This document shows positions 1-64,000 of a stretch of DNA of 64,000 bases, one piece after another; positions within the stretch are counted from its first letter, which is position 1; each line of letters begins with the position of its first letter. Origin of the DNA: Sporolactobacillus sp. THM19-2. GTDB lineage: Bacteria; Bacillota; Bacilli; Bacillales; Sporolactobacillaceae. The notes beneath the pieces are model-generated. The model had not been told where the DNA came from. It made no database searches and was given only the letters and a program-made list of their open reading frames with translations. The stretch covers positions 1 through 64,000 of the forward strand of contig NZ_SEMC01000013.1 in NCBI RefSeq assembly GCF_004153195.1, in the 5' to 3' direction. The position numbers and the translations under genes are program-made.

Positions 1-139
1 TCTTAAATGGACAGGGAAGCCGAAAGGCTTTGAAACAAATCCTATAGGAATCCAGGAGTCATTCCAGGTATCCGGATCCAACTGGAAATTCTCTTGGATT
101 GAGCTCTTACTACTAATATACGAGGAGGGTAAAATAGAT

Positions 140-535
140 ATGGTTACACTATATACATCTCCAAGCTGCACATCGTGCAGAAAAGCAAAAGCATGGTTGA
201 AAGCCCACGACATCCCATTCAAGGAGAGGAATATTTTTTCCGAACCTCTATCGATTGAAGAAATTAAGGAAATACTTCGAATGACCGAAGATGGAACAGA
301 TGAGATTATTTCAACACGTTCGAAAGCATTCCAGGAATTGAACATAAACCTTGATACTATGTCTATTCAGGACCTGTTTGAGTTGATTAGAGATAATCCG
401 GGATTGCTGCGTCGCCCGATTATGCTTGATGATAAACGACTCCAGGTTGGTTACAATGATGACGAAATTCGCCGCTTCTTGCCGCGTAAGGTACGTACAT
501 TCCAGTTACATGAAGCGCAGCGTCTCGTCAACTGA
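140..535 (+). CDS. spx: Spx, thiol/disulfide stress transcriptional regulator
   Basis: 131-residue ArsC-like protein that binds the RNA polymerase alpha C-terminal domain and redirects transcription under disulfide stress. The redox switch CxxC is visible at C10 and C13. G52 and the RRPI segment (R92), both conserved in Spx, are in place, and the length equals the usual 131. The ATG has a strong GAGGAGG about 10 nt upstream. It is monocistronic, ending in a clear terminator. The adaptor that delivers Spx to ClpXP, SpxH, is encoded 6 kb downstream, as in B. subtilis. Identification is secure. Confidence 0.97.
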
Positions 536-568
536 TTCTATTGTCTGCATACAGATTAAGGTCATAAA

Positions 569-608
569 CAGGGCAACCACTCTAATTGAATGGTTGCCCT
601 GTTTGTTT
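569..608 (+). terminator. Rho-independent terminator of spx
   Basis: An 11-bp stem (569-579 with 591-601, CAGGGCAACCA / TGGTTGCCCTG) with an 11-nt loop is followed by a T-rich tail. Confidence 0.9.
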
Positions 609-634
609 ATCTCGCATGAATGGGCGGTTCCTTA

Positions 635-810
635 GGGCCATGAGGGGAAACGAACTGTCCCGGGCGGGGGATCACTGCCCGGAGATCCCGATGGGTTCAG
701 CGAACAATCAGTAAGGGATGGGCGCAGACAAAAAATGAGGGCGCCCTGACGTAACGCCTGCACGAGCACGTCCTGTGCGCCCGAAAAACCTTCACTGATT
801 GAAGTTTCAC
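635..810 (+). repeat. Dispersed intergenic hairpin repeat, copy A
   Basis: Begins GGGCCATGAGG and ends GAAGTTTCAC. It has two nested structures. The first is a short stem CCGGGC...GCCCGG at about 660-681. The second is a long hairpin whose outer arms are AATCAGT (706-712) and ACTGATT (794-800). Inside the long hairpin GGGCGCAG (720-727) can pair with CTGTGCGCCC (773-782). Related copies lie at 2657-2762 (minus), 32495-32607 and 43261-43359. No conserved reading frame is seen. The rest of this gap, to 983, holds no gene I can support. Confidence 0.8.
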
Positions 811-983
811 TTTATCTTTAAGACTCTATTATGACCTTATGAAACCTGAGTGGAAGGGCAAAACTTCCGCGGGATCCGGAAACCCGGGAGCGAGGATATC
901 GGGCGGGGAGGCTCACACTCTTGAGGGCAGCGGGTACCTGGTGCGAAAAAACGGACGGGTTTAACTGAGCTATTTTTACCTCT

Positions 984-1664
984 TCATCTTCCAGTCGTGA
1001 AACCGGTAGATTTTCTATTGAACATCCAGCCACAAAAGATGACAAGCAAAATCAGAATGACCGGGAGAAGATGTGCTGCATGAGGTAAGAGCGCAACCAC
1101 GTGTTCGAGTTTGGGTTCGCTGAGTATCATTTCTGATGCTGTATAAACCAGGACGGCACCGCCGCCGTATATCAGGATCGGGAGTTTCTCCATTGCGGTC
1201 AGAATAAGCTTACTGCCCCAGATAATAATCGGAACCGAAATGATTAATCCGATGGCAATATAGCCAATATGGCCTCTGGCAGCCCCGGCGATGGCCAGCA
1301 TATTATCAAGTCCCATAACGACATCAGCGATGACAATCGTACGTACGGCTCCGAAGAGGGAGGGCCCGGCTGTAATATGATGTTTCTCCTCTTTGCTTGT
1401 GATCAGGCGGAAAGCAATCATAATCAGAAAGAGGCCGCCGATAAACAGAAGGTAAGGAATGCTAAGTAATGAAACAATGATTGCCGTCAGGCTGATTCGA
1501 ACGAGGACAGCAAGACCGGTTCCGATAAGAATGGCTTTATTGCGCTGCTTCTCAGGGAGTTTCCGGCAGGCGAGTGCAATCACGATCGCATTATCGCCTC
1601 CGAGTATGATATCAATGAAGATGATCTTCATAATAAACAGCAGAACATCAGGCTCAAAGGGCAT
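984..1664 (-). CDS. TerC family integral membrane protein (YjbE-like)
   Basis: 226-residue polytopic protein with about seven hydrophobic segments. The family-defining acidic motifs inside membrane segments are present: GGDNA at residues 22-26 and MGLDN near 117-121. TerC proteins of Bacilli are implicated in manganese export and metalation of secreted proteins. The location between spx and mecA is that of B. subtilis yjbE. The ATG follows AAAGGAG. No yybP-ykoY type manganese riboswitch is recognisable upstream. The gene runs against its neighbours and is probably transcribed alone. Confidence 0.88.
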   Translation of the reverse strand: MPFEPDVLLFIMKIIFIDIILGGDNAIVIALACRKLPEKQRNKAILIGTGLAVLVRISLTAIIVSLLSIPYLLFIGGLFLIMIAFRLITSKEEKHHITAGPSLFGAVRTIVIADVVMGLDNMLAIAGAARGHIGYIAIGLIISVPIIIWGSKLILTAMEKLPILIYGGGAVLVYTASEMILSEPKLEHVVALLPHAAHLLPVILILLVIFCGWMFNRKSTGFTTGR

Positions 1665-1845
1665 GAATCAATACTCCTTTCTTCCATTCATTCCAGCCTA
1701 TGCACACTTGTCCCTGATCATGCCAGTGGCGTCATAGGGCACGCATATATCTGATGACATATTTCACTGAGAAGGGAAATAGGATGAAGCATGTGCAGCA
1801 CTTTTCGGGCAAATGTGGAAAATGCATCAGACCATGTGTTTTCTA

Positions 1846-1874
1846 TTTCAATCGTTACTGATTTATCATACAAT
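1846..1874 (+). promoter_or_regulatory. Putative sigma-A promoter of mecA
   Basis: TTTCAA (1846-1851) and TACAAT (1869-1874) are separated by 17 nt, about 77 nt upstream of the mecA start. The -35 is weak. Confidence 0.45.
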
Positions 1875-1950
1875 GAAAGTACAAGAAGGAAGTTGTCTCA
1901 TTGAAGATAGTCACTCCCCATGCCATTGAATTGAGAAGGGAGAGATAGCG

Positions 1951-2655
1951 ATGAAAATAGAAAGAATTAATGAAAATACCCTGAAATTTTATATCAGCTA
2001 TCTGGATATTGAAGATCGCGGATTTGATCGTGAGGAAATCTGGTATAACAGGGAAAGAAGTGAAGAACTGTTCTGGCAAATGATGGATGAGGCACACAGT
2101 CAGGAATCTTTTTCTCTCGAGGGACCTCTGTGGATACAGGTACAGGCATTAGAGAAGGGCATGGAGATCATTGTGACCCGCGCGCAGATTATGAAAAAAG
2201 GACTCACTCCTCAACTGCCTGAGCCTGCCGGCAACAGCCATGAAAAAGATCAGACTGAAAAGATCGATCAGCTGACAGATAAGCATTCTGCTGCCAGACA
2301 GGAACATATACCGGTGAACGGTGAAGGTAAAGAACATCTTTCAGAAGATGATTCGGAAGATCTGTCGTTTGTGTTTAACTTTAAAGAATTTGAAGATATG
2401 ATTTCACTCAGTCATGCTTTTAAGCCCCATCCGGGGACGGACATGGATCTCTATGTTTATCAGGGAAAGTACTTTCTAAATGTGACATTTTCTGATCAGC
2501 TTCCGGAAGAAGAGCAGGATGATGATCTGAGCCGGATTCTGGAATATGGACTTGAGAGTAACCTGACGGCAGCCATGCTTGAGGAGTATGGCAAAAAATT
2601 GATCAGTCAATCTGCGCTCCAGGTGATAAAAAAACATTTTTCCTTATTGAAATAA
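1951..2655 (+). CDS. mecA: MecA, adaptor protein for ClpC
   Basis: 234-residue adaptor that targets substrates such as the competence factor ComK to ClpCP and also stimulates ClpC assembly. The N-terminal substrate-binding domain (about 1-80) and the C-terminal ClpC-binding domain (about 125-234) are joined by a polar, low-complexity linker, as in the family. The start MKIERINENTLKFYIS is characteristic, and a good AGAAGGGAGAG lies before the ATG. It sits directly upstream of coiA, but about 360 nt and a repeat element separate them, so they need not be cotranscribed. Confidence 0.96.
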   Translation: MKIERINENTLKFYISYLDIEDRGFDREEIWYNRERSEELFWQMMDEAHSQESFSLEGPLWIQVQALEKGMEIIVTRAQIMKKGLTPQLPEPAGNSHEKDQTEKIDQLTDKHSAARQEHIPVNGEGKEHLSEDDSEDLSFVFNFKEFEDMISLSHAFKPHPGTDMDLYVYQGKYFLNVTFSDQLPEEEQDDDLSRILEYGLESNLTAAMLEEYGKKLISQSALQVIKKHFSLLK

Positions 2656-2656
2656 A

Positions 2657-2762
2657 GTGAAACTTCAAACGGTGCGGGTCTTCTTCATCTCCCCCTGATT
2701 GTTCTCTGAACCCACCGGTCGCTGCGGGCGGTTCCGGGCATGTTCGTTTATCCTCATGACCC
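2657..2762 (-). repeat. Dispersed intergenic hairpin repeat, copy C (degenerate)
   Basis: Read on the minus strand it starts GGGTCATGAGG, continues through GTGGGTTCAGAGAACAATCAG and ends GAAGTTTCAC, matching copies A and B. The right arm of the terminal hairpin has decayed (ACCGTTTG in place of ACTGATTG). It begins two bases after the mecA stop codon. The remainder of the gap to 3012 shows no gene. Confidence 0.75.
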
Positions 2763-3012
2763 TGAGGGGATACTGCCCGTTCGTGGAATAAATTTTCAGG
2801 CCGTTCGGCAGGATCGAAAAGACTTCCTGTCGAATTTTTTATGATCAGGATGTTTCTGTTCAGTCATACGGATCCGCTCGAGCTGTCCCCTGTTCTCCGC
2901 AAGCCCCGCCCGTCTCCGGTCTGCAGTCTTATTTCATGAATCTGTGCCATTTCGAGCCAGTCGTTGCTATTGAACAGGACACCTGATAATGATCAGTGGA
3001 AAGAGTGAGGCT

Positions 3013-4233
3013 ATGCTTGTCGCGCTTCGGGATAATGGACAGGTACTGTCCCTTGTTTCTTCCAGCCTCTCACGCCGGGAATTAATGATGATGCGTGACC
3101 GAGAAAATTTTAGCTGCCCGGTATGTGGTTCCCCTGTACGCCTGAAATTAGGCCTGCAGAAAAAATGGCATTTTTCCCACTACGCGAAAGATCAGTGTAT
3201 TGTGGAGTCAGAACCGGAGTCCGAGATACATCTGACAGGAAAATCTGATTTATTTAAGTGGACAAGGGATAATGGACATCAGGCGGAACTGGAATACTAT
3301 CTGAAGGAGATCCGCCAGCGTCCGGACATTTTTCTCCCGGGTATTCAGCCTGAAGCGATTGAGTATCAATGCAGTTCCATCACGGAAACAACCCTGTCGG
3401 ATAGAACAGCCGGCTACCGGCAACTCGGCATTCGCCCGGTCTGGATCATGGGCGGCTGTCGTAAAAAGAAAAAGGGCAGTTATCTGTCGCTGTCGGGCTT
3501 TGAGCCACTGACCATGGCTTATAACAGACAAGACGGTCATCCCTTTGTTTCATCCTATTTCGTCTGCTATTATTTTCCTTCAGAAAAGCTGCTCTGTTTT
3601 TCCGGGCATATTCATTCCATATCAAAAACACAATTTATTTCCGAGGAAATGTATATGCCCTTACAGCAGATCAGACCTTTCCATCTGATCAGGCCGGTGC
3701 TGCCTTTTCATCCTTCTTCTTTTATGGAAAAATGGGTGCATTATAAAAGAAGACAGCGACTCCATGTATCGGCACATACGACGGAGTCAGAAATGTTATT
3801 GCGTGTGCTGGCTTATCAGATGAGGAGCAATTATGCTTATTTTCCGGCCTTCGTCGGCATTCCACATGAACATTATGTCCATCTCTCTTCGCCGCCCCAT
3901 CTGTGGCAAATGTGGATCTATCTGATCATGAGCGGAAACCGCAGGCTATGGGTCACACCGGAATACCTGATCCACAGATCCGGAGGAGAAAAAGTTAAGT
4001 GTTTCTTAAGAAGGAGACAACTGCCGTTATGTCCGCAAATTTCTTTAAAAACAATAATAAAAACGTATCTGAATCAGCTTGTTTTTCTCAACGCAGTAAG
4101 GGAGAAGGAGGGGGCATATCAGCTGAAGGATGAAGCGATCCATGTTGCGCATGATATGGACAGGCTCCTTCAGAGAGATGCCGCCGTCCTGAAAGCTCTT
4201 TCTGAACGGCCTGATCCTTCACCTGTGCCGTAA
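3013..4233 (+). CDS. coiA: CoiA, competence protein
   Basis: 406-residue competence protein needed for processing transforming DNA in Gram-positive bacteria. A treble-clef-like segment CPVCGSPVRLK followed by WHFSH lies in the N-terminal part. A restriction-endonuclease-like core follows: an acidic region around ESEIHLTGKSDLF, then RPDIFLPG and AIEYQCS, the expected D and ExQ catalytic pattern. I prefer the ATG at 3013 (preceded by AGTGAGG) to the upstream in-frame ATG at 2989, which lacks a ribosome site. Adjacency to mecA matches B. subtilis. Confidence 0.9.
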   Translation: MLVALRDNGQVLSLVSSSLSRRELMMMRDRENFSCPVCGSPVRLKLGLQKKWHFSHYAKDQCIVESEPESEIHLTGKSDLFKWTRDNGHQAELEYYLKEIRQRPDIFLPGIQPEAIEYQCSSITETTLSDRTAGYRQLGIRPVWIMGGCRKKKKGSYLSLSGFEPLTMAYNRQDGHPFVSSYFVCYYFPSEKLLCFSGHIHSISKTQFISEEMYMPLQQIRPFHLIRPVLPFHPSSFMEKWVHYKRRQRLHVSAHTTESEMLLRVLAYQMRSNYAYFPAFVGIPHEHYVHLSSPPHLWQMWIYLIMSGNRRLWVTPEYLIHRSGGEKVKCFLRRRQLPLCPQISLKTIIKTYLNQLVFLNAVREKEGAYQLKDEAIHVAHDMDRLLQRDAAVLKALSERPDPSPVP

Positions 4234-4319
4234 ATCCGTGAATCACTTTACGGACTGGATAAAAATGGAGTACGATAAAAGAAATACCTGATGAGGATAA
4301 GTGCAATGGAGGTGCCGAC

Positions 4320-6134
4320 ATGGCCAGTCAAAGTACAACAGAACTCCCGAAAAGAGAGGACGTACCCATTAAAGAAAAATGGGATCTGGAAGCTATTTAT
4401 CCCAATATTGAGGCATGGGAAGCTGCTTTCAGCAAAGTAAAAGAGTTGATTGGGGAAGTCGAGTCCTATAAGGGGAAAGCCGGCCAGTCTTCAGCAAACC
4501 TGTTTGCCCTGTTGAAAAAGCAGGATGAACTGACTGAATTATTATATAAAGTTTACGTCTACGCGCATATGAAAAACGATGAAGACACTGCAAACCCGAC
4601 CTTTCAGGCACTCCATGACCGTGCCGGAAATCTTGCCACGGTTGCCGGAAGTCGTCTGGCTTTTATCGTCCCGGAAATATTAGCTATTAATCCGGAAAAA
4701 CTGAAAGAATTTATCGCGACAAATAAGGATTTGCAGCTTTATAAACATGCCATTGAGGAAATTACACGCACCCGTCCGCATGTTCTCGACGCGGAAAAAG
4801 AAGCCTTACTGGCAGCAGCCGGTGATGTCGCAGATGCCTCATCAACGACGTTTGGAATGCTGAATAATGCGGATCTGAAATTCCCGAAAATTAAGGATGA
4901 AAAGGGTAATGAGACAGAAATTACCCATGGTCGATACGGACGGTTTATGGAAAGTGATAACCGCAGGGTGAGAAAAGATACATTTGAAGGCATCTACCAG
5001 ACGTATGGGTCTTTTAAAAATACGCTCGCGTCGACACTCAGCGGACAGATCAAAAGAGATAATTTCTATGCTCAGGCGAGACACTACAGAACAGCAAGGG
5101 AGGCTGCCCTGTTCAGTAACAACATTCCTGAAAAGGTATATGATAATTTAATCGCTGTCGTCCATAAAAATCTGCCTCTGATGTACCGCTATGTCGCTCT
5201 GCGGAAAAAAGCGCTGAAACTTGATGAGCTCCATATGTACGATCTATATGCACCGCTTGTTCCGGATGTGAAGATCAAAGTGACCTACGATGAAGCTCAG
5301 GATATCGTTCTAAAAGGTCTTGCTCCTCTTGGCGAGGATTATCTGGATGTCATCAGGGACGGCTTTAAAAAACGCTGGATCGACGTCCGTGAAACACAAA
5401 ATAAAAGAAGCGGAGGCTATTCAGGGGGAAGCTACGGGACAATGCCTTACATTCTGCTTAACTGGCAGGACAATTTGAACAGTGTCTTCACGCTTGCCCA
5501 TGAACTTGGGCACTCCATGCACAGTTATTATTCCCGGACGAATCAGCCATACCCTTATTCGGATTATTCGATTTTTGTTGCAGAGGTGGCTTCAACATGT
5601 AATGAGGCACTGCTTAATTATTACCTGCTCCATCACACGGAGGATAAAAAGAAGAAACTCTTTCTGCTGAATCATCAGCTGGAGGGATTTAAGGCCACCG
5701 TGTTCCGGCAGACGATGTTTGCGGAGTTTGAACACTTGATTCATGAGAAAGCGCGCGAAGGGGTCGCGTTAACCGCAGATTTTCTGACAAACCAATATTA
5801 TGATCTGAATAAAACTTATTTTGGTTCAGGTATCACGGTTGATAAACAGATCGGACTCGAGTGGGCAAGAATCCCTCATTTTTACTATAATTACTACGTA
5901 TACCAGTACGCCACGGGATACAGTGCCGCTTCAGCGCTTTCCAGTCAGATCCTGAATGAAGGCGCCCCTGCGGTGTCACGGTATAAGGATTATCTGAAGT
6001 CGGGAAGTTCTGATTACCCGATTGAAGTCTTGAAAAAAGCGGGAGTAGATATGACAGATCCCCGGCCCATTCAGCAGGCCATGGATCACTTCGCAAAAGT
6101 TCTTGATGAAACAGAATCATTAATGTTTCAATGA
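4320..6134 (+). CDS. pepF: Oligoendopeptidase F (M3B metallopeptidase)
   Basis: 604-residue cytoplasmic zinc peptidase that cleaves short oligopeptides. The zinc site HELGH is at residues 394-398 and the third ligand E422 lies in the following helix (EVAST), the spacing expected for family M3. GGAGGTG precedes the ATG. Length is typical for PepF. It follows coiA as in B. subtilis, and overproduced PepF is known to affect sporulation signalling there. A strong terminator follows. Confidence 0.96.
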   Translation: MASQSTTELPKREDVPIKEKWDLEAIYPNIEAWEAAFSKVKELIGEVESYKGKAGQSSANLFALLKKQDELTELLYKVYVYAHMKNDEDTANPTFQALHDRAGNLATVAGSRLAFIVPEILAINPEKLKEFIATNKDLQLYKHAIEEITRTRPHVLDAEKEALLAAAGDVADASSTTFGMLNNADLKFPKIKDEKGNETEITHGRYGRFMESDNRRVRKDTFEGIYQTYGSFKNTLASTLSGQIKRDNFYAQARHYRTAREAALFSNNIPEKVYDNLIAVVHKNLPLMYRYVALRKKALKLDELHMYDLYAPLVPDVKIKVTYDEAQDIVLKGLAPLGEDYLDVIRDGFKKRWIDVRETQNKRSGGYSGGSYGTMPYILLNWQDNLNSVFTLAHELGHSMHSYYSRTNQPYPYSDYSIFVAEVASTCNEALLNYYLLHHTEDKKKKLFLLNHQLEGFKATVFRQTMFAEFEHLIHEKAREGVALTADFLTNQYYDLNKTYFGSGITVDKQIGLEWARIPHFYYNYYVYQYATGYSAASALSSQILNEGAPAVSRYKDYLKSGSSDYPIEVLKKAGVDMTDPRPIQQAMDHFAKVLDETESLMFQ

Positions 6135-6147
6135 TACATGAACATGT

Positions 6148-6179
6148 AAAAAAGATCCGTGTTATTCGGATCTTTTTTT
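6148..6179 (+). terminator. Terminator of pepF
   Basis: Stem AAAGATCCG / CGGATCTTT with a 7-nt loop (6160-6166) ends in a T run. Confidence 0.92.
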
Positions 6180-6185
6180 AAACCC

Positions 6186-6353
6186 TTATTCATTCTTTTG
6201 TTTCCACGTGATGAGTCTGATAAAAAGAAACAGGAACAGAAAGAATAAACCGCCTGTCAGAATTAATGATTCAAGGTGCAGAAGTCCCAGTAAATAGTGA
6301 TAAAAGCAGAAACCGAGGATCAGGATGAGGACGAATACAGCAGTATAGCGCAT
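6186..6353 (-). CDS. Small membrane protein (55 aa), YizD position
   Basis: A 55-residue ORF beginning MRYTAVFVLIL and ending TWKQKNE, with two hydrophobic stretches separated by a short LHLES segment. GGAGGG lies 7 nt before the ATG. It sits between pepF and spxH on the spxH strand, the position held by the small gene yizD in B. subtilis. I infer correspondence from position only. It begins 46 nt downstream of the spxH stop and could be cotranscribed with spxH. Function unknown. Confidence 0.65.
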   Translation of the reverse strand: MRYTAVFVLILILGFCFYHYLLGLLHLESLILTGGLFFLFLFLFIRLITWKQKNE

Positions 6354-6399
6354 GTGAATCCCTCCGACGTATATGCTTTTATTAAAACAAGCTTACGTC

Positions 6400-7302
6400 T
6401 TATCCGTTTGTAATATACCTCCAGTATTCACCGCTTTTAATTGTGACGGGTTCAATAATCTGAAGGAGCTGCATTTTTCGCAGTTCTTTCAATGCTTTCT
6501 CCTCACTCCAGTCATAGACAACAGCGACTTCCGGGGTTGTGAGATAGAGCTGTAGTCTGAAATACTCTGACAGCGGCGGGTGTGGGGCGGGATTCGGTGT
6601 GTAGCCGAGCAGATCTTCCAGGATCTGGACATAGACGTCATAATCATACTGTCCGCTTATTTTAATGGCTTCATCATCAGTGCAGAGATTGGTAAAGAGG
6701 AGTGCAGGAAGCTCAGTAATGGACATCTCATTTGCGAGGCGCCGGTCCGCCTGAAGGGCTTTAATTGAACGGCAGGAGTGAAAGTCGTTGGAAAACTCTT
6801 CCACATTCAGCTTAGCGAGTCTGGCGACATCCTGCAGTTCTTCAAACCTGTTCAATCCCTTTTTTTCAAGAAAGACCTGCTCGCGGATTCTGCGCAGGAA
6901 ACGATTTCCGGCCGTAGAACCCTGAAATTCCGCAGCTTTAATGGCTATAGCGATAGCGTAGGGTGACGGCGGGTTTTCAAGCCATACATTACTGTCACAG
7001 CACATACCCGTCATGTGGGCACATTTATCCCATGATTCAGCCATTTTTTTTACCTGTGAAAACTGATATTGATTTGCCGTGTCATGTTTCGTTGTCAGTA
7101 CCGCACGTAGTTTAAAATAATCATGATATTCTAAAATGAACTTTTTCATTGCCGGCTCCAGGCCCCAGCACTCGGGGCATAGAGGATCGATAAATTCCAG
7201 AATCTCAATACATGGATCATGTTTATCTGAATGAATACCGCTGGAACAAGTCATGTTTCCGGGTGACCCTTCACAAAATGATCGGTTTTTGTGTAATCTC
7301 AT
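6400..7302 (-). CDS. spxH: SpxH (YjbH), adaptor for ClpXP proteolysis of Spx
   Basis: 300-residue DsbA-like thioredoxin-fold protein that binds Spx and speeds its degradation by ClpXP. The hallmark DPLCPECWGLEP is at residues 39-50, with C42 and C45 as the CxxC. The middle helical domain and the C-terminal tail follow the B. subtilis protein. A cysteine- and histidine-rich N-terminus (C10, C19, H24, H28) resembles the zinc-binding N-terminus of known SpxH. GAGAGGTG precedes the ATG. Together with spx at 140 it completes the regulator-adaptor pair. Confidence 0.93.
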   Translation of the reverse strand: MRLHKNRSFCEGSPGNMTCSSGIHSDKHDPCIEILEFIDPLCPECWGLEPAMKKFILEYHDYFKLRAVLTTKHDTANQYQFSQVKKMAESWDKCAHMTGMCCDSNVWLENPPSPYAIAIAIKAAEFQGSTAGNRFLRRIREQVFLEKKGLNRFEELQDVARLAKLNVEEFSNDFHSCRSIKALQADRRLANEMSITELPALLFTNLCTDDEAIKISGQYDYDVYVQILEDLLGYTPNPAPHPPLSEYFRLQLYLTTPEVAVVYDWSEEKALKELRKMQLLQIIEPVTIKSGEYWRYITNG

Positions 7303-7640
7303 CGGATGTCACCTCTCGAATCATTTTTAACGCGTGCATCCTGTTTGTATTCATTTTTAGTCAAGCCAACCTGCCTTTTTGCATAAATCTTTTTTGCTGA
7401 CAGATCCTGTGGGCCATTGATCTTATGGGAAAAAGTACCCGAATGGTCCGGCTCACTGATCTTCAGGCTTTCTATATTGTAACAAGAGTCCATGTCCCGG
7501 GGCAACTATTGAGGACTGAAGGAGGGCTCTCTGCTTTGCTCCTGATCCTGCCGGATACCCTGCTCTTTTAGTTTACCCCGAAATCACAAGAAGAGACAAA
7601 GGACATGGGACTCTTTAACCAGTCACCTTATCAAAAAGGG
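7303..7640. other. Intergenic stretch without supported gene
   Basis: A 68-codon minus-strand ORF overlaps the start of spxH but has no ribosome site and no recognisable protein. B. subtilis carries yjbI (truncated haemoglobin) near here; no trace of it is seen. Confidence 0.5.
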
Positions 7641-7668
7641 TTGAAAGGCACTGGAAAAGTGTTATAAT
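7641..7668 (+). promoter_or_regulatory. Putative sigma-A promoter of the YitT-family gene
   Basis: TTGAAA (7641-7646), 16-nt spacer, TATAAT (7663-7668), about 27 nt before the first possible start. Confidence 0.7.
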
Positions 7669-7694
7669 TTGAGACCCGGGCGACCGGTTAAAAG

Positions 7695-8684
7695 ATGTTT
7701 AAGGAAGGTATGGGATTGAAGATAGATCATGTTGGGGACTTTTTGATAAAAACAGGGATATCATTGATCGCTGCTTTTTTGTGTGCAATGAGTATGAATC
7801 TGTTCCTGATTCCCGCTCAGGTCTACGCGGCGGGCATTAACGGCGCGGCGCAGCTGATGATTGATATCATGCGGGACGGTTTCGGGATTCATCTCCCCAT
7901 CGGGCTGCTGATTTTAGCGTTAAACCTGCCGGTTGCATGGCTGGGCTGGAAAAAAGTCGGGAAGAGTTTCACCTTTTTCAGCTTTATCACAGTTTTACTG
8001 ACCTCTTTATTTCTGACCGTCATACCTGTATATCCGCTTTCAGACGATATCCTGCTTAATGCGATATTCGGCGGAATGATCTCAGCGGTCGGCGTCGGTC
8101 TGGCACTGAAATTTGGTATTTCAACCGGCGGACTTGATATTATTGCCGTTTATCTGACAAGGAAAAACAGAAACGCAGCTTCGGGAAAATATTTTCTGAT
8201 CCTGAACGGACTGATTATTATCATTGCCGGCGCGGTCTATGAATGGCAATATGCACTGTACACGCTGATATCCAGATTTGTAAACAGCTATGTGATTGAC
8301 CTGATTCATACAAAATATCAGAAACTGACCGTGATCATTGTGACTCACAAAAAAGATGCAGTGATTCAGGCGATTCGTGACCGGTTTGACCGCGGGATGA
8401 CGGTCATTCCGTCGTACGGCGGATTTACGGGGTCAGGTAATACCTCCATTCTGGTGGTCATCAGTCATTATGAGCTTTATCAAATGGAGCAGTTGATTAA
8501 GCGGACAGATCCGGAGGCTTTTACCGATATTCTTGAGACGAATAAGATTATTGGTGTTTTTCATACTGAAGAGCAGCAGAAAGCCATACAGGCGCAGAAA
8601 CACAGGGAGGATAAAGGGATAAAATCCGGCGCATTTGAGCCTGTGCACGCTTTTCACCGGATTTTCCCCTTCCAGACTAAATAA
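7695..8684 (+). CDS. YitT family membrane protein (DUF161 plus DUF2179)
   Basis: 329 residues: five or six membrane segments in the first 200 residues (with FLIPAQVYAAGINGAAQL and FGISTGGLDIIAVYLTRK, typical of the family), then a cytoplasmic DUF2179 domain of about 85 residues (GMTVIPSYGGFTGSG, VISHYEL). The family is widespread in Firmicutes and its transport or signalling role is unknown. A second in-frame ATG at 7710, with AAGGA just upstream, is an equally likely start. The gene stands alone between a clear promoter and a bidirectional terminator. Confidence 0.88.
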   Translation: MFKEGMGLKIDHVGDFLIKTGISLIAAFLCAMSMNLFLIPAQVYAAGINGAAQLMIDIMRDGFGIHLPIGLLILALNLPVAWLGWKKVGKSFTFFSFITVLLTSLFLTVIPVYPLSDDILLNAIFGGMISAVGVGLALKFGISTGGLDIIAVYLTRKNRNAASGKYFLILNGLIIIIAGAVYEWQYALYTLISRFVNSYVIDLIHTKYQKLTVIIVTHKKDAVIQAIRDRFDRGMTVIPSYGGFTGSGNTSILVVISHYELYQMEQLIKRTDPEAFTDILETNKIIGVFHTEEQQKAIQAQKHREDKGIKSGAFEPVHAFHRIFPFQTK

Positions 8685-8730
8685 TTCTATAGCCTGCTCT
8701 GCAATTCTTCCCGAATCATTATATGTCTTA

Positions 8731-8764
8731 AAAAAAAAGACGTCCTGGACTGGACGTCTTTTTT
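8731..8764. terminator. Bidirectional terminator between convergent genes
   Basis: AAAGACGTCC / GGACGTCTTT with a 6-nt loop has A tracts on the left and T tracts on the right, so it can serve both the YitT gene and the minus-strand LysR gene. Confidence 0.92.
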
Positions 8765-8769
8765 CATCC

Positions 8770-9648
8770 TCAGTTCCGATAGTGCGTGAAGATATATTTC
8801 ATAAAAGACTTCGAGGCGGGTGAAAGAGTTCTTGATTCATACCATGAAAGTCCGATCTGTCGTGTACATCCCGGCCATCTGACATGGATTTTTTTTACTT
8901 TGTTTTCGTCGATGTCCTTCTGATCGGGAAGCAGCGCGACGCCAAGCCCGGAAGCAACCAGCCCCAGAAGTGTGGTGACTTCTTCTCCTTCAAACGCAAT
9001 ATTCGGTATAAAGCTGGCTTTATGGCATAGTTTATCAGCAATTTTTCGCAGTTCAAACCCTTTTTTCATGGAAATAATCGGGTCATCTTTGACCTCATCC
9101 AGTGTGATCGATTTTTTATCTGCCAGCGGATGGGTGGCGGGGACCATCAGAAACAGTTCTTCCTCCCACAATTTTTCCCACTGGATATGCGGGTCCTCAT
9201 TGGAGTGATGGACCAGACAAAGATCAATTTCACCGGCCTGCAGTTGTTTGAGCAGGGAGACATTATTATTTTGATACAGTTTGATTTTTGTTCCCGGGTG
9301 CAGTTTTTGAAATCCGCTCAGGATGTCAGGAAGAATATTCACGCCCAGTGTGTGGAGAAAGCCGAGGGAAACTTCACCATGCTCCGGATCGAGGAGATAT
9401 TTTATCTCCTGCCTGGTATCTTTGAATTCCTTTAGAATACGGTTCACATGAACCAGAAACAGTTTCCCGTACTGATTGAGGATAATGCGGCGTCCCTGTC
9501 GTTCAAACAGGCTGACGCCCAGTTCTTCTTCCAGGCGGGCGATGGATCTGCTTAGTGCAGGCTGCGAAATGGACAACGCCTCGGCCGCCTGGGTCATGTG
9601 CTGCAGTTCCGCGACCTTTTGAAAGTATTCGATCTGCTGCCACTCCAT
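8770..9648 (-). CDS. LysR family transcriptional regulator
   Basis: 292-residue regulator. N-terminal winged helix-turn-helix is clear (MTQAAEALSISQPALSRSI, then EEELGVSLFERQGRRI), followed by a periplasmic-binding-like effector domain. I place the start at the ATG at 9648, 6 nt after AGGAGGGGG, rather than the TTG at 9654. It is divergent from an MFS exporter gene, the arrangement of yybE/yybF in B. subtilis, so it probably controls that transporter. The inducer is unknown. Confidence 0.9.
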   Translation of the reverse strand: MEWQQIEYFQKVAELQHMTQAAEALSISQPALSRSIARLEEELGVSLFERQGRRIILNQYGKLFLVHVNRILKEFKDTRQEIKYLLDPEHGEVSLGFLHTLGVNILPDILSGFQKLHPGTKIKLYQNNNVSLLKQLQAGEIDLCLVHHSNEDPHIQWEKLWEEELFLMVPATHPLADKKSITLDEVKDDPIISMKKGFELRKIADKLCHKASFIPNIAFEGEEVTTLLGLVASGLGVALLPDQKDIDENKVKKIHVRWPGCTRQIGLSWYESRTLSPASKSFMKYIFTHYRN

Positions 9649-9746
9649 GTTCAACCCCCTCCTCTTTTACAGGGATGGGTGCCTGAATCAGATGGAACCG
9701 CTGTCCCCTCATTTAATAGATTACCACAATATGATGAACCTGGTGC

Positions 9747-9757
9747 ATGAATTTCAT
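9747..9757. promoter_or_regulatory. Candidate LysR operator in the divergent intergenic region
   Basis: ATGAATTTCAT is a perfect inverted repeat (ATGAA-N-TTCAT) midway between the LysR and MFS genes. LysR regulators bind interrupted palindromes in this position; assignment is inference. Confidence 0.4.
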
Positions 9758-9837
9758 TCAATTTATATATTAGACATCATCAGTGCTTTAGCATAGTATG
9801 AAGTTTACCAACAGAGACAGAAAGGATGGACCTTAAC

Positions 9838-11079
9838 ATGGATTATCTTTCGCCGGGGAACAGGGAATTTAAGAAAACATTGATTGCCCTGTTCCTGGGC
9901 AGTTTTATTATGTTCGCAAATTTATACAGTACGCAGCCGGTGATCGCCGTCATTTCAAAACAGTTCCAGGTGCCGCCGGCCATGGCCAGCCTGACCTTAT
10001 CGGCAGCAACCGGTGCGATCGCCGTCTCGCTGCTCTTTGTCTCCTTCACCTCAGGTCTGTTTGACCGGAAAAAAATGATGGCCGCGGCATTAATATCTTC
10101 AGCATGCCTTTCCATTCTGGTCGGATTTATCGATTCTCTGCCGTTTCTGATCACGGTTCGTTTTATCCAGGGCGCGCTTCTGGCCGGTTACCCGTCGATC
10201 GCGATGGCTTACGTTAATGAAGAATTTGATAAAAAAGTTCTGGGTTATGTGATCGGCATTTATGTCAGCGGAAACAGCCTGGGTGGTCTGAGCGGACGAC
10301 TGATTGTCGGTTCTTTGAGCGATGTCTTTTCATGGCAGGTGGCAATTAGGCTGCTTGGCCTGCTGACCCTGGTGATGTGTACTCTGTTTTTATATCTTCT
10401 GCCGAAGTCAAGGCATTTTGATGCGAAAAAAGTTTCGCTGAAGCGGACGACAGCCGGATTCATTGAGAACATTGAAACACCTCCCCTGGTCCTTTTGTAT
10501 CTGATCGGTTTTATATTAATGGGCGGATTTGTGACGGTGTATAACTATATTGCCATTCCACTTATGGCGCCTCCTTATAACCTGAGTCAGACGGTTGTCG
10601 GCTTTATCTTTATGATCTTCCTGGTCGGAACATTCAGTTCGACCTGGATGGGGAAACTGTCAGACCACACCAGCCGTTCAGGCGTCATTGCCTTCAGCCT
10701 CTTTCTGATGATTTTTGGCCTTATCGTGACGATGGCCGACTCTCTGGTGCTGAAGATTACAGGGCTTGCTTTCTTGACATTTGGTTTCTTTGGCGGCCAT
10801 TCTGTTGCCAGCAGCTGGGTCGGTATTCTTGCCAACCGGCGTGAAAAGGCACAGTCCTCATCCCTTTACCTGCTCTTTTATTATGTCGGATCGAGCGTAG
10901 TGGGGTCAATTGGCGGACTGTTTCTCCAGTATTTCGGCTGGGCAGGCGTGGTGTTTTCAGTCAGCTTTATCTGTGTCACGGGGATGATCCTGACGATGAT
11001 TGTCCGCAGAATGGTCCTCAGAGGGGGAATACACGTCAGACATCATCGGCCGCATAAGGTGGCAGGGCAACATATCTGA
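9838..11079 (+). CDS. MFS transporter (YnfM/YybF-like exporter)
   Basis: About 413 residues with 12 predicted membrane segments in two halves. The family pattern is visible: ANLYSTQPVIAVISKQF in helix 1, then a charged loop FDRKKMM after helix 2, GYPSIAMAYVNEEF, and in the C-half GKLSDHTSRSG. Proteins of this group are drug or arabinose-type exporters with poorly known substrates. The ATG at 9838 is preferred because AAAGGA sits 11 nt before it, whereas the ATG at 9826 has no usable spacing. The divergent LysR gene is the likely regulator. Confidence 0.88.
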   Translation: MDYLSPGNREFKKTLIALFLGSFIMFANLYSTQPVIAVISKQFQVPPAMASLTLSAATGAIAVSLLFVSFTSGLFDRKKMMAAALISSACLSILVGFIDSLPFLITVRFIQGALLAGYPSIAMAYVNEEFDKKVLGYVIGIYVSGNSLGGLSGRLIVGSLSDVFSWQVAIRLLGLLTLVMCTLFLYLLPKSRHFDAKKVSLKRTTAGFIENIETPPLVLLYLIGFILMGGFVTVYNYIAIPLMAPPYNLSQTVVGFIFMIFLVGTFSSTWMGKLSDHTSRSGVIAFSLFLMIFGLIVTMADSLVLKITGLAFLTFGFFGGHSVASSWVGILANRREKAQSSSLYLLFYYVGSSVVGSIGGLFLQYFGWAGVVFSVSFICVTGMILTMIVRRMVLRGGIHVRHHRPHKVAGQHI

Positions 11080-11089
11080 AAATACCAGC

Positions 11090-11113
11090 AAAGCCCAGGA
11101 CCCGGGCTTTTAT
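11090..11113 (+). terminator. Probable terminator of the MFS gene
   Basis: AAAGCCC (11090-11096) and GGGCTTT (11104-11110) form a 7-bp stem with a short T-rich end. Confidence 0.65.
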
Positions 11114-11152
11114 AGTCAGATTTTACCAAAAGTAGAAAAGGATTCAGCCTCT

Positions 11153-11160
11153 GATATAAT
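11153..11160 (+). promoter_or_regulatory. Putative extended -10 promoter of the second M3 peptidase
   Basis: TGATATAAT (TG-N-TATAAT, 11152-11160) lies about 50 nt before the start. No good -35 is seen, consistent with an extended -10. Confidence 0.5.
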
Positions 11161-11208
11161 AAGGACGGAATACCTTCAGCCTGCAAGTGAAGAAAAGGGG
11201 TGCCGGGA

Positions 11209-12903
11209 TTGGCTGTATTTGAAGAATACAAATATGAACGTCCGGACGTGGAAGCAGTGAATAAGCAATTTGCCGCTGCATTCAAGTCATTTCAGTCTGC
11301 AGCTTCTGCTGAGGAGGCGGAAAAAGCAGCAGACCGGATTAATGATTTGCGCAAACATCTGGATTCACTATTTAACCTGGTGGAAATCAGACATACCGTG
11401 AACACGGAGGATCGTTTTTATAAAAGGGAAAACGACTTCATGGATGAGACCATGCCGATTTTCGAGGGAAAGACGACTGAGTATTACAAATTGTTAATGG
11501 ATTCGCCCTTTCGCGGGGAACTCGAAGAAAAATGGGGCAAACAGCTTTTTGCATTAGCGGAGGCTCAGCTGAAATCATTTTCTCCTGAGATTATTCCATT
11601 AATGCAGCAGGAAAATAAGTGGGCCTCCAAATATACCAGACGGGTTGCCGCTGCAAAAATTCCGTTTGAAGGTGAAGAGCGCACACTTGCCCAGCTTGGA
11701 CCCTTTATGGAGTCGGAGGACCGTGCAACGCGAAAGGCCGCATCAGAAGCGCGATTCGGATATTTTGCCGAACATGAGGAAGAATTTGATGAGATTTATG
11801 ACCGGCTGGTAAAAATCCGGACGGAAATCGCCCATAAACTCGGTTTTGCCAATTATGCCGACCTCAGTTATTATCGTATGTCACGCATCGGTTATGATAA
11901 AGCGATGGTGGCCGATTACCGTGAGTCAATCAGGAAATATGTCGTACCGGCGGCGAATAAACTGTATGAACGACAGCGGAAACGGATCGGTACCGATAAA
12001 CTGTATATCTACGATGAGCCGTTCACATTTAAAACCGGTAACGCAAAGCCGAAGGGAAATGCCGAGTGGATTTTGAAAAACGGAGAACAGATGTATCATG
12101 AACTTTCTCCGGAGACAGATCAGTTTTTTCATTTTATGCAGGATCATCATCTGATGGATCTGATGGCAACAAAGGGCAAAGCAGGGGGAGGGTACTGTAC
12201 CTATATATTCGATTATCAATCCCCGTTTATCTTTTCCAACTTTAATGGAACGGCCGGCGACATTGATGTCCTGACGCATGAAGCCGGACATGCTTTCCAG
12301 GTTTATACCACACATTCAGATATTCCTGAATATCGCTGGCCGACTTATGAAGGGGCGGAGATCCATTCAATGAGCATGGAATTCTTCACCTGGCCATGGA
12401 TGAAGCTGTTCTTCAAAGAGGACACGGAAAAACGCAAATTTGCTCATCTGAGTGAAGCCCTTCTCTTCCTGCCCTATGGTGTGAGTGTCGATGAATTCCA
12501 GCATGTTGTGTATGAACATCCTGAGATGACCCCGGCTGAGAGAAAGCTGGCCTGGAAAAAGATTGAAAAGAAATATCTCCCGCATCGGAATTACGATGGT
12601 TTTGATTATCTGGAACGCGGGGGCTTCTGGCAGCGTCAGTCTCATATCTATGAAGATCCGTTTTATTATATCGATTATACGCTGGCGCAGGTCTGTGCGT
12701 TTGAGTTCTGGAAGAAATCTCAGGAGGACTATCATTCGGCGTGGAAAGATTATCTTCACCTGTGCAGACAGGGAGGAAGTCAGTCCTTTCTTGATCTTGT
12801 CCGAACGGCGGGACTGGTTTCTCCCTTCGAAAAAGGTTGCGTAGAATCCACCCTGTCAGCTGTAGCTTCATGGCTGGATCAGGTGGACGACAGGAAATTG
12901 TGA
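11209..12903 (+). CDS. M3 family oligoendopeptidase
   Basis: 564-residue zinc peptidase with HEAGH at about residues 357-361 (from the TTG start) and the downstream glutamate in GAEIHSMSMEFF. This is the shorter M3 subgroup, distinct from PepF at 4320; the two share family but little sequence. Start choice: TTG at 11209 has AAAAGGGG 8 nt upstream and gives MAVFEEYKYERPDV, the usual N-terminus; GTG at 11200 abuts the ribosome site. It stands alone between the MFS gene and a strong terminator. Confidence 0.92.
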   Translation: MAVFEEYKYERPDVEAVNKQFAAAFKSFQSAASAEEAEKAADRINDLRKHLDSLFNLVEIRHTVNTEDRFYKRENDFMDETMPIFEGKTTEYYKLLMDSPFRGELEEKWGKQLFALAEAQLKSFSPEIIPLMQQENKWASKYTRRVAAAKIPFEGEERTLAQLGPFMESEDRATRKAASEARFGYFAEHEEEFDEIYDRLVKIRTEIAHKLGFANYADLSYYRMSRIGYDKAMVADYRESIRKYVVPAANKLYERQRKRIGTDKLYIYDEPFTFKTGNAKPKGNAEWILKNGEQMYHELSPETDQFFHFMQDHHLMDLMATKGKAGGGYCTYIFDYQSPFIFSNFNGTAGDIDVLTHEAGHAFQVYTTHSDIPEYRWPTYEGAEIHSMSMEFFTWPWMKLFFKEDTEKRKFAHLSEALLFLPYGVSVDEFQHVVYEHPEMTPAERKLAWKKIEKKYLPHRNYDGFDYLERGGFWQRQSHIYEDPFYYIDYTLAQVCAFEFWKKSQEDYHSAWKDYLHLCRQGGSQSFLDLVRTAGLVSPFEKGCVESTLSAVASWLDQVDDRKL

Positions 12904-12937
12904 AATATCTTTCGGGGGAGATGCCATCCTCCGATAT

Positions 12938-12981
12938 GATAAAAAGCAGCAGAACCGGATGGCCGGCCGCTGCTTTTTATC
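12938..12981. terminator. Bidirectional terminator
   Basis: A perfect 13-bp stem, GATAAAAAGCAGC / GCTGCTTTTTATC, with an 18-nt loop lies between the M3 peptidase gene and the convergent transglycosylase gene. Confidence 0.88.
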
Positions 12982-13007
12982 TTATAAAAGAGATGGTTTC
13001 TCATCAT

Positions 13008-13691
13008 TCAGACTTGGGCAAGTACACGCCGGACATAAGCCTGCGTTTCAGGGAACGGGGGGATCCCGGCATATTTATCCACATTCCCTGAACCTGCATT
13101 ATACGCGGCAAGGGCCAGGTCAGCCCGGCCGTTGTATTGATCCAGTAACTGCCGGAAATATTTTGTTCCCCCGTCAATATTTTCAGCCGGATCCATGGCA
13201 TCAGTTACCCCCATGGACCGGGCTGTATCGGGCATCAGCTGCATCAGACCGAGCGCCCCCGATGAGCTGACCGCCGATGGATTGCCCCCGGATTCAGCAG
13301 AGATAATCGATTGAATCAACCGGGGATCAACAGCGTATTTCTCACCTGCACGTCGGATCAATCCGTCGTACCCGCCCGGCTCCGCGACCGGCTGTTTACC
13401 CGGATGATGAACCGGGCGTAAATCCAGCGGAGGTAATGCCTGCGCCATCGACTGCCAGAGTGCATCATCGGTTGTGTTTTGGCTGGCGGAGTATGGTGTG
13501 ACACTTCCGTTCAGATCGCCTGTTTCTGCCGAATTTTTCTGAATTGAAATCAGAAGGACATTTAATAAATCAGAGAACAGGCTGTCTGATTTATTTTCGG
13601 CATCTGATCCGTTTTGAAACAGCAGCGGGCTGCTGCTGTTCATCATGTGCATTGCCATGACTCTGTATAGTTCAGCTGACTCCATACTCAA
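13008..13691 (-). CDS. Lytic transglycosylase, SLT domain (YjbJ-like)
   Basis: 227 residues. The last ~120 form a family 1 SLT domain: catalytic glutamate in SAESGGNPSAVS, then GALGLMQLMPDTA, NIDGGTKYF and LALAAYNAG. The N-terminal ~95 residues are low-complexity and lack an obvious signal peptide, so export is not explained. It would cleave peptidoglycan glycan strands. The start codon overlaps the stop of the CYTH gene (ATGA), so the two are translationally coupled. Order matches yjbK-yjbJ of B. subtilis. Confidence 0.9.
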   Translation of the reverse strand: MSMESAELYRVMAMHMMNSSSPLLFQNGSDAENKSDSLFSDLLNVLLISIQKNSAETGDLNGSVTPYSASQNTTDDALWQSMAQALPPLDLRPVHHPGKQPVAEPGGYDGLIRRAGEKYAVDPRLIQSIISAESGGNPSAVSSSGALGLMQLMPDTARSMGVTDAMDPAENIDGGTKYFRQLLDQYNGRADLALAAYNAGSGNVDKYAGIPPFPETQAYVRRVLAQV

Positions 13692-14284
13692 TTCTGATCC
13701 TTTCCCTTCGCTTCAAGAATGGCTTCATAAAGGCGCAAAATTTTATTTTTTGAAGGCCTTAAAGGGATAGAAGCCTTTTTCAGCAGTTTTGAGAAAATCT
13801 GACGGCCTTCTGCATCATCTTCTGCTTCATATTCCAGCTCAAAATCTTCATGATTCAAATAATAACTGTGATCAAGAAAAAGTGTACCTTTCTGATAAGG
13901 AAATTCGCTGCGAAGCGTCATTAATTCCCCTATATGTACGAGCTGATCGACGTTTACGCCACTTCCGGAGATCGCCTGCTCAATCGTTCCCGCGGGCATG
14001 ATCCCGAGTTGGATCAGTTTATCACTTTCTTCTTTGCTGAGCGCCTGGTGTGTTTCAAGTGTATTCCCGTTATATGGCTGCTTCAGAGTAAAATCATGTT
14101 GTCCGTTTAGATGTCTGATCCGAAGAGCTGATTTTTTATTGCGCAGACCAAAAGTAGGCGTGTCAAAATAATCATTGATCTGTTTGAAAAAAGAGGACTC
14201 ATTCAGATCAAATAACCGGCACAATTGCTTAAATTCTGATTCCGTCAGCATATTTTTAAATTCAATTTCCAATTCATGAGACAT
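13688..14284 (-). CDS. CYTH domain protein (YjbK-like)
   Basis: 198 residues beginning with the ExExK signature ELEIEFK that coordinates metal in the triphosphate tunnel fold. Further conserved basic and acidic residues (LRIRHL, FTLKQP, FELEYEAEDD) line the tunnel. CYTH proteins hydrolyse inorganic triphosphate or related nucleotides; the substrate of YjbK orthologues is not settled. First gene of a two-gene operon with the transglycosylase, divergent from NAD kinase. Confidence 0.9.
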   Translation of the reverse strand: MSHELEIEFKNMLTESEFKQLCRLFDLNESSFFKQINDYFDTPTFGLRNKKSALRIRHLNGQHDFTLKQPYNGNTLETHQALSKEESDKLIQLGIMPAGTIEQAISGSGVNVDQLVHIGELMTLRSEFPYQKGTLFLDHSYYLNHEDFELEYEAEDDAEGRQIFSKLLKKASIPLRPSKNKILRLYEAILEAKGKDQN

Positions 14285-14450
14285 ATCCGAAAAACACCTG
14301 TACTTTTTATGATTTATTATGGAGGATAGGTATTCACTCGTACTTTTGATTAAATTATGACATAATGAGTGATAAGAAACAATATGGATTTTTCCCGGAG
14401 AGTTACGTGAGCTAAAAGATGAAACGGATCAGTGAGGAGGTTCGACGCGG

Positions 14451-15293
14451 ATGAATGACAAGCATGCAACAATTGCTGATGGCCTGCCGGCAGGAAGTTT
14501 AAAGGCATTCGCGGTTGAAACCAGAGGGGACGATTTTTCAAATACACTCAAGGAACGAATCAGCCATTATCTGACGGATTTTGGTTTGACATACAATGAT
14601 AAGCATCCGGATATCGTCATTTCAGTGGGAGGGGACGGTACACTGCTTCAGGCTTTTCATCGTTATGTGCACAGCTTGTCAAGCACGACATTTGTCGGTG
14701 TGCATACGGGTCATCTGGGCTTTTATGCGGACTGGACTTCAGATGAAGTGGAAAAATTAGTCATATCTATTGCCAGAGATCGTTGCAGCATTGTCCAGTA
14801 CCCGCTCTTGCGCATCAATATCAGCTATCTGAATGGATCTCCAGATAACTCCTGGCTGGCATTGAATGAATGCACGGTACGGGCCTATGATGGACTTCTT
14901 GTCGCCGATGTGTTGATCAGGGGTGAGAAATTTGAAAGTTTCAGAGGAGACGGGTTGTGTTTTTCGACACCCACCGGTTCCACTGCTTATAATAAGGGCC
15001 TGTCAGGAGCCATTATTCATCCGTCACTTGCTTCGATACAACTGGCAGAAATTGCGTCCATTAATAACAGAGTCTACCGGACGATTGGCTCTCCGCTTAT
15101 CCTTCCCAGACATCATCAGTGTCAGGTGGAGCCGGTAGGCGAACAGCGCTTTAATCTCACCATTGATCATTTATCCAGCGAGCATGATAATGTCAGGAGA
15201 ATTGAATTCAGCGTGGCTGACGAGATGATCCGGTTCGCCAGATTTCGCCCCTTCCCGTTCTGGCGACGTGTCCGGGACTCATTTATTGGTTAA
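14451..15293 (+). CDS. nadK: NAD kinase
   Basis: 280-residue enzyme phosphorylating NAD to NADP. The diphosphate-binding [10 protein letters not shown] is near residue 60 and the NAD site [14 protein letters not shown] near 180. Length fits the short Bacillus type (YjbN). GGAGG lies upstream at slightly long spacing. In B. subtilis, yjbL and the (p)ppGpp synthetase gene yjbM (relQ/sasB) separate yjbK and yjbN; here they are absent and nadK is divergent directly from the CYTH gene. Confidence 0.95.
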
Positions 15294-15298
15294 AGGAT

Positions 15299-16249
15299 GT
15301 GAAACGGGCTGATTCAACAATGAACAAGGACAACTACTGTTATCGTATCGAACAGAAAATCAGCAGAGCGCACGAAGGAATGACTCTGCGTGATTATTTA
15401 CGTAAAGAACTGCATGTCTCCAGACGCGCGCTGTCCGCCATTAAGTATAAAGGCGGGTTTTTGTTAATTGACGGCAGGGTGTGTACGGTCAGGCATGTAC
15501 TCAAGCGCGGGGAAGTACTGAAAGTGATCTTTCCGCCTGAGGAACCCAGCGATTTTCTGAAAAGTGAACCTGTGCCACTTGATATCGCGTATGAAGATGA
15601 TGATCTGGTGATTGTTAATAAACCGCCGAACATGGCCGTCATCCCCTCACATCAATATCCTTCCGGAACAGTGGCGAATGGCCTGCTTGCTTACTTCAGA
15701 AAAGAGAAGCTGGCTTCAACCGTACATATTGTCAATCGTCTGGACCGAAATACTTCAGGGCTTATGCTGGTTGCCAAAAACCGGTTCAGTCACGAGAAGT
15801 TTTTTCGCATGCAGAAGAAGAAGGAAATTCATCGGAGATACCTGGCGTTTGCTGCCGGTGTCCTTTCTGAGGATGAGGGAATCCTTGATATGCCGATTGG
15901 CCGAAAAGAGGGCAGCATCATTGAACGACGTGTGGACTGGTCTCTGGGAAGAAGATCAGTAACACGTTTTAAAGTCCTTCACAGGTACAAAGATCGGACA
16001 CTGCTTGTCATTCAGCTGGAGACGGGCAGAACGCACCAGATTCGTGTTCATTTTTCCTCCATCGGTCATCCGCTTCTCGGTGACGATCTTTACGGTGGAC
16101 CGATGAATTTGATTAAACGCCAGGCCTTGCACAGCTTTGAGTTATCCTTCGTCCATCCTTTTACGGGACAAAGCATTCATTTGCATGCTTCCCCTCCCGC
16201 AGATATGGCCAGACTGACAGATCTCACTCTTGATTTGAAGAGATTATAA
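15299..16249 (+). CDS. RluD-family pseudouridine synthase (YjbO-like)
   Basis: About 316 residues. An S4-like RNA-binding segment (DYLRKELHVSRRALSAIKYKG) occupies the N-terminus, and the catalytic domain carries the RLD motif (VNRLDRNTSGLML) with catalytic D149. It also has the typical ETGRTHQIRVH and HPLLGDDLYG. It would isomerise uridines in rRNA. It starts 6 nt after the nadK stop, so the two are likely cotranscribed, as in B. subtilis. The start is uncertain: GTG 15299 has AAAGGA too close, ATG 15320 has no ribosome site. Confidence 0.9.
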   Translation: MKRADSTMNKDNYCYRIEQKISRAHEGMTLRDYLRKELHVSRRALSAIKYKGGFLLIDGRVCTVRHVLKRGEVLKVIFPPEEPSDFLKSEPVPLDIAYEDDDLVIVNKPPNMAVIPSHQYPSGTVANGLLAYFRKEKLASTVHIVNRLDRNTSGLMLVAKNRFSHEKFFRMQKKKEIHRRYLAFAAGVLSEDEGILDMPIGRKEGSIIERRVDWSLGRRSVTRFKVLHRYKDRTLLVIQLETGRTHQIRVHFSSIGHPLLGDDLYGGPMNLIKRQALHSFELSFVHPFTGQSIHLHASPPADMARLTDLTLDLKRL

Positions 16250-16975
16250 AGAAAACCTGAGCCGGCTGAGCTCTGGTTGCACGTACATGATCTTTACTTT
16301 CCTGTGACAGAAGCGCGAGAGGAAAACATCGCTATCCGGGAATATGACAGCTTCGAAACGTAAAGGAATATCCAGCAGGTCAGCAGGATACATGCATAGG
16401 AACAATGAAAAAAAACGGGATGGCTGTCCTCCTTAAAGATCACGAAGTTTTCTTGAAATCAACGGGCGATTACGAGGTCACGATGTACATCTTCTTGAAC
16501 AGTATGACTCAGCTTACTTGTACTGACTCAATTAGTGGGAAAAATGCTCAGTATTCATTAGAGCCCGGCAGCGATTGCCATGCCAATCGGCGCGCCGGCC
16601 GGCGGCATTCGGGCGACTGTCATCAGCACCCATTGACATTCAGTATCATGTCAATGGGTGTCCTCTTGATCTTTTTTTACTGACTGATCACGCCTGCCCT
16701 GCGGCTGCTGCCCGGGCAGGCAGATCTGGACACGAATGTGTACGGTCTCAGCCAGGTTCCGGCACAACAGGAGGATCCGGTTGCCTGATCGCTAATCTCG
16801 AAATTGTCGATCAAAAAATGTAAATCGTGCTCGTCAGGATGAACCACCTTTTAAGGTGGTTCGCTGTTATGAAGGCCAATTGTTCTGTTGAGCAGTAATA
16901 ATTTTTTTCCCGTTGCATATCATGGATGTGACCCTCTGACATTCGGCCTGTCATTTAAGCATTCCTGAATGTATA
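16250..16975. other. Long gene-poor interval with hairpins
   Basis: No intact gene is supported. It contains a perfect 13-bp inverted repeat (CACCCATTGACAT / ATGTCAATGGGTG, 16627-16660) followed by a T run after about 10 nt, and a second perfect 10-bp inverted repeat GAACCACCTT-tt-AAGGTGGTTC (16841-16862). A reading frame ending at 16788 with SQVPAQQEDPVA looks protein-like and may be a gene remnant. The short ORF at 16405-16683 has no protein character. Confidence 0.45.
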
Positions 16976-16989
16976 TGTAAGCGCTTACT
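16976..16989. promoter_or_regulatory. Catabolite-responsive element (CcpA site) upstream of the fad operon
   Basis: TGTAAGCGCTTACT fits the cre consensus TGWAARCGYTWNCW at all 14 positions and is centred on a 12-bp palindrome. It lies about 190 nt before the acyl-CoA synthetase gene. Confidence 0.8.
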
Positions 16990-17176
16990 GTGCAAGTCCT
17001 CTGCAATACAGCCCAGTCACCCTGCCACGCGTCCCGGTCAAAAAGACCTCCCTGTTGCCATGAAACCCGTACACTGCCTTCCAACGTAAAATTTAACGTA
17101 TTCCGACGGGAACCGGTCACGCCGTTGTGTCGATCTGTTGAGGTTTCTGAATTCATGATATCTGGAGGGATTTCAC

Positions 17177-18751
17177 ATGTTGCATCAGCTCTTTGTGCCG
17201 GACTTTCTTAGACGCGCCGTGAAGCTGTTTCCAGATAAGACAGCTGTCGTGGATCAGGACATTCGCCTGACTTACCGCCAGTTTGAGGAAAGGGTGAATC
17301 AGCTGTCCCATCTGCTGATTGATCTGGGTGTGAAAAAAGGGGATCGTGTGGCTTATCTGGCGCCGAATACGCTCCAGATGCTGGAAGGAATGTTCGGTGT
17401 GAACCAGATCGGCGCCATCACCGTCCCGCTCAATACCCGGCTGATTCCTTCCGCCTACGCGTACATCATCAATCACAGTGGAGCAAAGGTGCTCATGGTT
17501 GATGCAGAACTGGCGCCATTGATTGAACCGGTAAAAAATAAACTGAAACAGGTGGAATATTTCATCCTGCTGCCATCCCCCGATCAGAAAGACCGGACAG
17601 GATGGATCAGTTACGAAGAAAAACTTGAAAAGTATCCGGCCGACCTGCCGCCAGTACCGGAAATGAGTGAAATGGATCTGGCTACCATTCTTTACACCAG
17701 TGGGACAACCGGATTACCGAAAGGGGTGATGCATTCACACCGAAGCATGTATTTTAACGCCCTTAATGGCTGTATTCACGTCCGTACAACTGACCGGGAT
17801 GTCCTGCTTCACACCTTGCCTCTTTTTCATGTCAACGGGTGGGGGACACCTTTTGTCCTTACAGCCGGCGGTGGTACGCACGTGCTGATCCGCAAGATTG
17901 ATCCCGGGCGGATCCTCGAACTGGTGGAGAAGGAAAAAGTGACGCTGGCCTGTATGGTTCCGGCAATGATCAATATGCTGCTGCATCATCCGAACGCAAA
18001 AACGTCGCAGCCCGGACATCACATGAAGGTCGTTGTTGCCGGATCGGCACCGCCGCCATCCTATGTCAAGCTGGTTGAAGACATTCTGGGCTGGGAATTC
18101 ATCCAGGGGTATGGGGCGACAGAGACAGCCCCGCTGGTACTCATCACACAGATCAAGTCATCGATGGAGCAGGGCACCGAGAACCTGCAGAAACTGAAAG
18201 CCAGTGCCGGCATCTGCATGATGAATATGGATATTCGGATCGTCGATGAAGCCGGGCGTGACGTCAGCGCCGACGGCAGGCAGATGGGCGAACTCATTGT
18301 CCGTGGCAATAACATCATGGAAGGCTACTGGCAGCAGCCGGAAGAGACGGCGAAAGCGATTAAGGACGGCTGGTACTACACCGGTGATATGGCTACCATT
18401 GATAAAGACGGTGTCGTCGCGATTGTCGACCGAAAAAAAGACATCATCATCAGCGGCGGCGAAAATATCTCATCGATTGAAGTTGAGGGCGTCCTGTCCA
18501 GACATCCGGCTGTTCTGGAGGCAGCAGTCATTGCTGTCCCACATGAAAAATGGGGCGAAGTGCCGCACGCGGTCTGTATGCTGAAGCCGGGACAGACGGC
18601 AACGGATCAGGAACTGCTGGCCTTTTGCCGGGAACATCTGCCTTCTTTTAAAACACCGAAGTCCGTTGCCTTTGTGAACCAGCTGCCGCGGACCGCTTCC
18701 GGTAAGGTGAGAAAGGTCGACCTGCGTCAACCTTTCTGGACGAATCGATAA
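17177..18751 (+). CDS. Long- or medium-chain acyl-CoA synthetase (AMP-forming)
   Basis: 524-residue ANL-superfamily ligase that activates fatty acids to acyl-CoA using ATP. Core motifs: P-loop-like YTSGTTGLPKG near 172-182, GYGATETAP (A5), YYTGDMATID (A7), DRKKDIIISGGENISS (A8) and the catalytic lysine region PRTASGKVRK near the C-terminus. TGGAGGG precedes the ATG. It is the first gene of a beta-oxidation cluster, which makes fatty acids the likely substrate. Exact chain length cannot be read from sequence. Confidence 0.9.
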   Translation: MLHQLFVPDFLRRAVKLFPDKTAVVDQDIRLTYRQFEERVNQLSHLLIDLGVKKGDRVAYLAPNTLQMLEGMFGVNQIGAITVPLNTRLIPSAYAYIINHSGAKVLMVDAELAPLIEPVKNKLKQVEYFILLPSPDQKDRTGWISYEEKLEKYPADLPPVPEMSEMDLATILYTSGTTGLPKGVMHSHRSMYFNALNGCIHVRTTDRDVLLHTLPLFHVNGWGTPFVLTAGGGTHVLIRKIDPGRILELVEKEKVTLACMVPAMINMLLHHPNAKTSQPGHHMKVVVAGSAPPPSYVKLVEDILGWEFIQGYGATETAPLVLITQIKSSMEQGTENLQKLKASAGICMMNMDIRIVDEAGRDVSADGRQMGELIVRGNNIMEGYWQQPEETAKAIKDGWYYTGDMATIDKDGVVAIVDRKKDIIISGGENISSIEVEGVLSRHPAVLEAAVIAVPHEKWGEVPHAVCMLKPGQTATDQELLAFCREHLPSFKTPKSVAFVNQLPRTASGKVRKVDLRQPFWTNR

Positions 18752-18800
18752 GTCGCCGTGCGCTGATTCTCCGGGCGGAGGAGATGCTGCATGTTAATAA

Positions 18801-18814
18801 TGTAAGCGATACCA
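18801..18814. promoter_or_regulatory. Second cre-like site before fadN
   Basis: TGTAAGCGATACCA matches TGWAARCGYTWNCW except for the A in place of Y. It lies between the acyl-CoA synthetase stop and fadN, which suggests separate glucose control of fadNAE. Confidence 0.55.
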
Positions 18815-18897
18815 CAGCTTGAGGCAATCTTTCTAATCAGGCACACAATTTTTCGTGACCGATCAGACTGTACTCAGAAGCACTGGAGGGAGAGCAA

Positions 18898-21366
18898 TTG
18901 ACGCGAACGATACGCAAAGCTGCGGTTATCGGATCCGGTGTGATGGGATCCGGGATCGCCGCTCATCTGGCAAATGCCGGCATCCCATGCCTGCTGCTCG
19001 ATATCGTGCCGGACCGGTTGACCGCGAAAGAGGCAGCGGGGGGTCTGACGTTAAACGATCCTCAGGTACGCAACCGCCTGGCAACGGCTGCCATTACCGG
19101 ACTGAAAAGAGCGAAACCGGCACCATTATATGATTCTGAGCTGGCCCGACTGATTACACCAGGAAATCTTGAGGACCATCTGGACCAGCTGAAAGAGGTC
19201 GACTGGATTATCGAAGTTGTCGTCGAAAATCTGTCGGTAAAAAAAGAACTGCTGGCAAAGATCGAAACCGTCTGGCAGCCGGGGACAATCGTCAGCTCGA
19301 ATACGTCAGGCATATCCATCAATGAGATGGTCGCCGGTCGAAGCCTCGCATTCAGGCAGCACTTTTCAGGAACGCATTTCTTCAATCCGCCACGCTATTT
19401 AAAATTGCTGGAGATCATTCCCGGAAAAGAGACAGATCCGAAAATCGTTGCGGCGATATCCGCTTTCTGTGAAAAAACGCTGGGCAAGGGCATTGTCATG
19501 GCTAAAGATACACCAAACTTTATCGCCAACCGGATCGGAACATACGGGCTGCTCGTGACGCTGCAGGAAATGACAGAGAAAGGGTACAGTGTCGATGAGG
19601 TGGATGCAGTGACCGGTCCGGTACTGGGCCGGCCGAGGAGCGCCACGCTGCGCACGCTTGATGTCGTTGGCATCGACACATTCATGCATGTGGCCCGGAA
19701 CGTCTTTGAGCATGTGACCGATGAAGCAGAAAAAGCAGTATTCACCGTCCCTGCCTTTATTCAGGAAATGGTATCGAAAGGATGGATCGGCGCAAAAGTC
19801 GGGCAAGGTTTTTATAAAAAAGTCATGACGGAAAAAGGGAAAGCCATCCTGGCGCTTGATCTGGAGACGATGACCTATCAGCCAAGAAAGAAAGTCACGT
19901 CGATGGATCTTGCGGAAGCAAAAGAAGCCGGAGAAATGGCCGACAGGATTAAGACACTGGTCTATGGAGAGGGCCGGTATGCACAGCTCGCCTGGAACGT
20001 GACCCGCAAAGTGCTCCTTTACGCCGCGGAAAAAGCAGGCGAGATCAGCGACTCCATCGTCGAAATCGATCGAGCGATGAAATGGGGCTTTAACTGGGCG
20101 CTCGGTCCGTTTGAAATCTGGGATGCCATCGGTCTGAAAACCTCTGTCCAGCGCATGGAGCGGGCCGGGGATTCACCTCCTGAATGGGTCCGTGCCTGGA
20201 TCGAAGCGGGCCATGATTCTTTTTACAGACGAAAAAACGGTCATATCGAACATTTTTCTCAAACAAGCGGTGTCATTACGGGAGCTGATTCAGCAGAATT
20301 CAAAAAGGTTCCGCTGAAAACGATCGGAGTGCAGCGCTACATGCGGATGGAGACACGGCCAGAGCAGATTTCCCTGCAATCGCTGAAAGAGCAGAACAAA
20401 GTCATTCTGGCGAATAAAGGAGCGAGCCTGATTGATCTGGGGGATGATGTAGCCTGCCTGGAATTCCATTCGCCAAACAATGCAATTAACGACGACGTCC
20501 TGTCGATGATCGACAGGAGCCTGGCGGAAGTACGGAACCATTTCAAAGGTCTGGTCATTGCCGGCGAAGGCAAGCATTTTTGTGTCGGGGCCAATATTTT
20601 ACAGTTATTAACGCATGCATTCCGTAAAAACTGGTCCGCCATTAATCAGATGACCCGAACCTTTCAGAACACACTGATGCGATTGAAGTATTTTGAGAAA
20701 CCGGTGGTGATTGCGCCTCATCAGATGACCCTTGGCGGCGGCCTCGAAGTCTGCCTGGCTGTCGATCAGGTTAACCCGGCGGCCGAGACGTATGCCGGGC
20801 TGGTGGAGGTGGGGGTCGGATTGATTCCCGCCGGCGGAGGAACGAAAGAGATGGCCCTCCGTGCGTCAAGACGGATCAAGGGCTATCCGCGTGCCGACCT
20901 ACAGCCATTCGTTCTGAAAGCGTTCGAAATGATTGGAACGGCCAAAGTATCTTCCAGCGCATATGAAGCTCAAAAATTCGGCTGGTTTCGTGAGACCGAT
21001 CGCGTGATCATCAACAGCGATAATCGGATTTACGAAGCAAAACAAACGGTTCTGTCGCTTGTTGCAACAGGATACAGACCACCTCGGGAAGAGAAAATCA
21101 CCGTCATCGGCGAAGATGGGAAGGCCCTGCTGCTGCTGGCTGCCGATAACATGCGCCGGAGCGGTTACGCCAGCGATTACGACCGGGTGATTGCCGGCAG
21201 ACTGGCACATGTTCTTTCGGGAGGGAATGTACCTGCAGGTTCCTGTGTTACGGAGCAGTACCTGCTCGATCTGGAGCGGGAAGCGTTCCTCAGTCTGTGC
21301 GGTGAGGCGAAGACCCAGGCGAGAATTCAGCACATGCTGACCGGAGGCAAACCGCTCCGGAACTGA
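18898..21366 (+). CDS. fadN: FadN, 3-hydroxyacyl-CoA dehydrogenase / enoyl-CoA hydratase
   Basis: 822-residue bifunctional beta-oxidation enzyme. The N-terminal NAD-binding fold has GSGVMGSGIA near residue 13, the dehydrogenase substrate domain follows (to about 390), and a crotonase domain lies at about 480-690 (oxyanion segments GEGKHFCVGANI and MTLGGGLEVCLAVD). The start is TTG with GGAGGGAG 7 nt upstream. Order fadN-fadA-fadE is the same as in B. subtilis. It is slightly longer than the B. subtilis protein. Confidence 0.95.
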   Translation: MTRTIRKAAVIGSGVMGSGIAAHLANAGIPCLLLDIVPDRLTAKEAAGGLTLNDPQVRNRLATAAITGLKRAKPAPLYDSELARLITPGNLEDHLDQLKEVDWIIEVVVENLSVKKELLAKIETVWQPGTIVSSNTSGISINEMVAGRSLAFRQHFSGTHFFNPPRYLKLLEIIPGKETDPKIVAAISAFCEKTLGKGIVMAKDTPNFIANRIGTYGLLVTLQEMTEKGYSVDEVDAVTGPVLGRPRSATLRTLDVVGIDTFMHVARNVFEHVTDEAEKAVFTVPAFIQEMVSKGWIGAKVGQGFYKKVMTEKGKAILALDLETMTYQPRKKVTSMDLAEAKEAGEMADRIKTLVYGEGRYAQLAWNVTRKVLLYAAEKAGEISDSIVEIDRAMKWGFNWALGPFEIWDAIGLKTSVQRMERAGDSPPEWVRAWIEAGHDSFYRRKNGHIEHFSQTSGVITGADSAEFKKVPLKTIGVQRYMRMETRPEQISLQSLKEQNKVILANKGASLIDLGDDVACLEFHSPNNAINDDVLSMIDRSLAEVRNHFKGLVIAGEGKHFCVGANILQLLTHAFRKNWSAINQMTRTFQNTLMRLKYFEKPVVIAPHQMTLGGGLEVCLAVDQVNPAAETYAGLVEVGVGLIPAGGGTKEMALRASRRIKGYPRADLQPFVLKAFEMIGTAKVSSSAYEAQKFGWFRETDRVIINSDNRIYEAKQTVLSLVATGYRPPREEKITVIGEDGKALLLLAADNMRRSGYASDYDRVIAGRLAHVLSGGNVPAGSCVTEQYLLDLEREAFLSLCGEAKTQARIQHMLTGGKPLRN

Positions 21367-21435
21367 GGGAGTCAGATTAAGCTATTATTTACAAATTGAA
21401 GAAAATGGAACACGCGAATGGGAGAGGTGATAAAG

Positions 21436-22620
21436 GTGAACGAAGCCGTTATTGTCTCGGCAGCACGGACACCGGTTGGTAGAGCGATCAAGGGCAGCCT
21501 CGCGCAGACAAGACCGGAAGACCTGGGGAAGGCGGTATTACATGCTGTCATCAACCGCGCTGACGGGCTGCAGAACGAAGACATAGAGGATGTGATCATC
21601 GGCTGCGCGATGCCGGAAGGTCCGCAGGGCATGAATGTCGCGCGAATTATCTCACTCTATGCCGGTTATCCAGAGTCGACCCCTGCTCTGACCGTCAACC
21701 GGTTTTGCTCCTCCGGACTGCAGGCGATCGCATTTGCCGCGGAACGGATTATGCTGGGGCATGCAGATGTCATTGTTGCCGGTGGTGTCGAGAGCATGAG
21801 TCAGGTACCAATGACCGGATTCAGACTGTCACCCCATCCGAAGATTATGGAAGCATATCCGGAAATATATATCAGCATGGGGCACACAGCAGAGAACGTC
21901 GCCGAACGATTCGGAGTTACCCGGGAAGATCAGGACCGATTTGCTCTTTCCAGTCACCGGAAAGCAGCTGCTGCCATCCGAACCGGAAAATTTAATGAGG
22001 AAATTGTTCCGGTGCCGGTCACTCAGAAAGGTGTTGCTCCAGATGGAACCCCCTGGGAGAAAGCCTTCGTCTTCGACACCGATGAGGGCGTCCGTCCCGA
22101 CACGACTCTGGAGAAGCTGGCAGCAATGCGTCCTTCTTTTTCAAGGAGCGGCTCAGTCACAGCCGGAAACGCCTCACCGATGAGTGACGGAGCAGCAGCG
22201 GTCGCCGTCATGAGCCAAAAGAAAGCGGATGCACTCGGACTCAGCCCGCTCGCTACATTCCGGTCTTTCGCCGTGGCCGGTGTCGACCCGGAGATCATGG
22301 GAATCGGTCCGGTCGAGGCCATTCCGAAAGCGTTGAACCTCGCCGGGCTGACTCTGGAAGACATTGACCTGTTTGAGATCAATGAGGCATTTGCATCGCA
22401 ATGTGTGCAAGTCATTCGCGAGCTGGGCATTGATGAAGAAAAAGTCAATGTCAATGGCGGAGCGATCGCTCTCGGCCATCCGCTCGGCTGTACAGGCGCC
22501 AAACTGACAGCGAGTCTGATTTACGAATTACGGCGTCGCGGTGGAGGATATGGAGTCGTCTCGATGTGTATCGGCGGAGGAATGGGAGCTGCCGGCGTAT
22601 TCGAAGTCCATGCTCCGTAG
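21436..22620 (+). CDS. fadA: FadA, acetyl-CoA C-acyltransferase (3-ketoacyl-CoA thiolase)
   Basis: About 394-residue thiolase performing the last step of beta-oxidation. The acylated cysteine is in [14 protein letters not shown], and the second active-site residues are in [21 protein letters not shown] and the C-terminal [13 protein letters not shown] at 21436 is preferred because GGAGAGGTGA lies just upstream and the resulting N-terminus ([15 protein letters not shown]) fits thiolases; the ATG at 21418 would include the ribosome site. Confidence 0.94.
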
Positions 22621-22729
22621 ATCGGCAGCAGAACGGAATCTGTGTTGGTGAGACAGATGTTGCCCAAATCATGAAATATCTCAGATCATCCTGTTGAAAC
22701 AGCCATAAGTGCGAAGGGAGCGTGGGCAA

Positions 22730-24508
22730 ATGGCCCTGAAGCGTAAACAAACAGGCGCACACTTTTTAATCGAAGAAACTGACCCGAACGGACTGATCTT
22801 CCCGGAAGATTTTTCAGAAGAACAGCGAATGTTTGCAGAAACCACCCAATCATTCATTGAAAAAGAAGTGGTGCCAAACGATGAGCAGATTGAGCGCCTT
22901 GACTATGAGCTGACAGTTGAGCTGATCCGAAAAGCGGGCGAACTGGGCATTCTTGCGGTCGACGTGCCGGAAGCGTTTGGCGGGCTCGGTGCCGACAAAG
23001 TGAGTTCCACTGTGATTACCGAATCGCTGGCAAGGGGCTCCTCCTTTTCTCTGTCCGCCTCGGCCCATTCCGGAATCGGCACACTGCCGATTGTGTTCTT
23101 CGGCAATGACGAGCAGAAGAAAAAGTATCTCCCTGATTTGGCCGGCGGCGTGAAGATTGCAGCATATTGCCTGACTGAACCGTCGTCCGGATCGGACGCG
23201 CTGAGTGCGAAGACGACTGCAAAGCTTTCCGATGATGGAAAGTATTATGTCTTAAATGGCGAAAAGCAGTTTATCACCAACGCGGGATTTGCCGATATTT
23301 TTATCGTGTATGCCAGGATCGGCGGCAAGGACTTCTCTGCTTTTATCGTCGAGCGTGAGATGCCCGGACTCAGCCTCGGACCGGAAGAAAAGAAAATGGG
23401 AATTAAAGGCTCATCCACACGACCGGTCATCCTGGAAGATGTCAACGTGCCGGTTGAAAATCTGCTCGGTGAGGCGGGTAAAGGTCATGTCATCGCATTC
23501 AACATCCTGAACATTGGCCGGTTCAAACTGGCTGCCGGTGTGCTGGGTGCTGCCAAAGATGCGATCCGTCTGGCCGCAAAATTTGCGAATGAGCGGACAC
23601 AGTTTAAAAAGCCGCTTTCTTTCTTCCCGCTGATCCGCCAGAAACTGGCAGAGATGAACACGCGAACCTACGCGCTGGAAAGTATGGTCTACCGCACATC
23701 AGGGCTGATCGACACGTCGCTGAAAGATCTGGACTACAGCAGTCCGGACATCGGGCTGCAGTCAGCGAAGGGCATTGCTGAATACGCCATCGAGTGTTCT
23801 ATCAACAAAGTGTTTGGCTCGGAAACGCTCGATTTTGTTGCCGATGAGGGGGTTCAGATTCACGGCGGCTACGGGTTCACCAAAGACTATAAAATCGAAC
23901 GCATCTACCGGGATTCGAGAATCAACCGGATCTTTGAAGGAACAAACGAAATCAATCGTCTGGTGATCATCAGCACCCTGCAGAAAAAAGTTATGAAAGG
24001 CGATCTGCCGCTGCTGGAAAAAGCGGTAACACTGAAAGCGGAAATTGAGGATCTGCTGGCCGGTAAACCGGAAGCCCATGGACCTGGTCAGGAAGCCTGG
24101 CTGATTTCGGCGGCGAAGAAAGTTTTCCTGCTGGTACTCGGCCAGGCATTCCAGAAGTACGGGGTGAAGCTCCAATCTGAGCAACAGCTGCTGAGCCATC
24201 TCAGTGACATGATCATTCAGATTTACGCAATGGAGAGCTCATTTTTACGATCCGTAAAGCGATTGGAGAAAATGGGTGCCGAGAAAGCGAAAAACAGCAG
24301 CGAAATGACACAGCTCATCGTGCAGGAAGGCTTTAACCAGGTGGAAACGCTGGCTTCAGAGTCACTGGCTAAAATTGAGAGCGGCGAATCCCTGCTCAGA
24401 CAACTTGTCCTGCTGCGGAAAATCACGAACCGTTTGCCGATCAATTCCCTGCAGCTCAAGTTGGATATTGGCACCCGTGTCGCTGAAGCCGAAAAGTACT
24501 CTGTATAA
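22730..24508 (+). CDS. fadE: FadE, acyl-CoA dehydrogenase
   Basis: About 592-residue flavoprotein for the first oxidation step. The acyl-CoA dehydrogenase signature is visible (AYCLTEPSSGSDA, then GEKQFITNAGFAD, and QIHGGYGFTKDYKIERIYRDSR with IFEGTNEINR), and it has the C-terminal extension characteristic of Bacillus FadE. ATG at 22730 is preferred: GAAGGGAG sits at correct distance, whereas the GTG at 22709 overlaps it. A terminator follows, closing the four-gene cluster. Confidence 0.94.
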   Translation: MALKRKQTGAHFLIEETDPNGLIFPEDFSEEQRMFAETTQSFIEKEVVPNDEQIERLDYELTVELIRKAGELGILAVDVPEAFGGLGADKVSSTVITESLARGSSFSLSASAHSGIGTLPIVFFGNDEQKKKYLPDLAGGVKIAAYCLTEPSSGSDALSAKTTAKLSDDGKYYVLNGEKQFITNAGFADIFIVYARIGGKDFSAFIVEREMPGLSLGPEEKKMGIKGSSTRPVILEDVNVPVENLLGEAGKGHVIAFNILNIGRFKLAAGVLGAAKDAIRLAAKFANERTQFKKPLSFFPLIRQKLAEMNTRTYALESMVYRTSGLIDTSLKDLDYSSPDIGLQSAKGIAEYAIECSINKVFGSETLDFVADEGVQIHGGYGFTKDYKIERIYRDSRINRIFEGTNEINRLVIISTLQKKVMKGDLPLLEKAVTLKAEIEDLLAGKPEAHGPGQEAWLISAAKKVFLLVLGQAFQKYGVKLQSEQQLLSHLSDMIIQIYAMESSFLRSVKRLEKMGAEKAKNSSEMTQLIVQEGFNQVETLASESLAKIESGESLLRQLVLLRKITNRLPINSLQLKLDIGTRVAEAEKYSV

Positions 24509-24541
24509 AGGATCAACTCTCGGATCTAATAAATTCTCCTG

Positions 24542-24574
24542 AACCGTGCACTGATTTTGGTGTACGGTTTTATT
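24542..24574 (+). terminator. Terminator of the fad operon
   Basis: AACCGTGCAC (24542-24551) pairs with GTGTACGGTT (24560-24569), one G-U pair, followed by T-rich sequence. Confidence 0.8.
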
Positions 24575-24793
24575 GTATGAGCTCATTGCGATGTGGGAAC
24601 CCCATGTGTTCAAAGGAATTTTTAATGAGTTCTGAAATTATCTTCAACTAAAACAGGGGGCAAGTCTGAAGTTGTATGGTTAAAAATCAGGGACGATCAG
24701 GGAAATTGACGACACTATGAAAAATACTTGGGAGGTTACCCGGGATCCGTTCTTATGGTTAGGAGATCCGGTAAAACACACGATCAGATGAAT

Positions 24794-24945
24794 AGACGGA
24801 AAAATTTCGCTTAGTTCGTAAATCAAATGAAAAGCAGCTAAAATAGACGTAGAGATTCCGCTTATCAACTTGAAAAACGGGAAAATTAAGCTTTTTGTCT
24901 GGAATAATTGGAAAATTTCCGCTTATATCCCCCCCTGAAAAGCGT
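24794..24945 (+). repeat. Second dispersed repeat family, copy 1 (three GGA-N-TTCCGCTTA units)
   Basis: Three units of the form AGACGGANAAATTCCGCTTA start at 24794, 24845 and about 24907. The core GGAAAATTTCC is itself palindromic. The same layout with nearly identical unit spacing (about 51 and 62 nt) and intervening text recurs at 43695-43881. The remainder of 24575-25097 has no supported gene. Confidence 0.75.
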
Positions 24946-25097
24946 GCCGTTTTTCTTCACTCAAAGAGGGATTCCAGAAAGTTGCCTATAACAAAGTCGC
25001 CAGGTCATACATATGAATATGAAATTTTCCGAAAAAAAGATGCGTTGAAGGATTATGAGCATTTCTATACACTTAACGAAAGAAGGTGACCACGACA

Positions 25098-25481
25098 ATG
25101 AATACACACGAGATGTCTCACTTATTTGTGCAGTACGTCAATGGCTGGAAGACAAGCAACAAACGCCTGATCCTGAGCGTTTGCGATCCCTTATGTGAAA
25201 TTACTGAATGCTACGGTCCGAAATATCACGGCATCGGGCAAATTGAGCGTTGGATCATTGACTGGATCAGTAAAAATCACCGGGTCAGCCAGTGGGATAT
25301 ACTAGGCAGTTTCTTTGATCTTCCGGCACGGACTGCTGTTTTTGAATGGACGTTCGCCTGTTATTCTGATCACAGGGATCATTATTTTAAGGGCTGCAGT
25401 ATCGTCCAGTTCAATCAGATGTACATAATCAGAATCAAGGAATTTCGCATGGAACCTGAGCAATATTATCCTTTCAAATAA
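25098..25481 (+). CDS. SnoaL-like / NTF2-fold protein
   Basis: 127-residue single-domain protein of the nuclear transport factor 2 fold: an N-terminal helix (HLFVQYVNGWKTSNK), then CDPLCEITECYGPKYHGIGQIERWI, then beta strands ending in FRMEPEQYYPFK. Such proteins range from small isomerases to ligand binders; no function is assignable. ATG at 25098 is preferred over GTG at 25086 because AAGAAGGTGA is 8 nt upstream. Confidence 0.72.
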   Translation: MNTHEMSHLFVQYVNGWKTSNKRLILSVCDPLCEITECYGPKYHGIGQIERWIIDWISKNHRVSQWDILGSFFDLPARTAVFEWTFACYSDHRDHYFKGCSIVQFNQMYIIRIKEFRMEPEQYYPFK

Positions 25482-25545
25482 TTTTTTAAGAACCCGACAG
25501 GTATAAAAGCATGCGTTCCGATAATTAAAAGTGAGGGTATACGAG

Positions 25546-26016
25546 ATGGGCTATCAGTTTCAGGTCATGAATCAACAGCAGGCGGAAGAGATCGCCTACA
25601 ACTGGCATTATGAAGGAATCTATGCATTCTATGACATGGAATCGGATCCGGAAGACCTTGCCGAATTCATAGATTCAGAAAAACGAGGGGAAAGCTGTTA
25701 TGCCGTGATCGAAAATCAAACGTTAATTGGATTCTTGTCTGTCAGTCGAGTGGATACAACAACAGTAGAGATCGGTCTGGGCATGAAGCCTGAGCTGACA
25801 GGGCACGGTCATGGCTTATCTTTTGTCCAGACTTGTATTGAATGGACACGAAAACAGCATGCACCGAAAACAATCATGTTATCCGTTGCGTCTTTTAACC
25901 AACGGGCGATTAAAGTCTATGAAAAAGCGGGATTTCAGCCGGTTGAAACATATATTCAGGAAACAAACGGCGGTCACTATCCTTTTTTAAAGATGAAAAA
26001 GATTTTTGAAAAATGA
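25546..26016 (+). CDS. GNAT family N-acetyltransferase
   Basis: 156 residues with the GNAT core: beta4 followed by the acetyl-CoA pyrophosphate loop region (GLGMKPELTGHGHGLSFVQTCIEW) and the C-terminal motif NQRAIKVYEKAGFQPVE. RimI-like small acetyltransferase of unknown substrate. The ATG at 25546 has GAGGG upstream; the GTG at 25531 is an alternative. A weak terminator-like hairpin follows. Confidence 0.85.
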   Translation: MGYQFQVMNQQQAEEIAYNWHYEGIYAFYDMESDPEDLAEFIDSEKRGESCYAVIENQTLIGFLSVSRVDTTTVEIGLGMKPELTGHGHGLSFVQTCIEWTRKQHAPKTIMLSVASFNQRAIKVYEKAGFQPVETYIQETNGGHYPFLKMKKIFEK

Positions 26017-26089
26017 TATCATCCGGTCTCATGCTTATCATGATACACGGCAATCATGATCTCATGGATAAGAAGTCCATGACCGCAAA

Positions 26090-26122
26090 CTCGTCATTTG
26101 AGTGACGAGATAGGGCATTTTT
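26090..26122 (+). terminator. Possible terminator of the GNAT gene
   Basis: CTCGTCA (26090-26096) and TGACGAG (26103-26109) form a 7-bp stem; a run of six T follows after seven bases, so efficiency is doubtful. Confidence 0.45.
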
Positions 26123-26335
26123 TCCTTTATAAATTCCATAATAATGGTAAAGATTTTAAGACGATTGACGCGAGTCTACGCTTATTCAAAGAGCCTTTAA
26201 ATTATACCTGAGCTACTCGAGCACCATTATGGAGATGGATCTTGAATCAGGCAACAAGCTATTTAGTGCCCGGCAAAATGGCCCATAAAGGAGAAACTGA
26301 CGCAAAAAAATGAAATTAAGTACAGAGCAGGATAT

Positions 26336-26450
26336 TTATTTCTCCTTGCCTGTCTAAAGTAAGATGTATGCTGCTATGAAGGCCTCTCTTATCGGCAGTA
26401 TGGAAAGCTCTGAACAGTACTTATCAAACAAGTGTTTCCCTTCGTACAAC
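26336..26450 (+). repeat. Direct repeat R1 (about 115 bp)
   Basis: Roughly nine-tenths identical by eye to R2 at 26850-26961, including an uninterrupted 35-base match. The pair flanks a small membrane-protein gene at 26504-26822. Its end is about 50 nt before that gene's start, so R1 may also hold its promoter. The rest of 26123-26335 has no supported gene. Confidence 0.85.
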
Positions 26451-26503
26451 AGTTACGTTAAAATTGAATAAATTGAAAAAGCGAAAGAGAGGGGGATTAT
26501 AAT

Positions 26504-26822
26504 ATGGGCTTAGCATTGGATATTGCACTTACTGTATGGCCTGTTGTAATTGTTGGTGGGATTGCAGTATTTGTAATTTTAAGAATGAAACATAAATATA
26601 AGAAAGGTACATTGGGTAAGAAAAAAAAAAAAAGACGCACAAATTTTTTTAGATAGTTTAATACCATTCGGAATGATGATTGGTTTTGCTGTTGCTCTAC
26701 TCTTAAGTATATTTTCACTAATTTCCTTACTATCTGCAATGACCTGGGGACCTGGGATAGGTCTTTTATTTGGGTATTTTGCTTATGAAATTTATAGCAA
26801 AAAAGAAGAGAGTCATTTGTAA
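26504..26822 (+). pseudogene. Small membrane protein gene broken at a run of 13 A
   Basis: The first frame (26504-26656) encodes 50 residues starting MGLALDIALTVWPVVIVGG, one membrane segment, then a lysine tract and a stop. From 26634 the +1 frame continues as QIFLDSLIPFGMMIGFA and two more membrane segments to a stop at 26820-26822. The two frames meet at the 13-A run (26621-26633); with 12 A they would join into one 105-residue, three-segment protein. A strong ribosome site (GAGAGGGGG) precedes the ATG. It may be a true frameshift mutant, a slippage-expressed or phase-variable gene, or a sequencing error. No family recognised. The segment is AT-rich relative to its neighbours. Confidence 0.65.
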
Positions 26823-26849
26823 TAACTGTCTTCCAGATAGATGATGCCA

Positions 26850-26961
26850 TTATTTCTCTCTGCCTGTCTAAAGTAAGATGTATGCTGCTATGAAGACCTC
26901 TCTCATCGGCAGCATGGAAAGCTAACAGTTCTTCTCAAACAAGTGCTTCTCTTCGTACAAC
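26850..26961 (+). repeat. Direct repeat R2 (about 112 bp)
   Basis: Second copy of R1, same orientation, starting 27 nt after the end of the frameshifted gene and about 3 nt shorter through small deletions. Confidence 0.85.
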
Positions 26962-26984
26962 GGTAAATCCCGCCTGTAGTCAGT

Positions 26985-27017
26985 AAAAAAATGGATAAGC
27001 AGGATCAATTCCTGCTT
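26985..27017 (-). terminator. Terminator of the coat-protein gene
   Basis: On the minus strand AAGCAGG / CCTGCTT with a 7-nt loop overlaps the stop codon and is followed by a run of T (A run at 26985-26991 on the plus strand). Confidence 0.75.
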
Positions 27018-27523
27018 TAATGCTGATATGAAAGTGCCTTGTTTGCCAGGTTTACATCATTCTGTAAAAGTTGAGTTAAGTCATAGGAAGGATAGTAGCT
27101 GCGTTCCAGCATGTAATTGAAAACGGTGGCATGAAGGTCGATGGCAGCAAGTATTTGCCGGGTTAATACCTGCCTGAGTGCTGGGGTTGCCGTTTCGGTA
27201 ATCGCGATTGCATAACTTCTGACTGACGTTTTGGCGAAACCTAACAGATTTCCGGCATAAAATGCTGGATCAAGCGCTACATTATCCCGTTCTGGCCGTG
27301 GAACATACGGGTAAAACTGCAGTAATTCGCGGAGATTGTTGCTGATTCCATCAATTGCTTTCGTGTAAATCTGTTTAAGTTCAGGATCGTGAACCATCGG
27401 ACTGGCGAACTTCAATCGCATCAGACTGATCGATTGAAAAGCGACAAGTTCGTGCATGTCAAGGGTCTCGTGCCAGGCTAGATGTTGCTGCTGTCCATCA
27501 TGATCCTTGTTTATCATGTTCAT
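27017..27523 (-). CDS. Coat F-domain spore coat protein (YhcQ-like)
   Basis: 168 residues. An N-terminal [22 protein letters not shown] segment and a C-terminal [22 protein letters not shown] are typical of CotF/YhcQ-type ferritin-like helical proteins in Bacilli spore coats. GAGGAGG lies 7 nt before the ATG. Monocistronic with its own terminator. It is evidence that the organism makes endospores. Timing of expression (sigma E, K or G) cannot be read with confidence from the upstream sequence. Confidence 0.8.
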
Positions 27524-27623
27524 TTATTTTCCTCCTCGGGGGAATGTACCTTGTTAAATTTTTCAGGGGAACATCATCGGGACTTTGTCTCGTATCAATT
27601 GGGCTTGTATTCTGGAGGTTATC

Positions 27624-27737
27624 ATGATGAGTAAAATCATAAATATTCCAAGGGTCATGGTCCTTATTGGAGATGTTTCAGGTGAAGTCCCGGGACGAGC
27701 CGAGAAAAGTCATCATTTAATCCGTTTCACCGGCTAA
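27624..27737 (+). CDS. Possible 37-residue small ORF
   Basis: ATGATG preceded by CTGGAGGTTATC, an excellent ribosome site, opens a 37-codon frame (MMSKIINIPRVMVLIGDV...) in an otherwise empty interval of about 470 nt. No homology is recognised, no terminator is visible, and composition does not prove coding. Listed because the ribosome site is strong. The longer ORF at 27766-27999 lacks such support. Confidence 0.3.
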   Translation: MMSKIINIPRVMVLIGDVSGEVPGRAEKSHHLIRFTG

Positions 27738-27992
27738 TGAACTCTTCTTCACGCATCCCTTTGTTGTGATGCTGCTCCTCCCAACAAATCTTTCTGACTG
27801 TGAGAAATGCGGGACGATGGAAAACTATATCAGGGTAACCAAGTCCGGATTCAGTCCGATCAACTGTAAAAAGTTCAGAATTATGGTATTATTTATGTAT
27901 TCCAAAATGAAAGGTGTGATGTCTTATGCAACAACTCTTCGCTATCAGATCACGTCAGGTCGTTCAATTTTATATGAAGGGAAGGCATCACA

Positions 27993-28538
27993 TTGTTAAC
28001 GGGAGAAAAAATCGAACTGAGGCCGGTTTCCCGGTCGGATTTGAAAAACCAGTATCAATGGAGAAATCTTGAGTCGTTCGCCAATCTGGCTGCAGGTTCA
28101 TGGTCTTTTTCATTCAACAACACGCCGCTCGAAACGATGGAAGCATCATATGAAAAAAACCTTACGACGGTCGATAAGAAGGAAGGCTGTGTCTTCTCAA
28201 TTTATACGTTAGACGATGAAAAGCACATCGGCCAGTGCGATTATCGCGATGTCAATCTGGTCACACGAGCGGCTACCATCGGGATATCGATTGGCGACAG
28301 CAACTATTGGGACCATGGTTACGGAACGGATGCCATGCGGACATTAATCCGTCATCTGTTCCGCAGTATGAATCTGAGACGCGTTCAGCTGGATACCTGG
28401 AGCGGCAACCACCGGGCAATCAAGGCTTATCAGAAATGCGGGTTCATCATCGAGGGGCGTCTCAGAGACAATGAATATGTTGACGGCAGCTATTATGACA
28501 CAATCGTCATGGGTCTGCTGCGGACACAGAATGAATGA
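27993..28538 (+). CDS. RimJ/RimL-type GNAT acetyltransferase
   Basis: 181 residues from a TTG start with GAAGGGAAGG upstream. N-terminal LTGEKIELRPVSRSDL, the central IGISIGDSNYWDHGYGTDAMRTLI acetyl-CoA-binding region and the C-terminal NHRAIKAYQKCGFIIEGRLRD are diagnostic of the Acetyltransf_3 group that modifies protein N-termini or small amines. A strong terminator follows. Confidence 0.87.
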   Translation: MLTGEKIELRPVSRSDLKNQYQWRNLESFANLAAGSWSFSFNNTPLETMEASYEKNLTTVDKKEGCVFSIYTLDDEKHIGQCDYRDVNLVTRAATIGISIGDSNYWDHGYGTDAMRTLIRHLFRSMNLRRVQLDTWSGNHRAIKAYQKCGFIIEGRLRDNEYVDGSYYDTIVMGLLRTQNE

Positions 28539-28581
28539 GTATTGTCAATGACAGCGGATTGAAACAGATTTCTTCCGTAGT

Positions 28582-28611
28582 CAGCCCTTCGAACTGAAGG
28601 GCTGTTTTTTT
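28582..28611 (+). terminator. Terminator of the acetyltransferase gene
   Basis: CAGCCCTTC / GAAGGGCTG with a 5-nt loop and seven T. Confidence 0.93.
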
Positions 28612-28730
28612 GCGACGATAAAATTGGGTGGAATCATTCACGAAAAGTAAAAGCCAAACTAAGCATGATCGAAATCTGATTCACAGGTTCACAAACGCTG
28701 TCAAGTGAATTTTCACCAATGAATCATTGC

Positions 28731-29558
28731 CTATTCTGACCGATGAGTATTCTTCAGAAAAAAGTTTAAAACAATCTCAGTGAATCGTTCTGGAGACTCT
28801 AAATTTGCCAGGTGTCCCGCATCGGGTAGGACCAATCTTTGAGCGGAAGGTATTTCTTTGCATATAAATTTGGAAATATCACGGAAATCCTGAATATCAT
28901 AAGCCCCATTTATCAGGAGGACCGGGATCTTAATATCTTTTATTTTGGTAATATTGTCCTCTGCTTCAATTTCAACACAAGGAGCATCTGGCTCTGGTTT
29001 CGTTAAGGATTGCATCTGCATATCTGTTACTAAGTCTTTAATCTTTGGGTCTACAGCGTTCGGCTCTCTCCCTCCCAGTACCCATGTCTTGTAGTTAAGG
29101 AGAGCAGTTTCTTCTTTTTTGCCATTTTTTAATAAATGCTCTTCTTCTTTTTCAAATTGTTGCAGAAACAAAGAATCTTTCCATCCACCTATAGCAGGGG
29201 ATAACAGCGCTAAACTCAAGCAACTTTCAGGGTGATCCAGATAATAGTCAATCGCTATTTTTCCTCCAAAAGAAGCTCCGAGGATATGGACTTTGTTGAT
29301 ACGCAAATGATGAAGCAGTTCATGAATCATCTTATTATAAGACAAGTTTCCACCAACAAATTCGCTTAATCCATATCCTGGAAGATCCAATCGGACGACA
29401 CAAAAGTGGTTTGCCAATACATGAAATTCATGATCCCACATACGAGAATCGGCAATACCTGCATGAATGAATAGTAAGTGCTCACCGATGCCTTTCGTTT
29501 CATAATACACGTTAGCACCTGTTGCTTTAAAAATTCCCTTTTCTTCATGTACATTCAC
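28731..29558 (-). CDS. Alpha/beta hydrolase
   Basis: 275 residues with the canonical fold order: HAGIADSRMW oxyanion region, nucleophile elbow GASFGG near 96, acid NGAYDIQDF near 220 and catalytic histidine in DAGHLANLESPERF. The elbow has A rather than the common H/W after the first G. GGAGGTGA precedes the ATG at somewhat long spacing. Substrate unknown. Adjacent rodA-like gene is upstream on the same strand. Confidence 0.82.
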   Translation of the reverse strand: MNVHEEKGIFKATGANVYYETKGIGEHLLFIHAGIADSRMWDHEFHVLANHFCVVRLDLPGYGLSEFVGGNLSYNKMIHELLHHLRINKVHILGASFGGKIAIDYYLDHPESCLSLALLSPAIGGWKDSLFLQQFEKEEEHLLKNGKKEETALLNYKTWVLGGREPNAVDPKIKDLVTDMQMQSLTKPEPDAPCVEIEAEDNITKIKDIKIPVLLINGAYDIQDFRDISKFICKEIPSAQRLVLPDAGHLANLESPERFTEIVLNFFLKNTHRSE

Positions 29559-29626
29559 TATATCCGTTCACCTCCACTCGTAAAAACCGCAAAGAAAGAG
29601 GCCGCTCCCCGCGCCTCTTTCTGCAC

Positions 29627-30793
29627 TTACGTGAACATAAACTTTTGTGTCTGTATTCGCACACTCTGCACGATTCCAATACAGATCATACTCGACAACA
29701 GGGAACTGCCTCCATAGCTCAGAAAAGGCAGCGTCAGACCGGTAATTGGCATGATCTGGATCGTCATACCGATATTCTCAAAGACCTGGAACATGATCAT
29801 GCCCACGATACCGGTGCACATATAACTTCCGAACGGATCATGGGTATCGACTGCTGTCCGGACAATTCGCGAGATCAGTAAGAAATACAGCAGAACGACG
29901 GTCACCGCACCGACGAAACCGAATGTCCCGCCGATGACAGAAAAAATAAAGTCATTATAGGCTTCAGGAAGTGAAATGGCCGCATTATAGCCGTGATGGA
30001 AAAATTCACCGGAACCGATAGAATTCAGTGACTGTATCAGCTGATATCCCTGTTCGTTTCTGAACTGATAAGGATTCTGCCAGGCAAGGAAACGGTCTTT
30101 CTGGTGACTTTTCAGTATCAGATCAATAATAAAGGGAAATTTAAACCAGCTGATCACGAAAAATACAAGACCACTGACGATCATTCCCATGATTGCCGTG
30201 ATTAATTTCCAGCTGATCCCGCTAACGATGATCATCGATACAATGATACTGAAAAAGACCAGAGACATACCAAGATCCGGCTGAATAAAAACGAGTATAA
30301 ACGGTGGAAGTGAAATCAGAGCCAGTTTCCCAATCAGCAGAAGATCCTCTCTCATACCGCGAATCTGATACTGTTCATTATGCTTATCGATCGTTGCAGC
30401 CAGAGAGATAATCAAGAACAGTTTCATAAATTCTGATGGCTGAAGTTGACCGATACCAGGGAGTGCATACCAGCTCCAGGCACCATGTGAATCATCAACC
30501 AGTGGAATCGGCAGCCCGAGCTGAGCCAGAGTCAGCCCGAAAAGCAGGAACATGCCCAATCCGTAAAATATCCAGTGCATGCGTTTTAATCGATCATAGT
30601 CCATGATCATAATTAAAGAAGCAATCAGAAAACTGAATATATACCATCCAATCTGCCGATAGGCAAGGCTCATCGCCCGACTGCCTGTTTCATTCAGAGG
30701 TGCATAATATATGGAAATAAAACTGATACAGGCAAAAAGAAAGATGATAAAAACCATTGTATAGTCAATTTTTGATAACACATTTCTGTTCAT
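29627..30793 (-). CDS. RodA/FtsW/SpoVE family (SEDS) peptidoglycan polymerase, RodA-like
   Basis: 388-residue, ten-segment membrane protein. SEDS landmarks: YDRLKRMHW, GAWSWYALPGIGQLQPSEFMKLF, FVIQPDLG-type segment (FIQPDLGMSLVF), YQLIQSLNSIGSGEFFHHG and the C-terminal PFLSYGGSSLLSSM. These enzymes polymerise lipid II with a partner class B PBP, not encoded nearby. Length is close to B. subtilis RodA (about 390). AAAGGGATATC precedes the ATG. Confidence 0.88.
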   Translation of the reverse strand: MNRNVLSKIDYTMVFIIFLFACISFISIYYAPLNETGSRAMSLAYRQIGWYIFSFLIASLIMIMDYDRLKRMHWIFYGLGMFLLFGLTLAQLGLPIPLVDDSHGAWSWYALPGIGQLQPSEFMKLFLIISLAATIDKHNEQYQIRGMREDLLLIGKLALISLPPFILVFIQPDLGMSLVFFSIIVSMIIVSGISWKLITAIMGMIVSGLVFFVISWFKFPFIIDLILKSHQKDRFLAWQNPYQFRNEQGYQLIQSLNSIGSGEFFHHGYNAAISLPEAYNDFIFSVIGGTFGFVGAVTVVLLYFLLISRIVRTAVDTHDPFGSYMCTGIVGMIMFQVFENIGMTIQIMPITGLTLPFLSYGGSSLLSSMICIGIVQSVRIQTQKFMFT

Positions 30794-31107
30794 AATGATA
30801 TCCCTTTATACTGTGATTCCTGTTTAATGAAGAAAAACTGGCGCCTGCTGAGCCATAGTTACCCTCACACTAATTCGCATATTTTTTACGTTCTTATCAT
30901 GTAAACAAGTCAACTGCACTTTACCAATCATAGCTTAAAGTCAATAAAAAAGAAATAAGGAGGGGGACGCGCCCATTAAAATATTATTCGTTGATCAGTC
31001 CTGTTTTCCTGACTATCCATGATCGCTGTCGTCAAAAATATCTGCCGGCGTTTCCATGTGAATTATTGAACGCGGACTGGGTCAGGACGCGTGTACCGGT
31101 TAAATGA
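30794..31107. other. Divergent promoter region between rodA-like and fabI
   Basis: No gene is supported. Candidate -35 like hexamers occur on both strands (for example TTGACT on the minus strand) but no convincing pair could be fixed for the rodA-like gene. Confidence 0.35.
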
Positions 31108-31113
31108 TATAAT
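31105..31113 (+). promoter_or_regulatory. Putative extended -10 promoter of fabI
   Basis: TGATATAAT (TG-N-TATAAT) lies 33 nt before the fabI ATG. No FapR palindrome was recognised around it. Confidence 0.55.
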
Positions 31114-31145
31114 AATCTCGGGATACATATCTGGGAGGTTTGAAA

Positions 31146-31922
31146 ATGGAACTGACACTTGAAGGACGCACTTATGTGGTGATGGGTGTGGCAAATAAAA
31201 GAAGTATTGCCTGGGGAATCGCTCAGGCACTCGACCGGGCCGGAGCCAGACTGATTTTTACCTACAATAATGAACGGTTCCGTGAGTCGATTGAAAAGCT
31301 GGCAGCTACTCTTCATGGTAAAAAAAGTCTGTTTTACCCGTGCGATGTGACGAGTGATGAAGAAATCAAAACGACTTTCTCAAAAATTAAAGAAGATGCC
31401 GGGGTGATTCATGGACTCGCTCATTGCATCGCTTTCGCCAGAAAAGAGGAACTGGGCGGCGAATATATGAATACGACACGTGAGGGTTTCCTCCTGGCTC
31501 AGAATATCAGCGCTTATTCTCTCACAGCAGTTCTGAAGGAAGCCAGAAGTCTGATGACGGAAGGGGGCAGCGTCGTCACGATGACTTATCTTGGTGGTGA
31601 GCGGGTTGTGACCAACTACAATGTCATGGGTGTAGCCAAAGCAAGCCTGGATGCCAGTGTCAAATACCTGGCAGGTGACCTGGGTAAGGACAATATTCGT
31701 GTCAATGCGATCTCCGCCGGCCCTGTCCGGACTTTGTCTGCAAAAGGCATCTCCGGCTTTAACAATGTACTGAAGGTGATCGAAGAGAAAGCACCTCTCA
31801 GGCGCTCGATCAGCCCGGAAGATGTGGGAAACACGGCCCTGTTCCTTTTCAGTGATCTTGCAAAAAACATCACCGGCGAAACGATTCATGTCGATGCCGG
31901 ATTTAATATTGTCGGACTCTGA
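31146..31922 (+). CDS. fabI: Enoyl-[acyl-carrier-protein] reductase (NADH), FabI
   Basis: 258-residue short-chain dehydrogenase-type enzyme reducing enoyl-ACP in fatty acid elongation; target class of triclosan. The cofactor segment VMGVANKRSIAWGIAQAL is characteristic of FabI, and the Tyr-x6-Lys pair Y158/K165 lies in YNVMGVAKASL. GGGAGG is 7 nt before the ATG at 31146; an in-frame TTG at 31140 is too close. Monocistronic with a strong terminator. Confidence 0.96.
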   Translation: MELTLEGRTYVVMGVANKRSIAWGIAQALDRAGARLIFTYNNERFRESIEKLAATLHGKKSLFYPCDVTSDEEIKTTFSKIKEDAGVIHGLAHCIAFARKEELGGEYMNTTREGFLLAQNISAYSLTAVLKEARSLMTEGGSVVTMTYLGGERVVTNYNVMGVAKASLDASVKYLAGDLGKDNIRVNAISAGPVRTLSAKGISGFNNVLKVIEEKAPLRRSISPEDVGNTALFLFSDLAKNITGETIHVDAGFNIVGL

Positions 31923-31942
31923 TACGGCATGCTATCCGGAAT

Positions 31943-31984
31943 AACGTCCCTGTCCTCATCCTGAGGCCGGGGACGTTTTTTTAG
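31943..31984 (+). terminator. Terminator of fabI
   Basis: AACGTCCC / GGGACGTT with inner CCTCA-tcc-TGAGG pairing, followed by T run. Confidence 0.9.
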
Positions 31985-32157
31985 TTCACACTTAAGATAT
32001 GATAAAAAAATTCGCAATAACGCAAGCCCCCTGATGGCCGGCTACTCGCGAGGCGGTCAGTCTTTCTTCATTCAAGATCGAAAATGGGCCGATGACTATA
32101 CCGGAACACAGGCAGGTGCATATAGTGTCACGAAACCATTTGCGGGAGGGAATTAAA

Positions 32158-32400
32158 TTGCCTGAGGAGAAAAGAGAACCGAAAACGATTCATGTCGATA
32201 AACTGATCATCAAAGCGGATGAAGTGGTTTTTCAGCAAAACAGCCGGCATCCCCATTCCGATTTTGACAGAGGAGTCAGACATCCTGTCAGACGGGATAT
32301 CTGGGGATTTCCAATACCGGGGACATTTCACGAACAGGAAACAAGAGCAGAGGGCCCTGCTGAAGAACATGAGGATGCCAAAGCGAAAGAAGAAAAATAA
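32158..32400 (+). CDS. Small hydrophilic protein of unknown function (about 80 aa)
   Basis: TTG start with GGGAGGG upstream gives about 80 residues, MPEEKREPKTIHVDKLIIKAD..., rich in charged residues, with RRDIWGFPIPG near the middle and a Glu/Lys-rich tail. An upstream in-frame ATG (32092) lacks a ribosome site. No membrane segment or signal peptide. I do not recognise a named family. It lies downstream of fabI, where B. subtilis carries spore coat genes, but nothing in the sequence shows it is a coat protein. Confidence 0.6.
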   Translation: MPEEKREPKTIHVDKLIIKADEVVFQQNSRHPHSDFDRGVRHPVRRDIWGFPIPGTFHEQETRAEGPAEEHEDAKAKEEK

Positions 32401-32494
32401 ACAATAGCATCCTGATCAATCCCGGTCCGGGTCAGAAAACGGGCCGGATTATTTTCCTGCATGCATTTATCCCGCATTAACGGGCAGTAAGACA

Positions 32495-32607
32495 GGGCCA
32501 TGAGGGTAAACGAACTGGCACCGGGTGGGGGTAACTGCCCGCAGCTGCCTGATGGGTTCAACTAACAATCAGTGGGGTATAAAGCTCCCCCACTGATTAA
32601 AGTTTTC
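32495..32607 (+). repeat. Dispersed intergenic hairpin repeat, copy B (compact form)
   Basis: Starts GGGCCATGAGGG. The terminal hairpin is perfect: AATCAGTGGGG (32567-32577) with CCCCACTGATT (32588-32598), 10-nt loop, then AAAGTTTTCC. It sits between convergent genes and reaches to within a few bases of the YetF-like stop codon, so it could act as terminator for both sides. It lacks the long internal insert seen in copies A and D. Confidence 0.82.
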
Positions 32608-32608
32608 C

Positions 32609-33292
32609 TTATTCTGAACGAGACTGGACAAAAAGGCCTTCTTCCTTTGTCCATTCGGCAATCATCACGTCTTCAGGCTTATCAATGTTCAGTCGTTTCA
32701 GTTCCTGATTCAGCCACGCTTCACTCTTTCCTGCCCGACTCAAATTTCGTTTGATCACGATCCCGTCACTGATCAGCGTTATCGGAAGGGTAACGGAACG
32801 GGCAGGCAGATCAAGATCGCGGCGTGTCGCCTGATCTAATTCCGGTTTTTTAATGATTGATACTTTTCCATTAGGTTCAAGAACGGCGAATTGAACTTCT
32901 TTTATAGAAAAGATATTTCGATCACGGAGCAGCATCTGCAAATGATTTATATCTACTTTATTTTTTTTCAGTTCCTGTCTGTTGATCTTGCCGTTACTGA
33001 TGACGAGTGCAGGCTGACTCTCGAAGAAACCGCGGGAAAGATGGAATTTTAAGGTGATAAAATCGATCAGAAAAATGAGCACGCCCCAGAAGAAAATAGC
33101 AAACAGGATTTTGATGATATGCGTTTCAGGATCATATATTGCACCGCTGACGAAGTCGCCGACAACGATCATGGAAATAAAATCAAAAGGTGTGGCTTCC
33201 GACATGGATGCCCTGCCCATCACCTTTGTCAATAAAATCAACCCGAATAATCCCACACTAAGTTCAATCATGATGGATCCGAACGACTCCAA
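32609..33292 (-). CDS. DUF421 / YetF family membrane protein
   Basis: 227 residues. Two to three N-terminal membrane helices (with LTKVMGRASMSEATPFDFISMIVVGD) are followed by a soluble YetF domain (FFESQPALVISNGKINRQELKK, then LRDRNIFSIKEVQFAVLEPNGKVSII). Several paralogues occur in Bacillus, some affecting spore germination; the biochemical role is unknown. TTG start at 33292 with GGAGGG 9 nt upstream; ATG 33271 is an alternative. Confidence 0.85.
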   Translation of the reverse strand: MESFGSIMIELSVGLFGLILLTKVMGRASMSEATPFDFISMIVVGDFVSGAIYDPETHIIKILFAIFFWGVLIFLIDFITLKFHLSRGFFESQPALVISNGKINRQELKKNKVDINHLQMLLRDRNIFSIKEVQFAVLEPNGKVSIIKKPELDQATRRDLDLPARSVTLPITLISDGIVIKRNLSRAGKSEAWLNQELKRLNIDKPEDVMIAEWTKEEGLFVQSRSE

Positions 33293-33433
33293 AGCGAGTG
33301 ACCCTCCTCACAAGTACATGCCGGCAACTGAATATAAGCCTGACTTATCATGTACATTCCGGCATGGATTATGCATCGGGTGACCGGGCAGTCTCCTTGC
33401 ATCGTGGATAAGTGGTGCGCTATGATATAATGG

Positions 33434-34168
33434 TTACATCTTTAAACCATATTTTTCAATCAGGGCACGTTTTATATCCGGCTGCCAGAATCGCCACGTA
33501 TGAATTCCGCCACTTTCTACAAAAATATAGTGATCAGGTTCGCGACTGGAAAGGATGCGGTGCAGTTCACGATTGGGTTCCAGAAAGTTTTCCGTTGTCC
33601 CTCTTGTCGTTTTCACCGCCGTTTCGCCTCTTCCTGTTGAATGATAGATGAATGAAGGCAGGTGCGTGGCCGACCTGATCTGCTGCATCATCTTACGGCT
33701 GCCGCAGTAAGGGGACTGCATGATGACACTGTCAAACAGATCCGGCCGGTTAAGCGCTGTCATCAGGGAGATCGTTCCACCCAGAGAGTCGCCGATTAAT
33801 GTGCGGTCTTCTGGTGCTTCACTGATTGACCGCGTCGACGCGACAATCGGGAGCACGTCTTCAGATAACGCAGAAAGGTATGCCTGATACAGCGAACCTT
33901 CAGGATAGTAGAGATCCCATCGTGATGCCGGGGTTTCGTAGGGAATGGCAACGATAATCACTGGCCGGATTACTCCACCTGTAATCCATTTATCTGCCGT
34001 ACTGGCCAGGCGTCCGATTTGAATATAGTCCCGTCCATCCTGAGCGATCAGTAAAGGATAGTTCTGATATGTGGTGTAATCAGGAGGAGTGTAGCAAATA
34101 ACAGGAAGTATTCGATTCAGGGATTTGCTTTCTATCTGCATATCTGACATTTGTCCGGATAGTTTCAT
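33434..34168 (-). CDS. Putative esterase (EsteraseD/Fes-like, alpha/beta hydrolase)
   Basis: About 244 residues from ATG 34168 (GGAGTGAT upstream; the longer ATG at 34192 has no ribosome site). Family signs: PLLIAQDGRDYIQIGRL, PASRWDLYYP and nucleophile elbow LIGDSLGGTISL, with the catalytic histidine in GGIHTWRFWQ. Enterochelin-esterase-like enzymes of this type act on diverse esters; the YbbA group of Bacillus is the nearest I can name. Substrate unknown. Confidence 0.82.
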   Translation of the reverse strand: MKLSGQMSDMQIESKSLNRILPVICYTPPDYTTYQNYPLLIAQDGRDYIQIGRLASTADKWITGGVIRPVIIVAIPYETPASRWDLYYPEGSLYQAYLSALSEDVLPIVASTRSISEAPEDRTLIGDSLGGTISLMTALNRPDLFDSVIMQSPYCGSRKMMQQIRSATHLPSFIYHSTGRGETAVKTTRGTTENFLEPNRELHRILSSREPDHYIFVESGGIHTWRFWQPDIKRALIEKYGLKM

Positions 34169-34300
34169 TTTTTGATCACTCCAGAAAGTCATTTTATATT
34201 ATATATTAGCATACACTGTCTACCGGAAGATCTGTGTCCGGAGATATTTTCAGCCGGGTAAATCGATTCATCGTGGTCTGTGAAAGGAGACAGAGATAGA

Positions 34301-34903
34301 ATGAAGGAAGAAAAATATTTAAAGAGCCTGACATATGCTCCCGGCCTGCCGGATGACGCTACTTTTTATTCTGCGCATAAAAAAAGGGTCACATCTCATG
34401 CGGTTTCCGAAGCTGCCGTTCGAGCGTTAAAGGAAAGAGGCGTCACGGTTTCGGATATAGCGGAAATCGTGTATGATCTTCAGAAGCCGTTCATGCCGCA
34501 TCTTACCAAAGAGGAATGTGAGGAGAATGTGCACGGCGCGCTGGCAAAACGTGAATTACAGCACGCTATCCTGGTGGGCATTGAGTTAGATAAACTGGCG
34601 GAAAAGAAGAGGCTGTCTGAGCCGCTGCAGTCGCTCGTAGATCAGGATGAAGGTCTGTTTGGTGTTGATGAAACCATTGCGCTCGGGGCGGTCTCCAGTT
34701 TTGGCAGCATTGCCGCCACGACCTTTGGTTATCTGGATAAAGTGAAGCCGAAGATCATCGGCAAGCTCGATCTGGAAGAGGGTGGCCGGGTGAACACATT
34801 CCTCGACGACCTTGTTGCAAGTATTGCCGCCGATGCATCCAGCCGGCTGGCACATCGTGTCAGAGACGAAGAGGAAAAGCGATTTAAAAAAGGGAAAAAA
34901 TAA
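34301..34903 (+). CDS. Phosphatidylglycerophosphatase A-like protein (YutG family)
   Basis: About 200 residues with the PgpA-like core: GVTVSDIAEIVYDLQKPFMPHLTKEEC, VHGALAKRELQHAILVGIELD, DEGLFGVDE and the C-terminal TFLDDLVASIAADASSRLAH. Length and motifs match YutG of Bacillus. The ATG at 34301 follows AAAGGAGA; the GTG at 34280 is upstream of it. It probably acts in phospholipid metabolism, but activity of the Bacillus group is less certain than that of E. coli PgpA. Confidence 0.82.
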   Translation: MKEEKYLKSLTYAPGLPDDATFYSAHKKRVTSHAVSEAAVRALKERGVTVSDIAEIVYDLQKPFMPHLTKEECEENVHGALAKRELQHAILVGIELDKLAEKKRLSEPLQSLVDQDEGLFGVDETIALGAVSSFGSIAATTFGYLDKVKPKIIGKLDLEEGGRVNTFLDDLVASIAADASSRLAHRVRDEEEKRFKKGKK

Positions 34904-34906
34904 TCG

Positions 34907-34946
34907 AAAGCACGGAATCGAATCTTTTCGTTTCTGTGCTTTTTTG
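34907..34946 (+). terminator. Terminator of the PgpA-like gene
   Basis: AAAGCACGGAA / TTCTGTGCTTT with one G-U pair and T run. Confidence 0.85.
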
Positions 34947-34984
34947 TTATAATATCCGTAATTCTCAGTAATACGATTGGATAA

Positions 34985-35650
34985 ATGCAGAATGGGGCGA
35001 TGACTGTGACTGCTTTTCTTATCATACATGGTTTTGGCGGAAGTACAGAGGGTCACTGGCAGGAGTGGCTGGCAAAAAAACTGCGGAAAGCAGGCTTTCC
35101 TGTCTATTTCCCGCAATTGCCTGACTGGTTTCATCCGGATAAAGACACTTGGCTGTCTGCGTTAAAAGAGACCATGGACAGAATTAAAGAAGAGAAGCTG
35201 GTCGTCGTGACGCATAGTCTCGGCTGCGTGCTCTGGCTTCATTATGCGGCTCTGAAAGCGGGCAGAAAAGCTGCCAGGGTGATTCTTGTATCGCCGCCAT
35301 CGCCACATCTGAGGCCGGGCGCTCTTCGTGTATTTTTTCCTGATTCACCGGAGAAGGAACGTCAGGCTGAAGAAAGTGTGCAACGTTTTTACCCGTTTCC
35401 GGCAGAGACAGGCATCCTTCAGTCAGCTGCAGATCGAACCGTGATTGTCGCTTCATCAACAGATCCTTTTCTGCCGGATCATTCGATTCTCGACTATACG
35501 GTGTACCAGGTGCCGATTATTCTGCTGCCCGACATGGGACATATCAATTTGAAAACGGGATACGGGCCATGGCCATGGATTCTTGATGTCTGTCTTCATG
35601 GCAGGGTCCCCGGTCCGACAGATCACGATGACGCCGAATACGGAGAATAA
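34985..35650 (+). CDS. RBBP9/YdeN family alpha/beta hydrolase
   Basis: 221 residues: LIIHGFGGSTEGHWQEWLAKKL at the N-terminus, nucleophile in VTHSLGCVLWLHY, acid in SSTDPFLP and histidine in DMGHINLKTGYGPWP, all as in the serine hydrolase RBBP9/YdeN group. Physiological substrate unknown. Start uncertain between ATG 34985 and ATG 35000; neither has a strong ribosome site. Confidence 0.85.
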   Translation: MQNGAMTVTAFLIIHGFGGSTEGHWQEWLAKKLRKAGFPVYFPQLPDWFHPDKDTWLSALKETMDRIKEEKLVVVTHSLGCVLWLHYAALKAGRKAARVILVSPPSPHLRPGALRVFFPDSPEKERQAEESVQRFYPFPAETGILQSAADRTVIVASSTDPFLPDHSILDYTVYQVPIILLPDMGHINLKTGYGPWPWILDVCLHGRVPGPTDHDDAEYGE

Positions 35651-35663
35651 GGTGATCGGATAA

Positions 35664-35701
35664 ATAAAACGCCGGCCGCAAATGATGGCCCGGCGTTTTA
35701 T
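35664..35701. terminator. Bidirectional terminator
   Basis: ATAAAACGCCGG / CCGGCGTTTTAT stem with A-rich left and T-rich right sides lies between the YdeN-like gene and a convergent small gene. Confidence 0.88.
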
Positions 35702-35860
35702 TTAGTTCGCTCTGCACGATTTACGGTATTCATTTTCCAGTTCTTTAACCGACAATTCATAGAGCTGATGGTTTCTCCTTTTATATATCCCTCTGCCTAA
35801 TAATTTTTCAATGAGAAATTCTTTTTTTCGATCGATGGCATTTGCTGTTCTGTCTGACAT
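35702..35860 (-). CDS. FbpA-like Fur-regulated small basic protein
   Basis: A 52-residue ORF (MSDRTANAIDRKKEFLIEK..., later GIYKRRNHQLYELSVKELE) with GGAAGGGA ribosome site. The pattern of basic helix, GIYK, and QLYELSVKELENEY matches the Fur_reg_FbpA family of Bacilli, small proteins that assist iron-sparing. No convincing Fur box was seen upstream, so iron control is inference from the family only. Confidence 0.7.
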   Translation of the reverse strand: MSDRTANAIDRKKEFLIEKLLGRGIYKRRNHQLYELSVKELENEYRKSCRAN

Positions 35861-36098
35861 GCTGTGGTCCCTTCCTTTCACCGTCCCTGAGTTCTGTTAT
35901 GAGAAGTAAGGCTGCATGCTTATTGGGTCAGGTCAGATCACCTTCCGGGTTCACGCCGGATACGGTAACAGTTATCTATTCGCGGGGCTGCACGGATTGC
36001 TGTCACTGAGGGGCTCAGCCTTCCAGAAGACCCGTTTAAATATGTCTGATTCACACCGAGTAAATTTTACGAAATAACAGATCAACTGTCTACTTGTT

Positions 36099-36115
36099 TG
36101 TTATATGATCTAACA
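36099..36115. promoter_or_regulatory. TnrA/GlnR box 1
   Basis: TGTTA-TATGATC-TAACA fits TGTNA-N7-TNACA exactly. It lies 49 nt upstream of the -10 of the tnrA promoter, measured centre to end about -50, a distance typical for activation. Confidence 0.8.
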
Positions 36116-36142
36116 AGGTTCTTGTTAATCCGGACGTTTTGA

Positions 36143-36159
36143 TGTAATATAATCTTACA
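36143..36159. promoter_or_regulatory. TnrA/GlnR box 2, containing the tnrA -10 hexamer
   Basis: TGTAA-TATAATC-TTACA fits TGTNA-N7-TNACA exactly and encloses TATAAT (36148-36153). Binding here should block RNA polymerase, so repression by GlnR or TnrA is expected. Confidence 0.8.
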
Positions 36160-36201
36160 AATCAGAATTTCGAAAAAAAAAGAATCTGTGGAGGAGATAA
36201 A

Positions 36202-36534
36202 GTGGCTAACCACTCTAAGAAGGACGCCTATCTGTTTAAGAAGGTCATTACTATCGGGACAGTTTGTGAACTGACAGGTTTGAGCGAGCGCCAGATTCGT
36301 TACTATGAGAAGCGGAAATTAATTTTCCCTGAACGATCAGACCGCGGAAACAGAAAATATTCCTTCTCCGATGTTGAAACACTGATGGATATAGCCAATA
36401 AAATGGAGGATGGGATGCAGACATCGGAATTACGTAAGGAAATGCAGAAGAAAGAAAACAAAAAGGTAGACAGTAAACTGAGGGAAAGGATGATTCGCGG
36501 CCAGCTGAACGCCTATTTTAATAAACGGGACTGA
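36202..36534 (+). CDS. tnrA: TnrA, nitrogen-limitation transcription regulator
   Basis: 110-residue MerR-type regulator. The DNA-binding part (ITIGTVCELTGLSERQIRYYEKRKL, then RGNRKYSFSDVETLMDIANK) is followed by a short C-terminus ending RGQLNAYFNKRD, the segment that binds feedback-inhibited glutamine synthetase in TnrA. Length equals B. subtilis TnrA and is shorter than GlnR. GTG start after GGAGGAGA. Two perfect TnrA/GlnR boxes upstream support autoregulation. It stands alone, not next to glnA, which also favours TnrA over GlnR. Confidence 0.92.
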   Translation: MANHSKKDAYLFKKVITIGTVCELTGLSERQIRYYEKRKLIFPERSDRGNRKYSFSDVETLMDIANKMEDGMQTSELRKEMQKKENKKVDSKLRERMIRGQLNAYFNKRD

Positions 36535-36537
36535 ACG

Positions 36538-36562
36538 ATCCGGCAGTGGCCGGATTTTTTTT
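36538..36562 (+). terminator. Terminator of tnrA
   Basis: ATCCGGC / GCCGGAT with 4-nt loop and eight T. Confidence 0.93.
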
Positions 36563-36712
36563 GTCAGAAAGAGGATGATGATGCAGAAATTTTCCAGTCA
36601 TGTAAAAATCAGTGGGTTATTCACAAATTATTCATAAAACGTACATAGAAGAGTCATAATTATTTGCGGAAACCGGCTTAGATTCATACCGGGGAAGTTG
36701 TAAAGTAATAAG

Positions 36713-36728
36713 TGTGACAGATGTTACA
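36713..36728. promoter_or_regulatory. FNR/CRP-like palindrome before cydA
   Basis: TGTGA-CAGATG-TTACA differs from the FNR consensus TGTGA-N6-TCACA by one base. Its centre is about 80 nt before the cydA start. No fnr gene is in view, so function is uncertain. Confidence 0.45.
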
Positions 36729-36801
36729 TTTACAGGTGTTCAATTATTTAACCGTTTACATGTCTTCCTAACTTAATTTAAAAGAGAGAAGGGACGTATG
36801 T

Positions 36802-38205
36802 ATGGATGTCTTAAGCCTGGCTAGATTTCAGTATGCGGCAACGACTATCTTTCATTTCTTTTTCGTACCGCTGTCCATCGGGCTTGTACTGATTGTCTCA
36901 ATCATGGAGACGATGTATGTCGTCAAGAAAAATCCGGTTTATAAGAAAATGGCTCAGTTCTGGGGGAAACTGTTTTTGATCAACTTCGCAATAGGTGTTG
37001 TAACGGGGATTCTTCAGGAATTTCAGTTCGGCATGAACTGGTCGGAATACTCCCGGTTCATGGGTGATGTATTCGGTGCGCCGCTGGCTATTGAGGCGCT
37101 GCTTGCCTTCTTCATGGAGTCAACATTTATTGGCATCTGGCTTTTCGGCTGGGATCGTCTTTCAAAAGGCGCGCATCTGGCGTGTATCTGGCTTGTGACC
37201 GCTGGAACCACGCTCTCAGCACTGTGGATTCTCACAGCAAACTCTTTTATGCAGCATCCCGTCGGATTCACCATTAATAATGGGCGGGCGGAGATGAACG
37301 ATTTCTTCGCGTTGCTGGCCAATCCTCAGCTTTGGGTGGAATTTCCGCACACTGTATTCGGATCCTTTGCGACGGGTGCTTTTGTTGTCGCGGGAATCAG
37401 CGCGATTGTCCTGCTCAGGAAGAAACATATTGATTTCTATAAGAAATCATTCAAAATCGCTATTGTAATCGGTCTGATTTCGAGTCTGGCGCTCACCTTT
37501 TTCGGTCATTTTCAGGCGCAGTATCTCGTACAGACACAGCCTATGAAGATGGCTGCGAGTGAAGCGCTCTGGAAGGACAGCGGAGATCCGGGAGCGTGGA
37601 CCGTAACGGCTTCAATTGATCCAAAGAATCATGAGAATTCAGCTGAAATAAAAATTCCTTATCTGCTCAGCTATCTGTCCTATGGTAAATTCAGTGGAAG
37701 TGTAAAAGGGATGGAAAGCCTGCAAAAACAGTATGTTGAAAAATACGGCGAGGGCAACTATATTCCTCCTGTGCGGACGACCTTCTGGAGCTTCCGCATT
37801 ATGACCATAATGGGCGGCATTCTGTGCCTCCTGGCTATTATCGGCGCCATTCTTGCCTGGAGAAACAAACTGGTTAAGAGCAGATTCTTCCTGCACTGCA
37901 TGGTCGCCTCGATTGCTGTTCCGTTTATCGGTGGGACGATGGGCTGGATCATGACAGAAATTGGACGTCAGCCATGGACGGTATTTGGTTTCATGCAGAC
38001 GGCAGCGAGCGTATCGCCAAATGTTTCAGCCGGTGCCCTGCTTTTTTCGATCATTGCGTTTATGAGTATGTATACCATTTTGGCTGTTGTTATGATTTAC
38101 CTGTTTGCTCGTGTCATTAAACAGGGACCATCACTGGATAATAAAGAAACGGTTCAGTCGAATGATCCATTTGACGGGGAGGGATATCACGTTGTCACTC
38201 AATGA
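36802..38205 (+). CDS. cydA: Cytochrome bd ubiquinol oxidase subunit I
   Basis: 467-residue membrane subunit carrying haems b558, b595 and d. Haem ligand H18 is in TTIFHFFFVPLSIGL, the second histidine in EFPHTVFGSF, and the methionine-containing GRQPWTVFGFMQTAASVSP region is present. The quinol-binding loop is short, as usual in Bacilli. First gene of cydABCD; the end overlaps cydB by 14 nt. High-affinity terminal oxidase for low oxygen. Confidence 0.96.
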   Translation: MDVLSLARFQYAATTIFHFFFVPLSIGLVLIVSIMETMYVVKKNPVYKKMAQFWGKLFLINFAIGVVTGILQEFQFGMNWSEYSRFMGDVFGAPLAIEALLAFFMESTFIGIWLFGWDRLSKGAHLACIWLVTAGTTLSALWILTANSFMQHPVGFTINNGRAEMNDFFALLANPQLWVEFPHTVFGSFATGAFVVAGISAIVLLRKKHIDFYKKSFKIAIVIGLISSLALTFFGHFQAQYLVQTQPMKMAASEALWKDSGDPGAWTVTASIDPKNHENSAEIKIPYLLSYLSYGKFSGSVKGMESLQKQYVEKYGEGNYIPPVRTTFWSFRIMTIMGGILCLLAIIGAILAWRNKLVKSRFFLHCMVASIAVPFIGGTMGWIMTEIGRQPWTVFGFMQTAASVSPNVSAGALLFSIIAFMSMYTILAVVMIYLFARVIKQGPSLDNKETVQSNDPFDGEGYHVVTQ

Positions 38206-39205
38206 GCTGTGGTTTATACTGATTGCTGTTCTGTTCGTCGGTTTTTTCTTTCTGGAAGGTTACGATTTTGGTGTGGGCATGGCGACGCGGTTTGTTGCCA
38301 GAGATCAGCTGGAAAGACGCATTATGGTCAATACGATCGGACCGTTCTGGGATGCTAATGAGGTGTGGCTGATTACGGCCGGCGGGGCGATGTTCGCCGC
38401 TTTTCCCAACTGGTATGCCACATTATTCAGCGGGTTCTATATTCCGCTCGTGGTCATGCTGCTGCTTCTGATCGCCCGGGGTACGGCATTCGAATTTCGC
38501 GCCAAGGTCGCGCATCCAAAGTGGACCGGGACGTGGGACTGGGCCATTTTTATTCCCAGCCTGCTCGTGCCCTTCCTCTGGGGCGTTGTCTTCTCAGCAC
38601 TCGTTTATGGCCTGCCTATTGACAGTAAGATGAATATGCATGGTGTGTTTACAAGCTTCGTCAATCCGTACACCGTGCTCGGCGGGGTCCTGATTACGCT
38701 CCTTTGCCTTTATCATGGTCTGGTCTACCTGTGCCTGCGTACGGATGAAGACATTCAGGCACGGGCACGGAGCCTTGCCAAAAGGCTTTTCTGGGTGCTT
38801 GCCGCAGCTGCTGTTGCCTTTATCGTCGTTTCATTCTTTGTGACTGACATCTTTGAACTCAGAGGCGCCTTGCTGTATCCGATTTATGCGGTCGATGTCC
38901 TGGCGCTTATCCTGTCCGCCGTCTTTCTGTCGAAAAAGCGTGACGGCTGGGCATTCGGCATGAACGTCGGTGTGATCCTTCTGACCGTCGGATCTCTCTT
39001 CATCGGACTTTTCCCGAGAGTCATGATCAGTAACATCAATCCGGCTAATAATCTGACCATCTACAATGCAGCTTCCGGTTCCTATTCTCTGACGGTTATG
39101 ACGATTGTCGCACTGACGCTTCTGCCATTCGTTATCGGCTATTCGATCTGGAGTTATTATGTATTCAGAAAGAGAGTCACGAAGAAGGAAACCTTACAAT
39201 ATTAA
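38192..39205 (+). CDS. cydB: Cytochrome bd ubiquinol oxidase subunit II
   Basis: 337 residues with about eight membrane segments. N-terminal LNELWFILIAVLFVGFFFLEGYDFGVGM and WDANEVWLITAGGAMFAAFP are diagnostic. I assign the TTG at 38192, preceded by GGAGGGAT, since the upstream in-frame ATG at 38105 would add 29 residues overlapping cydA. Overlap with cydA indicates coupling. Confidence 0.95.
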   Translation: MSLNELWFILIAVLFVGFFFLEGYDFGVGMATRFVARDQLERRIMVNTIGPFWDANEVWLITAGGAMFAAFPNWYATLFSGFYIPLVVMLLLLIARGTAFEFRAKVAHPKWTGTWDWAIFIPSLLVPFLWGVVFSALVYGLPIDSKMNMHGVFTSFVNPYTVLGGVLITLLCLYHGLVYLCLRTDEDIQARARSLAKRLFWVLAAAAVAFIVVSFFVTDIFELRGALLYPIYAVDVLALILSAVFLSKKRDGWAFGMNVGVILLTVGSLFIGLFPRVMISNINPANNLTIYNAASGSYSLTVMTIVALTLLPFVIGYSIWSYYVFRKRVTKKETLQY

Positions 39206-39235
39206 ATCAGAATCAGATAGAAAGGACGTGAACGC

Positions 39236-39298
39236 TTGGCCATCCTGACATCCAGCACGGGTTTTTGCCAAGCATGTCTATGGATCGCGATATATTAA
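39236..39298 (+). CDS. Possible 20-residue leader ORF overlapping the cydC start
   Basis: TTG at 39236 has the only good ribosome site in the cydB-cydC gap (AAAGGACGTG, 5-10 nt upstream). Its frame runs 20 codons and stops at 39296-39298, 16 nt beyond the cydC ATG in another frame. The arrangement would couple cydC translation to the leader. It could instead reflect an ancient frameshift at the cydC 5' end. Confidence 0.35.
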   Translation: MAILTSSTGFCQACLWIAIY

Positions 39299-41013
39299 CT
39301 TATCCTGGTGCCAGGCGTCTCTTTGTCTCAGCAGCTTTTCTGACTTTAATCGAAGGGCTGTGTATTATCGGCCAGGCTGGGCTGTTAGCCGGTCTTGTGT
39401 CCGATCTTTTTACAGGACGATCGATTTCTTCAATGGGCAATCAGATCGTTCTTTTTTTTATTGTTCTGGCGATCAGGCATCTGTGTGTCTTAACGATTAA
39501 ATCTCTTTCTTTTCGCTTTGCTGAGCGCACCAGTAAGTCGATGCGGAAAAGGTTCCTGAACAGATTATTTTTCACAGGATCGGAACAGATCAGAACAGGC
39601 GGATCCGGGACACTTGTCACGCTGACCCTTGAAGGCGTGGCGCAGGTGCGTCATTACCTGGAGCTGTTTATTCCAAAAATCGTTGCGAACGGGATCCTGC
39701 CGCTGATGATTCTGGTCTATGTCCTGACAAAAGACTGGCTGTCCGCTTTAATCCTTTTTCTGACCATGCCTGTTCTGATTATCTTTATGATTCTGCTCGG
39801 ACTCGCCGCGCAGAAAAAGATGGATGACAGGTGGGCTTCTTACCGCGTGCTGTCCAACCACTTTCTGGATTCGCTTCGCGGACTGCCGACCCTGCGCTAT
39901 CTGGGACTTGGAAAAATTCATGCCAAAACCATTGAGAGAGTCAGTGATAAATACAGAAAAATGACGATGGGGACGCTGAAACTTGCTTTTCTTTCCTCAT
40001 TTGCACTTGATTTCTTTACCATGTTGTCTATAGCTTTTGTCGCTGTTGCTCTGGGTCTCCGGCTGATTGACGGGCATATATTACTCGAGCCGGCGCTCAC
40101 TGTACTAATTCTGGCCCCTGAATATTTTACGCCTGTCCGTGAACTCGGGCAGGACTACCATGCGACTCTGGACGGGAAGGAAGCTGCTGAAAAAATCAAT
40201 CATATCGCCCCTCAGCAAGAAAAAGAAGAGACGACAGGGGAAGAGGCCAGTGCCGACCGGTGGCAATGGTCGGATCACGCGATTCTGAAACTAAATGAGG
40301 TCTCGGCGGTTTATCAGGACAGCAACGGGAAAAAGGCACTGAATGATATCTCTTTTTCCGCACGGGGTGATGAAACCATCGGGATCATTGGATCCAGCGG
40401 GGCGGGGAAGTCGACTTTAATTGATGTCATCGGTGGTTTTCTGGCCACGGCATCCGGTCATATTGAAGTCAATGGCGTACCTGGATCATTTGCTTCAGGA
40501 GCCTGGAGAAAACAGGTGACCTATATTCCCCAGCATCCCTATATTTTTAGCGCCTCCCTTGGCGAAAATGTCGCCTTTTATCAGCCGGATGCATCCGGAA
40601 ACCAGATCCGGGAGGCTGTTCGCGCCGCCGGACTGGATCAGCTGGTGAAGGAATTTCCGGGCGGGCTTGATGAGAAGATTGGCGCAGGCGGAAGGCCATT
40701 AAGCGGTGGCCAGGAACAGCGGGTCGCTCTGGCACGGGCTTTTCTATGTAACCGGCCGGTTCTGCTGCTTGATGAACCCACTGCTCATCTCGACATTGAA
40801 ACTGAGTATGAACTGAAACAGACGATGATCCGTTTATTCAAAGGGAAACTTGTATTGATGGCAACACACAGACTGCACTGGATGGATCAGATGGACCGTA
40901 TTCTGGTCATTGACAGGGGCCGGATTGTTGAATCCGGGCCGCAGGATGAGCTGATCCGCAAAAATGGTGTGTACACCCGTCTGGTACGGTCACAATTGGA
41001 GGGACAATCATGA
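39280..41013 (+). CDS. cydC: ABC transporter CydC, cytochrome bd assembly
   Basis: About 577 residues: six-segment membrane domain (to about 310), then nucleotide-binding domain with Walker A GSSGAGKST, signature LSGGQEQRVALARA and Walker B PVLLLDEPTAHLD. CydCD exports cysteine/glutathione-type thiols or handles haem needed for bd oxidase maturation. ATG 39280 gives MDRDILTYPGARRL, matching known N-termini, but has no ribosome site of its own (see leader ORF). Naming follows Bacillus order. The end overlaps cydD (ATGA). Confidence 0.9.
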   Translation: MDRDILTYPGARRLFVSAAFLTLIEGLCIIGQAGLLAGLVSDLFTGRSISSMGNQIVLFFIVLAIRHLCVLTIKSLSFRFAERTSKSMRKRFLNRLFFTGSEQIRTGGSGTLVTLTLEGVAQVRHYLELFIPKIVANGILPLMILVYVLTKDWLSALILFLTMPVLIIFMILLGLAAQKKMDDRWASYRVLSNHFLDSLRGLPTLRYLGLGKIHAKTIERVSDKYRKMTMGTLKLAFLSSFALDFFTMLSIAFVAVALGLRLIDGHILLEPALTVLILAPEYFTPVRELGQDYHATLDGKEAAEKINHIAPQQEKEETTGEEASADRWQWSDHAILKLNEVSAVYQDSNGKKALNDISFSARGDETIGIIGSSGAGKSTLIDVIGGFLATASGHIEVNGVPGSFASGAWRKQVTYIPQHPYIFSASLGENVAFYQPDASGNQIREAVRAAGLDQLVKEFPGGLDEKIGAGGRPLSGGQEQRVALARAFLCNRPVLLLDEPTAHLDIETEYELKQTMIRLFKGKLVLMATHRLHWMDQMDRILVIDRGRIVESGPQDELIRKNGVYTRLVRSQLEGQS

Positions 41014-42779
41014 AAGAATGGTTTGTACCTTATGCACAGAAACATTGGAGAGGGCTCGTTCTTTCAGCCGTTCTGATGTTCTTCGCACTCTTTTGTGCAG
41101 CCGGACTGCTCTTTACATCCGGGTACCTGATTTCAAAAGCGGCCCTTCAGCCGGAAAACATCCTGATGATTTATGTTCCGATTGTGGGTGTCCGTGCTTT
41201 CGGGATTTTCCGTGCGGTCTTCCAGTATGCCGGGCGCCTGACCAGTCACAGTACCATCCTGCGCATTCTTTCAGAAATGCGTATCAGACTGTATCACTGT
41301 CTTGAACCTGCGGCCCTGTTTATCCGGTCGAGGTTTCGTACCGGAGATCTGTTAGGTGTGCTTTCTGATGATATTGAGCATCTTCAGGATATTTTTCTCA
41401 GAACCGCACTGCCAGGGGGAACGGCCCTTCTGATTTATGCGCTGTGGATTGGCTTTCTCGGCTGGTTTGACCCGGTCTTTGCGATTCTTCTGGGCTTATA
41501 TTTTCTGATTTTACTGGTCGTTTTTCCCCTGGTCTCACTGATGTGGGCCGGGAAGGCACATAAACGCTTATCAGGAATCAGGCACGGGCTGTATGACAAA
41601 CTGACTGATGCCGTTCTCGGCGCGGGTGACTGGATGATGTCCGGCCGTCAGAAGGATTTTATCAGCAGTTATGAGGGACTGGAAAATCAGTCCATGCTCG
41701 TCACGAGACGCCTGAACCAGATCAAGATCTGGCGTGACTTTGTCTGTCAGCTGCTGATCGGACTGGCCGTTATTTTTCTCTTGATATGGTCCGGACATAT
41801 GGCGTCTGGCGGGCATATGCAGTCCACACTGATCGCTGCATTTGTCCTGGTGACGTTTACCATATCAGAATCATTTGTCCCGGTTTCAGAGGCAGTTGAA
41901 CGTCTGCCGCAATACAGGGAGGCTTTTACAAGACTCTCTAAAGTGGATAAAAGGGATCCGGATCTCCCCTCAGTTGCGGACAGTCAGCCTGTCCGGCCGG
42001 ATATGCGCGAAATAGTCATTGAGGCGAACCATGTCTTTTATCGGTATAAGAAAAAGGACGAATGGGCACTGCAGGATCTCTCCTTTCGTATCGGGCAGGG
42101 TGAGCGCGTCGCATTAATCGGGAGAAGCGGGGCAGGAAAGACGACCTTGATTCATACCATTTACGGAGCGCTCAGACCGTCCAGAGGATCTCTGACGCTC
42201 AATGGGGTACTTGCATACCGGTTTGGCGACAACATGTCGGAGTATATTGCTGTACTGGATCAGAACCCGCATCTCTTTGATACGTCAGTCCGGAATAACC
42301 TTGCTCTGGGTAATGAGCAGGCGACTGAAGAAGAACTCGTACAGGCAGCCAAGGCAGTCGGGCTGCATGAGCTTATTGAGCAGTTACCGAAAGGGTACCG
42401 GACGCAGATGCACGAAGCCGGATCGATTTTTTCCGGCGGAGAACAGGAGCGCCTGGCCCTGGCACGAATTCTGCTGAAACAGACGCCAGTCGTCATTCTT
42501 GATGAACCGACTGTGGGGCTTGATCCGATCACGGAGAAAAAGCTGCTGCAGACGATATTTTCAACTTTGAAAGGGAAAACGTTGATCTGGATTACCCATC
42601 ATCTGACAGGGGCTGAAAAAATGGATCAGATTTTCTTCATGGAAAACGGGCGATTCTGTATGAAAGGGGATCACCGTCATTTAATGAGGACGTATCCAAG
42701 ATACCGCCGGCTCTATCAGCTGGATGTTCCGGATCATTTAAAACACATGCTTGATGCGTCATTTAATGAGGACATATGA
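41010..42779 (+). CDS. cydD: ABC transporter CydD, cytochrome bd assembly
   Basis: 589 residues, half-transporter partner of CydC: membrane domain to about 320 (with GYLISKAALQPENILMIYVPIVGVRAFGI), Walker A GRSGAGKTT, a slightly degenerate signature FSGGEQERLALARI and Walker B PVVILDEPTVGLD. GGAGGG is 10 nt before the ATG. Last gene of cydABCD, closed by a terminator. Confidence 0.92.
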   Translation: MKEWFVPYAQKHWRGLVLSAVLMFFALFCAAGLLFTSGYLISKAALQPENILMIYVPIVGVRAFGIFRAVFQYAGRLTSHSTILRILSEMRIRLYHCLEPAALFIRSRFRTGDLLGVLSDDIEHLQDIFLRTALPGGTALLIYALWIGFLGWFDPVFAILLGLYFLILLVVFPLVSLMWAGKAHKRLSGIRHGLYDKLTDAVLGAGDWMMSGRQKDFISSYEGLENQSMLVTRRLNQIKIWRDFVCQLLIGLAVIFLLIWSGHMASGGHMQSTLIAAFVLVTFTISESFVPVSEAVERLPQYREAFTRLSKVDKRDPDLPSVADSQPVRPDMREIVIEANHVFYRYKKKDEWALQDLSFRIGQGERVALIGRSGAGKTTLIHTIYGALRPSRGSLTLNGVLAYRFGDNMSEYIAVLDQNPHLFDTSVRNNLALGNEQATEEELVQAAKAVGLHELIEQLPKGYRTQMHEAGSIFSGGEQERLALARILLKQTPVVILDEPTVGLDPITEKKLLQTIFSTLKGKTLIWITHHLTGAEKMDQIFFMENGRFCMKGDHRHLMRTYPRYRRLYQLDVPDHLKHMLDASFNEDI

Positions 42780-42780
42780 A

Positions 42781-42816
42781 AAATGCCCGGCTGGTTTCAG
42801 CCGGACATTTTTTTTA
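42781..42816 (+). terminator. Terminator of cydABCD
   Basis: AAATG-CCCGGCTG / AGCCGG-CATTT hairpin with T run. Confidence 0.88.
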
Positions 42817-42821
42817 GGCGA

Positions 42822-42998
42822 TCAACAAACGAAAGCCGCGCCTACAATGATTAACAGGATGAACAGAACCACAATCAGCGCGAAGCTGTTACCGCAGGAT
42901 ACCCCGCCTACCGGGTATTGAGGTTTACAGCCACAGCTGTCCCCATAGCCGCCGTAAGCCTGGTTGGACGGATAGCCGCCAAAACCAAAGTTGCCCAT
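42822..42998 (-). CDS. YjcZ family sporulation small protein
   Basis: A 58-residue ORF: a glycine/tyrosine-rich start (MGNFGFGGYPSNQAYGGYG), several cysteines (CGCKP), then a C-terminal hydrophobic helix NSFALIVVLFILLIIVGAAF and a terminal cysteine. The hydrophobic tail is the hallmark of YjcZ/YczM-type proteins, several of which are made during sporulation. AAAGGAG precedes the ATG. Convergent with cydD. Confidence 0.85.
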   Translation of the reverse strand: MGNFGFGGYPSNQAYGGYGDSCGCKPQYPVGGVSCGNSFALIVVLFILLIIVGAAFVC

Positions 42999-43260
42999 TC
43001 AAGTCACTCCTTTACCAAGTGATATGATATTCTATGATGTCCCCGGGTATTTGGCGATGAAAAATAACATCTCCGGGAAGAGATGTGCGGACGCCCAGAT
43101 GCATCTGTGTAAAGGAAAGACATCGATACTGAAGAAGTACGGCACTTTTGGGGATACTTGCGACGCGCTTCGATAAGCGAGGCAGAGCTTGCTGCGATTT
43201 ACCCCGGGCTCGTTCCGGAACCGTTTTAGCAGTGCCTTATTGTCTGATTATAGATGGAGC

Positions 43261-43359
43261 TTAACTGTCTGCAGCAGCCCAATGGGTTTAACTGATAATC
43301 AATGCGGGATGCGCGCAGGCTAAAAACAAGGGCGTCCTGTGCGCTCGAAAAGCCCTCAC
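43261..43359 (+). repeat. Dispersed intergenic hairpin repeat, copy D (partial)
   Basis: Matches copy A from its middle (AATGGGTTTAACTGATAATCA) through the internal insert (GGGATGCGCGCAG, AAGGGCG, TCCTGTGCGC-TCGAAAAGCC). The left third and the terminal ACTGATT arm are missing or decayed. Confidence 0.65.
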
Positions 43360-43620
43360 AGAAGCGCACATGCTTTCCGCGGAAGCAATCGACTGATCTT
43401 GTCGGACGTACCCATTGGCAGTGTCCGCCTGTTTGCTGTAAAACATGACTGGCCGGTCTATATGGATGAGTCGCTCAAAAGGTTTAAAACCATTTTTTCG
43501 GCATGTGGAAGCAGTCATTCCGCTATTGAACTGACTGTGGATAAGCTTTTTCATATGGAAAGAGGGAGAGCCGGGGTTAACGTCTGCAAGGACTGGCCGG
43601 AAGAGAAGAAAGAAGGATGA
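43339..43620 (+). pseudogene. Possible 5'-truncated gene remnant next to repeat D
   Basis: An open frame with protein-like codons from about 43391 (LSDVPIGSVRLFAVKHDW, later MERGRAGVNVCKDW) ends at 43620, but its beginning lies inside repeat D and there is no ribosome site. I do not recognise the family. It may be the 3' part of a gene disrupted by the repeat, or chance. Confidence 0.25.
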
Positions 43621-43694
43621 TCCCGGTCAATCGCGAACGTTGCGCAGAAAATGGGCCCGACATCGCTCAAGACCTGGTGGCTCTTGAAATGAGC

Positions 43695-43881
43695 AGACGG
43701 AGAAATTCCGCTTAACTTAGGAAAAAGGATACAAGCGAGCTTCAATAGACGGAGAGATTCCGCCTGTTGACTCAAAAAACATGAAAATGGGGGATATTAC
43801 ATTGCCTAATCGGAAATCCTCCGCTTATGATACGCCGAAACTCGTTCGGTTCTGCATTTAAGAAGAGAATCTCCGCTTATT
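43695..43881 (+). repeat. Second dispersed repeat family, copy 2 (four units)
   Basis: Units AGACGGAGAAATTCCGCTTA-like start at 43695, 43747, about 43810 and 43865. Spacing of the first three and the intervening AAAAAAC-ATGAAAATGGGG text match copy 1 at 24794. No coding potential between 43621 and 44051. Confidence 0.75.
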
Positions 43882-44051
43882 AAGCAGAAAATAATGATCC
43901 TGTCGATCGTTTGGATCGTGCGGCTGATGTGATTCATACTGATCTAAGCGCCACCCATGATGGACAGACTCAAGCCCGGCCTGAGGTGGGCTTGACAACC
44001 TCTGCCCATTCCCTCATTCTTATTAATGATCAAGTGTCTGGAGGATGGAAA

Positions 44052-44678
44052 ATGGGAAAAATGGATGAACAGATCATCGTAGTCAACAGGGCACTGCTAT
44101 TCACCGGAAACAAGGGCAGTGATCTGACTTTTCAGGGGACGGAGCAATCCGGTGACTCTATTTCAGAAATGGAACATAATATGGCCAGACATTACCAGGT
44201 AATGAGACGTGGCGATGCGGAAGAAAATCCTGAATATAAACAGCCGATTCCGTATGCTGTACTGCATAGAGGAAATCACTTTTTTACATATACCCGTCTT
44301 GGCGGCGGCGGAGAAAAAAGACTGCATGGCAGACTGTCTGTCGGGGTGGGCGGTCACATGAACCAGGCAGCAGGAGCAGATGATTTTCATCAGGTCCTGA
44401 ACGTAAACCTGCGCCGGGAAATAGATGAAGAACTGAACATTACGGGAGTAAACCGGCTGGATCTTCGTACCATCGGTCTGATTAATGATGACGCAACAGA
44501 AGTCGGACGTGTTCATATTGGCGTCCTTATATCCATCGAACTCCCCGATTCCGCGACGGTATCGGTTCGCGAAAAAGACAAGCTCGCGGGAGCATGGATG
44601 ACTCTTGATGAACTGACAGCAAAGAAAGAGAAGATGGAAAGCTGGTCAGTGTTTGCCGTGGATGTTCTCAGCCGCTGA
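44052..44678 (+). CDS. Nudix hydrolase-like protein
   Basis: About 208 residues from ATG 44052 (GGAGG 7 nt upstream). A modified Nudix box runs from GVGGHMNQAAGADDFHQVL to LRREIDEELNI: the REUXEE part is intact while the first glycine-to-glutamate spacing is stretched by an insertion. A predicted beta-strand-rich N-terminus and VHIGVLISIELPD follow the fold. Substrate unknown; related proteins are annotated as phosphoesterases. The longer frame beginning at 43911 runs back through non-coding text. Confidence 0.75.
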   Translation: MGKMDEQIIVVNRALLFTGNKGSDLTFQGTEQSGDSISEMEHNMARHYQVMRRGDAEENPEYKQPIPYAVLHRGNHFFTYTRLGGGGEKRLHGRLSVGVGGHMNQAAGADDFHQVLNVNLRREIDEELNITGVNRLDLRTIGLINDDATEVGRVHIGVLISIELPDSATVSVREKDKLAGAWMTLDELTAKKEKMESWSVFAVDVLSR

Positions 44679-44782
44679 TCTGCAGCTTCATTTGGTTAGA
44701 TTTACATTTTTTATGAAACAGACTGAAATTAAGTTATACTGAAGTTAAATGACGGGGAAATTAAATTTTAGAAAGATGGTAG

Positions 44783-45793
44783 ATGATGTCGGAAGCCTAT
44801 CAAACAAAGCTAAGCATCGTTGTCCCCTGTTATAACGAAGAAGCAGTGCTTAAGGAGACAATGAGAGAATTAACGGAAATAATGGATACACTTGTCCGGG
44901 AACGAAAGATCAGCCCGGAAAGTATGATCTTGTTCGTTGATGACGGAAGTAGAGACCGCACATGGCAGATCATCGAACAGAATACCCTGACTAATCAATA
45001 CGTTCAGGGATTGAAACTGAGCAGAAACTTCGGCCATCAGAGTGCATTAATTGCCGGCTTGGAGACAGCCGGGAAGTACTCGGACTGCGTCATATCGATT
45101 GATGCTGATCTTCAGGATGATGTTCAGGCTATCTACGCTTTTATCGAGAAGTACCATGAGGGCTATGACATTGTTTATGGGGTCCGGGATAAACGGGATA
45201 CGGATACGTTTTTCAAAAAAAATACAGCACTCACATTCTACAGACTGATGAACAGGATGGGTGTCCGTCTTGTTCCTAATCATGCTGACTACCGGCTGAT
45301 GAGCCGGCGTGCGCTTGCGGAACTGATGAAGTATAAAGAGGAAAACCTGTTTCTCAGAGGGATTGTCCCTCTTCTGGGTTTTAAATCCACGAAGGTGTAT
45401 TATGACCGCAAAGAACGATATGCCGGAGAATCTAAGTACCCATTGAAGAAAATGATCGCTTTTGCGATTGACGGTATTACCTCATTCAGTATAGCTCCGA
45501 TCAAGTTTGTGATGAATCTTGGCCTGATTCTTGTCCTGATTGGCATGGGTATCGGGATCTATGCCTTTGTCGTCTGGCTGCTTGATCATACGATCAGCGG
45601 CTGGACATCGCTGATCCTGTCCATCTGGCTGGTGGGCGGGATGCAGCTGATTGCCATCGGCGTGATTGGTGAATATATCGGGAAAATATTCAAAGAAACA
45701 AAAAGACGCCCAAGATATACCATTGAGTGGAATACATTAAGTCACAAACAGGAAAAACCCTTGAATCAAGGGCAGACACACAGCTATGAGTGA
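44783..45793 (+). CDS. Polyisoprenyl-phosphate glycosyltransferase (GT2, CsbB/YkoT/GtrB-like)
   Basis: 336 residues: DPM1-type GT2 domain (SIVVPCYNEEAVL, FVDDGSRDRTW, SIDADLQDD, GVRDKRDTDTFFKK) followed by two C-terminal membrane helices (about 245-310) and the GEYIGKIFKETKRRP tail. Such enzymes load a sugar, in Bacillus usually GlcNAc, onto undecaprenyl phosphate for later transfer to wall polymers outside the cell. It overlaps the GtrA gene by 8 nt, which supplies the probable flippase. Confidence 0.9.
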   Translation: MMSEAYQTKLSIVVPCYNEEAVLKETMRELTEIMDTLVRERKISPESMILFVDDGSRDRTWQIIEQNTLTNQYVQGLKLSRNFGHQSALIAGLETAGKYSDCVISIDADLQDDVQAIYAFIEKYHEGYDIVYGVRDKRDTDTFFKKNTALTFYRLMNRMGVRLVPNHADYRLMSRRALAELMKYKEENLFLRGIVPLLGFKSTKVYYDRKERYAGESKYPLKKMIAFAIDGITSFSIAPIKFVMNLGLILVLIGMGIGIYAFVVWLLDHTISGWTSLILSIWLVGGMQLIAIGVIGEYIGKIFKETKRRPRYTIEWNTLSHKQEKPLNQGQTHSYE

Positions 45794-46208
45794 TCACAGC
45801 AGAACAAATGTGAAAAGAGCGTTCGCACGCCGGCTTAATCCGCAAGTGATTAAACAGGCCTTCATTTTTGGCCTGGTCGGTATCTCTAACACCGTCGTCG
45901 ATTTTCTGGTTTTCTTTCTGCTGACCCATTTCATTCATATTTTTTATGCAGCAGCTCAGGTCGCCTCTTACGGTTCAGGGATGTTAAACAGTTATTTTTT
46001 AAATGCAAAGGTGACTTTCTCCAGTTCCAGGAAATCCAGAACCCGGTTCATTAAATTTGTCATTTTAAATATTTCTGTGCTGTGCCTCACACTTGTTGTT
46101 ATGCACAGCCTTCTGTTCCTCCCGCTTTATCTGAATAAGCTGATCAGTACGGGTGTGGGAATGGTGTTTAATTTTGTCCTGAGCAAAATGTGGGTGTTCA
46201 GGGATTAA
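45786..46208 (+). CDS. GtrA-like flippase (YngA-type)
   Basis: 140-residue protein with four membrane segments. The GtrA signature FIFGLVGISNTVVDFLVFFLL and terminal NFVLSKMWVFRD are clear. GtrA proteins are thought to flip undecaprenyl-linked monosaccharides outward. Coupled to the preceding GT2 gene, so the two form a surface-glycosylation pair. Confidence 0.88.
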   Translation: MSDHSRTNVKRAFARRLNPQVIKQAFIFGLVGISNTVVDFLVFFLLTHFIHIFYAAAQVASYGSGMLNSYFLNAKVTFSSSRKSRTRFIKFVILNISVLCLTLVVMHSLLFLPLYLNKLISTGVGMVFNFVLSKMWVFRD

Positions 46209-46229
46209 TAAAATAAATGCTCAGTCCAC

Positions 46230-46603
46230 TAGTCAAAGACACGGCAGAACATTGTATTTCTTGTATAATTTTGAAAAAAATGATAGCTCGTTTCATCCAA
46301 TCGAACCATAATTGTCTTTACGTCCTGATGGTCGATTGCACCATTATTACTATCGAATAGGATAGATTTTTTTTGAATTCGTATAGATCATGTTCGTCCA
46401 TAACTTTAGAAAATTTATAGCCAATGATACTTCCCTTATTTGAAGATCAGCCGACTTAAATGGTCCTTTCTTATCGAAAATCATATGAACAGCTTTTTAA
46501 TTCAATGATCAATTGGCTGCTTCAGTTCATGTGTTATTCCGTGAAAGGATAGCTGACTATCTTGATCAATGTTGGTGATATGGTGATAGATCGAGATAAA
46601 CTC
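46230..46603 (-). pseudogene. Probable decayed gene on the minus strand
   Basis: Two protein-like fragments lie in different frames with stops between them: EFISIYHHITNIDQDSQL (46603 down to 46502) and DSNNGAIDHQDVKTIMVRL with a terminal stop (46354 down to 46230). They could be joined by a few indels, one candidate being an A-rich run. No family recognised. The gap 46209-46698 holds no intact gene. Confidence 0.3.
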
Positions 46604-46698
46604 CACATATGATCAAACAGGATAATCTTTTATAATAAAAAATGATAAGATATATTGTGTTAATCGGTTGGTAAAGTCCTTAAGGAGAGATATGAATT

Positions 46699-49600
46699 AT
46701 GGATTACAATGTTAGCGTCATTGTACCTGGATATAATGTAGCTCAGTTCATTAGACAGTGCCTTGATTCATTGGTACATCAGAGTATAAAAGTACAAGTC
46801 ATAATGGTTGACGATGGATCAACGGATAACGAAACAGGAAAGATAATGGATGAATACGCGTCCAGATATGATGACTTTATTGTTATTCATCAAAATAACA
46901 GAGGTCTTGGTGCAGCCAGAAATGTCGGTGTGAAACATGCTGATGGAAAGTATATTGCTTTTCTCGACAGTGATGACTATGTAAGCCTTAACGCCTATGA
47001 AATCCTGTATGGAATGGCTGAACGTACAGGGTCAGACATCGTTATAGGGGGTGTTAACAGATTTAATTCAAAAAAGAATGTAAAATCCTGGCTACATAGT
47101 AAAGCAGTGTCAGATACAATAGAAAAAACCCATATTACTGAAAATTTTGCTCTTCTTTATGATACAACGGCATGGAATAAATTATACAAACGCTCTTTCT
47201 GGCTGCAATATAAACTTTCTTTCCCGGAACGAATGCTTTACGAAGATATACCTGTAACTATTCCAGCTCATTTTTTGGCAAAATCAGTTTCTGTAGTTGA
47301 ACAAACAGTGTATTATTGGAGAATTCGGGAGACGAATGATGGGTCCATTACACAAAATAGAAGTGATATTACTAATTTTAAAGATCGATTAAAAGCATTG
47401 CACATGCTGGATGAATTTCTGAAACATAATGCAACGCAAAAATTAATTGAAGCAAACCAATTCAAATTATTAACAGTCGACTATAGTATATATTTAAAAG
47501 ATTTAAAATATGCGGATTCAAATTATATTAATCAGTTTCAATCTATGTTGTCTAAAGAGTTAACGAAGATAAACAAGTCTTTGTTTAGAAAACTGCCCGC
47601 CCAATTAGCCTTGTCCTACAAACAGGTTCTGGCTAATAATATGGATGATGTGCTAAAACTAAGCAAAATGAATAGAAAACAGGACCTGAATATAAAACCT
47701 TATCGCAAAGGAAAAAAATGGTATAAACGATACTCACTTTCTGAAACCTTAAATGATCAGCCTGTTTGCATTGATGAATCCTTAGAACCTGTCGCAAAAA
47801 TTCATAAAGTGAGATGGAATGAAAATAACGAGCTTGAAATCACTGGCCACGCATATATTGAATGCTTAGATTCCAAAAGGTCTATTCACGTTTCCATGAG
47901 TGCAGAAATTGTTAACCTCAGTAATAATCGAAGTGTAAAATTACCAGTAACCCTTTCGAAGGACCGCTCAATAACCAGAAAATGGGGAGTGTCAAAAGTA
48001 AGAAAAATAAATCCTCTTCGAAGAGTTTACAACTATAACTGGTCACATTTCAATATTAAATGTGATACTGAAAATACGTTAAATCTTCTTAATAGTGGAA
48101 GATGGGCAGTTATGCTTACAATCAATGTTAAGGGCGTAACAAGGACGATTCGTTTGGGTAGTCCTTTAAAAGGGAGTAATGAAGTAAAATTCAAATTATT
48201 TAGAGATTTTACCTGGGATGTTAAATATAATGGCAGATGGGACCTGGCTATCGATGTAACTCGTCCCAAAACGATCATTACTGAATGCTCTGTTAATAAT
48301 AACGAACTCGTTATTGCAGGAAAAAGTGAAGATAAAGTTGAAGGATTCACTTTTAAAACATTTGATCCAGTAAATAAGCAGTTTAACTATTTCTCCCCTG
48401 CATTATTTTTCAATAACTCACATCAATTCAGTATAACGATACCTGCTCATCAAATTGAACTTATGAGTGAACAAAATTCTGACTGGCTATTGGAATATAA
48501 TCGTTCAGGCGAATCCATTGCATATCCTGTTACAGCATGTTTAGAAAAAACTCATCATATTTTCAATATGAGGTCACATAATGTTTGGGTTGAAAACAAA
48601 TCTGGAAAAATATATTTATATTCATCAAAATATATGCATCCAGTATTAAAAGATATTTCCTTATCAGAAAACAAAATGAAAATCAAAATTGATATTCCGG
48701 CCAGGACTATTTCTGAAAAAATCAACATAAAAAAGAGAAGATTGGTGTTTGAATCAGAGAAAAATGGTCCAAGTTTCTTTATGGATCTTTCAGATGATGA
48801 CAGAAACCTTATTGATATTTCGATAAATCTCTTTGATGATTCCGGTCATTTTAAAATGTATACTTCTGGAAGATGGAACATCTTCTTAGAGATTTTTGGG
48901 GTAAATATCGAGCAAAAACAAATTGCTGAACAAATCCCTGTCATCATCGATGAATCGATGACAGACTCTCTGAACTTCACATTTACGTACCATAATTTGT
49001 TGTTTAGAGCACTTAAGGGTAGGCATATGTCACTTTATTTTCGGACATCCATAAAGTGGGACAGAATTGATCGGACATCCAGAAGAAGAAAATTTGTGAA
49101 ATGGTACCTCTATCCCTTAATGCGACTGCTCCCAATCAAAAAAAATGTTATTGTCTTTGAAAGCTTGTGGGGACGTTCATTCAGTGATAATCCGAAAGCT
49201 ATATATGAATATATTTCACGTGTCTTTGGAAATAAATACAAGTGCATTTGGATTCTCAATAATGAATATACGCCAATAACTGGACCGGGAGTAACTGTAA
49301 GAAGAAACAGCTGGCTTTATTTTTACTACCTGTCTCGTGGTAAGTATTTTGTTGAGAATACGAATTTACCTAATTTCTATGTAAAAAGATATGGACAAAT
49401 AGAGATGCAGACCCTTCATGGGACATTCCTGAAAACTATGGGATTGGACGAGAAAGTGACCTTTAATACGAAGAAAAAGCAGGAATCCCTGTTGAAGCGA
49501 TCAGGCCGGTGGGATTTACTTATTACCCCAAGCCCTTATATGACTAAAACAGCAACCAATGCTTTTTGCTTTAAGCACCAGGTTATTGAATCAGGATTTC

Positions 49601-51408
49601 CAAGAAACGATGCACTGTATCAAAAAAACAGTCCTGACTCAATCAGGAAAATTAAAGAAAAACTAAATCTGCCACATGAGAAAAAGATCATTTTATATGC
49701 GCCGACATTTCGCAATAAGGGGCAGTTTAATATTCAGTTGAATTTTGACTTGCTTCAGCAAAAGCTATCTGACCATTATATTATACTTTTGCGTCTTCAC
49801 TATTTTATTGCACGTAGAATTAACGTGGAGAAATACAGAGATTTTATATATGATGTTTCTTCTTACCCGGATATAAATGACCTGTATCTCATTTCGGATA
49901 TGATGATTACTGATTACTCCTCTGTAATGTTTGATTATGCACATTTGAAGCGACCTATGATATTTTACGCTTATGACTTGGATTATTATCGTAATGACCT
50001 GCGGGGGATTTATCTAAATTATGAGGAAACCGTCCCTGGCCCAATAGTTAAAAATACTGAAGGGATCATTAAGCATATTCTTGATCCTGATGCACTGGAA
50101 GCTTATAAATCTAAATATAGTACTTTCTATGAGAAATTCTGTACTTTTGGGAGAGGCGATTCATCCAGGATTGCTGCAGAAAAGCTTCTATATTCCGACA
50201 TTAAGTTGCAACGGGGAGAACCTTATATTCGTGAAAAGATAAAGAACAGAATAAAATCATTCTATCCAAAAATTTTTCGTAAAGTCGGACAGCTTCCGGC
50301 GAAGAATAACCTGATTTTATTTGAAAGCTTTTTTGGTAAACAGTATTCCGACAACCCTCGTGCTATTTATGAGTATATGAAAAAAAATTATCCCGAATAC
50401 CGATTGATATGGAATGTAAAGAAAGGGTATGAAGAAACTTTTAAAAAGCATAATGTGCCTTATGTTATTAAATATTCTTTTAAAGGAATTTGGTCATGGG
50501 CCAGAGCAAGATATTGGATAACAAACAGCCGCTGGCCACTATGGTTACCTAAGCCAAAACACACAATATATATTCAAACATGGCATGGAACACCATTAAA
50601 AACATTGGGAGCAGATATACAGCACATTACAATGCCTGGAATGACATTGGCAAAATATCATAGCCAGTTCACCTCAGAAGCCAGAAAATGGGACTATTGT
50701 ATAGCCCCAAATGAATATTCATCAAAAATTTTCAAAAGAGCCTTTGAAGTACAGGGTCAAATGATTAATTCAGGTTACCCAAGAAATGATCTGCTATATC
50801 AGAAAAACGATCAATATATGATCAATCAAATTAAAAAAAAGCTGCACATTCCTCTTGAAAAAAAAGTGATTTTATACGCTCCTACGTGGCGTGACAACGA
50901 ATATAAAATGATTGATCATTACACATTTGATCTAAAACTTGATTTGGATCTTATGAGAAAATCTTTTGGCGAAAATGCAGTGATACTGATGAGATTACAT
51001 TACCTGATCTCCGAGAATTTAGATCTCAGTGGATATGAAAATTTTGCGTTTGATATGTCCGGGTATGAAGATATTCGTGAACTCTATCTGGTTTCTGATA
51101 TTCTGATAACTGATTACTCATCTGTCTTCTTTGATTACGCTAATCTCAAGAGACCGATTGTTTTCTACGCATATGACCTGGATGATTATGCTAATACGAT
51201 TCGAGGATTTTACTTTAATTTTCGTAAGGAAGCACCAGGACCAATAGTTGAAGATATGAAGCATTTAATCCCTGCAGTGCGGGATGCATTGACGTATAAC
51301 GGTGATAATCCTTATCCAGAATTCTATAATAAATTCTGTTCATGGGAAGATGGACATGCTTCAGAACGGGTAGTAAAAACCTTTCTTCAGGGAAAAAACA
51401 AAAATTAA
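46699..51408 (+). CDS. Giant fusion: GT2 glycosyltransferase, beta linker and two glycerophosphotransferase domains
   Basis: 1569 residues. Domain 1 (about 1-240) is a GT2 transferase: SVIVPGYNVAQFI, VDDGSTDNETG, FLDSDDYV, YDTTAWNKLYKRSFW. A long beta-rich linker (about 365-830) carries a recurring phrase SGRW-hydrophobic (GRWAVML, GRWDLAI, GRWNIFL). Domain 2 (about 830-1190) and domain 3 (about 1215-1565) are each TagF/TagB-like CDP-glycerol glycerophosphotransferases: domain 3 has canonical QTWHGTPLKTLG (H1296), RLHYL and ITDYSSVFFDYA, while domain 2 has the variant QTLHGTFLKTMG (H907) with RLHYF and ITDYSSVMFDYA. AAGGAGAG precedes the ATG. AT-rich compared with the rest of the window. Likely makes or extends a sugar- and glycerol-phosphate-containing polymer at the inner membrane face. 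Confidence 0.88.
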   Translation: MDYNVSVIVPGYNVAQFIRQCLDSLVHQSIKVQVIMVDDGSTDNETGKIMDEYASRYDDFIVIHQNNRGLGAARNVGVKHADGKYIAFLDSDDYVSLNAYEILYGMAERTGSDIVIGGVNRFNSKKNVKSWLHSKAVSDTIEKTHITENFALLYDTTAWNKLYKRSFWLQYKLSFPERMLYEDIPVTIPAHFLAKSVSVVEQTVYYWRIRETNDGSITQNRSDITNFKDRLKALHMLDEFLKHNATQKLIEANQFKLLTVDYSIYLKDLKYADSNYINQFQSMLSKELTKINKSLFRKLPAQLALSYKQVLANNMDDVLKLSKMNRKQDLNIKPYRKGKKWYKRYSLSETLNDQPVCIDESLEPVAKIHKVRWNENNELEITGHAYIECLDSKRSIHVSMSAEIVNLSNNRSVKLPVTLSKDRSITRKWGVSKVRKINPLRRVYNYNWSHFNIKCDTENTLNLLNSGRWAVMLTINVKGVTRTIRLGSPLKGSNEVKFKLFRDFTWDVKYNGRWDLAIDVTRPKTIITECSVNNNELVIAGKSEDKVEGFTFKTFDPVNKQFNYFSPALFFNNSHQFSITIPAHQIELMSEQNSDWLLEYNRSGESIAYPVTACLEKTHHIFNMRSHNVWVENKSGKIYLYSSKYMHPVLKDISLSENKMKIKIDIPARTISEKINIKKRRLVFESEKNGPSFFMDLSDDDRNLIDISINLFDDSGHFKMYTSGRWNIFLEIFGVNIEQKQIAEQIPVIIDESMTDSLNFTFTYHNLLFRALKGRHMSLYFRTSIKWDRIDRTSRRRKFVKWYLYPLMRLLPIKKNVIVFESLWGRSFSDNPKAIYEYISRVFGNKYKCIWILNNEYTPITGPGVTVRRNSWLYFYYLSRGKYFVENTNLPNFYVKRYGQIEMQTLHGTFLKTMGLDEKVTFNTKKKQESLLKRSGRWDLLITPSPYMTKTATNAFCFKHQVIESGFPRNDALYQKNSPDSIRKIKEKLNLPHEKKIILYAPTFRNKGQFNIQLNFDLLQQKLSDHYIILLRLHYFIARRINVEKYRDFIYDVSSYPDINDLYLISDMMITDYSSVMFDYAHLKRPMIFYAYDLDYYRNDLRGIYLNYEETVPGPIVKNTEGIIKHILDPDALEAYKSKYSTFYEKFCTFGRGDSSRIAAEKLLYSDIKLQRGEPYIREKIKNRIKSFYPKIFRKVGQLPAKNNLILFESFFGKQYSDNPRAIYEYMKKNYPEYRLIWNVKKGYEETFKKHNVPYVIKYSFKGIWSWARARYWITNSRWPLWLPKPKHTIYIQTWHGTPLKTLGADIQHITMPGMTLAKYHSQFTSEARKWDYCIAPNEYSSKIFKRAFEVQGQMINSGYPRNDLLYQKNDQYMINQIKKKLHIPLEKKVILYAPTWRDNEYKMIDHYTFDLKLDLDLMRKSFGENAVILMRLHYLISENLDLSGYENFAFDMSGYEDIRELYLVSDILITDYSSVFFDYANLKRPIVFYAYDLDDYANTIRGFYFNFRKEAPGPIVEDMKHLIPAVRDALTYNGDNPYPEFYNKFCSWEDGHASERVVKTFLQGKNKN

Positions 51409-51412
51409 CGAG

Positions 51413-53584
51413 ATGGGCTATTTTATTATGATAGAATTAACAAACGCAGTTTATAACAAGCATAGTAACCAGTATATGATTGAAGGCCATTATGGTGGTC
51501 GTATCAATTCAAAAAATTGTTCTGTTTTTTTAGAACTTCGTAATACTGTCAAAGATGATTTTGATTTTCCAGTCAGATATTATCCAGATGTCGCATGGGG
51601 GGATGACATATTCAAACTTCAAATTGATATGGATTGTTTGATTCATAAGTTTGCAGATCATCAAATCTGGGACTTATGTTTTTTATATAAAAATAAAGTA
51701 AAAAGAATAAATTCAGAAAATAAAATAAGCCTAATTTCAGAAAATTATCGACCCATTAAACATCATTTGATGGCCAAAATGTATATGACTAAGTTTCATT
51801 CTATTGGTCTTGCGGTAAAAAAAGAACAGGCAAAATTTGCAGTGAAAGCAATCAAGTTATTTAATGATCATATTCATATTAGTTTTTCAGTTGATCAGAG
51901 TTATGATAATGAAAAACTGTCTTTGACGGTAAAAAACAGAATACAACCAGATATTATTTATTATCATTTTACAATCCAGTACCCTTTTAAGGAAAAGGCA
52001 ATTGCTTCTGTGGATATACCCTTACAGGATTTTTGTAATGATAGATGTATTCTCAAACACGGAATATGGGATTTCTTTATACAAACCGATTCAAATCTTG
52101 AATATTACTTAACTGTCTCCAAATCTTACAGAAGTACAACAATTAATAATACAACATTTAATTATTTTGTGTATGGCAATTTTAGAAATCAACTCTCAAT
52201 AAATATAAAGGCATCACCTGATAATTTTGTTTTAATTGATACCCGCTTTACCGAACATAATATTAACCTGTGGTTAAAAAAAGGAACAGAAATTCTAAGT
52301 TTAAACGATTTGTTTTTAATAAATAAGAAACATTATGATAACGGTTTACTCGAATCAAAAAGATACAGAATAAATTATGTTCAAGGGACTGATCAGCTCA
52401 TAATAGTCAAAATCCCTTTTAAATATATGATGAGTCAAGCGCATGTAAATCATATGGAATTCATTTTATATTATGAAGCTTCCGATACCTCAGGACATCA
52501 TTTAATATCACCAGTGGCTTACTCTGATGAAGGGATGCATCTGAACGAGGCTAAGCAATTAAAAAGAGATCGTTTATCATATTCTTTTTCATTGATCGGT
52601 TCTATTCAAAATCACGAAATACATTTATTGATAGATAAAAAAAGGATATTACCTGATGAAAAGGCTGTACGACTTGCGGTCTGCGGCTCATGTTTTTCAA
52701 GGCTGGCGTTTTCTTCTTCAGACTTTTATAATCCAGACTACAAAAATAAGTATAACGTTGTTTATACGCAATATCATTCTTCAATTATCAGTTTAATGAG
52801 TCAGCCATCACAATTTCCTGACGAATTATTCAGGGGCTATAATAAAAGGGAAGTAGAGTATTTAAAAAGTGATTTTTCAAAAGATTTTTTTGCTCAGTTG
52901 AAAAAGGCAAAGCCTGATTTTTTAATTTTGGATTTTTATGTTGATGGTTCTAAAGACGTTATATTTTTCGACAAGGATCATGCTATTTCTGTAAATTATA
53001 TGCTGAGAAAAAACAAAGAGTATTTATATAAAATCCGTCGGTCATCAAAGCTCACACATGTAGATATTCAGTTATATTTAAAAATATGGGAAGAAAGCAT
53101 TAGAGCATTTGCAGAAAAAATTGTAAAGATTATTCCACAGGATCGAATCATTCTTCATCGAATAAAAAAAGCAGCTGACTATCTGGATAGTCAGGGTCAT
53201 CTACACAAATTTAAGGAATATGAGCGGCATATAAAGAGAAGCAATTATTTGTTTGAATATATGGAAGACTATTTTATTAACGTGCTGCCTCATGTCCAGA
53301 TTATAGATTCTACAGAAAAAGAATATCACTCAGTTTACAATCATCCAGAAAGCGTGACACCAGATCATCTTGAATCTCAGTTTTATAGAAATTATCTCAG
53401 CAGTCTTGATCATTTAGTCATCACCCATTGGGTCGCACATAAAAAAAATACAAGACCACTTGATAGAACATCAGGACTTTCGTCCAATCTTCTGAAAAGT
53501 GTATCAAGAATGATCAGGGATCTATGTAAATCTGTTAAAAATCGAGTAAAACAGATAAGTGCATTTTTTTACAGGCAAAGATAA
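51413..53584 (+). CDS. Large protein with beta-rich N-terminus and DUF6270-like SGNH-type domain
   Basis: 723 residues. Residues 1 to about 400 look like the same beta-type linker as in the preceding giant enzyme (HGIWDFFIQ parallels its SGRW phrases). From about 420 a DUF6270-like domain begins with AVCGSCFSRLAF (C424, S426), then SSIISLMSQPSQFP, PDFLILDFYVDG, and near the end DSTEKEYHSVYNHPESVTPDHLESQFYRNYL. Such domains resemble SGNH hydrolases or acyltransferases and occur in surface-polymer loci. It starts 4 nt after the giant gene, so one transcript is likely. Role: possible modification of the polymer; inference only. Start could also be ATG 51428. Confidence 0.7.
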   Translation: MGYFIMIELTNAVYNKHSNQYMIEGHYGGRINSKNCSVFLELRNTVKDDFDFPVRYYPDVAWGDDIFKLQIDMDCLIHKFADHQIWDLCFLYKNKVKRINSENKISLISENYRPIKHHLMAKMYMTKFHSIGLAVKKEQAKFAVKAIKLFNDHIHISFSVDQSYDNEKLSLTVKNRIQPDIIYYHFTIQYPFKEKAIASVDIPLQDFCNDRCILKHGIWDFFIQTDSNLEYYLTVSKSYRSTTINNTTFNYFVYGNFRNQLSINIKASPDNFVLIDTRFTEHNINLWLKKGTEILSLNDLFLINKKHYDNGLLESKRYRINYVQGTDQLIIVKIPFKYMMSQAHVNHMEFILYYEASDTSGHHLISPVAYSDEGMHLNEAKQLKRDRLSYSFSLIGSIQNHEIHLLIDKKRILPDEKAVRLAVCGSCFSRLAFSSSDFYNPDYKNKYNVVYTQYHSSIISLMSQPSQFPDELFRGYNKREVEYLKSDFSKDFFAQLKKAKPDFLILDFYVDGSKDVIFFDKDHAISVNYMLRKNKEYLYKIRRSSKLTHVDIQLYLKIWEESIRAFAEKIVKIIPQDRIILHRIKKAADYLDSQGHLHKFKEYERHIKRSNYLFEYMEDYFINVLPHVQIIDSTEKEYHSVYNHPESVTPDHLESQFYRNYLSSLDHLVITHWVAHKKNTRPLDRTSGLSSNLLKSVSRMIRDLCKSVKNRVKQISAFFYRQR

Positions 53585-54175
53585 AAATATGAAGTACATT
53601 TACATGAGGACTCTTCTTCCTTGCGGTTGCCTGTCCCTTATTAATACGACAGGTACCCACCAAATGAAATGGAGGATGATCATGATGCAAAACGAGTTAT
53701 ACTATCATTAATTGAAAAATACTTTGGCTAAAAAGTGATGAGAAGAACTGTGAATCACAAGGCTTCTCGCTCAGTAATTTCACTTTTGGAGATGTCTGTT
53801 TAGCAAGGTAGCAAGGCATCATCTCAATTGGTAAACGCGCACAATTCATATTCTTATTCATGAAATCAAAGATAGAGTGCGTATTTTTAATTATAATGAA
53901 GTAATGGAAAAGTTAACATCTAACATTAATATATAGTCATCCATAATCGGAGTAATACGTGTATGCAATTGATGCGTTTAAAATGAATGGCCAGACGTAA
54001 AGAAATTTGACCTGCCTGGAATAAAAATTCTTTGCTTGTAAATGGAAATTTAACCGGTCATTTCGGGACTTAATCTATACAAAAGAGTTAGTTAAGGCTT
54101 CTCTTGTTGTTCTCTTGGGGCTGGTTCCTGATAAAATATGGATGATTAAACGAATAGTCTGGGGAGAAATGATAA
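53585..54175. other. AT-rich interval, no intact gene
   Basis: Short protein-like fragments in shifting frames (for example HEIKDRVRIFNYNEVMEKL ending near 53935) suggest a decayed gene, but nothing is complete and no terminator for the preceding gene is evident. Confidence 0.35.
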
Positions 54176-55660
54176 ATGCGGGGAAATAACAATAAAATTT
54201 TCTTTTTGACAGATTGGCTGGATTTTCAATATGGTGGAAGAACAAAATCAATCATTAGGCGGGCAAAGTTATTAACTGAATTAGGAGGAATTCCGAAAAT
54301 CAATATATTAACTGTACATTATGATCCTGATATTGAGTTTGTATATAAGGATTTTGAAAAGAAGAATAAACGAAACGAAAAAATGATATACAGCAATATT
54401 TATGAAGATATAAAAAGAAGTAAGGGAACAGTCTCAAATAATTATTTAAAGTACTTAAAGAAGACATTTAATCTAAAAAAATTGCATAAATTTAAAGGGT
54501 ATAGTAATAGTCACGTAGTTTATTACTATAATGAAGGCAGACCAATATTTAATATTTCATATGATCCCAAAACTCAAATGGTTCGCCAAATTGATGTATT
54601 TGAGCAAGGAAGAAAAGATACCGTTAAACGTCTGCTAATTGATCGAAAAGGAAATATCCATAGAATCCGTTATTTTTCACAAGATATAAAAATAAGTTAT
54701 GTTGATACATTTCTGAATGATAAAGGCAAGGTATATCTTACCAAAGAATATTCTCCTTCGATCAATGGGAAAAAGCTTGACAGGATTATTTATTATCCAA
54801 CAGCAAAGAAAACTATAGTTTTTCAAAATGAAACTGAATTCTTCTTTTATTGGTTTAATCAAATCATTAACGCTAATTCTATTGTGGTCAGCGATGTGCG
54901 CAGGTTAGATCCTGCTTTATTTAAAGTTGATAAACCGATTAAGCGAATTTTTCAATTGCATAATTATCATTATAAAGATCCGTTAAACGTTCATTCCCCT
55001 TTACGGACGGATTATAAGGCACTATTTGATGAGCTTAAAATAAAAAATGGCACTATGATAACTTTAACTCCAAGGCAGAAAAATGATATTTGTAGCTTGT
55101 ATCCCTCGTTAATTGATAAAACGAAGATCGTTCCTCACTCAATATCTAAGCCTGTCGAGTATCATGTGGATATTAAGAAAAGAATTGTAGTTGTTTCAAG
55201 GTTGGCCGCTGTAAAAAGAATTGATCATGTAATTCAGTCATTTAAATTGTTTCATGAGAAAAAGTCTGATATCATTCTTGAAGTTTATGGAGAGGGAGAA
55301 GCTTATGATGAACTGAAGCACTTGATTGAACATCTGGAATTGGATTCTTGTGTGTTTCTTAAAGGGTACTCCAATGAAGTCGATAAGTTATATCAAAGCT
55401 CTCTATTTTCCGTTTCTGCCAGCTTTGGTGAAGGATTAGGTCTATCTGTAATGGAAAGTTTGAACAATGGGTGCCCCGTTGTGGCTTACTCTTCAAATTA
55501 TGGTCCAAGCGATCTAATTCATAAAAAAAACGGTAAATTAGTCAGTCCAGGCAATATTGAACAATTAGCAGATGCAATGCTCAGGATTACCGATCATCCA
55601 CTTAACAGAGCAGAAATTAGTAAAGCAGCTGAACAATATTTTATGGATGAACTTGCTTAA
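54176..55660 (+). CDS. TagE-like glycosyltransferase (poly(glycerol-phosphate) alpha-glucosyltransferase family)
   Basis: 494-residue GT4-type enzyme. The N-terminal half contains the TagE/TarM-type insertion of beta-strands (NEGRPIFNISYD, DRKGNIHRIRYF, NDKGKVYLTKEY) and the C-terminal half the GT-B nucleotide-sugar site (VVVSRLAAVKRIDHVIQSF, VYGEGEAYDELK, SFGEGLGLSVMES). TagE glucosylates the glycerol-phosphate chain of wall teichoic acid. GGGGAGAAA precedes the ATG. AT-rich like its upstream neighbours. Confidence 0.85.
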   Translation: MRGNNNKIFFLTDWLDFQYGGRTKSIIRRAKLLTELGGIPKINILTVHYDPDIEFVYKDFEKKNKRNEKMIYSNIYEDIKRSKGTVSNNYLKYLKKTFNLKKLHKFKGYSNSHVVYYYNEGRPIFNISYDPKTQMVRQIDVFEQGRKDTVKRLLIDRKGNIHRIRYFSQDIKISYVDTFLNDKGKVYLTKEYSPSINGKKLDRIIYYPTAKKTIVFQNETEFFFYWFNQIINANSIVVSDVRRLDPALFKVDKPIKRIFQLHNYHYKDPLNVHSPLRTDYKALFDELKIKNGTMITLTPRQKNDICSLYPSLIDKTKIVPHSISKPVEYHVDIKKRIVVVSRLAAVKRIDHVIQSFKLFHEKKSDIILEVYGEGEAYDELKHLIEHLELDSCVFLKGYSNEVDKLYQSSLFSVSASFGEGLGLSVMESLNNGCPVVAYSSNYGPSDLIHKKNGKLVSPGNIEQLADAMLRITDHPLNRAEISKAAEQYFMDELA

Positions 55661-56112
55661 AAATTAATGTTCTATAACTGCAATTGGTGTTTGCCTTTTA
55701 TCATGATATACTTTTTGATATATACATCATAAATAATCGGAAATTATGATCATGGAGTTACTGGATTTTTATCAGTAATGGCGGATTGATGCCATTCGGT
55801 TATTATCTTTAAAAGCTTACAGTATCGTGTTTCACCTGTTGAAGATTTATGTTAAAAATAATCATTTGTGCCTTACCCGCTATGCATCGGGGATGCGCTA
55901 TATAAATTTGTTCTTCGTAGATCTTGTGAAAAGGATGCAAAGTGCCGCTTTATTTATTTGCTTCATTGTATACGATGTAAGATAGATTACAGGGTGAAGA
56001 GCAGATATTCTGCAATGAACGGAAAATTGATTTACGGCAACCTTAGATTTACAATGAACGAATAATTTATTGTAATTAACTGCAGGTTGATTAAACAAAG
56101 GAGATTATATAC
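55661..56112. other. Intergenic interval before tagD
   Basis: No supported gene. Short ORFs on both strands (55868-56098) overlap each other and lack ribosome sites. It presumably contains the tagD promoter, which I could not fix. Confidence 0.4.
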
Positions 56113-56508
56113 ATGAAAAAAATTCTGACATACGGCACATTCGACCTTCTTCATTATGGTCATATTAACTTGTTAAAGCGTGCGAAAGAATTAGGCGATT
56201 ATTTAATTGTCGGCTTATCAACCGATGAGTTCAATGCGCAGAAGCATAAGGAAGCCTATCATAGTTTTGAACATCGGAAACTGATTCTGGAGGCTATCCG
56301 TTATGTGGATCTTGTCATACCGGAATCAAATTGGGGACAAAAAGTTGATGATGTAAAAAAATATGATGTCGATATTTTTGTCATGGGTGACGACTGGAAA
56401 GGTAAATTTGATTTTCTGAAGGATTATTGTCAGGTGGTTTATCTGCCGAGGACTGTCGGCATTTCAACGACTAAAATTAAACGGGATCTTTACTCAATGA
56501 AAAAATGA
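56113..56508 (+). CDS. tagD: Glycerol-3-phosphate cytidylyltransferase
   Basis: 131-residue enzyme making CDP-glycerol from CTP and glycerol-3-phosphate. Nucleotide-binding YGTFDLLHYGHINLLKRAK at the N-terminus (HYGH at about 14-17) and RTVGISTTKIK at the C-terminus are textbook. Length equals TagD/TarD. AAAGGAG precedes the ATG. It supplies the donor for all glycerophosphotransferases of this locus. Its stop overlaps the start of the TagB-like gene (ATGA). Confidence 0.97.
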   Translation: MKKILTYGTFDLLHYGHINLLKRAKELGDYLIVGLSTDEFNAQKHKEAYHSFEHRKLILEAIRYVDLVIPESNWGQKVDDVKKYDVDIFVMGDDWKGKFDFLKDYCQVVYLPRTVGISTTKIKRDLYSMKK

Positions 56509-57710
56509 TCAGAGAAGCAGCCGTTTTTCTATATCTTCTTTTCTTTAGAATCATCTTTTTTGTTTTCAAAATCTGTTGCCGAAGGAAAAATACAGTTGTC
56601 TTTGTTGTTTCATTCAGCGATAACCCAAAATGTGTTGCCCGGGAAATTATGCGACAAGGCATTCGGGCACAGCTGATCTTTCTCTGCAGGGGAAAGTGTA
56701 TCGATGATTTTAAAGGCCAAAAGGTTCTGCCATTTGAAACGGACAATCCTGTGACCATCTTCTTATCGGCGTATCATTTAGCCACGGCATCTGTAGTTTT
56801 CGTCGATAATTATTATGGGTTTCTTTCGGTTGTTCATTTTAAAAAGGGGGTTCGTTGCCTCCAACTATGGCATGCTGCAGGAGCCATGAAGACATTTGGA
56901 CTTGAGGATCACACCGTGTCGTTCAGATCGAAACAGGCAAAACGACGTTTTTTACGTGTTTACAGTCATTTTGACCAAATTGTTGTCGGATCCGATCGTA
57001 TGGCTGAGATTTTCAGCAGGTCATTTCATCTGGATGATAAACATATGCTCAGGTCAGGTGTACCGAGGACAGACCGGTTTTATGATCGCAATTATATCAG
57101 GGATTCCGTTAACTCTATAACATCCAGATACGGCAAAAAAAAGAAGATCCTGTATGCGCCGACATTTCGCGAGGGCCAGGGAGAACCCTTGCAGCTGTCT
57201 CTTGACTTAGATCTGATGGAGCGAGAATTAGGAAAAGAGTATCTCTTATTTTTACGATTGCATCCTTTGGATCATTTGAGATACGCCAGGGAACGATCCG
57301 GCTGGAGCGATGATTTTGTGATTGACTGTACGGACTGGCCGGATCTTAATCCGTTGCTGTGCTCTTGTGATCTGTTAATAACCGACTATTCATCTATTCC
57401 GTTTGAGTACGCGCTGCTCCACAAACCCATGATTTTCTATATTTATGATTTTAATCAGTATCAGAAAGAAAGAGGTTTGCAGAAGCATTACCTTGAAGGT
57501 TTACCGGGACCTGCAGCTCGAAGTACAGAAGAGGTCGTAAGCCTGATTCAAAGGGGAGCGTATGATCTGAATAAAATAGAGGCATTTGCTGAAGAATGGA
57601 ACACTTACTCCAGAGGTCATTCAAGCCGGAATGTGGTTGATTTTATGAGATCTGCAGCTCCCTGGCTGCAATCAAGTACCGTATCGAAGCCAGAGCGTGA
57701 CAGAGGCTGA
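56505..57710 (+). CDS. TagB-like CDP-glycerol glycerophosphotransferase (primase type)
   Basis: 401 residues. An N-terminal hydrophobic segment (about 7-24) may anchor it; the GT-B catalytic part has LQLWHAAGAMKTFGL, YAPTFREG, LRLHPLDHL and ITDYSSIPFEYALL. The HAAGA form is that of TagB primases, which add the first glycerol phosphate to the linkage disaccharide, rather than the HGTPLK of TagF polymerases. Coupled to tagD. The linkage-unit genes tagO and tagA are not in the window. Confidence 0.83.
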   Translation: MIREAAVFLYLLFFRIIFFVFKICCRRKNTVVFVVSFSDNPKCVAREIMRQGIRAQLIFLCRGKCIDDFKGQKVLPFETDNPVTIFLSAYHLATASVVFVDNYYGFLSVVHFKKGVRCLQLWHAAGAMKTFGLEDHTVSFRSKQAKRRFLRVYSHFDQIVVGSDRMAEIFSRSFHLDDKHMLRSGVPRTDRFYDRNYIRDSVNSITSRYGKKKKILYAPTFREGQGEPLQLSLDLDLMERELGKEYLLFLRLHPLDHLRYARERSGWSDDFVIDCTDWPDLNPLLCSCDLLITDYSSIPFEYALLHKPMIFYIYDFNQYQKERGLQKHYLEGLPGPAARSTEEVVSLIQRGAYDLNKIEAFAEEWNTYSRGHSSRNVVDFMRSAAPWLQSSTVSKPERDRG

Positions 57711-57748
57711 TCGTGATTTCAGTTATTATCAGGATGTGAATAATCTGT

Positions 57749-59353
57749 ATGTCCTTACCAAAAATCAGTGTGATTGTGCCCATTTATAATGTACAAAGAT
57801 ATTTAAAAGCCTGTTTAAATGCTCTTGCGAAACAATCGTATAACAACATTGAAGTGATTATGGTCAATGACGGATCGACTGATAATAGCGGAAAGATCAT
57901 GCATCACTACGCTAAGCGCTATACTCATTTTTTCGCTCATGATAAACGAAATGGCGGACTGGGGCAGGCCAGAAATTATGGCCTGCAATTTGTAAGTGGA
58001 AAATATATTGCTTTTGTCGATTCTGATGACCTTGTTACACCGCATGCTTACGAAAAAATGGTCTCAACAATCGAAAAGACGCAGTCTGATATGGTCATCG
58101 GTCATGTGACCCGCTTTAATTCATACAAAAAATTCCCTTCCGACCTGCACCGGTTAGTGTTTAAGAAAAAGAGTCTTAAAGACCATATTACGCGCAATCA
58201 TGATCTGGTCTATGATACGACGGCATGGAATAAGCTGTACCGCAGGTCGTTCTGGGAAGCCAATCATTTTTCTTTTCCTGAGGGCATGCTTTACGAGGAT
58301 ATCCCGGTTACATTTCCCGCCCATTACCTTGCACATTCTGTGGATGTTCTTGATGATGTGGTCTATCTGTGGCGTTACAGAAATTTCAGCAGTCCGTCCA
58401 TCACTCAGGACAGAACGGACATTAAAAATCTGGAAGATCGGTTAAAAGCTATTGACAGTGTGAACCATTTTTTTGAAACCCATGATATTGATGATGACCT
58501 GCGTTCGGCAATGGATTTTAAGCTGTTAAAGATTGATTTATTACTTTATTTAAATCGCTTAGACCTATGTGGAGAAGATTTCGTCAATCTGTTTTTTGAA
58601 AAAGTGAATCAATACCTGAATGTTATCCCTGAAAGGGTCTTACTCCAGCTTCCGCCTGTCGACAGGATCAAATACTATTATGTTAAAAAGCGGGATAAAC
58701 AAAGGTTATTTGAAATCTTAAGCTATAGCAAAAGCAGAGCATTCAGAAGGCAAAAACCCATAAGGCGTAAGGAGCATTATTACTTCAGTAGTCCTTCAAG
58801 TGATCAATTGCCTGATCACTATCTGATCATGGATCAACAGATGACTGCTGTGCGTACGCTGAAAAGGATCCGCTGGAAGAAACATACACTGTCCATCAGT
58901 GGCGGTGCTTATATTAAAAGTGTTGATCTGGCTGATCGGTCGGATGTCGCTATGATATTTTCACTGGTGAACGATGCTACAGAAGAGAAATATCCGATTG
59001 ATAAGACCAGGTTAACGAAAACATGGAGAAATACGCTCTCTGCGGCTATTGGAGGAAGGCTCAGTCACCCGCATATTGATTTTGTTTACAATTACAATTG
59101 GTCAGGATATATCCTGAATATTTCATTCGATCAGCTTCCTTTTTCGACACTACCCGAGGGAACTTATTATTTACGCGGAACAATTGATGCAGGAGATTTG
59201 AGCCGGTCTTTCAGGGCAGGACGGCTAAAATGGAGAAATCAGACACTTATGGCAAGAGATGTTGGACAGAGAATGATTCAGATCCATTTCAGCGGGAATG
59301 GAGATATGTACTTCAGAGTGTATCATGGTCAGAGGGTGCAGCCTGATGCGTAA
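57749..59353 (+). CDS. GT2 glycosyltransferase with C-terminal beta linker (split paralogue)
   Basis: 534 residues. The first 240 are a GT2 domain very similar to that of the giant protein at 46699 (VPIYNVQRYLKACL, VNDGSTDNSGKIM, FVDSDDLV, YDTTAWNKLYRRSFW, MLYEDIPVTFPAHYLA). The last 170 correspond to the start of its beta linker (VYNYNWSGYILNISF). It stops where the giant protein continues, and the next gene supplies the missing glycerophosphotransferase, overlapping by 8 nt. Confidence 0.85.
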   Translation: MSLPKISVIVPIYNVQRYLKACLNALAKQSYNNIEVIMVNDGSTDNSGKIMHHYAKRYTHFFAHDKRNGGLGQARNYGLQFVSGKYIAFVDSDDLVTPHAYEKMVSTIEKTQSDMVIGHVTRFNSYKKFPSDLHRLVFKKKSLKDHITRNHDLVYDTTAWNKLYRRSFWEANHFSFPEGMLYEDIPVTFPAHYLAHSVDVLDDVVYLWRYRNFSSPSITQDRTDIKNLEDRLKAIDSVNHFFETHDIDDDLRSAMDFKLLKIDLLLYLNRLDLCGEDFVNLFFEKVNQYLNVIPERVLLQLPPVDRIKYYYVKKRDKQRLFEILSYSKSRAFRRQKPIRRKEHYYFSSPSSDQLPDHYLIMDQQMTAVRTLKRIRWKKHTLSISGGAYIKSVDLADRSDVAMIFSLVNDATEEKYPIDKTRLTKTWRNTLSAAIGGRLSHPHIDFVYNYNWSGYILNISFDQLPFSTLPEGTYYLRGTIDAGDLSRSFRAGRLKWRNQTLMARDVGQRMIQIHFSGNGDMYFRVYHGQRVQPDA

Positions 59354-60536
59354 ACACATGTTACGCACGATAAAGGGTATTGTTCAAAAGCTCTATACTG
59401 TTGGTTTTGTCGTACTGGGCAAACTTCCCGTAAAGCGCAGACTGATCGTGTTTGAAAGTTTCTTTGGCAGGCAGTACAGTTGTAACCCCAGAGCAATATA
59501 TGAGTATATGCATGTGCACTGCCCGGACTACCAACTGATATGGAGCGCGGCACGTGGTTGTGAGCAGATCTTTGAAAAGCATGATATTCCCTATGTCAGG
59601 CGCTATTCATTACGCTGGCTGCTTTTCATGACCCGGGCCGGCTACTGGGTAACTAACATTCGCTATCCCGACTGGTTCAGGAAACCGGCACATACCATTT
59701 TCCTGCAAACATGGCATGGAACGCCCTTAAAACGTCTGGCTCTTGATATTGAGGAGTGGCATGAACCGGGTGTTGTTGCCGGTCTATATAAGAAGCAGTT
59801 TAAAAGAGATTCTGCTATGTGGGATTACCTGATTTCTCCCAATCATTATTCTTCGAAAATTTTCCGCCGCGCTTTTGGTTTTAAAGGAACCCTGGTTGAA
59901 TCCGGATATCCGCGTAACGATATTCTGTATCAGGCAAATCGCCCGGCAGAGATCGAACAGCTGAAAAAGGAATGCGGGCTCCCACGTGACAGGAAGGTCA
60001 TACTCTACGCACCCACGTGGCGGGACGATCAGTTTTATGATAAGGGGAAATACAAATTCAGGCTGGCTCTGGATCTGGACAAGATGCAGGAAGCATTGGG
60101 TAAAGACTACATCATTTTGCTGCGCCTGCATTATCTGGTCGCTGATCATCTTGATTTATCCGATTATCATGGGTTTGTTTATGACTTTTCGAAATTTGAA
60201 GATATACGCGGGCTCTATCTGCTGTCTGATCTTCTGATTACGGATTACTCGTCGGTTTTCTTTGATTATGCCAATCTTCACCGGCCCATGATCTTTTTCG
60301 CTTACGATCTTGATCAGTACAGGGATCATTTACGGGGTTTTTACTTCGATTATGAAAAAAAAGCGCCCGGACCAATTGTACAGACAACGGATGGTGTTCT
60401 CCAGGCTATTCACACTTATGAAAGAACAGAATACCGCCCATGGCCGAACTTTGAAGCTTTCTATCGTCAATTCTGTGCGCTTGAGAATGGAAGTTCATCG
60501 CAGCAGGTGGTCAGACGTGTCTTTAAAAAGGTATGA
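59346..60536 (+). CDS. TagF-like CDP-glycerol:poly(glycerophosphate) glycerophosphotransferase
   Basis: About 396 residues. Strongly similar to domain 3 of the giant protein: FESFFGRQYS, QTWHGTPLKRLALD, YPRNDILYQ, YAPTWRDDQF, LLRLHYLVADH, ITDYSSVFFDYANL, GFYFDYEKKAPGPIV. The conserved histidines of both catalytic motifs are present. I use ATG 59346 (AGAGGG 8 nt upstream; overlaps the previous stop) rather than ATG 59298. Last gene of the tagD-tagB-GT2-tagF set. Confidence 0.87.
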   Translation: MRKHMLRTIKGIVQKLYTVGFVVLGKLPVKRRLIVFESFFGRQYSCNPRAIYEYMHVHCPDYQLIWSAARGCEQIFEKHDIPYVRRYSLRWLLFMTRAGYWVTNIRYPDWFRKPAHTIFLQTWHGTPLKRLALDIEEWHEPGVVAGLYKKQFKRDSAMWDYLISPNHYSSKIFRRAFGFKGTLVESGYPRNDILYQANRPAEIEQLKKECGLPRDRKVILYAPTWRDDQFYDKGKYKFRLALDLDKMQEALGKDYIILLRLHYLVADHLDLSDYHGFVYDFSKFEDIRGLYLLSDLLITDYSSVFFDYANLHRPMIFFAYDLDQYRDHLRGFYFDYEKKAPGPIVQTTDGVLQAIHTYERTEYRPWPNFEAFYRQFCALENGSSSQQVVRRVFKKV

Positions 60537-60595
60537 CAAGGTTTTCACTTCTCCTTGAAAAAGTGTAAAATTATGACTTATTCTGTCCAAAAACA

Positions 60596-60604
60596 TGGTA
60601 TAAT
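60596..60604 (+). promoter_or_regulatory. Putative extended -10 promoter of the universal stress gene
   Basis: TGGTATAAT (TG-N-TATAAT) lies about 62 nt before the start; no clear -35. Confidence 0.5.
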
Positions 60605-60665
60605 ACGAATAGAGACAGATCATTCAAAAATGTTTTATTACTGGTCAGGAAGGTTGGTGGCTGAT

Positions 60666-61103
60666 ATGTATGAGATTCTGGTGCCTGTCGATGGTTCCGA
60701 TCCTGCTCGCAGGGCCGTTAAGGAAGCGGTTTCAATCGCGGAGGGTAAGAAGGATGTTGAAATTACCTTGCTTTATGTGAGCCCGTCTCCGGTATATTTT
60801 CCCTTTTACTCGATGGTCGGCCCATCACTGGATGCAGACGTTAAAGAAGTAGAAGAAAAAGAAGGAAATCAAATGCTTGATGACCTGATTACAGAAGAAT
60901 CAAAGAGCGCCAATGTGACCTTTAAGAAAAAGCACTTATATGGTATTGCTGCACAGGAAATCTGCGATTACGCCAATGACACGAAGAAAGATCTGATTGT
61001 CATGGGTAATCGCGGCATGGGTGCTTTCGGTCAGGTGATTCTTGGCAGTGTCAGCAACAAGGTCCTCCACCTGGCAAACTGTCCGGTCATGATTGTCAAA
61101 TAA
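60666..61103 (+). CDS. Universal stress protein (UspA family)
   Basis: 145 residues. N-terminal MYEILVPVDGSDPARRAVKEA and the ATP-binding motif GNRGMGAFGQVILGSVSNKVL (G2xG9xGS type) near the C-terminus place it in the ATP-binding branch. ATG 60666 is chosen because GGAAGGTTGGTGG lies upstream and it gives the standard N-terminus; the frame extends back to 60555 across the likely promoter. Monocistronic with a terminator. Confidence 0.9.
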   Translation: MYEILVPVDGSDPARRAVKEAVSIAEGKKDVEITLLYVSPSPVYFPFYSMVGPSLDADVKEVEEKEGNQMLDDLITEESKSANVTFKKKHLYGIAAQEICDYANDTKKDLIVMGNRGMGAFGQVILGSVSNKVLHLANCPVMIVK

Positions 61104-61120
61104 CAGCTGAGATTCAGCAG

Positions 61121-61154
61121 ACCTCTGCAATTGTATTCTTTGCAGAGGTTTTTA
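61121..61154 (+). terminator. Terminator of the universal stress gene
   Basis: ACCTCTGCAA / TTGCAGAGGT with a 9-nt loop and T run. Confidence 0.9.
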
Positions 61155-61276
61155 TTATGGTCTATCATAATAAGTGTCAGGTGATCGGATTGGGTCATCA
61201 TTTTCAGATGCCAAAGGTTCATCTGTATTCATCGGCGTGTCTGACTAAAAAAATTTTATTTTTTGGATTCAAACCC

Positions 61277-61305
61277 TTGAAAGTCAAAAAAGGTCAGACT
61301 ATAAT
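61277..61305 (+). promoter_or_regulatory. Sigma-A promoter of clpE
   Basis: TTGAAA (61277-61282), 17-nt spacer, TATAAT (61300-61305). Confidence 0.8.
61282..61298 (+). promoter_or_regulatory. CtsR operator 1, between -35 and -10 of clpE
   Basis: AGTCAAA-AAA-GGTCAGA approximates the CtsR heptad repeat RGTCAAA-N3-RGTCAAA with one mismatch. Confidence 0.7.
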
Positions 61306-61315
61306 AGAGCCATAA

Positions 61316-61332
61316 GGTCAAAGATGGTCAAA
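61316..61332 (+). promoter_or_regulatory. CtsR operator 2, downstream of the clpE -10
   Basis: GGTCAAA-GAT-GGTCAAA is a perfect CtsR direct heptad repeat. Confidence 0.88.
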
Positions 61333-61369
61333 TGACCATCGGATAACAGCCATAAGGAGGCAGGGTCTT

Positions 61370-63562
61370 ATGCTTTGTGACGAATGTAAAGTGAACCCGG
61401 CAACGATCGATATGAATGTGATCGTGAACGGGCAGCAAAAGCATTTACATTTATGTGAGGAATGTTATGCGAAGATGAGAAATAATTTAAATAGGTCGTC
61501 CTTCTTCCAGAGCGGATCACTATTCGATGATTTGTTCAGGAGTTTCATGCAGCCGACTTTCTCGTCGGGAGAAAATAAAGCACAGGAAAATGGTATGGCA
61601 TTTAATGGTCAGGCGCAGCAAATGGGCGGCGGAGGCGGTCGTCATGGCGGATTGCTCGATTCGCTTGGTCGTAATCTGACTGATGCGGCAAGAAAAGGGA
61701 ACATTGATCCTGTGATTGGACGTGATCGCGAAGTTCAGCTCGTGATTGAAACATTGAACCGCAGAAATAAAAATAATCCTGTTCTGATTGGTGAACCAGG
61801 TGTCGGGAAAACGGCTATTGCTGAAGGGCTTGCTCTTAAGATTGTTGAGGGAAAGGTACCGGCTAAACTGGCAAACAAAGAGATTTATCTGCTCGATGTC
61901 TCTTCACTTGTGGCTGGAACAGGCATCCGCGGACAGTTTGAGCAACGAATGAAACAGCTGATGAACGAACTGGAGAAACGGAAGAATGTCATTGTCTTCA
62001 TCGATGAGGTGCATCTCCTTGTCGGTGCCGGATCCGCTGAAGGTGGATCCATGGATGCAGGGAACATTCTGAAACCGGCGCTCGCACGCGGTGAGCTCCA
62101 GATCATGGGTGCGACAACGCTGAAAGAATACCGTAAAATTGAAAAGGACGCGGCTCTTGAACGTCGTTTCCAGCCGATCATCGTCAATGAACCGACAGCA
62201 GAGCAGACTGTACGCATTCTTAAGGGTATCCAGTCAAAGTACGAAAAGTATCATCACGTACATTATACGGATGACGCGATCAGGGCATGTGTAAACTTGT
62301 CTGCCCGCTACATCCAGGATCGTTTCCTTCCTGATAAAGCGATCGATCTGATGGATGAATCAGGATCGAAAATGAATCTGAATCTGACTCCTGTAGATAC
62401 GGAGAGTGTTAAGAAGAAGATTGCAGAAATTTCCGCGGCCAAGGCGGAAGCAACAAAGAACGAACAGTTCGAGGCTGCGGCAAGACTTCGTGATCAGGAA
62501 CATGCTTATCAGAAGCAGCTCGAACAGCTGGAGAAGATTAAATCCAATGGAACCGAACCTCCTGTTGCCGGTCATGAAGCCGTTGTTACAGCAGATCTGA
62601 TTCAGCAGATTGTTGAAGATCGTACGGGCATACCGGTTCGTAAACTTCAGAGTGACGAGCAGAATAAAATGCGCAATCTTGAAGATCGTTTAAATCAGAA
62701 GGTCATTGGTCAGAAGGAAGCCGTGCAAAGAGTTTCCCGCGCCATTCGCCGCAACAGAACCGGATTCAGAAAATCGGAACGCCCGATTGGATCATTCCTG
62801 TTTGTCGGACCGACCGGAGTCGGGAAAACGGAACTTGCGAAAACACTCGCCTATGAAATGTTCGGTGAACGTGATGCGATGATTCGTCTTGATATGAGTG
62901 AATACATGGAGAAACACTCAGTCTCTAAACTGATTGGTGCACCTCCGGGCTATGTCGGACATGAAGAAGCCGGCCAGTTAACAGAAAAGGTACGTCGTAA
63001 ACCATACAGTATTATTCTGGTTGATGAAATTGAAAAAGCTCATCCGGATGTCATGCATATGTTCCTGCAGATTCTGGACGACGGCCGTCTGACCGACAGC
63101 ATGGGTCGAACAGTAAGCTTTAAAGATACCATCATTATCATGACGAGTAATGCCGGTATTTCGAACCGGAGAGCCACCGTCGGATTCGGTGCGACGGACA
63201 GCCATGATGATATGATCAAACAGCTGGAAAACTACTTCCAGCCGGAATTCCTGAACCGCTTTGATGCGATTGTGAAATTTAATTCACTGAAACGGGAAGA
63301 TCTGATCGGTATTGTTAGTCTGATGCTTGAAGACATTAATAAGGCAGCGGACGAACAGGGTCTGGAGCTTCACGTCACAGACGCAGCGAAGAGAAAACTG
63401 GCCGAACTGGGATATAATCCTGAATTCGGTGCACGTCCACTCCGTCGTGTTCTCGAAGAAAAGATTGAAGATAAGATTTCTGATCTGCTTCTCGATAATG
63501 ATCAGGCAAAGAAGATCATGGTCGATGAAGAGAACGGTGAAATCAAAGTAACAGCAGCCTGA
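61370..63562 (+). CDS. clpE: ClpE, ATP-dependent Clp protease ATP-binding subunit
   Basis: 730-residue Hsp100 unfoldase. N-terminal zinc finger ([10 protein letters not shown] then [10 protein letters not shown]), first AAA+ domain with Walker A GEPGVGKT near 141, a UVR-like coiled segment ([18 protein letters not shown]), second AAA+ domain with GPTGVGKT near 480, and the C-terminal D2 small domain. The Cys4 finger identifies ClpE among Clp ATPases. AAGGAGGCAGG precedes the ATG. Two CtsR boxes overlap the promoter, so heat-shock repression by CtsR is expected. Confidence 0.96.
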
Positions 63563-63577
63563 CAGGCAGTAAAAAGG

Positions 63578-63613
63578 CCGGCACCTCATGATTGAGGTGC
63601 CGGTCTTTTTTTG
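63578..63613. terminator. Terminator of clpE
   Basis: CCGGCACCTCA / TGAGGTGCCGG with 4-nt loop; T run on the right and a five-A run on the left, so it may also end the convergent deformylase transcript. Confidence 0.93.
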
Positions 63614-63623
63614 ACTGAGAGAA

Positions 63624-64000
63624 TCAGAATTCTTCATGCTGGACGACATGATCCGGAATCTTAAAGGGATTATCCTTATTTATCCGGTCAAAGAACAGAA
63701 TGCCATTCAAGTGATCAATTTCATGCTGGATGGCAATGGCGGGATAGCCCTTCAGTCGCAGTTTCAGCGGTTTCCCGTCGATATCGAAGGCCTTAACTTT
63801 TACACGGGCATGACGGGGCACGAAGCCGGGCACATCCCGGTCGACGGACAGGCATCCCTCTCCGCCTTCAAGATAGGTGTTCTCGACGGAATGGCTGATA
63901 ATTTTGGGATTAAACAGCGTATATTCATAATGTTTGCCCTTTTCATCATCCAGAAACAGGGCAATCATACGTTTGCTGATCGCAATTTGCGGTGCTGCAA
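63624..64000 (-). CDS. def: Peptide deformylase, 5' end outside the window
   Basis: Removes the formyl group from nascent proteins. Only about 125 C-terminal residues are in view; the frame is open to the window edge, where [11 protein letters not shown] is part of motif I. Motif [10 protein letters not shown] and metal-binding motif [11 protein letters not shown] are intact. The insertion between motifs I and II and the EGCLS form suggest the longer Gram-positive type 2 enzyme. Which Bacillus paralogue (def or ykrB) it corresponds to cannot be told. Confidence 0.93.

Follow-up and report, generated by a model that had tools for sequence, protein, structure and literature searches.

A Sporolactobacillus genome carries dozens of interspersed copies of a short, folded, non-coding repeat bordered by TTTAT, which is taken here, at a probability of about 55%, to be a non-autonomous IS200/IS605-type element of the bcr1 kind, moved in trans as single-stranded DNA. 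The copies belong to one family, share one fold, end in TTTAT, form tandem arrays, and are similar to the ends of ISEfa4-like insertion sequences.

Copies in the window and in the genome

The window is a stretch of 64,000 nucleotides from Sporolactobacillus sp. THM19-2, whose genome is referred to below as G000; G018 is a one-contig genome of the same species. The initial annotation had grouped four sequences of the window as copies of one dispersed element (Table 1). Three of these are members of one family, and the fourth is a decayed right half only, missed by R1, a covariance model built from 36 copies (alignment A1). The rows of this alignment were chosen by hand, being 34 of 49 listed copies (15 left out) and two more.

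Table 1. Copies of the repeat in the window and the cassette carried by one of them.
Feature	Position	Strand	Description	TTTAT	R1 match
Copy 1	606..815	+	Full element	Both sides (606-610, 811-815)	607-814, E 5.0e-19
Cassette of copy 1	722..783	+	Hairpin-rich insert within the right-end hairpin loop; equals the gap between the left- and right-end HMM matches
Copy 2	2652..2792	-	Full element, diverged	Both sides	2653-2791, E 1.6e-15
Copy 3	32466..32612	+	One full element; right end decayed	Left	32467-32611, E 5.3e-25
Copy 4	43261..43359	+	Decayed right half and cassette, without left half and without terminal GAAGTTTCAC; judged by eye

The four sequence blocks said to be shared are exact in copies 1 and 3 only. 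Copy 2 has AAACGAAC, but GGGTCATGAGGA, GGTGGGTTCA, and AACAATCAGG stand in place of the other blocks; the blocks of copy 4 are AATGGGTTTA and GATAATCAATG, and this copy is without GGGCCATGAGGG, AAACGAAC, and GAAGTTTCAC and is absent from the R1 matches at E <= 0.001. Most copies had been said to share one end, which holds for copies 1 and 2, ending in GAAGTTTCAC, but not for copy 3, which ends in AAAGTTTTCC, or for copy 4, which has no such end. The left ends first given for copies 1 to 3 were 29-30 bases short by R1 and the flanking TTTAT, because these copies with the flanking TTTAT span approximately the positions in Table 1.

A DNA search of G000 with copy 3 returned 43 matches, the best other match having an E of 1.6e-28, which is far from chance. 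R1 gave 75 matches at E <= 0.001 in G000, at least three of which are the same place read on the opposite strand, and 80 in G018, with at least four such echoes. The prediction that the element would be present in many copies in the genome was therefore right, the matches being interspersed and numbering dozens, and the four sequences were an undercount. At gathering scores no Rfam family matches the window, and copy 3 has no match even with E relaxed to 1.

Structure of the repeat

A full copy is about 150 bases long and non-coding, and is made up in order of TTTAT, a two-helix hairpin, a linker, a right-end hairpin, GAAGTTTCAC, and TTTAT. About 10 bases lie between the left TTTAT and helix P1 (e.g. 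ACGGGCAGT with ACTGCCCGT), which encloses helix P2 (e.g. CCCCCACCT with AGGTGGGGG). The linker carries GATTGGTTCAACTAAC, and the right-end hairpin is formed by AATCAGTGGGGG with CCCCCACTGATT. The hairpins are subterminal, and there are no terminal inverted repeats, the two ends not being inverted repeats of each other. Lengths are 150-163 bases for the best 40 matches in genome G164, and copies bearing cassettes, mainly after GCCCGAT or within the right hairpin loop, reach about 220. There are also short forms of about 50 bases in which the two ends are kept and nothing else.

In A1, 96.3% of cells are paired and 12 of 21 pairs have changed on both sides (P1 4/7, P2 2/3, right hairpin 6/11), the consensus structure having been predicted from the same rows that were used for the count. 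None of 500 shuffles reached any of the observed covariation values, and slid structures used as a control gave 28-47% pairing. One G000 copy in which both arms are rewritten (L008:1607-1763) accounts for several of the paired changes counted in the right hairpin. P1 varies from genus to genus, with both sides changing together. Compensatory changes in the stems, which the initial annotation had named as a test of its reading, are thus present.

Hairpins resembling CsrA sites, noticed in the cassettes, fall in or near the repeats in 14 of 24 cases in the named loci (defined below) and 4 of 10 in the stretches from genome G006. None of 29 does so in G000 and none of 14 in G018, and the link was set aside.

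TTTAT ends and tandem arrays

In G000 the pentamer TTTAT borders 35 of 52 left and 44 of 58 right ends, and the counts in G018 are 33 of 48 and 38 of 52, respectively; the right-hand TTTAT may belong to the element's own end. At least 120 stretches match an exact 23-base right-end pattern (the named loci), and since they were fetched by this pattern the conservation of their right ends is overstated. In these loci TTTAT stands at the left end of 103 of 130 copies. Where copies are in tandem, neighbouring units have one TTTAT in common.

The sites of the repeat were compared between the two genomes of the species. Of the 74 element places in the G000 stretches, 52 had both flanks in the G018 stretches fetched, the other 22 not being comparable. 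Of these 52 places 45 are alike, six differ in length, and one was called empty by the script; as the latter keeps a 41-base remnant in G018, there is no clean empty site among the 52. The size of the array differs at four sites: copy 3 is single in G000 and is replaced by a three-copy tandem array in G018, two sites have two copies versus one, and one site has one versus two. Both of the contracted single copies in G018 are chimaeras of two G000 copies, which is read as what would be expected from recombination between neighbours. Given the lack of a clean empty site, the repeat in this species looks old, and static or dormant apart from changes in the arrays.

Terminators adjoin 6 of 48 non-tandem sites in G000, 3 of 43 in G018, and 12 of 111 in the named loci, against 85, 88, and 77 of 3000 control TTTAT sites. 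The controls include DNA that is not intergenic, and no claim of insertion beside terminators is therefore made.

Similarity to the ends of ISEfa4-like elements

While the flanks of transposase genes were being read, the left ends of two IS200/IS605 elements, L168 and L191, were seen by eye to resemble P1/P2, before any testing. Their relatives were fetched afterwards (Alkalihalophilus, Priestia, Paenibacillus, Bifidobacterium, and Enterococcus plasmids), the name ISEfa4 being the annotation of the Enterococcus matches. Against the left half of the repeat, the left ends of L401, L402, L403, L168, L191, and L408 have z scores of 2.8, 0.5, 4.0, 5.7, 8.4, and 3.4, five of the six lying at 2.8-8.4, although the value for L408, the Enterococcus left end, depends on shifting the window and on using just the left half. 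The right ends, without L408, score 3.9, 6.9, 1.8, 1.3, and 5.6 against the same half. In the controls, the ISEfa4-like sequences reversed gave -1.4 to 2.3, and other IS200/IS605 types (eight ends) -0.9 to 1.3. When the right half of the repeat is taken instead, the right ends score 3.7, 3.5, 0.2, 0.3, and 1.7 and the left ends -0.1, 5.0, 2.6, 0.1, 0.6, and 0.2. Since for most IS ends the left-half scores are higher than the right-half scores, it is by this measure mainly the P1/P2 part of the repeat that resembles both IS ends.

The similarity tests used 25, all 87, or 40 of 87 copies, the 87 being the copies of 145-165 bases among 111. In an earlier run with whole copies (25/87), 8 of 10 ISEfa4-like ends had z >= 2.2, with nine controls at -0.8 to 0.9. 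When the whole set of 87 was used, 8 of the 10 ends tested first scored above their own reversed, complemented, and reverse-complemented forms, but for the other two and for all three ends added later one of these controls was not beaten. The Bifidobacterium ends look altogether different. The best alignment pairs the left end of L191 with one copy in L145 and runs colinearly through P1, P2, and P1'. R1 reached only E = 1.1 on L168, and the full HMM had no match in L168 or L191. The similarity to ISEfa4-like ends is new in this analysis. A match to an ordinary IS end had been named as grounds for rejecting the initial reading; the repeat does resemble the ends of these elements, without itself being an IS end.

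All five ISEfa4-like copies whose boundaries were placed by eye start after TTTAAC and end in GGGTAGTTCAC, which is close to GAAGTTTCAC. In three of four copies (those in G018, G023, and G024, but not G000) another type of IS200/IS605 element begins immediately after TTTAT, so that these three genomes carry both the repeat and an IS200/IS605 type that targets TTTAT; in a tree of 29 proteins the TnpA sequences of this type group together with 98/99 support. Group A IStrons are of the CdISt1 type and are IS605-like. In an excerpt of the literature they are described as standing after TTGAT, ATTAT, or TTTAT and as making no duplication of the target (PMC4227781).

The same observations bear on another explanation, that a site-specific recombinase or other enzyme acts at TTTAT and that the resemblance to IS200/IS605 ends is a convergence in hairpin composition. 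The presence of TTTAT on both sides of the repeat, and only once between tandem units, agrees with this, and it is the strongest of the alternatives, although still doubtful. The similarity to ISEfa4-like ends exceeds that of shuffles and, for most ends, of reversed controls in which the hairpins are preserved; the contracted arrays in G018 are chimaeric and not exact TTTAT-to-TTTAT excisions; and no candidate recombinase gene was seen by eye in seven element pairs.

Distribution

At E <= 1e-4 the repeat is present in 8 of the 26 genomes of the family to which the window belongs, with 70 matches in G000, 72 in G018, 97 in G006, 104 in G023, and at least 115 in G024, and lower counts of 11 in G005, 3 in G008, and 1 in G002. 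Thirteen other genomes of the genus have none at this threshold. Across the class Bacilli, with stricter filters and E <= 1e-6, matches are present in 45 of 398 genomes and 24 of 145 genera. The genera among the matches listed include Niallia, Cytobacillus, Peribacillus, Lysinibacillus, Sporosarcina, Oceanobacillus, Natronobacillus, Ornithinibacillus, and Terrilactibacillus; none of the matches listed has a B. cereus group species label, some being labelled 'Bacillus sp.' only. The distribution between related genomes is patchy and nearly all-or-none.

That the repeat is instead a structured RNA, a regulatory or stability element under selection that was spread by duplication, is an unlikely explanation of these data. 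It would account for the strong covariation, and 84 of 165 and 62 of 155 bcr repeats (all 18 families) are within mRNA in two B. cereus strains according to part of one report (PMC3446304). A folded DNA strand is, however, equally expected to covary, and the TTTAT ends, tandem arrays, cassette insertions, and forms of about 50 bases, as well as the absence of the repeat from 13 other genomes of the genus, speak against an RNA. On balance the data point to a mobile DNA element and not to an RNA gene. The initial annotation had offered either a non-autonomous mobile element or a structured RNA repeat, a pair that copy number, TTTAT ends, covariation, and patchy distribution support.

Origin and mobilization

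The layout of IS200/IS605 elements consists of two subterminal hairpins, ends that are not inverted repeats of each other, and a fixed pentamer, and the repeat has all of these. IS200/IS605 elements make no target duplication, yet TTTAT is found on both sides of the repeat. The similarity of the ends is also not cleanly colinear: the IS right ends mostly match the left half of the repeat better than the right, and for the left end of L402 the match is to the right half (z 5.0), the left half giving 0.5. The evidence for membership of the IS200/IS605 family, which draws on the similarity of the ends and the type of target, is suggestive; it is partly contradicted by the TTTAT on both sides and gains nothing from the comparison of replication strands given below.

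We infer that the repeat descends from ISEfa4-like elements. Its ancestor would have been nearest to that branch, and would have lost the transposase genes and kept the left-end hairpin (P1/P2) and the right-end hairpin. A Y1 (HUH) transposase acting in trans would bind the folded single strand and cut at the T-rich pentamer TTTAT, and the element would then be pasted 3' of another TTTAT. As TTTAT also closes most copies, the end of one copy could take the next, giving a tandem array, and recombination between adjacent copies may then generate and reshape arrays.

No autonomous copy was seen among seven left-right pairs, two of them long pairs from the named loci and the other five close pairs in G000. 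An autonomous composite element was also considered, and was rejected as the genes enclosed by these seven pairs look ordinary by eye. The presence of TnpA does not track that of the repeat in the family of the window, where 23 of 26 genomes have a Y1 match and 8 have the repeat. ISEfa4-like TnpA is present among the 29 tree proteins only in G006, which has the repeat, and G025, which does not. The single Y1 transposase match in G000 is an IS200-type tnpA. The IS200/IS605 element of G000 and G018 was rejected as the parent since its ends are unlike the repeat. A RAYT-type mover was likewise rejected, given the type of this sole Y1 match and the occurrence of RAYT-like matches, judged from score and length with two placed in the tree, in genomes with and without the repeat.

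In G006 and G018 the copies of at least 100 bits are on the lagging strand of replication in 30 of 42 cases, versus on the leading strand in 39 of 52 in G164. The split at 100 bits was chosen after a lagging bias had been noticed among the best G006 copies; copies below 100 bits lean the other way (42:31 in G006, 33:19 in G018), and all copies together have no strand bias in either genome (48:47 and 39:33, respectively). Eight of the 80 G018 matches, being second copies of a tandem or echoes on the opposite strand, were dropped from this count, which also excludes one place in G006 and four in G164 that lie close to the terminus, as well as G085, with 6 strong copies. As the independent genome G164 is opposite to G006, strand bias was rejected as proof of single-strand transposition.

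Comparison with known repeats

The 2004 paper on bcr1 reportedly gives a length of about 155 bp, with TTTAT in each end. The repeat is probably of the same kind as bcr1, to which it is likened by length, TTTAT, copy number, fold, and behaviour, and not by sequence. In the portions of the literature consulted, bcr1 is likewise interspersed, non-coding, about 150 bp, present in tens of copies per genome, folded, tied to TTTAT, and mobile-element-like in behaviour (PMC6542083, PMC2267715, PMC3446304). These portions give a size of 147-167 bp (PMC2267715), an average of 39 copies per strain with a suggested mobility like that of site-specific recombination (PMC6542083), and a MITE-like, partly transcribed nature (PMC3446304). 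The same kind of partial text contains no derivation of bcr1 from IS200/IS605 (PMC6542083, PMC8725734, PMC3733652) and names no transposase for it, and among the papers listed for non-autonomous IS200 relatives in Bacillus none deals with that subject, judging by its title or the opening of its abstract. The range described for bcr1 is the B. cereus group alone, whereas the repeat is found in many other genera, such as Niallia, Lysinibacillus, and Oceanobacillus, and its matches in plasmid and phage collections include no B. cereus group record.

ISEfa4-like elements have in common with the repeat a left-end hairpin, a plan of nested helices (by eye), similar sequence, the end ...GTTCAC, and a T-rich target. 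Unlike the repeat they carry tnpA, and most here also tnpB; their target is TTTAAC, with no second copy on the right, and their right-end hairpin differs from the AATCAGTGGGG stem of the repeat. PATEs are non-autonomous relatives of IS200/IS605 elements, and if the derivation holds the repeat would be of this kind, being short, with palindromic ends and no genes, although no close autonomous partner was identified here. The REP/REPIN-RAYT system likewise has many hairpin repeats and a suspected Y1-type enzyme; it differs in having GTAG/CGTC tags where the repeat has TTTAT ends (read from the alignment), and no RAYT gene was seen in G000, where the single Y1 match is of the IS200 type. A classical MITE of a DDE transposase would also be short, non-coding, and in high copy, and bcr1 is termed MITE or MITE-like in parts of two papers (PMC3733652, PMC3446304), but this origin is very improbable for a repeat whose ends are not inverted repeats of each other and whose 'duplication' is TTTAT in most copies and does not vary; no autonomous IS with the same ends as inverted repeats was seen.

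Implications

This is a known kind of element, probably bcr1-like, in an unexpected host range, with ends resembling those of a simple transposon family that may have moved it in the past. If it is of the same family as bcr1, the range of that family is far wider than described, and it is probably old, with compensatory changes specific to genera. The similarity of the ends would give a concrete enzyme family as the candidate mover, and the nearly all-or-none pattern within one genus, at least 70 matches versus none, would make the responsible gene findable by comparative genomics. It is conceivable, if highly speculative, that bcr1 and its relatives in the Bacilli are stripped IS200/IS605 elements whose ends are recognised by TnpA, and possibly as RNA by TnpB-type proteins, the copies being hypothetical guide-RNA genes for their own insertion sites. 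Were bcr1 relatives indeed stripped IS200/IS605 elements recognised by TnpA, the question of how bcr1 moves would be settled.

Cassettes and short forms of the repeat

Cassettes are carried within repeats both in the window and among the named loci (stretches fetched by an exact right-end pattern). In the named loci there are cassettes holding hairpins with ACAGGAYGT-like loops, which resemble the consensus of CsrA sites; 10 out of 14 of these hairpins are antisense to the repeat that carries them. There is one match to CsrA in G000, the genome of the window, and a strict test for CsrA-site hairpins in the repeats of this genome itself found none. In some copies (L067, L068, and L086) a long cassette includes an inverted copy of the GATTGGTTCAACTAA motif of the repeat, with which a larger hairpin is formed. 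There are also recurrent forms of about 50 bases, in which the two ends are joined at a common C-run, as if the middle had been lost between short repeats.

Features of the repeat family and their locations
Feature	Location	Record or further examples
Cassettes inside repeats	window, ~722-783 and ~43300-43355	L043, L033, L077
~50-base recurrent forms, two ends only	L051, L052, L090, L103 (6553-6604)	
Short TTTAT-flanked element	L222, 1473-1564	Klebsiella grimontii plasmid pNY3A, CP079755.1

Genomic context

A minority of copies begin right inside the T-run that follows a terminator-like hairpin (6/48 in G000, 3/43 in G018, a one-contig genome of the same species, and 12/111 in the named loci); the control sites for these proportions were not confined to intergenic sequence. 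Repeat density is nearly twofold higher in one half of the G018 chromosome (contig C1), where 47 of the 72 repeat places kept are beyond 1.6 Mb of 3.22 Mb.

The element on pNY3A, in a record labelled Klebsiella, is adjoined by a CPBP protease gene; either this record is misassigned or the copy was transferred from Bacilli.
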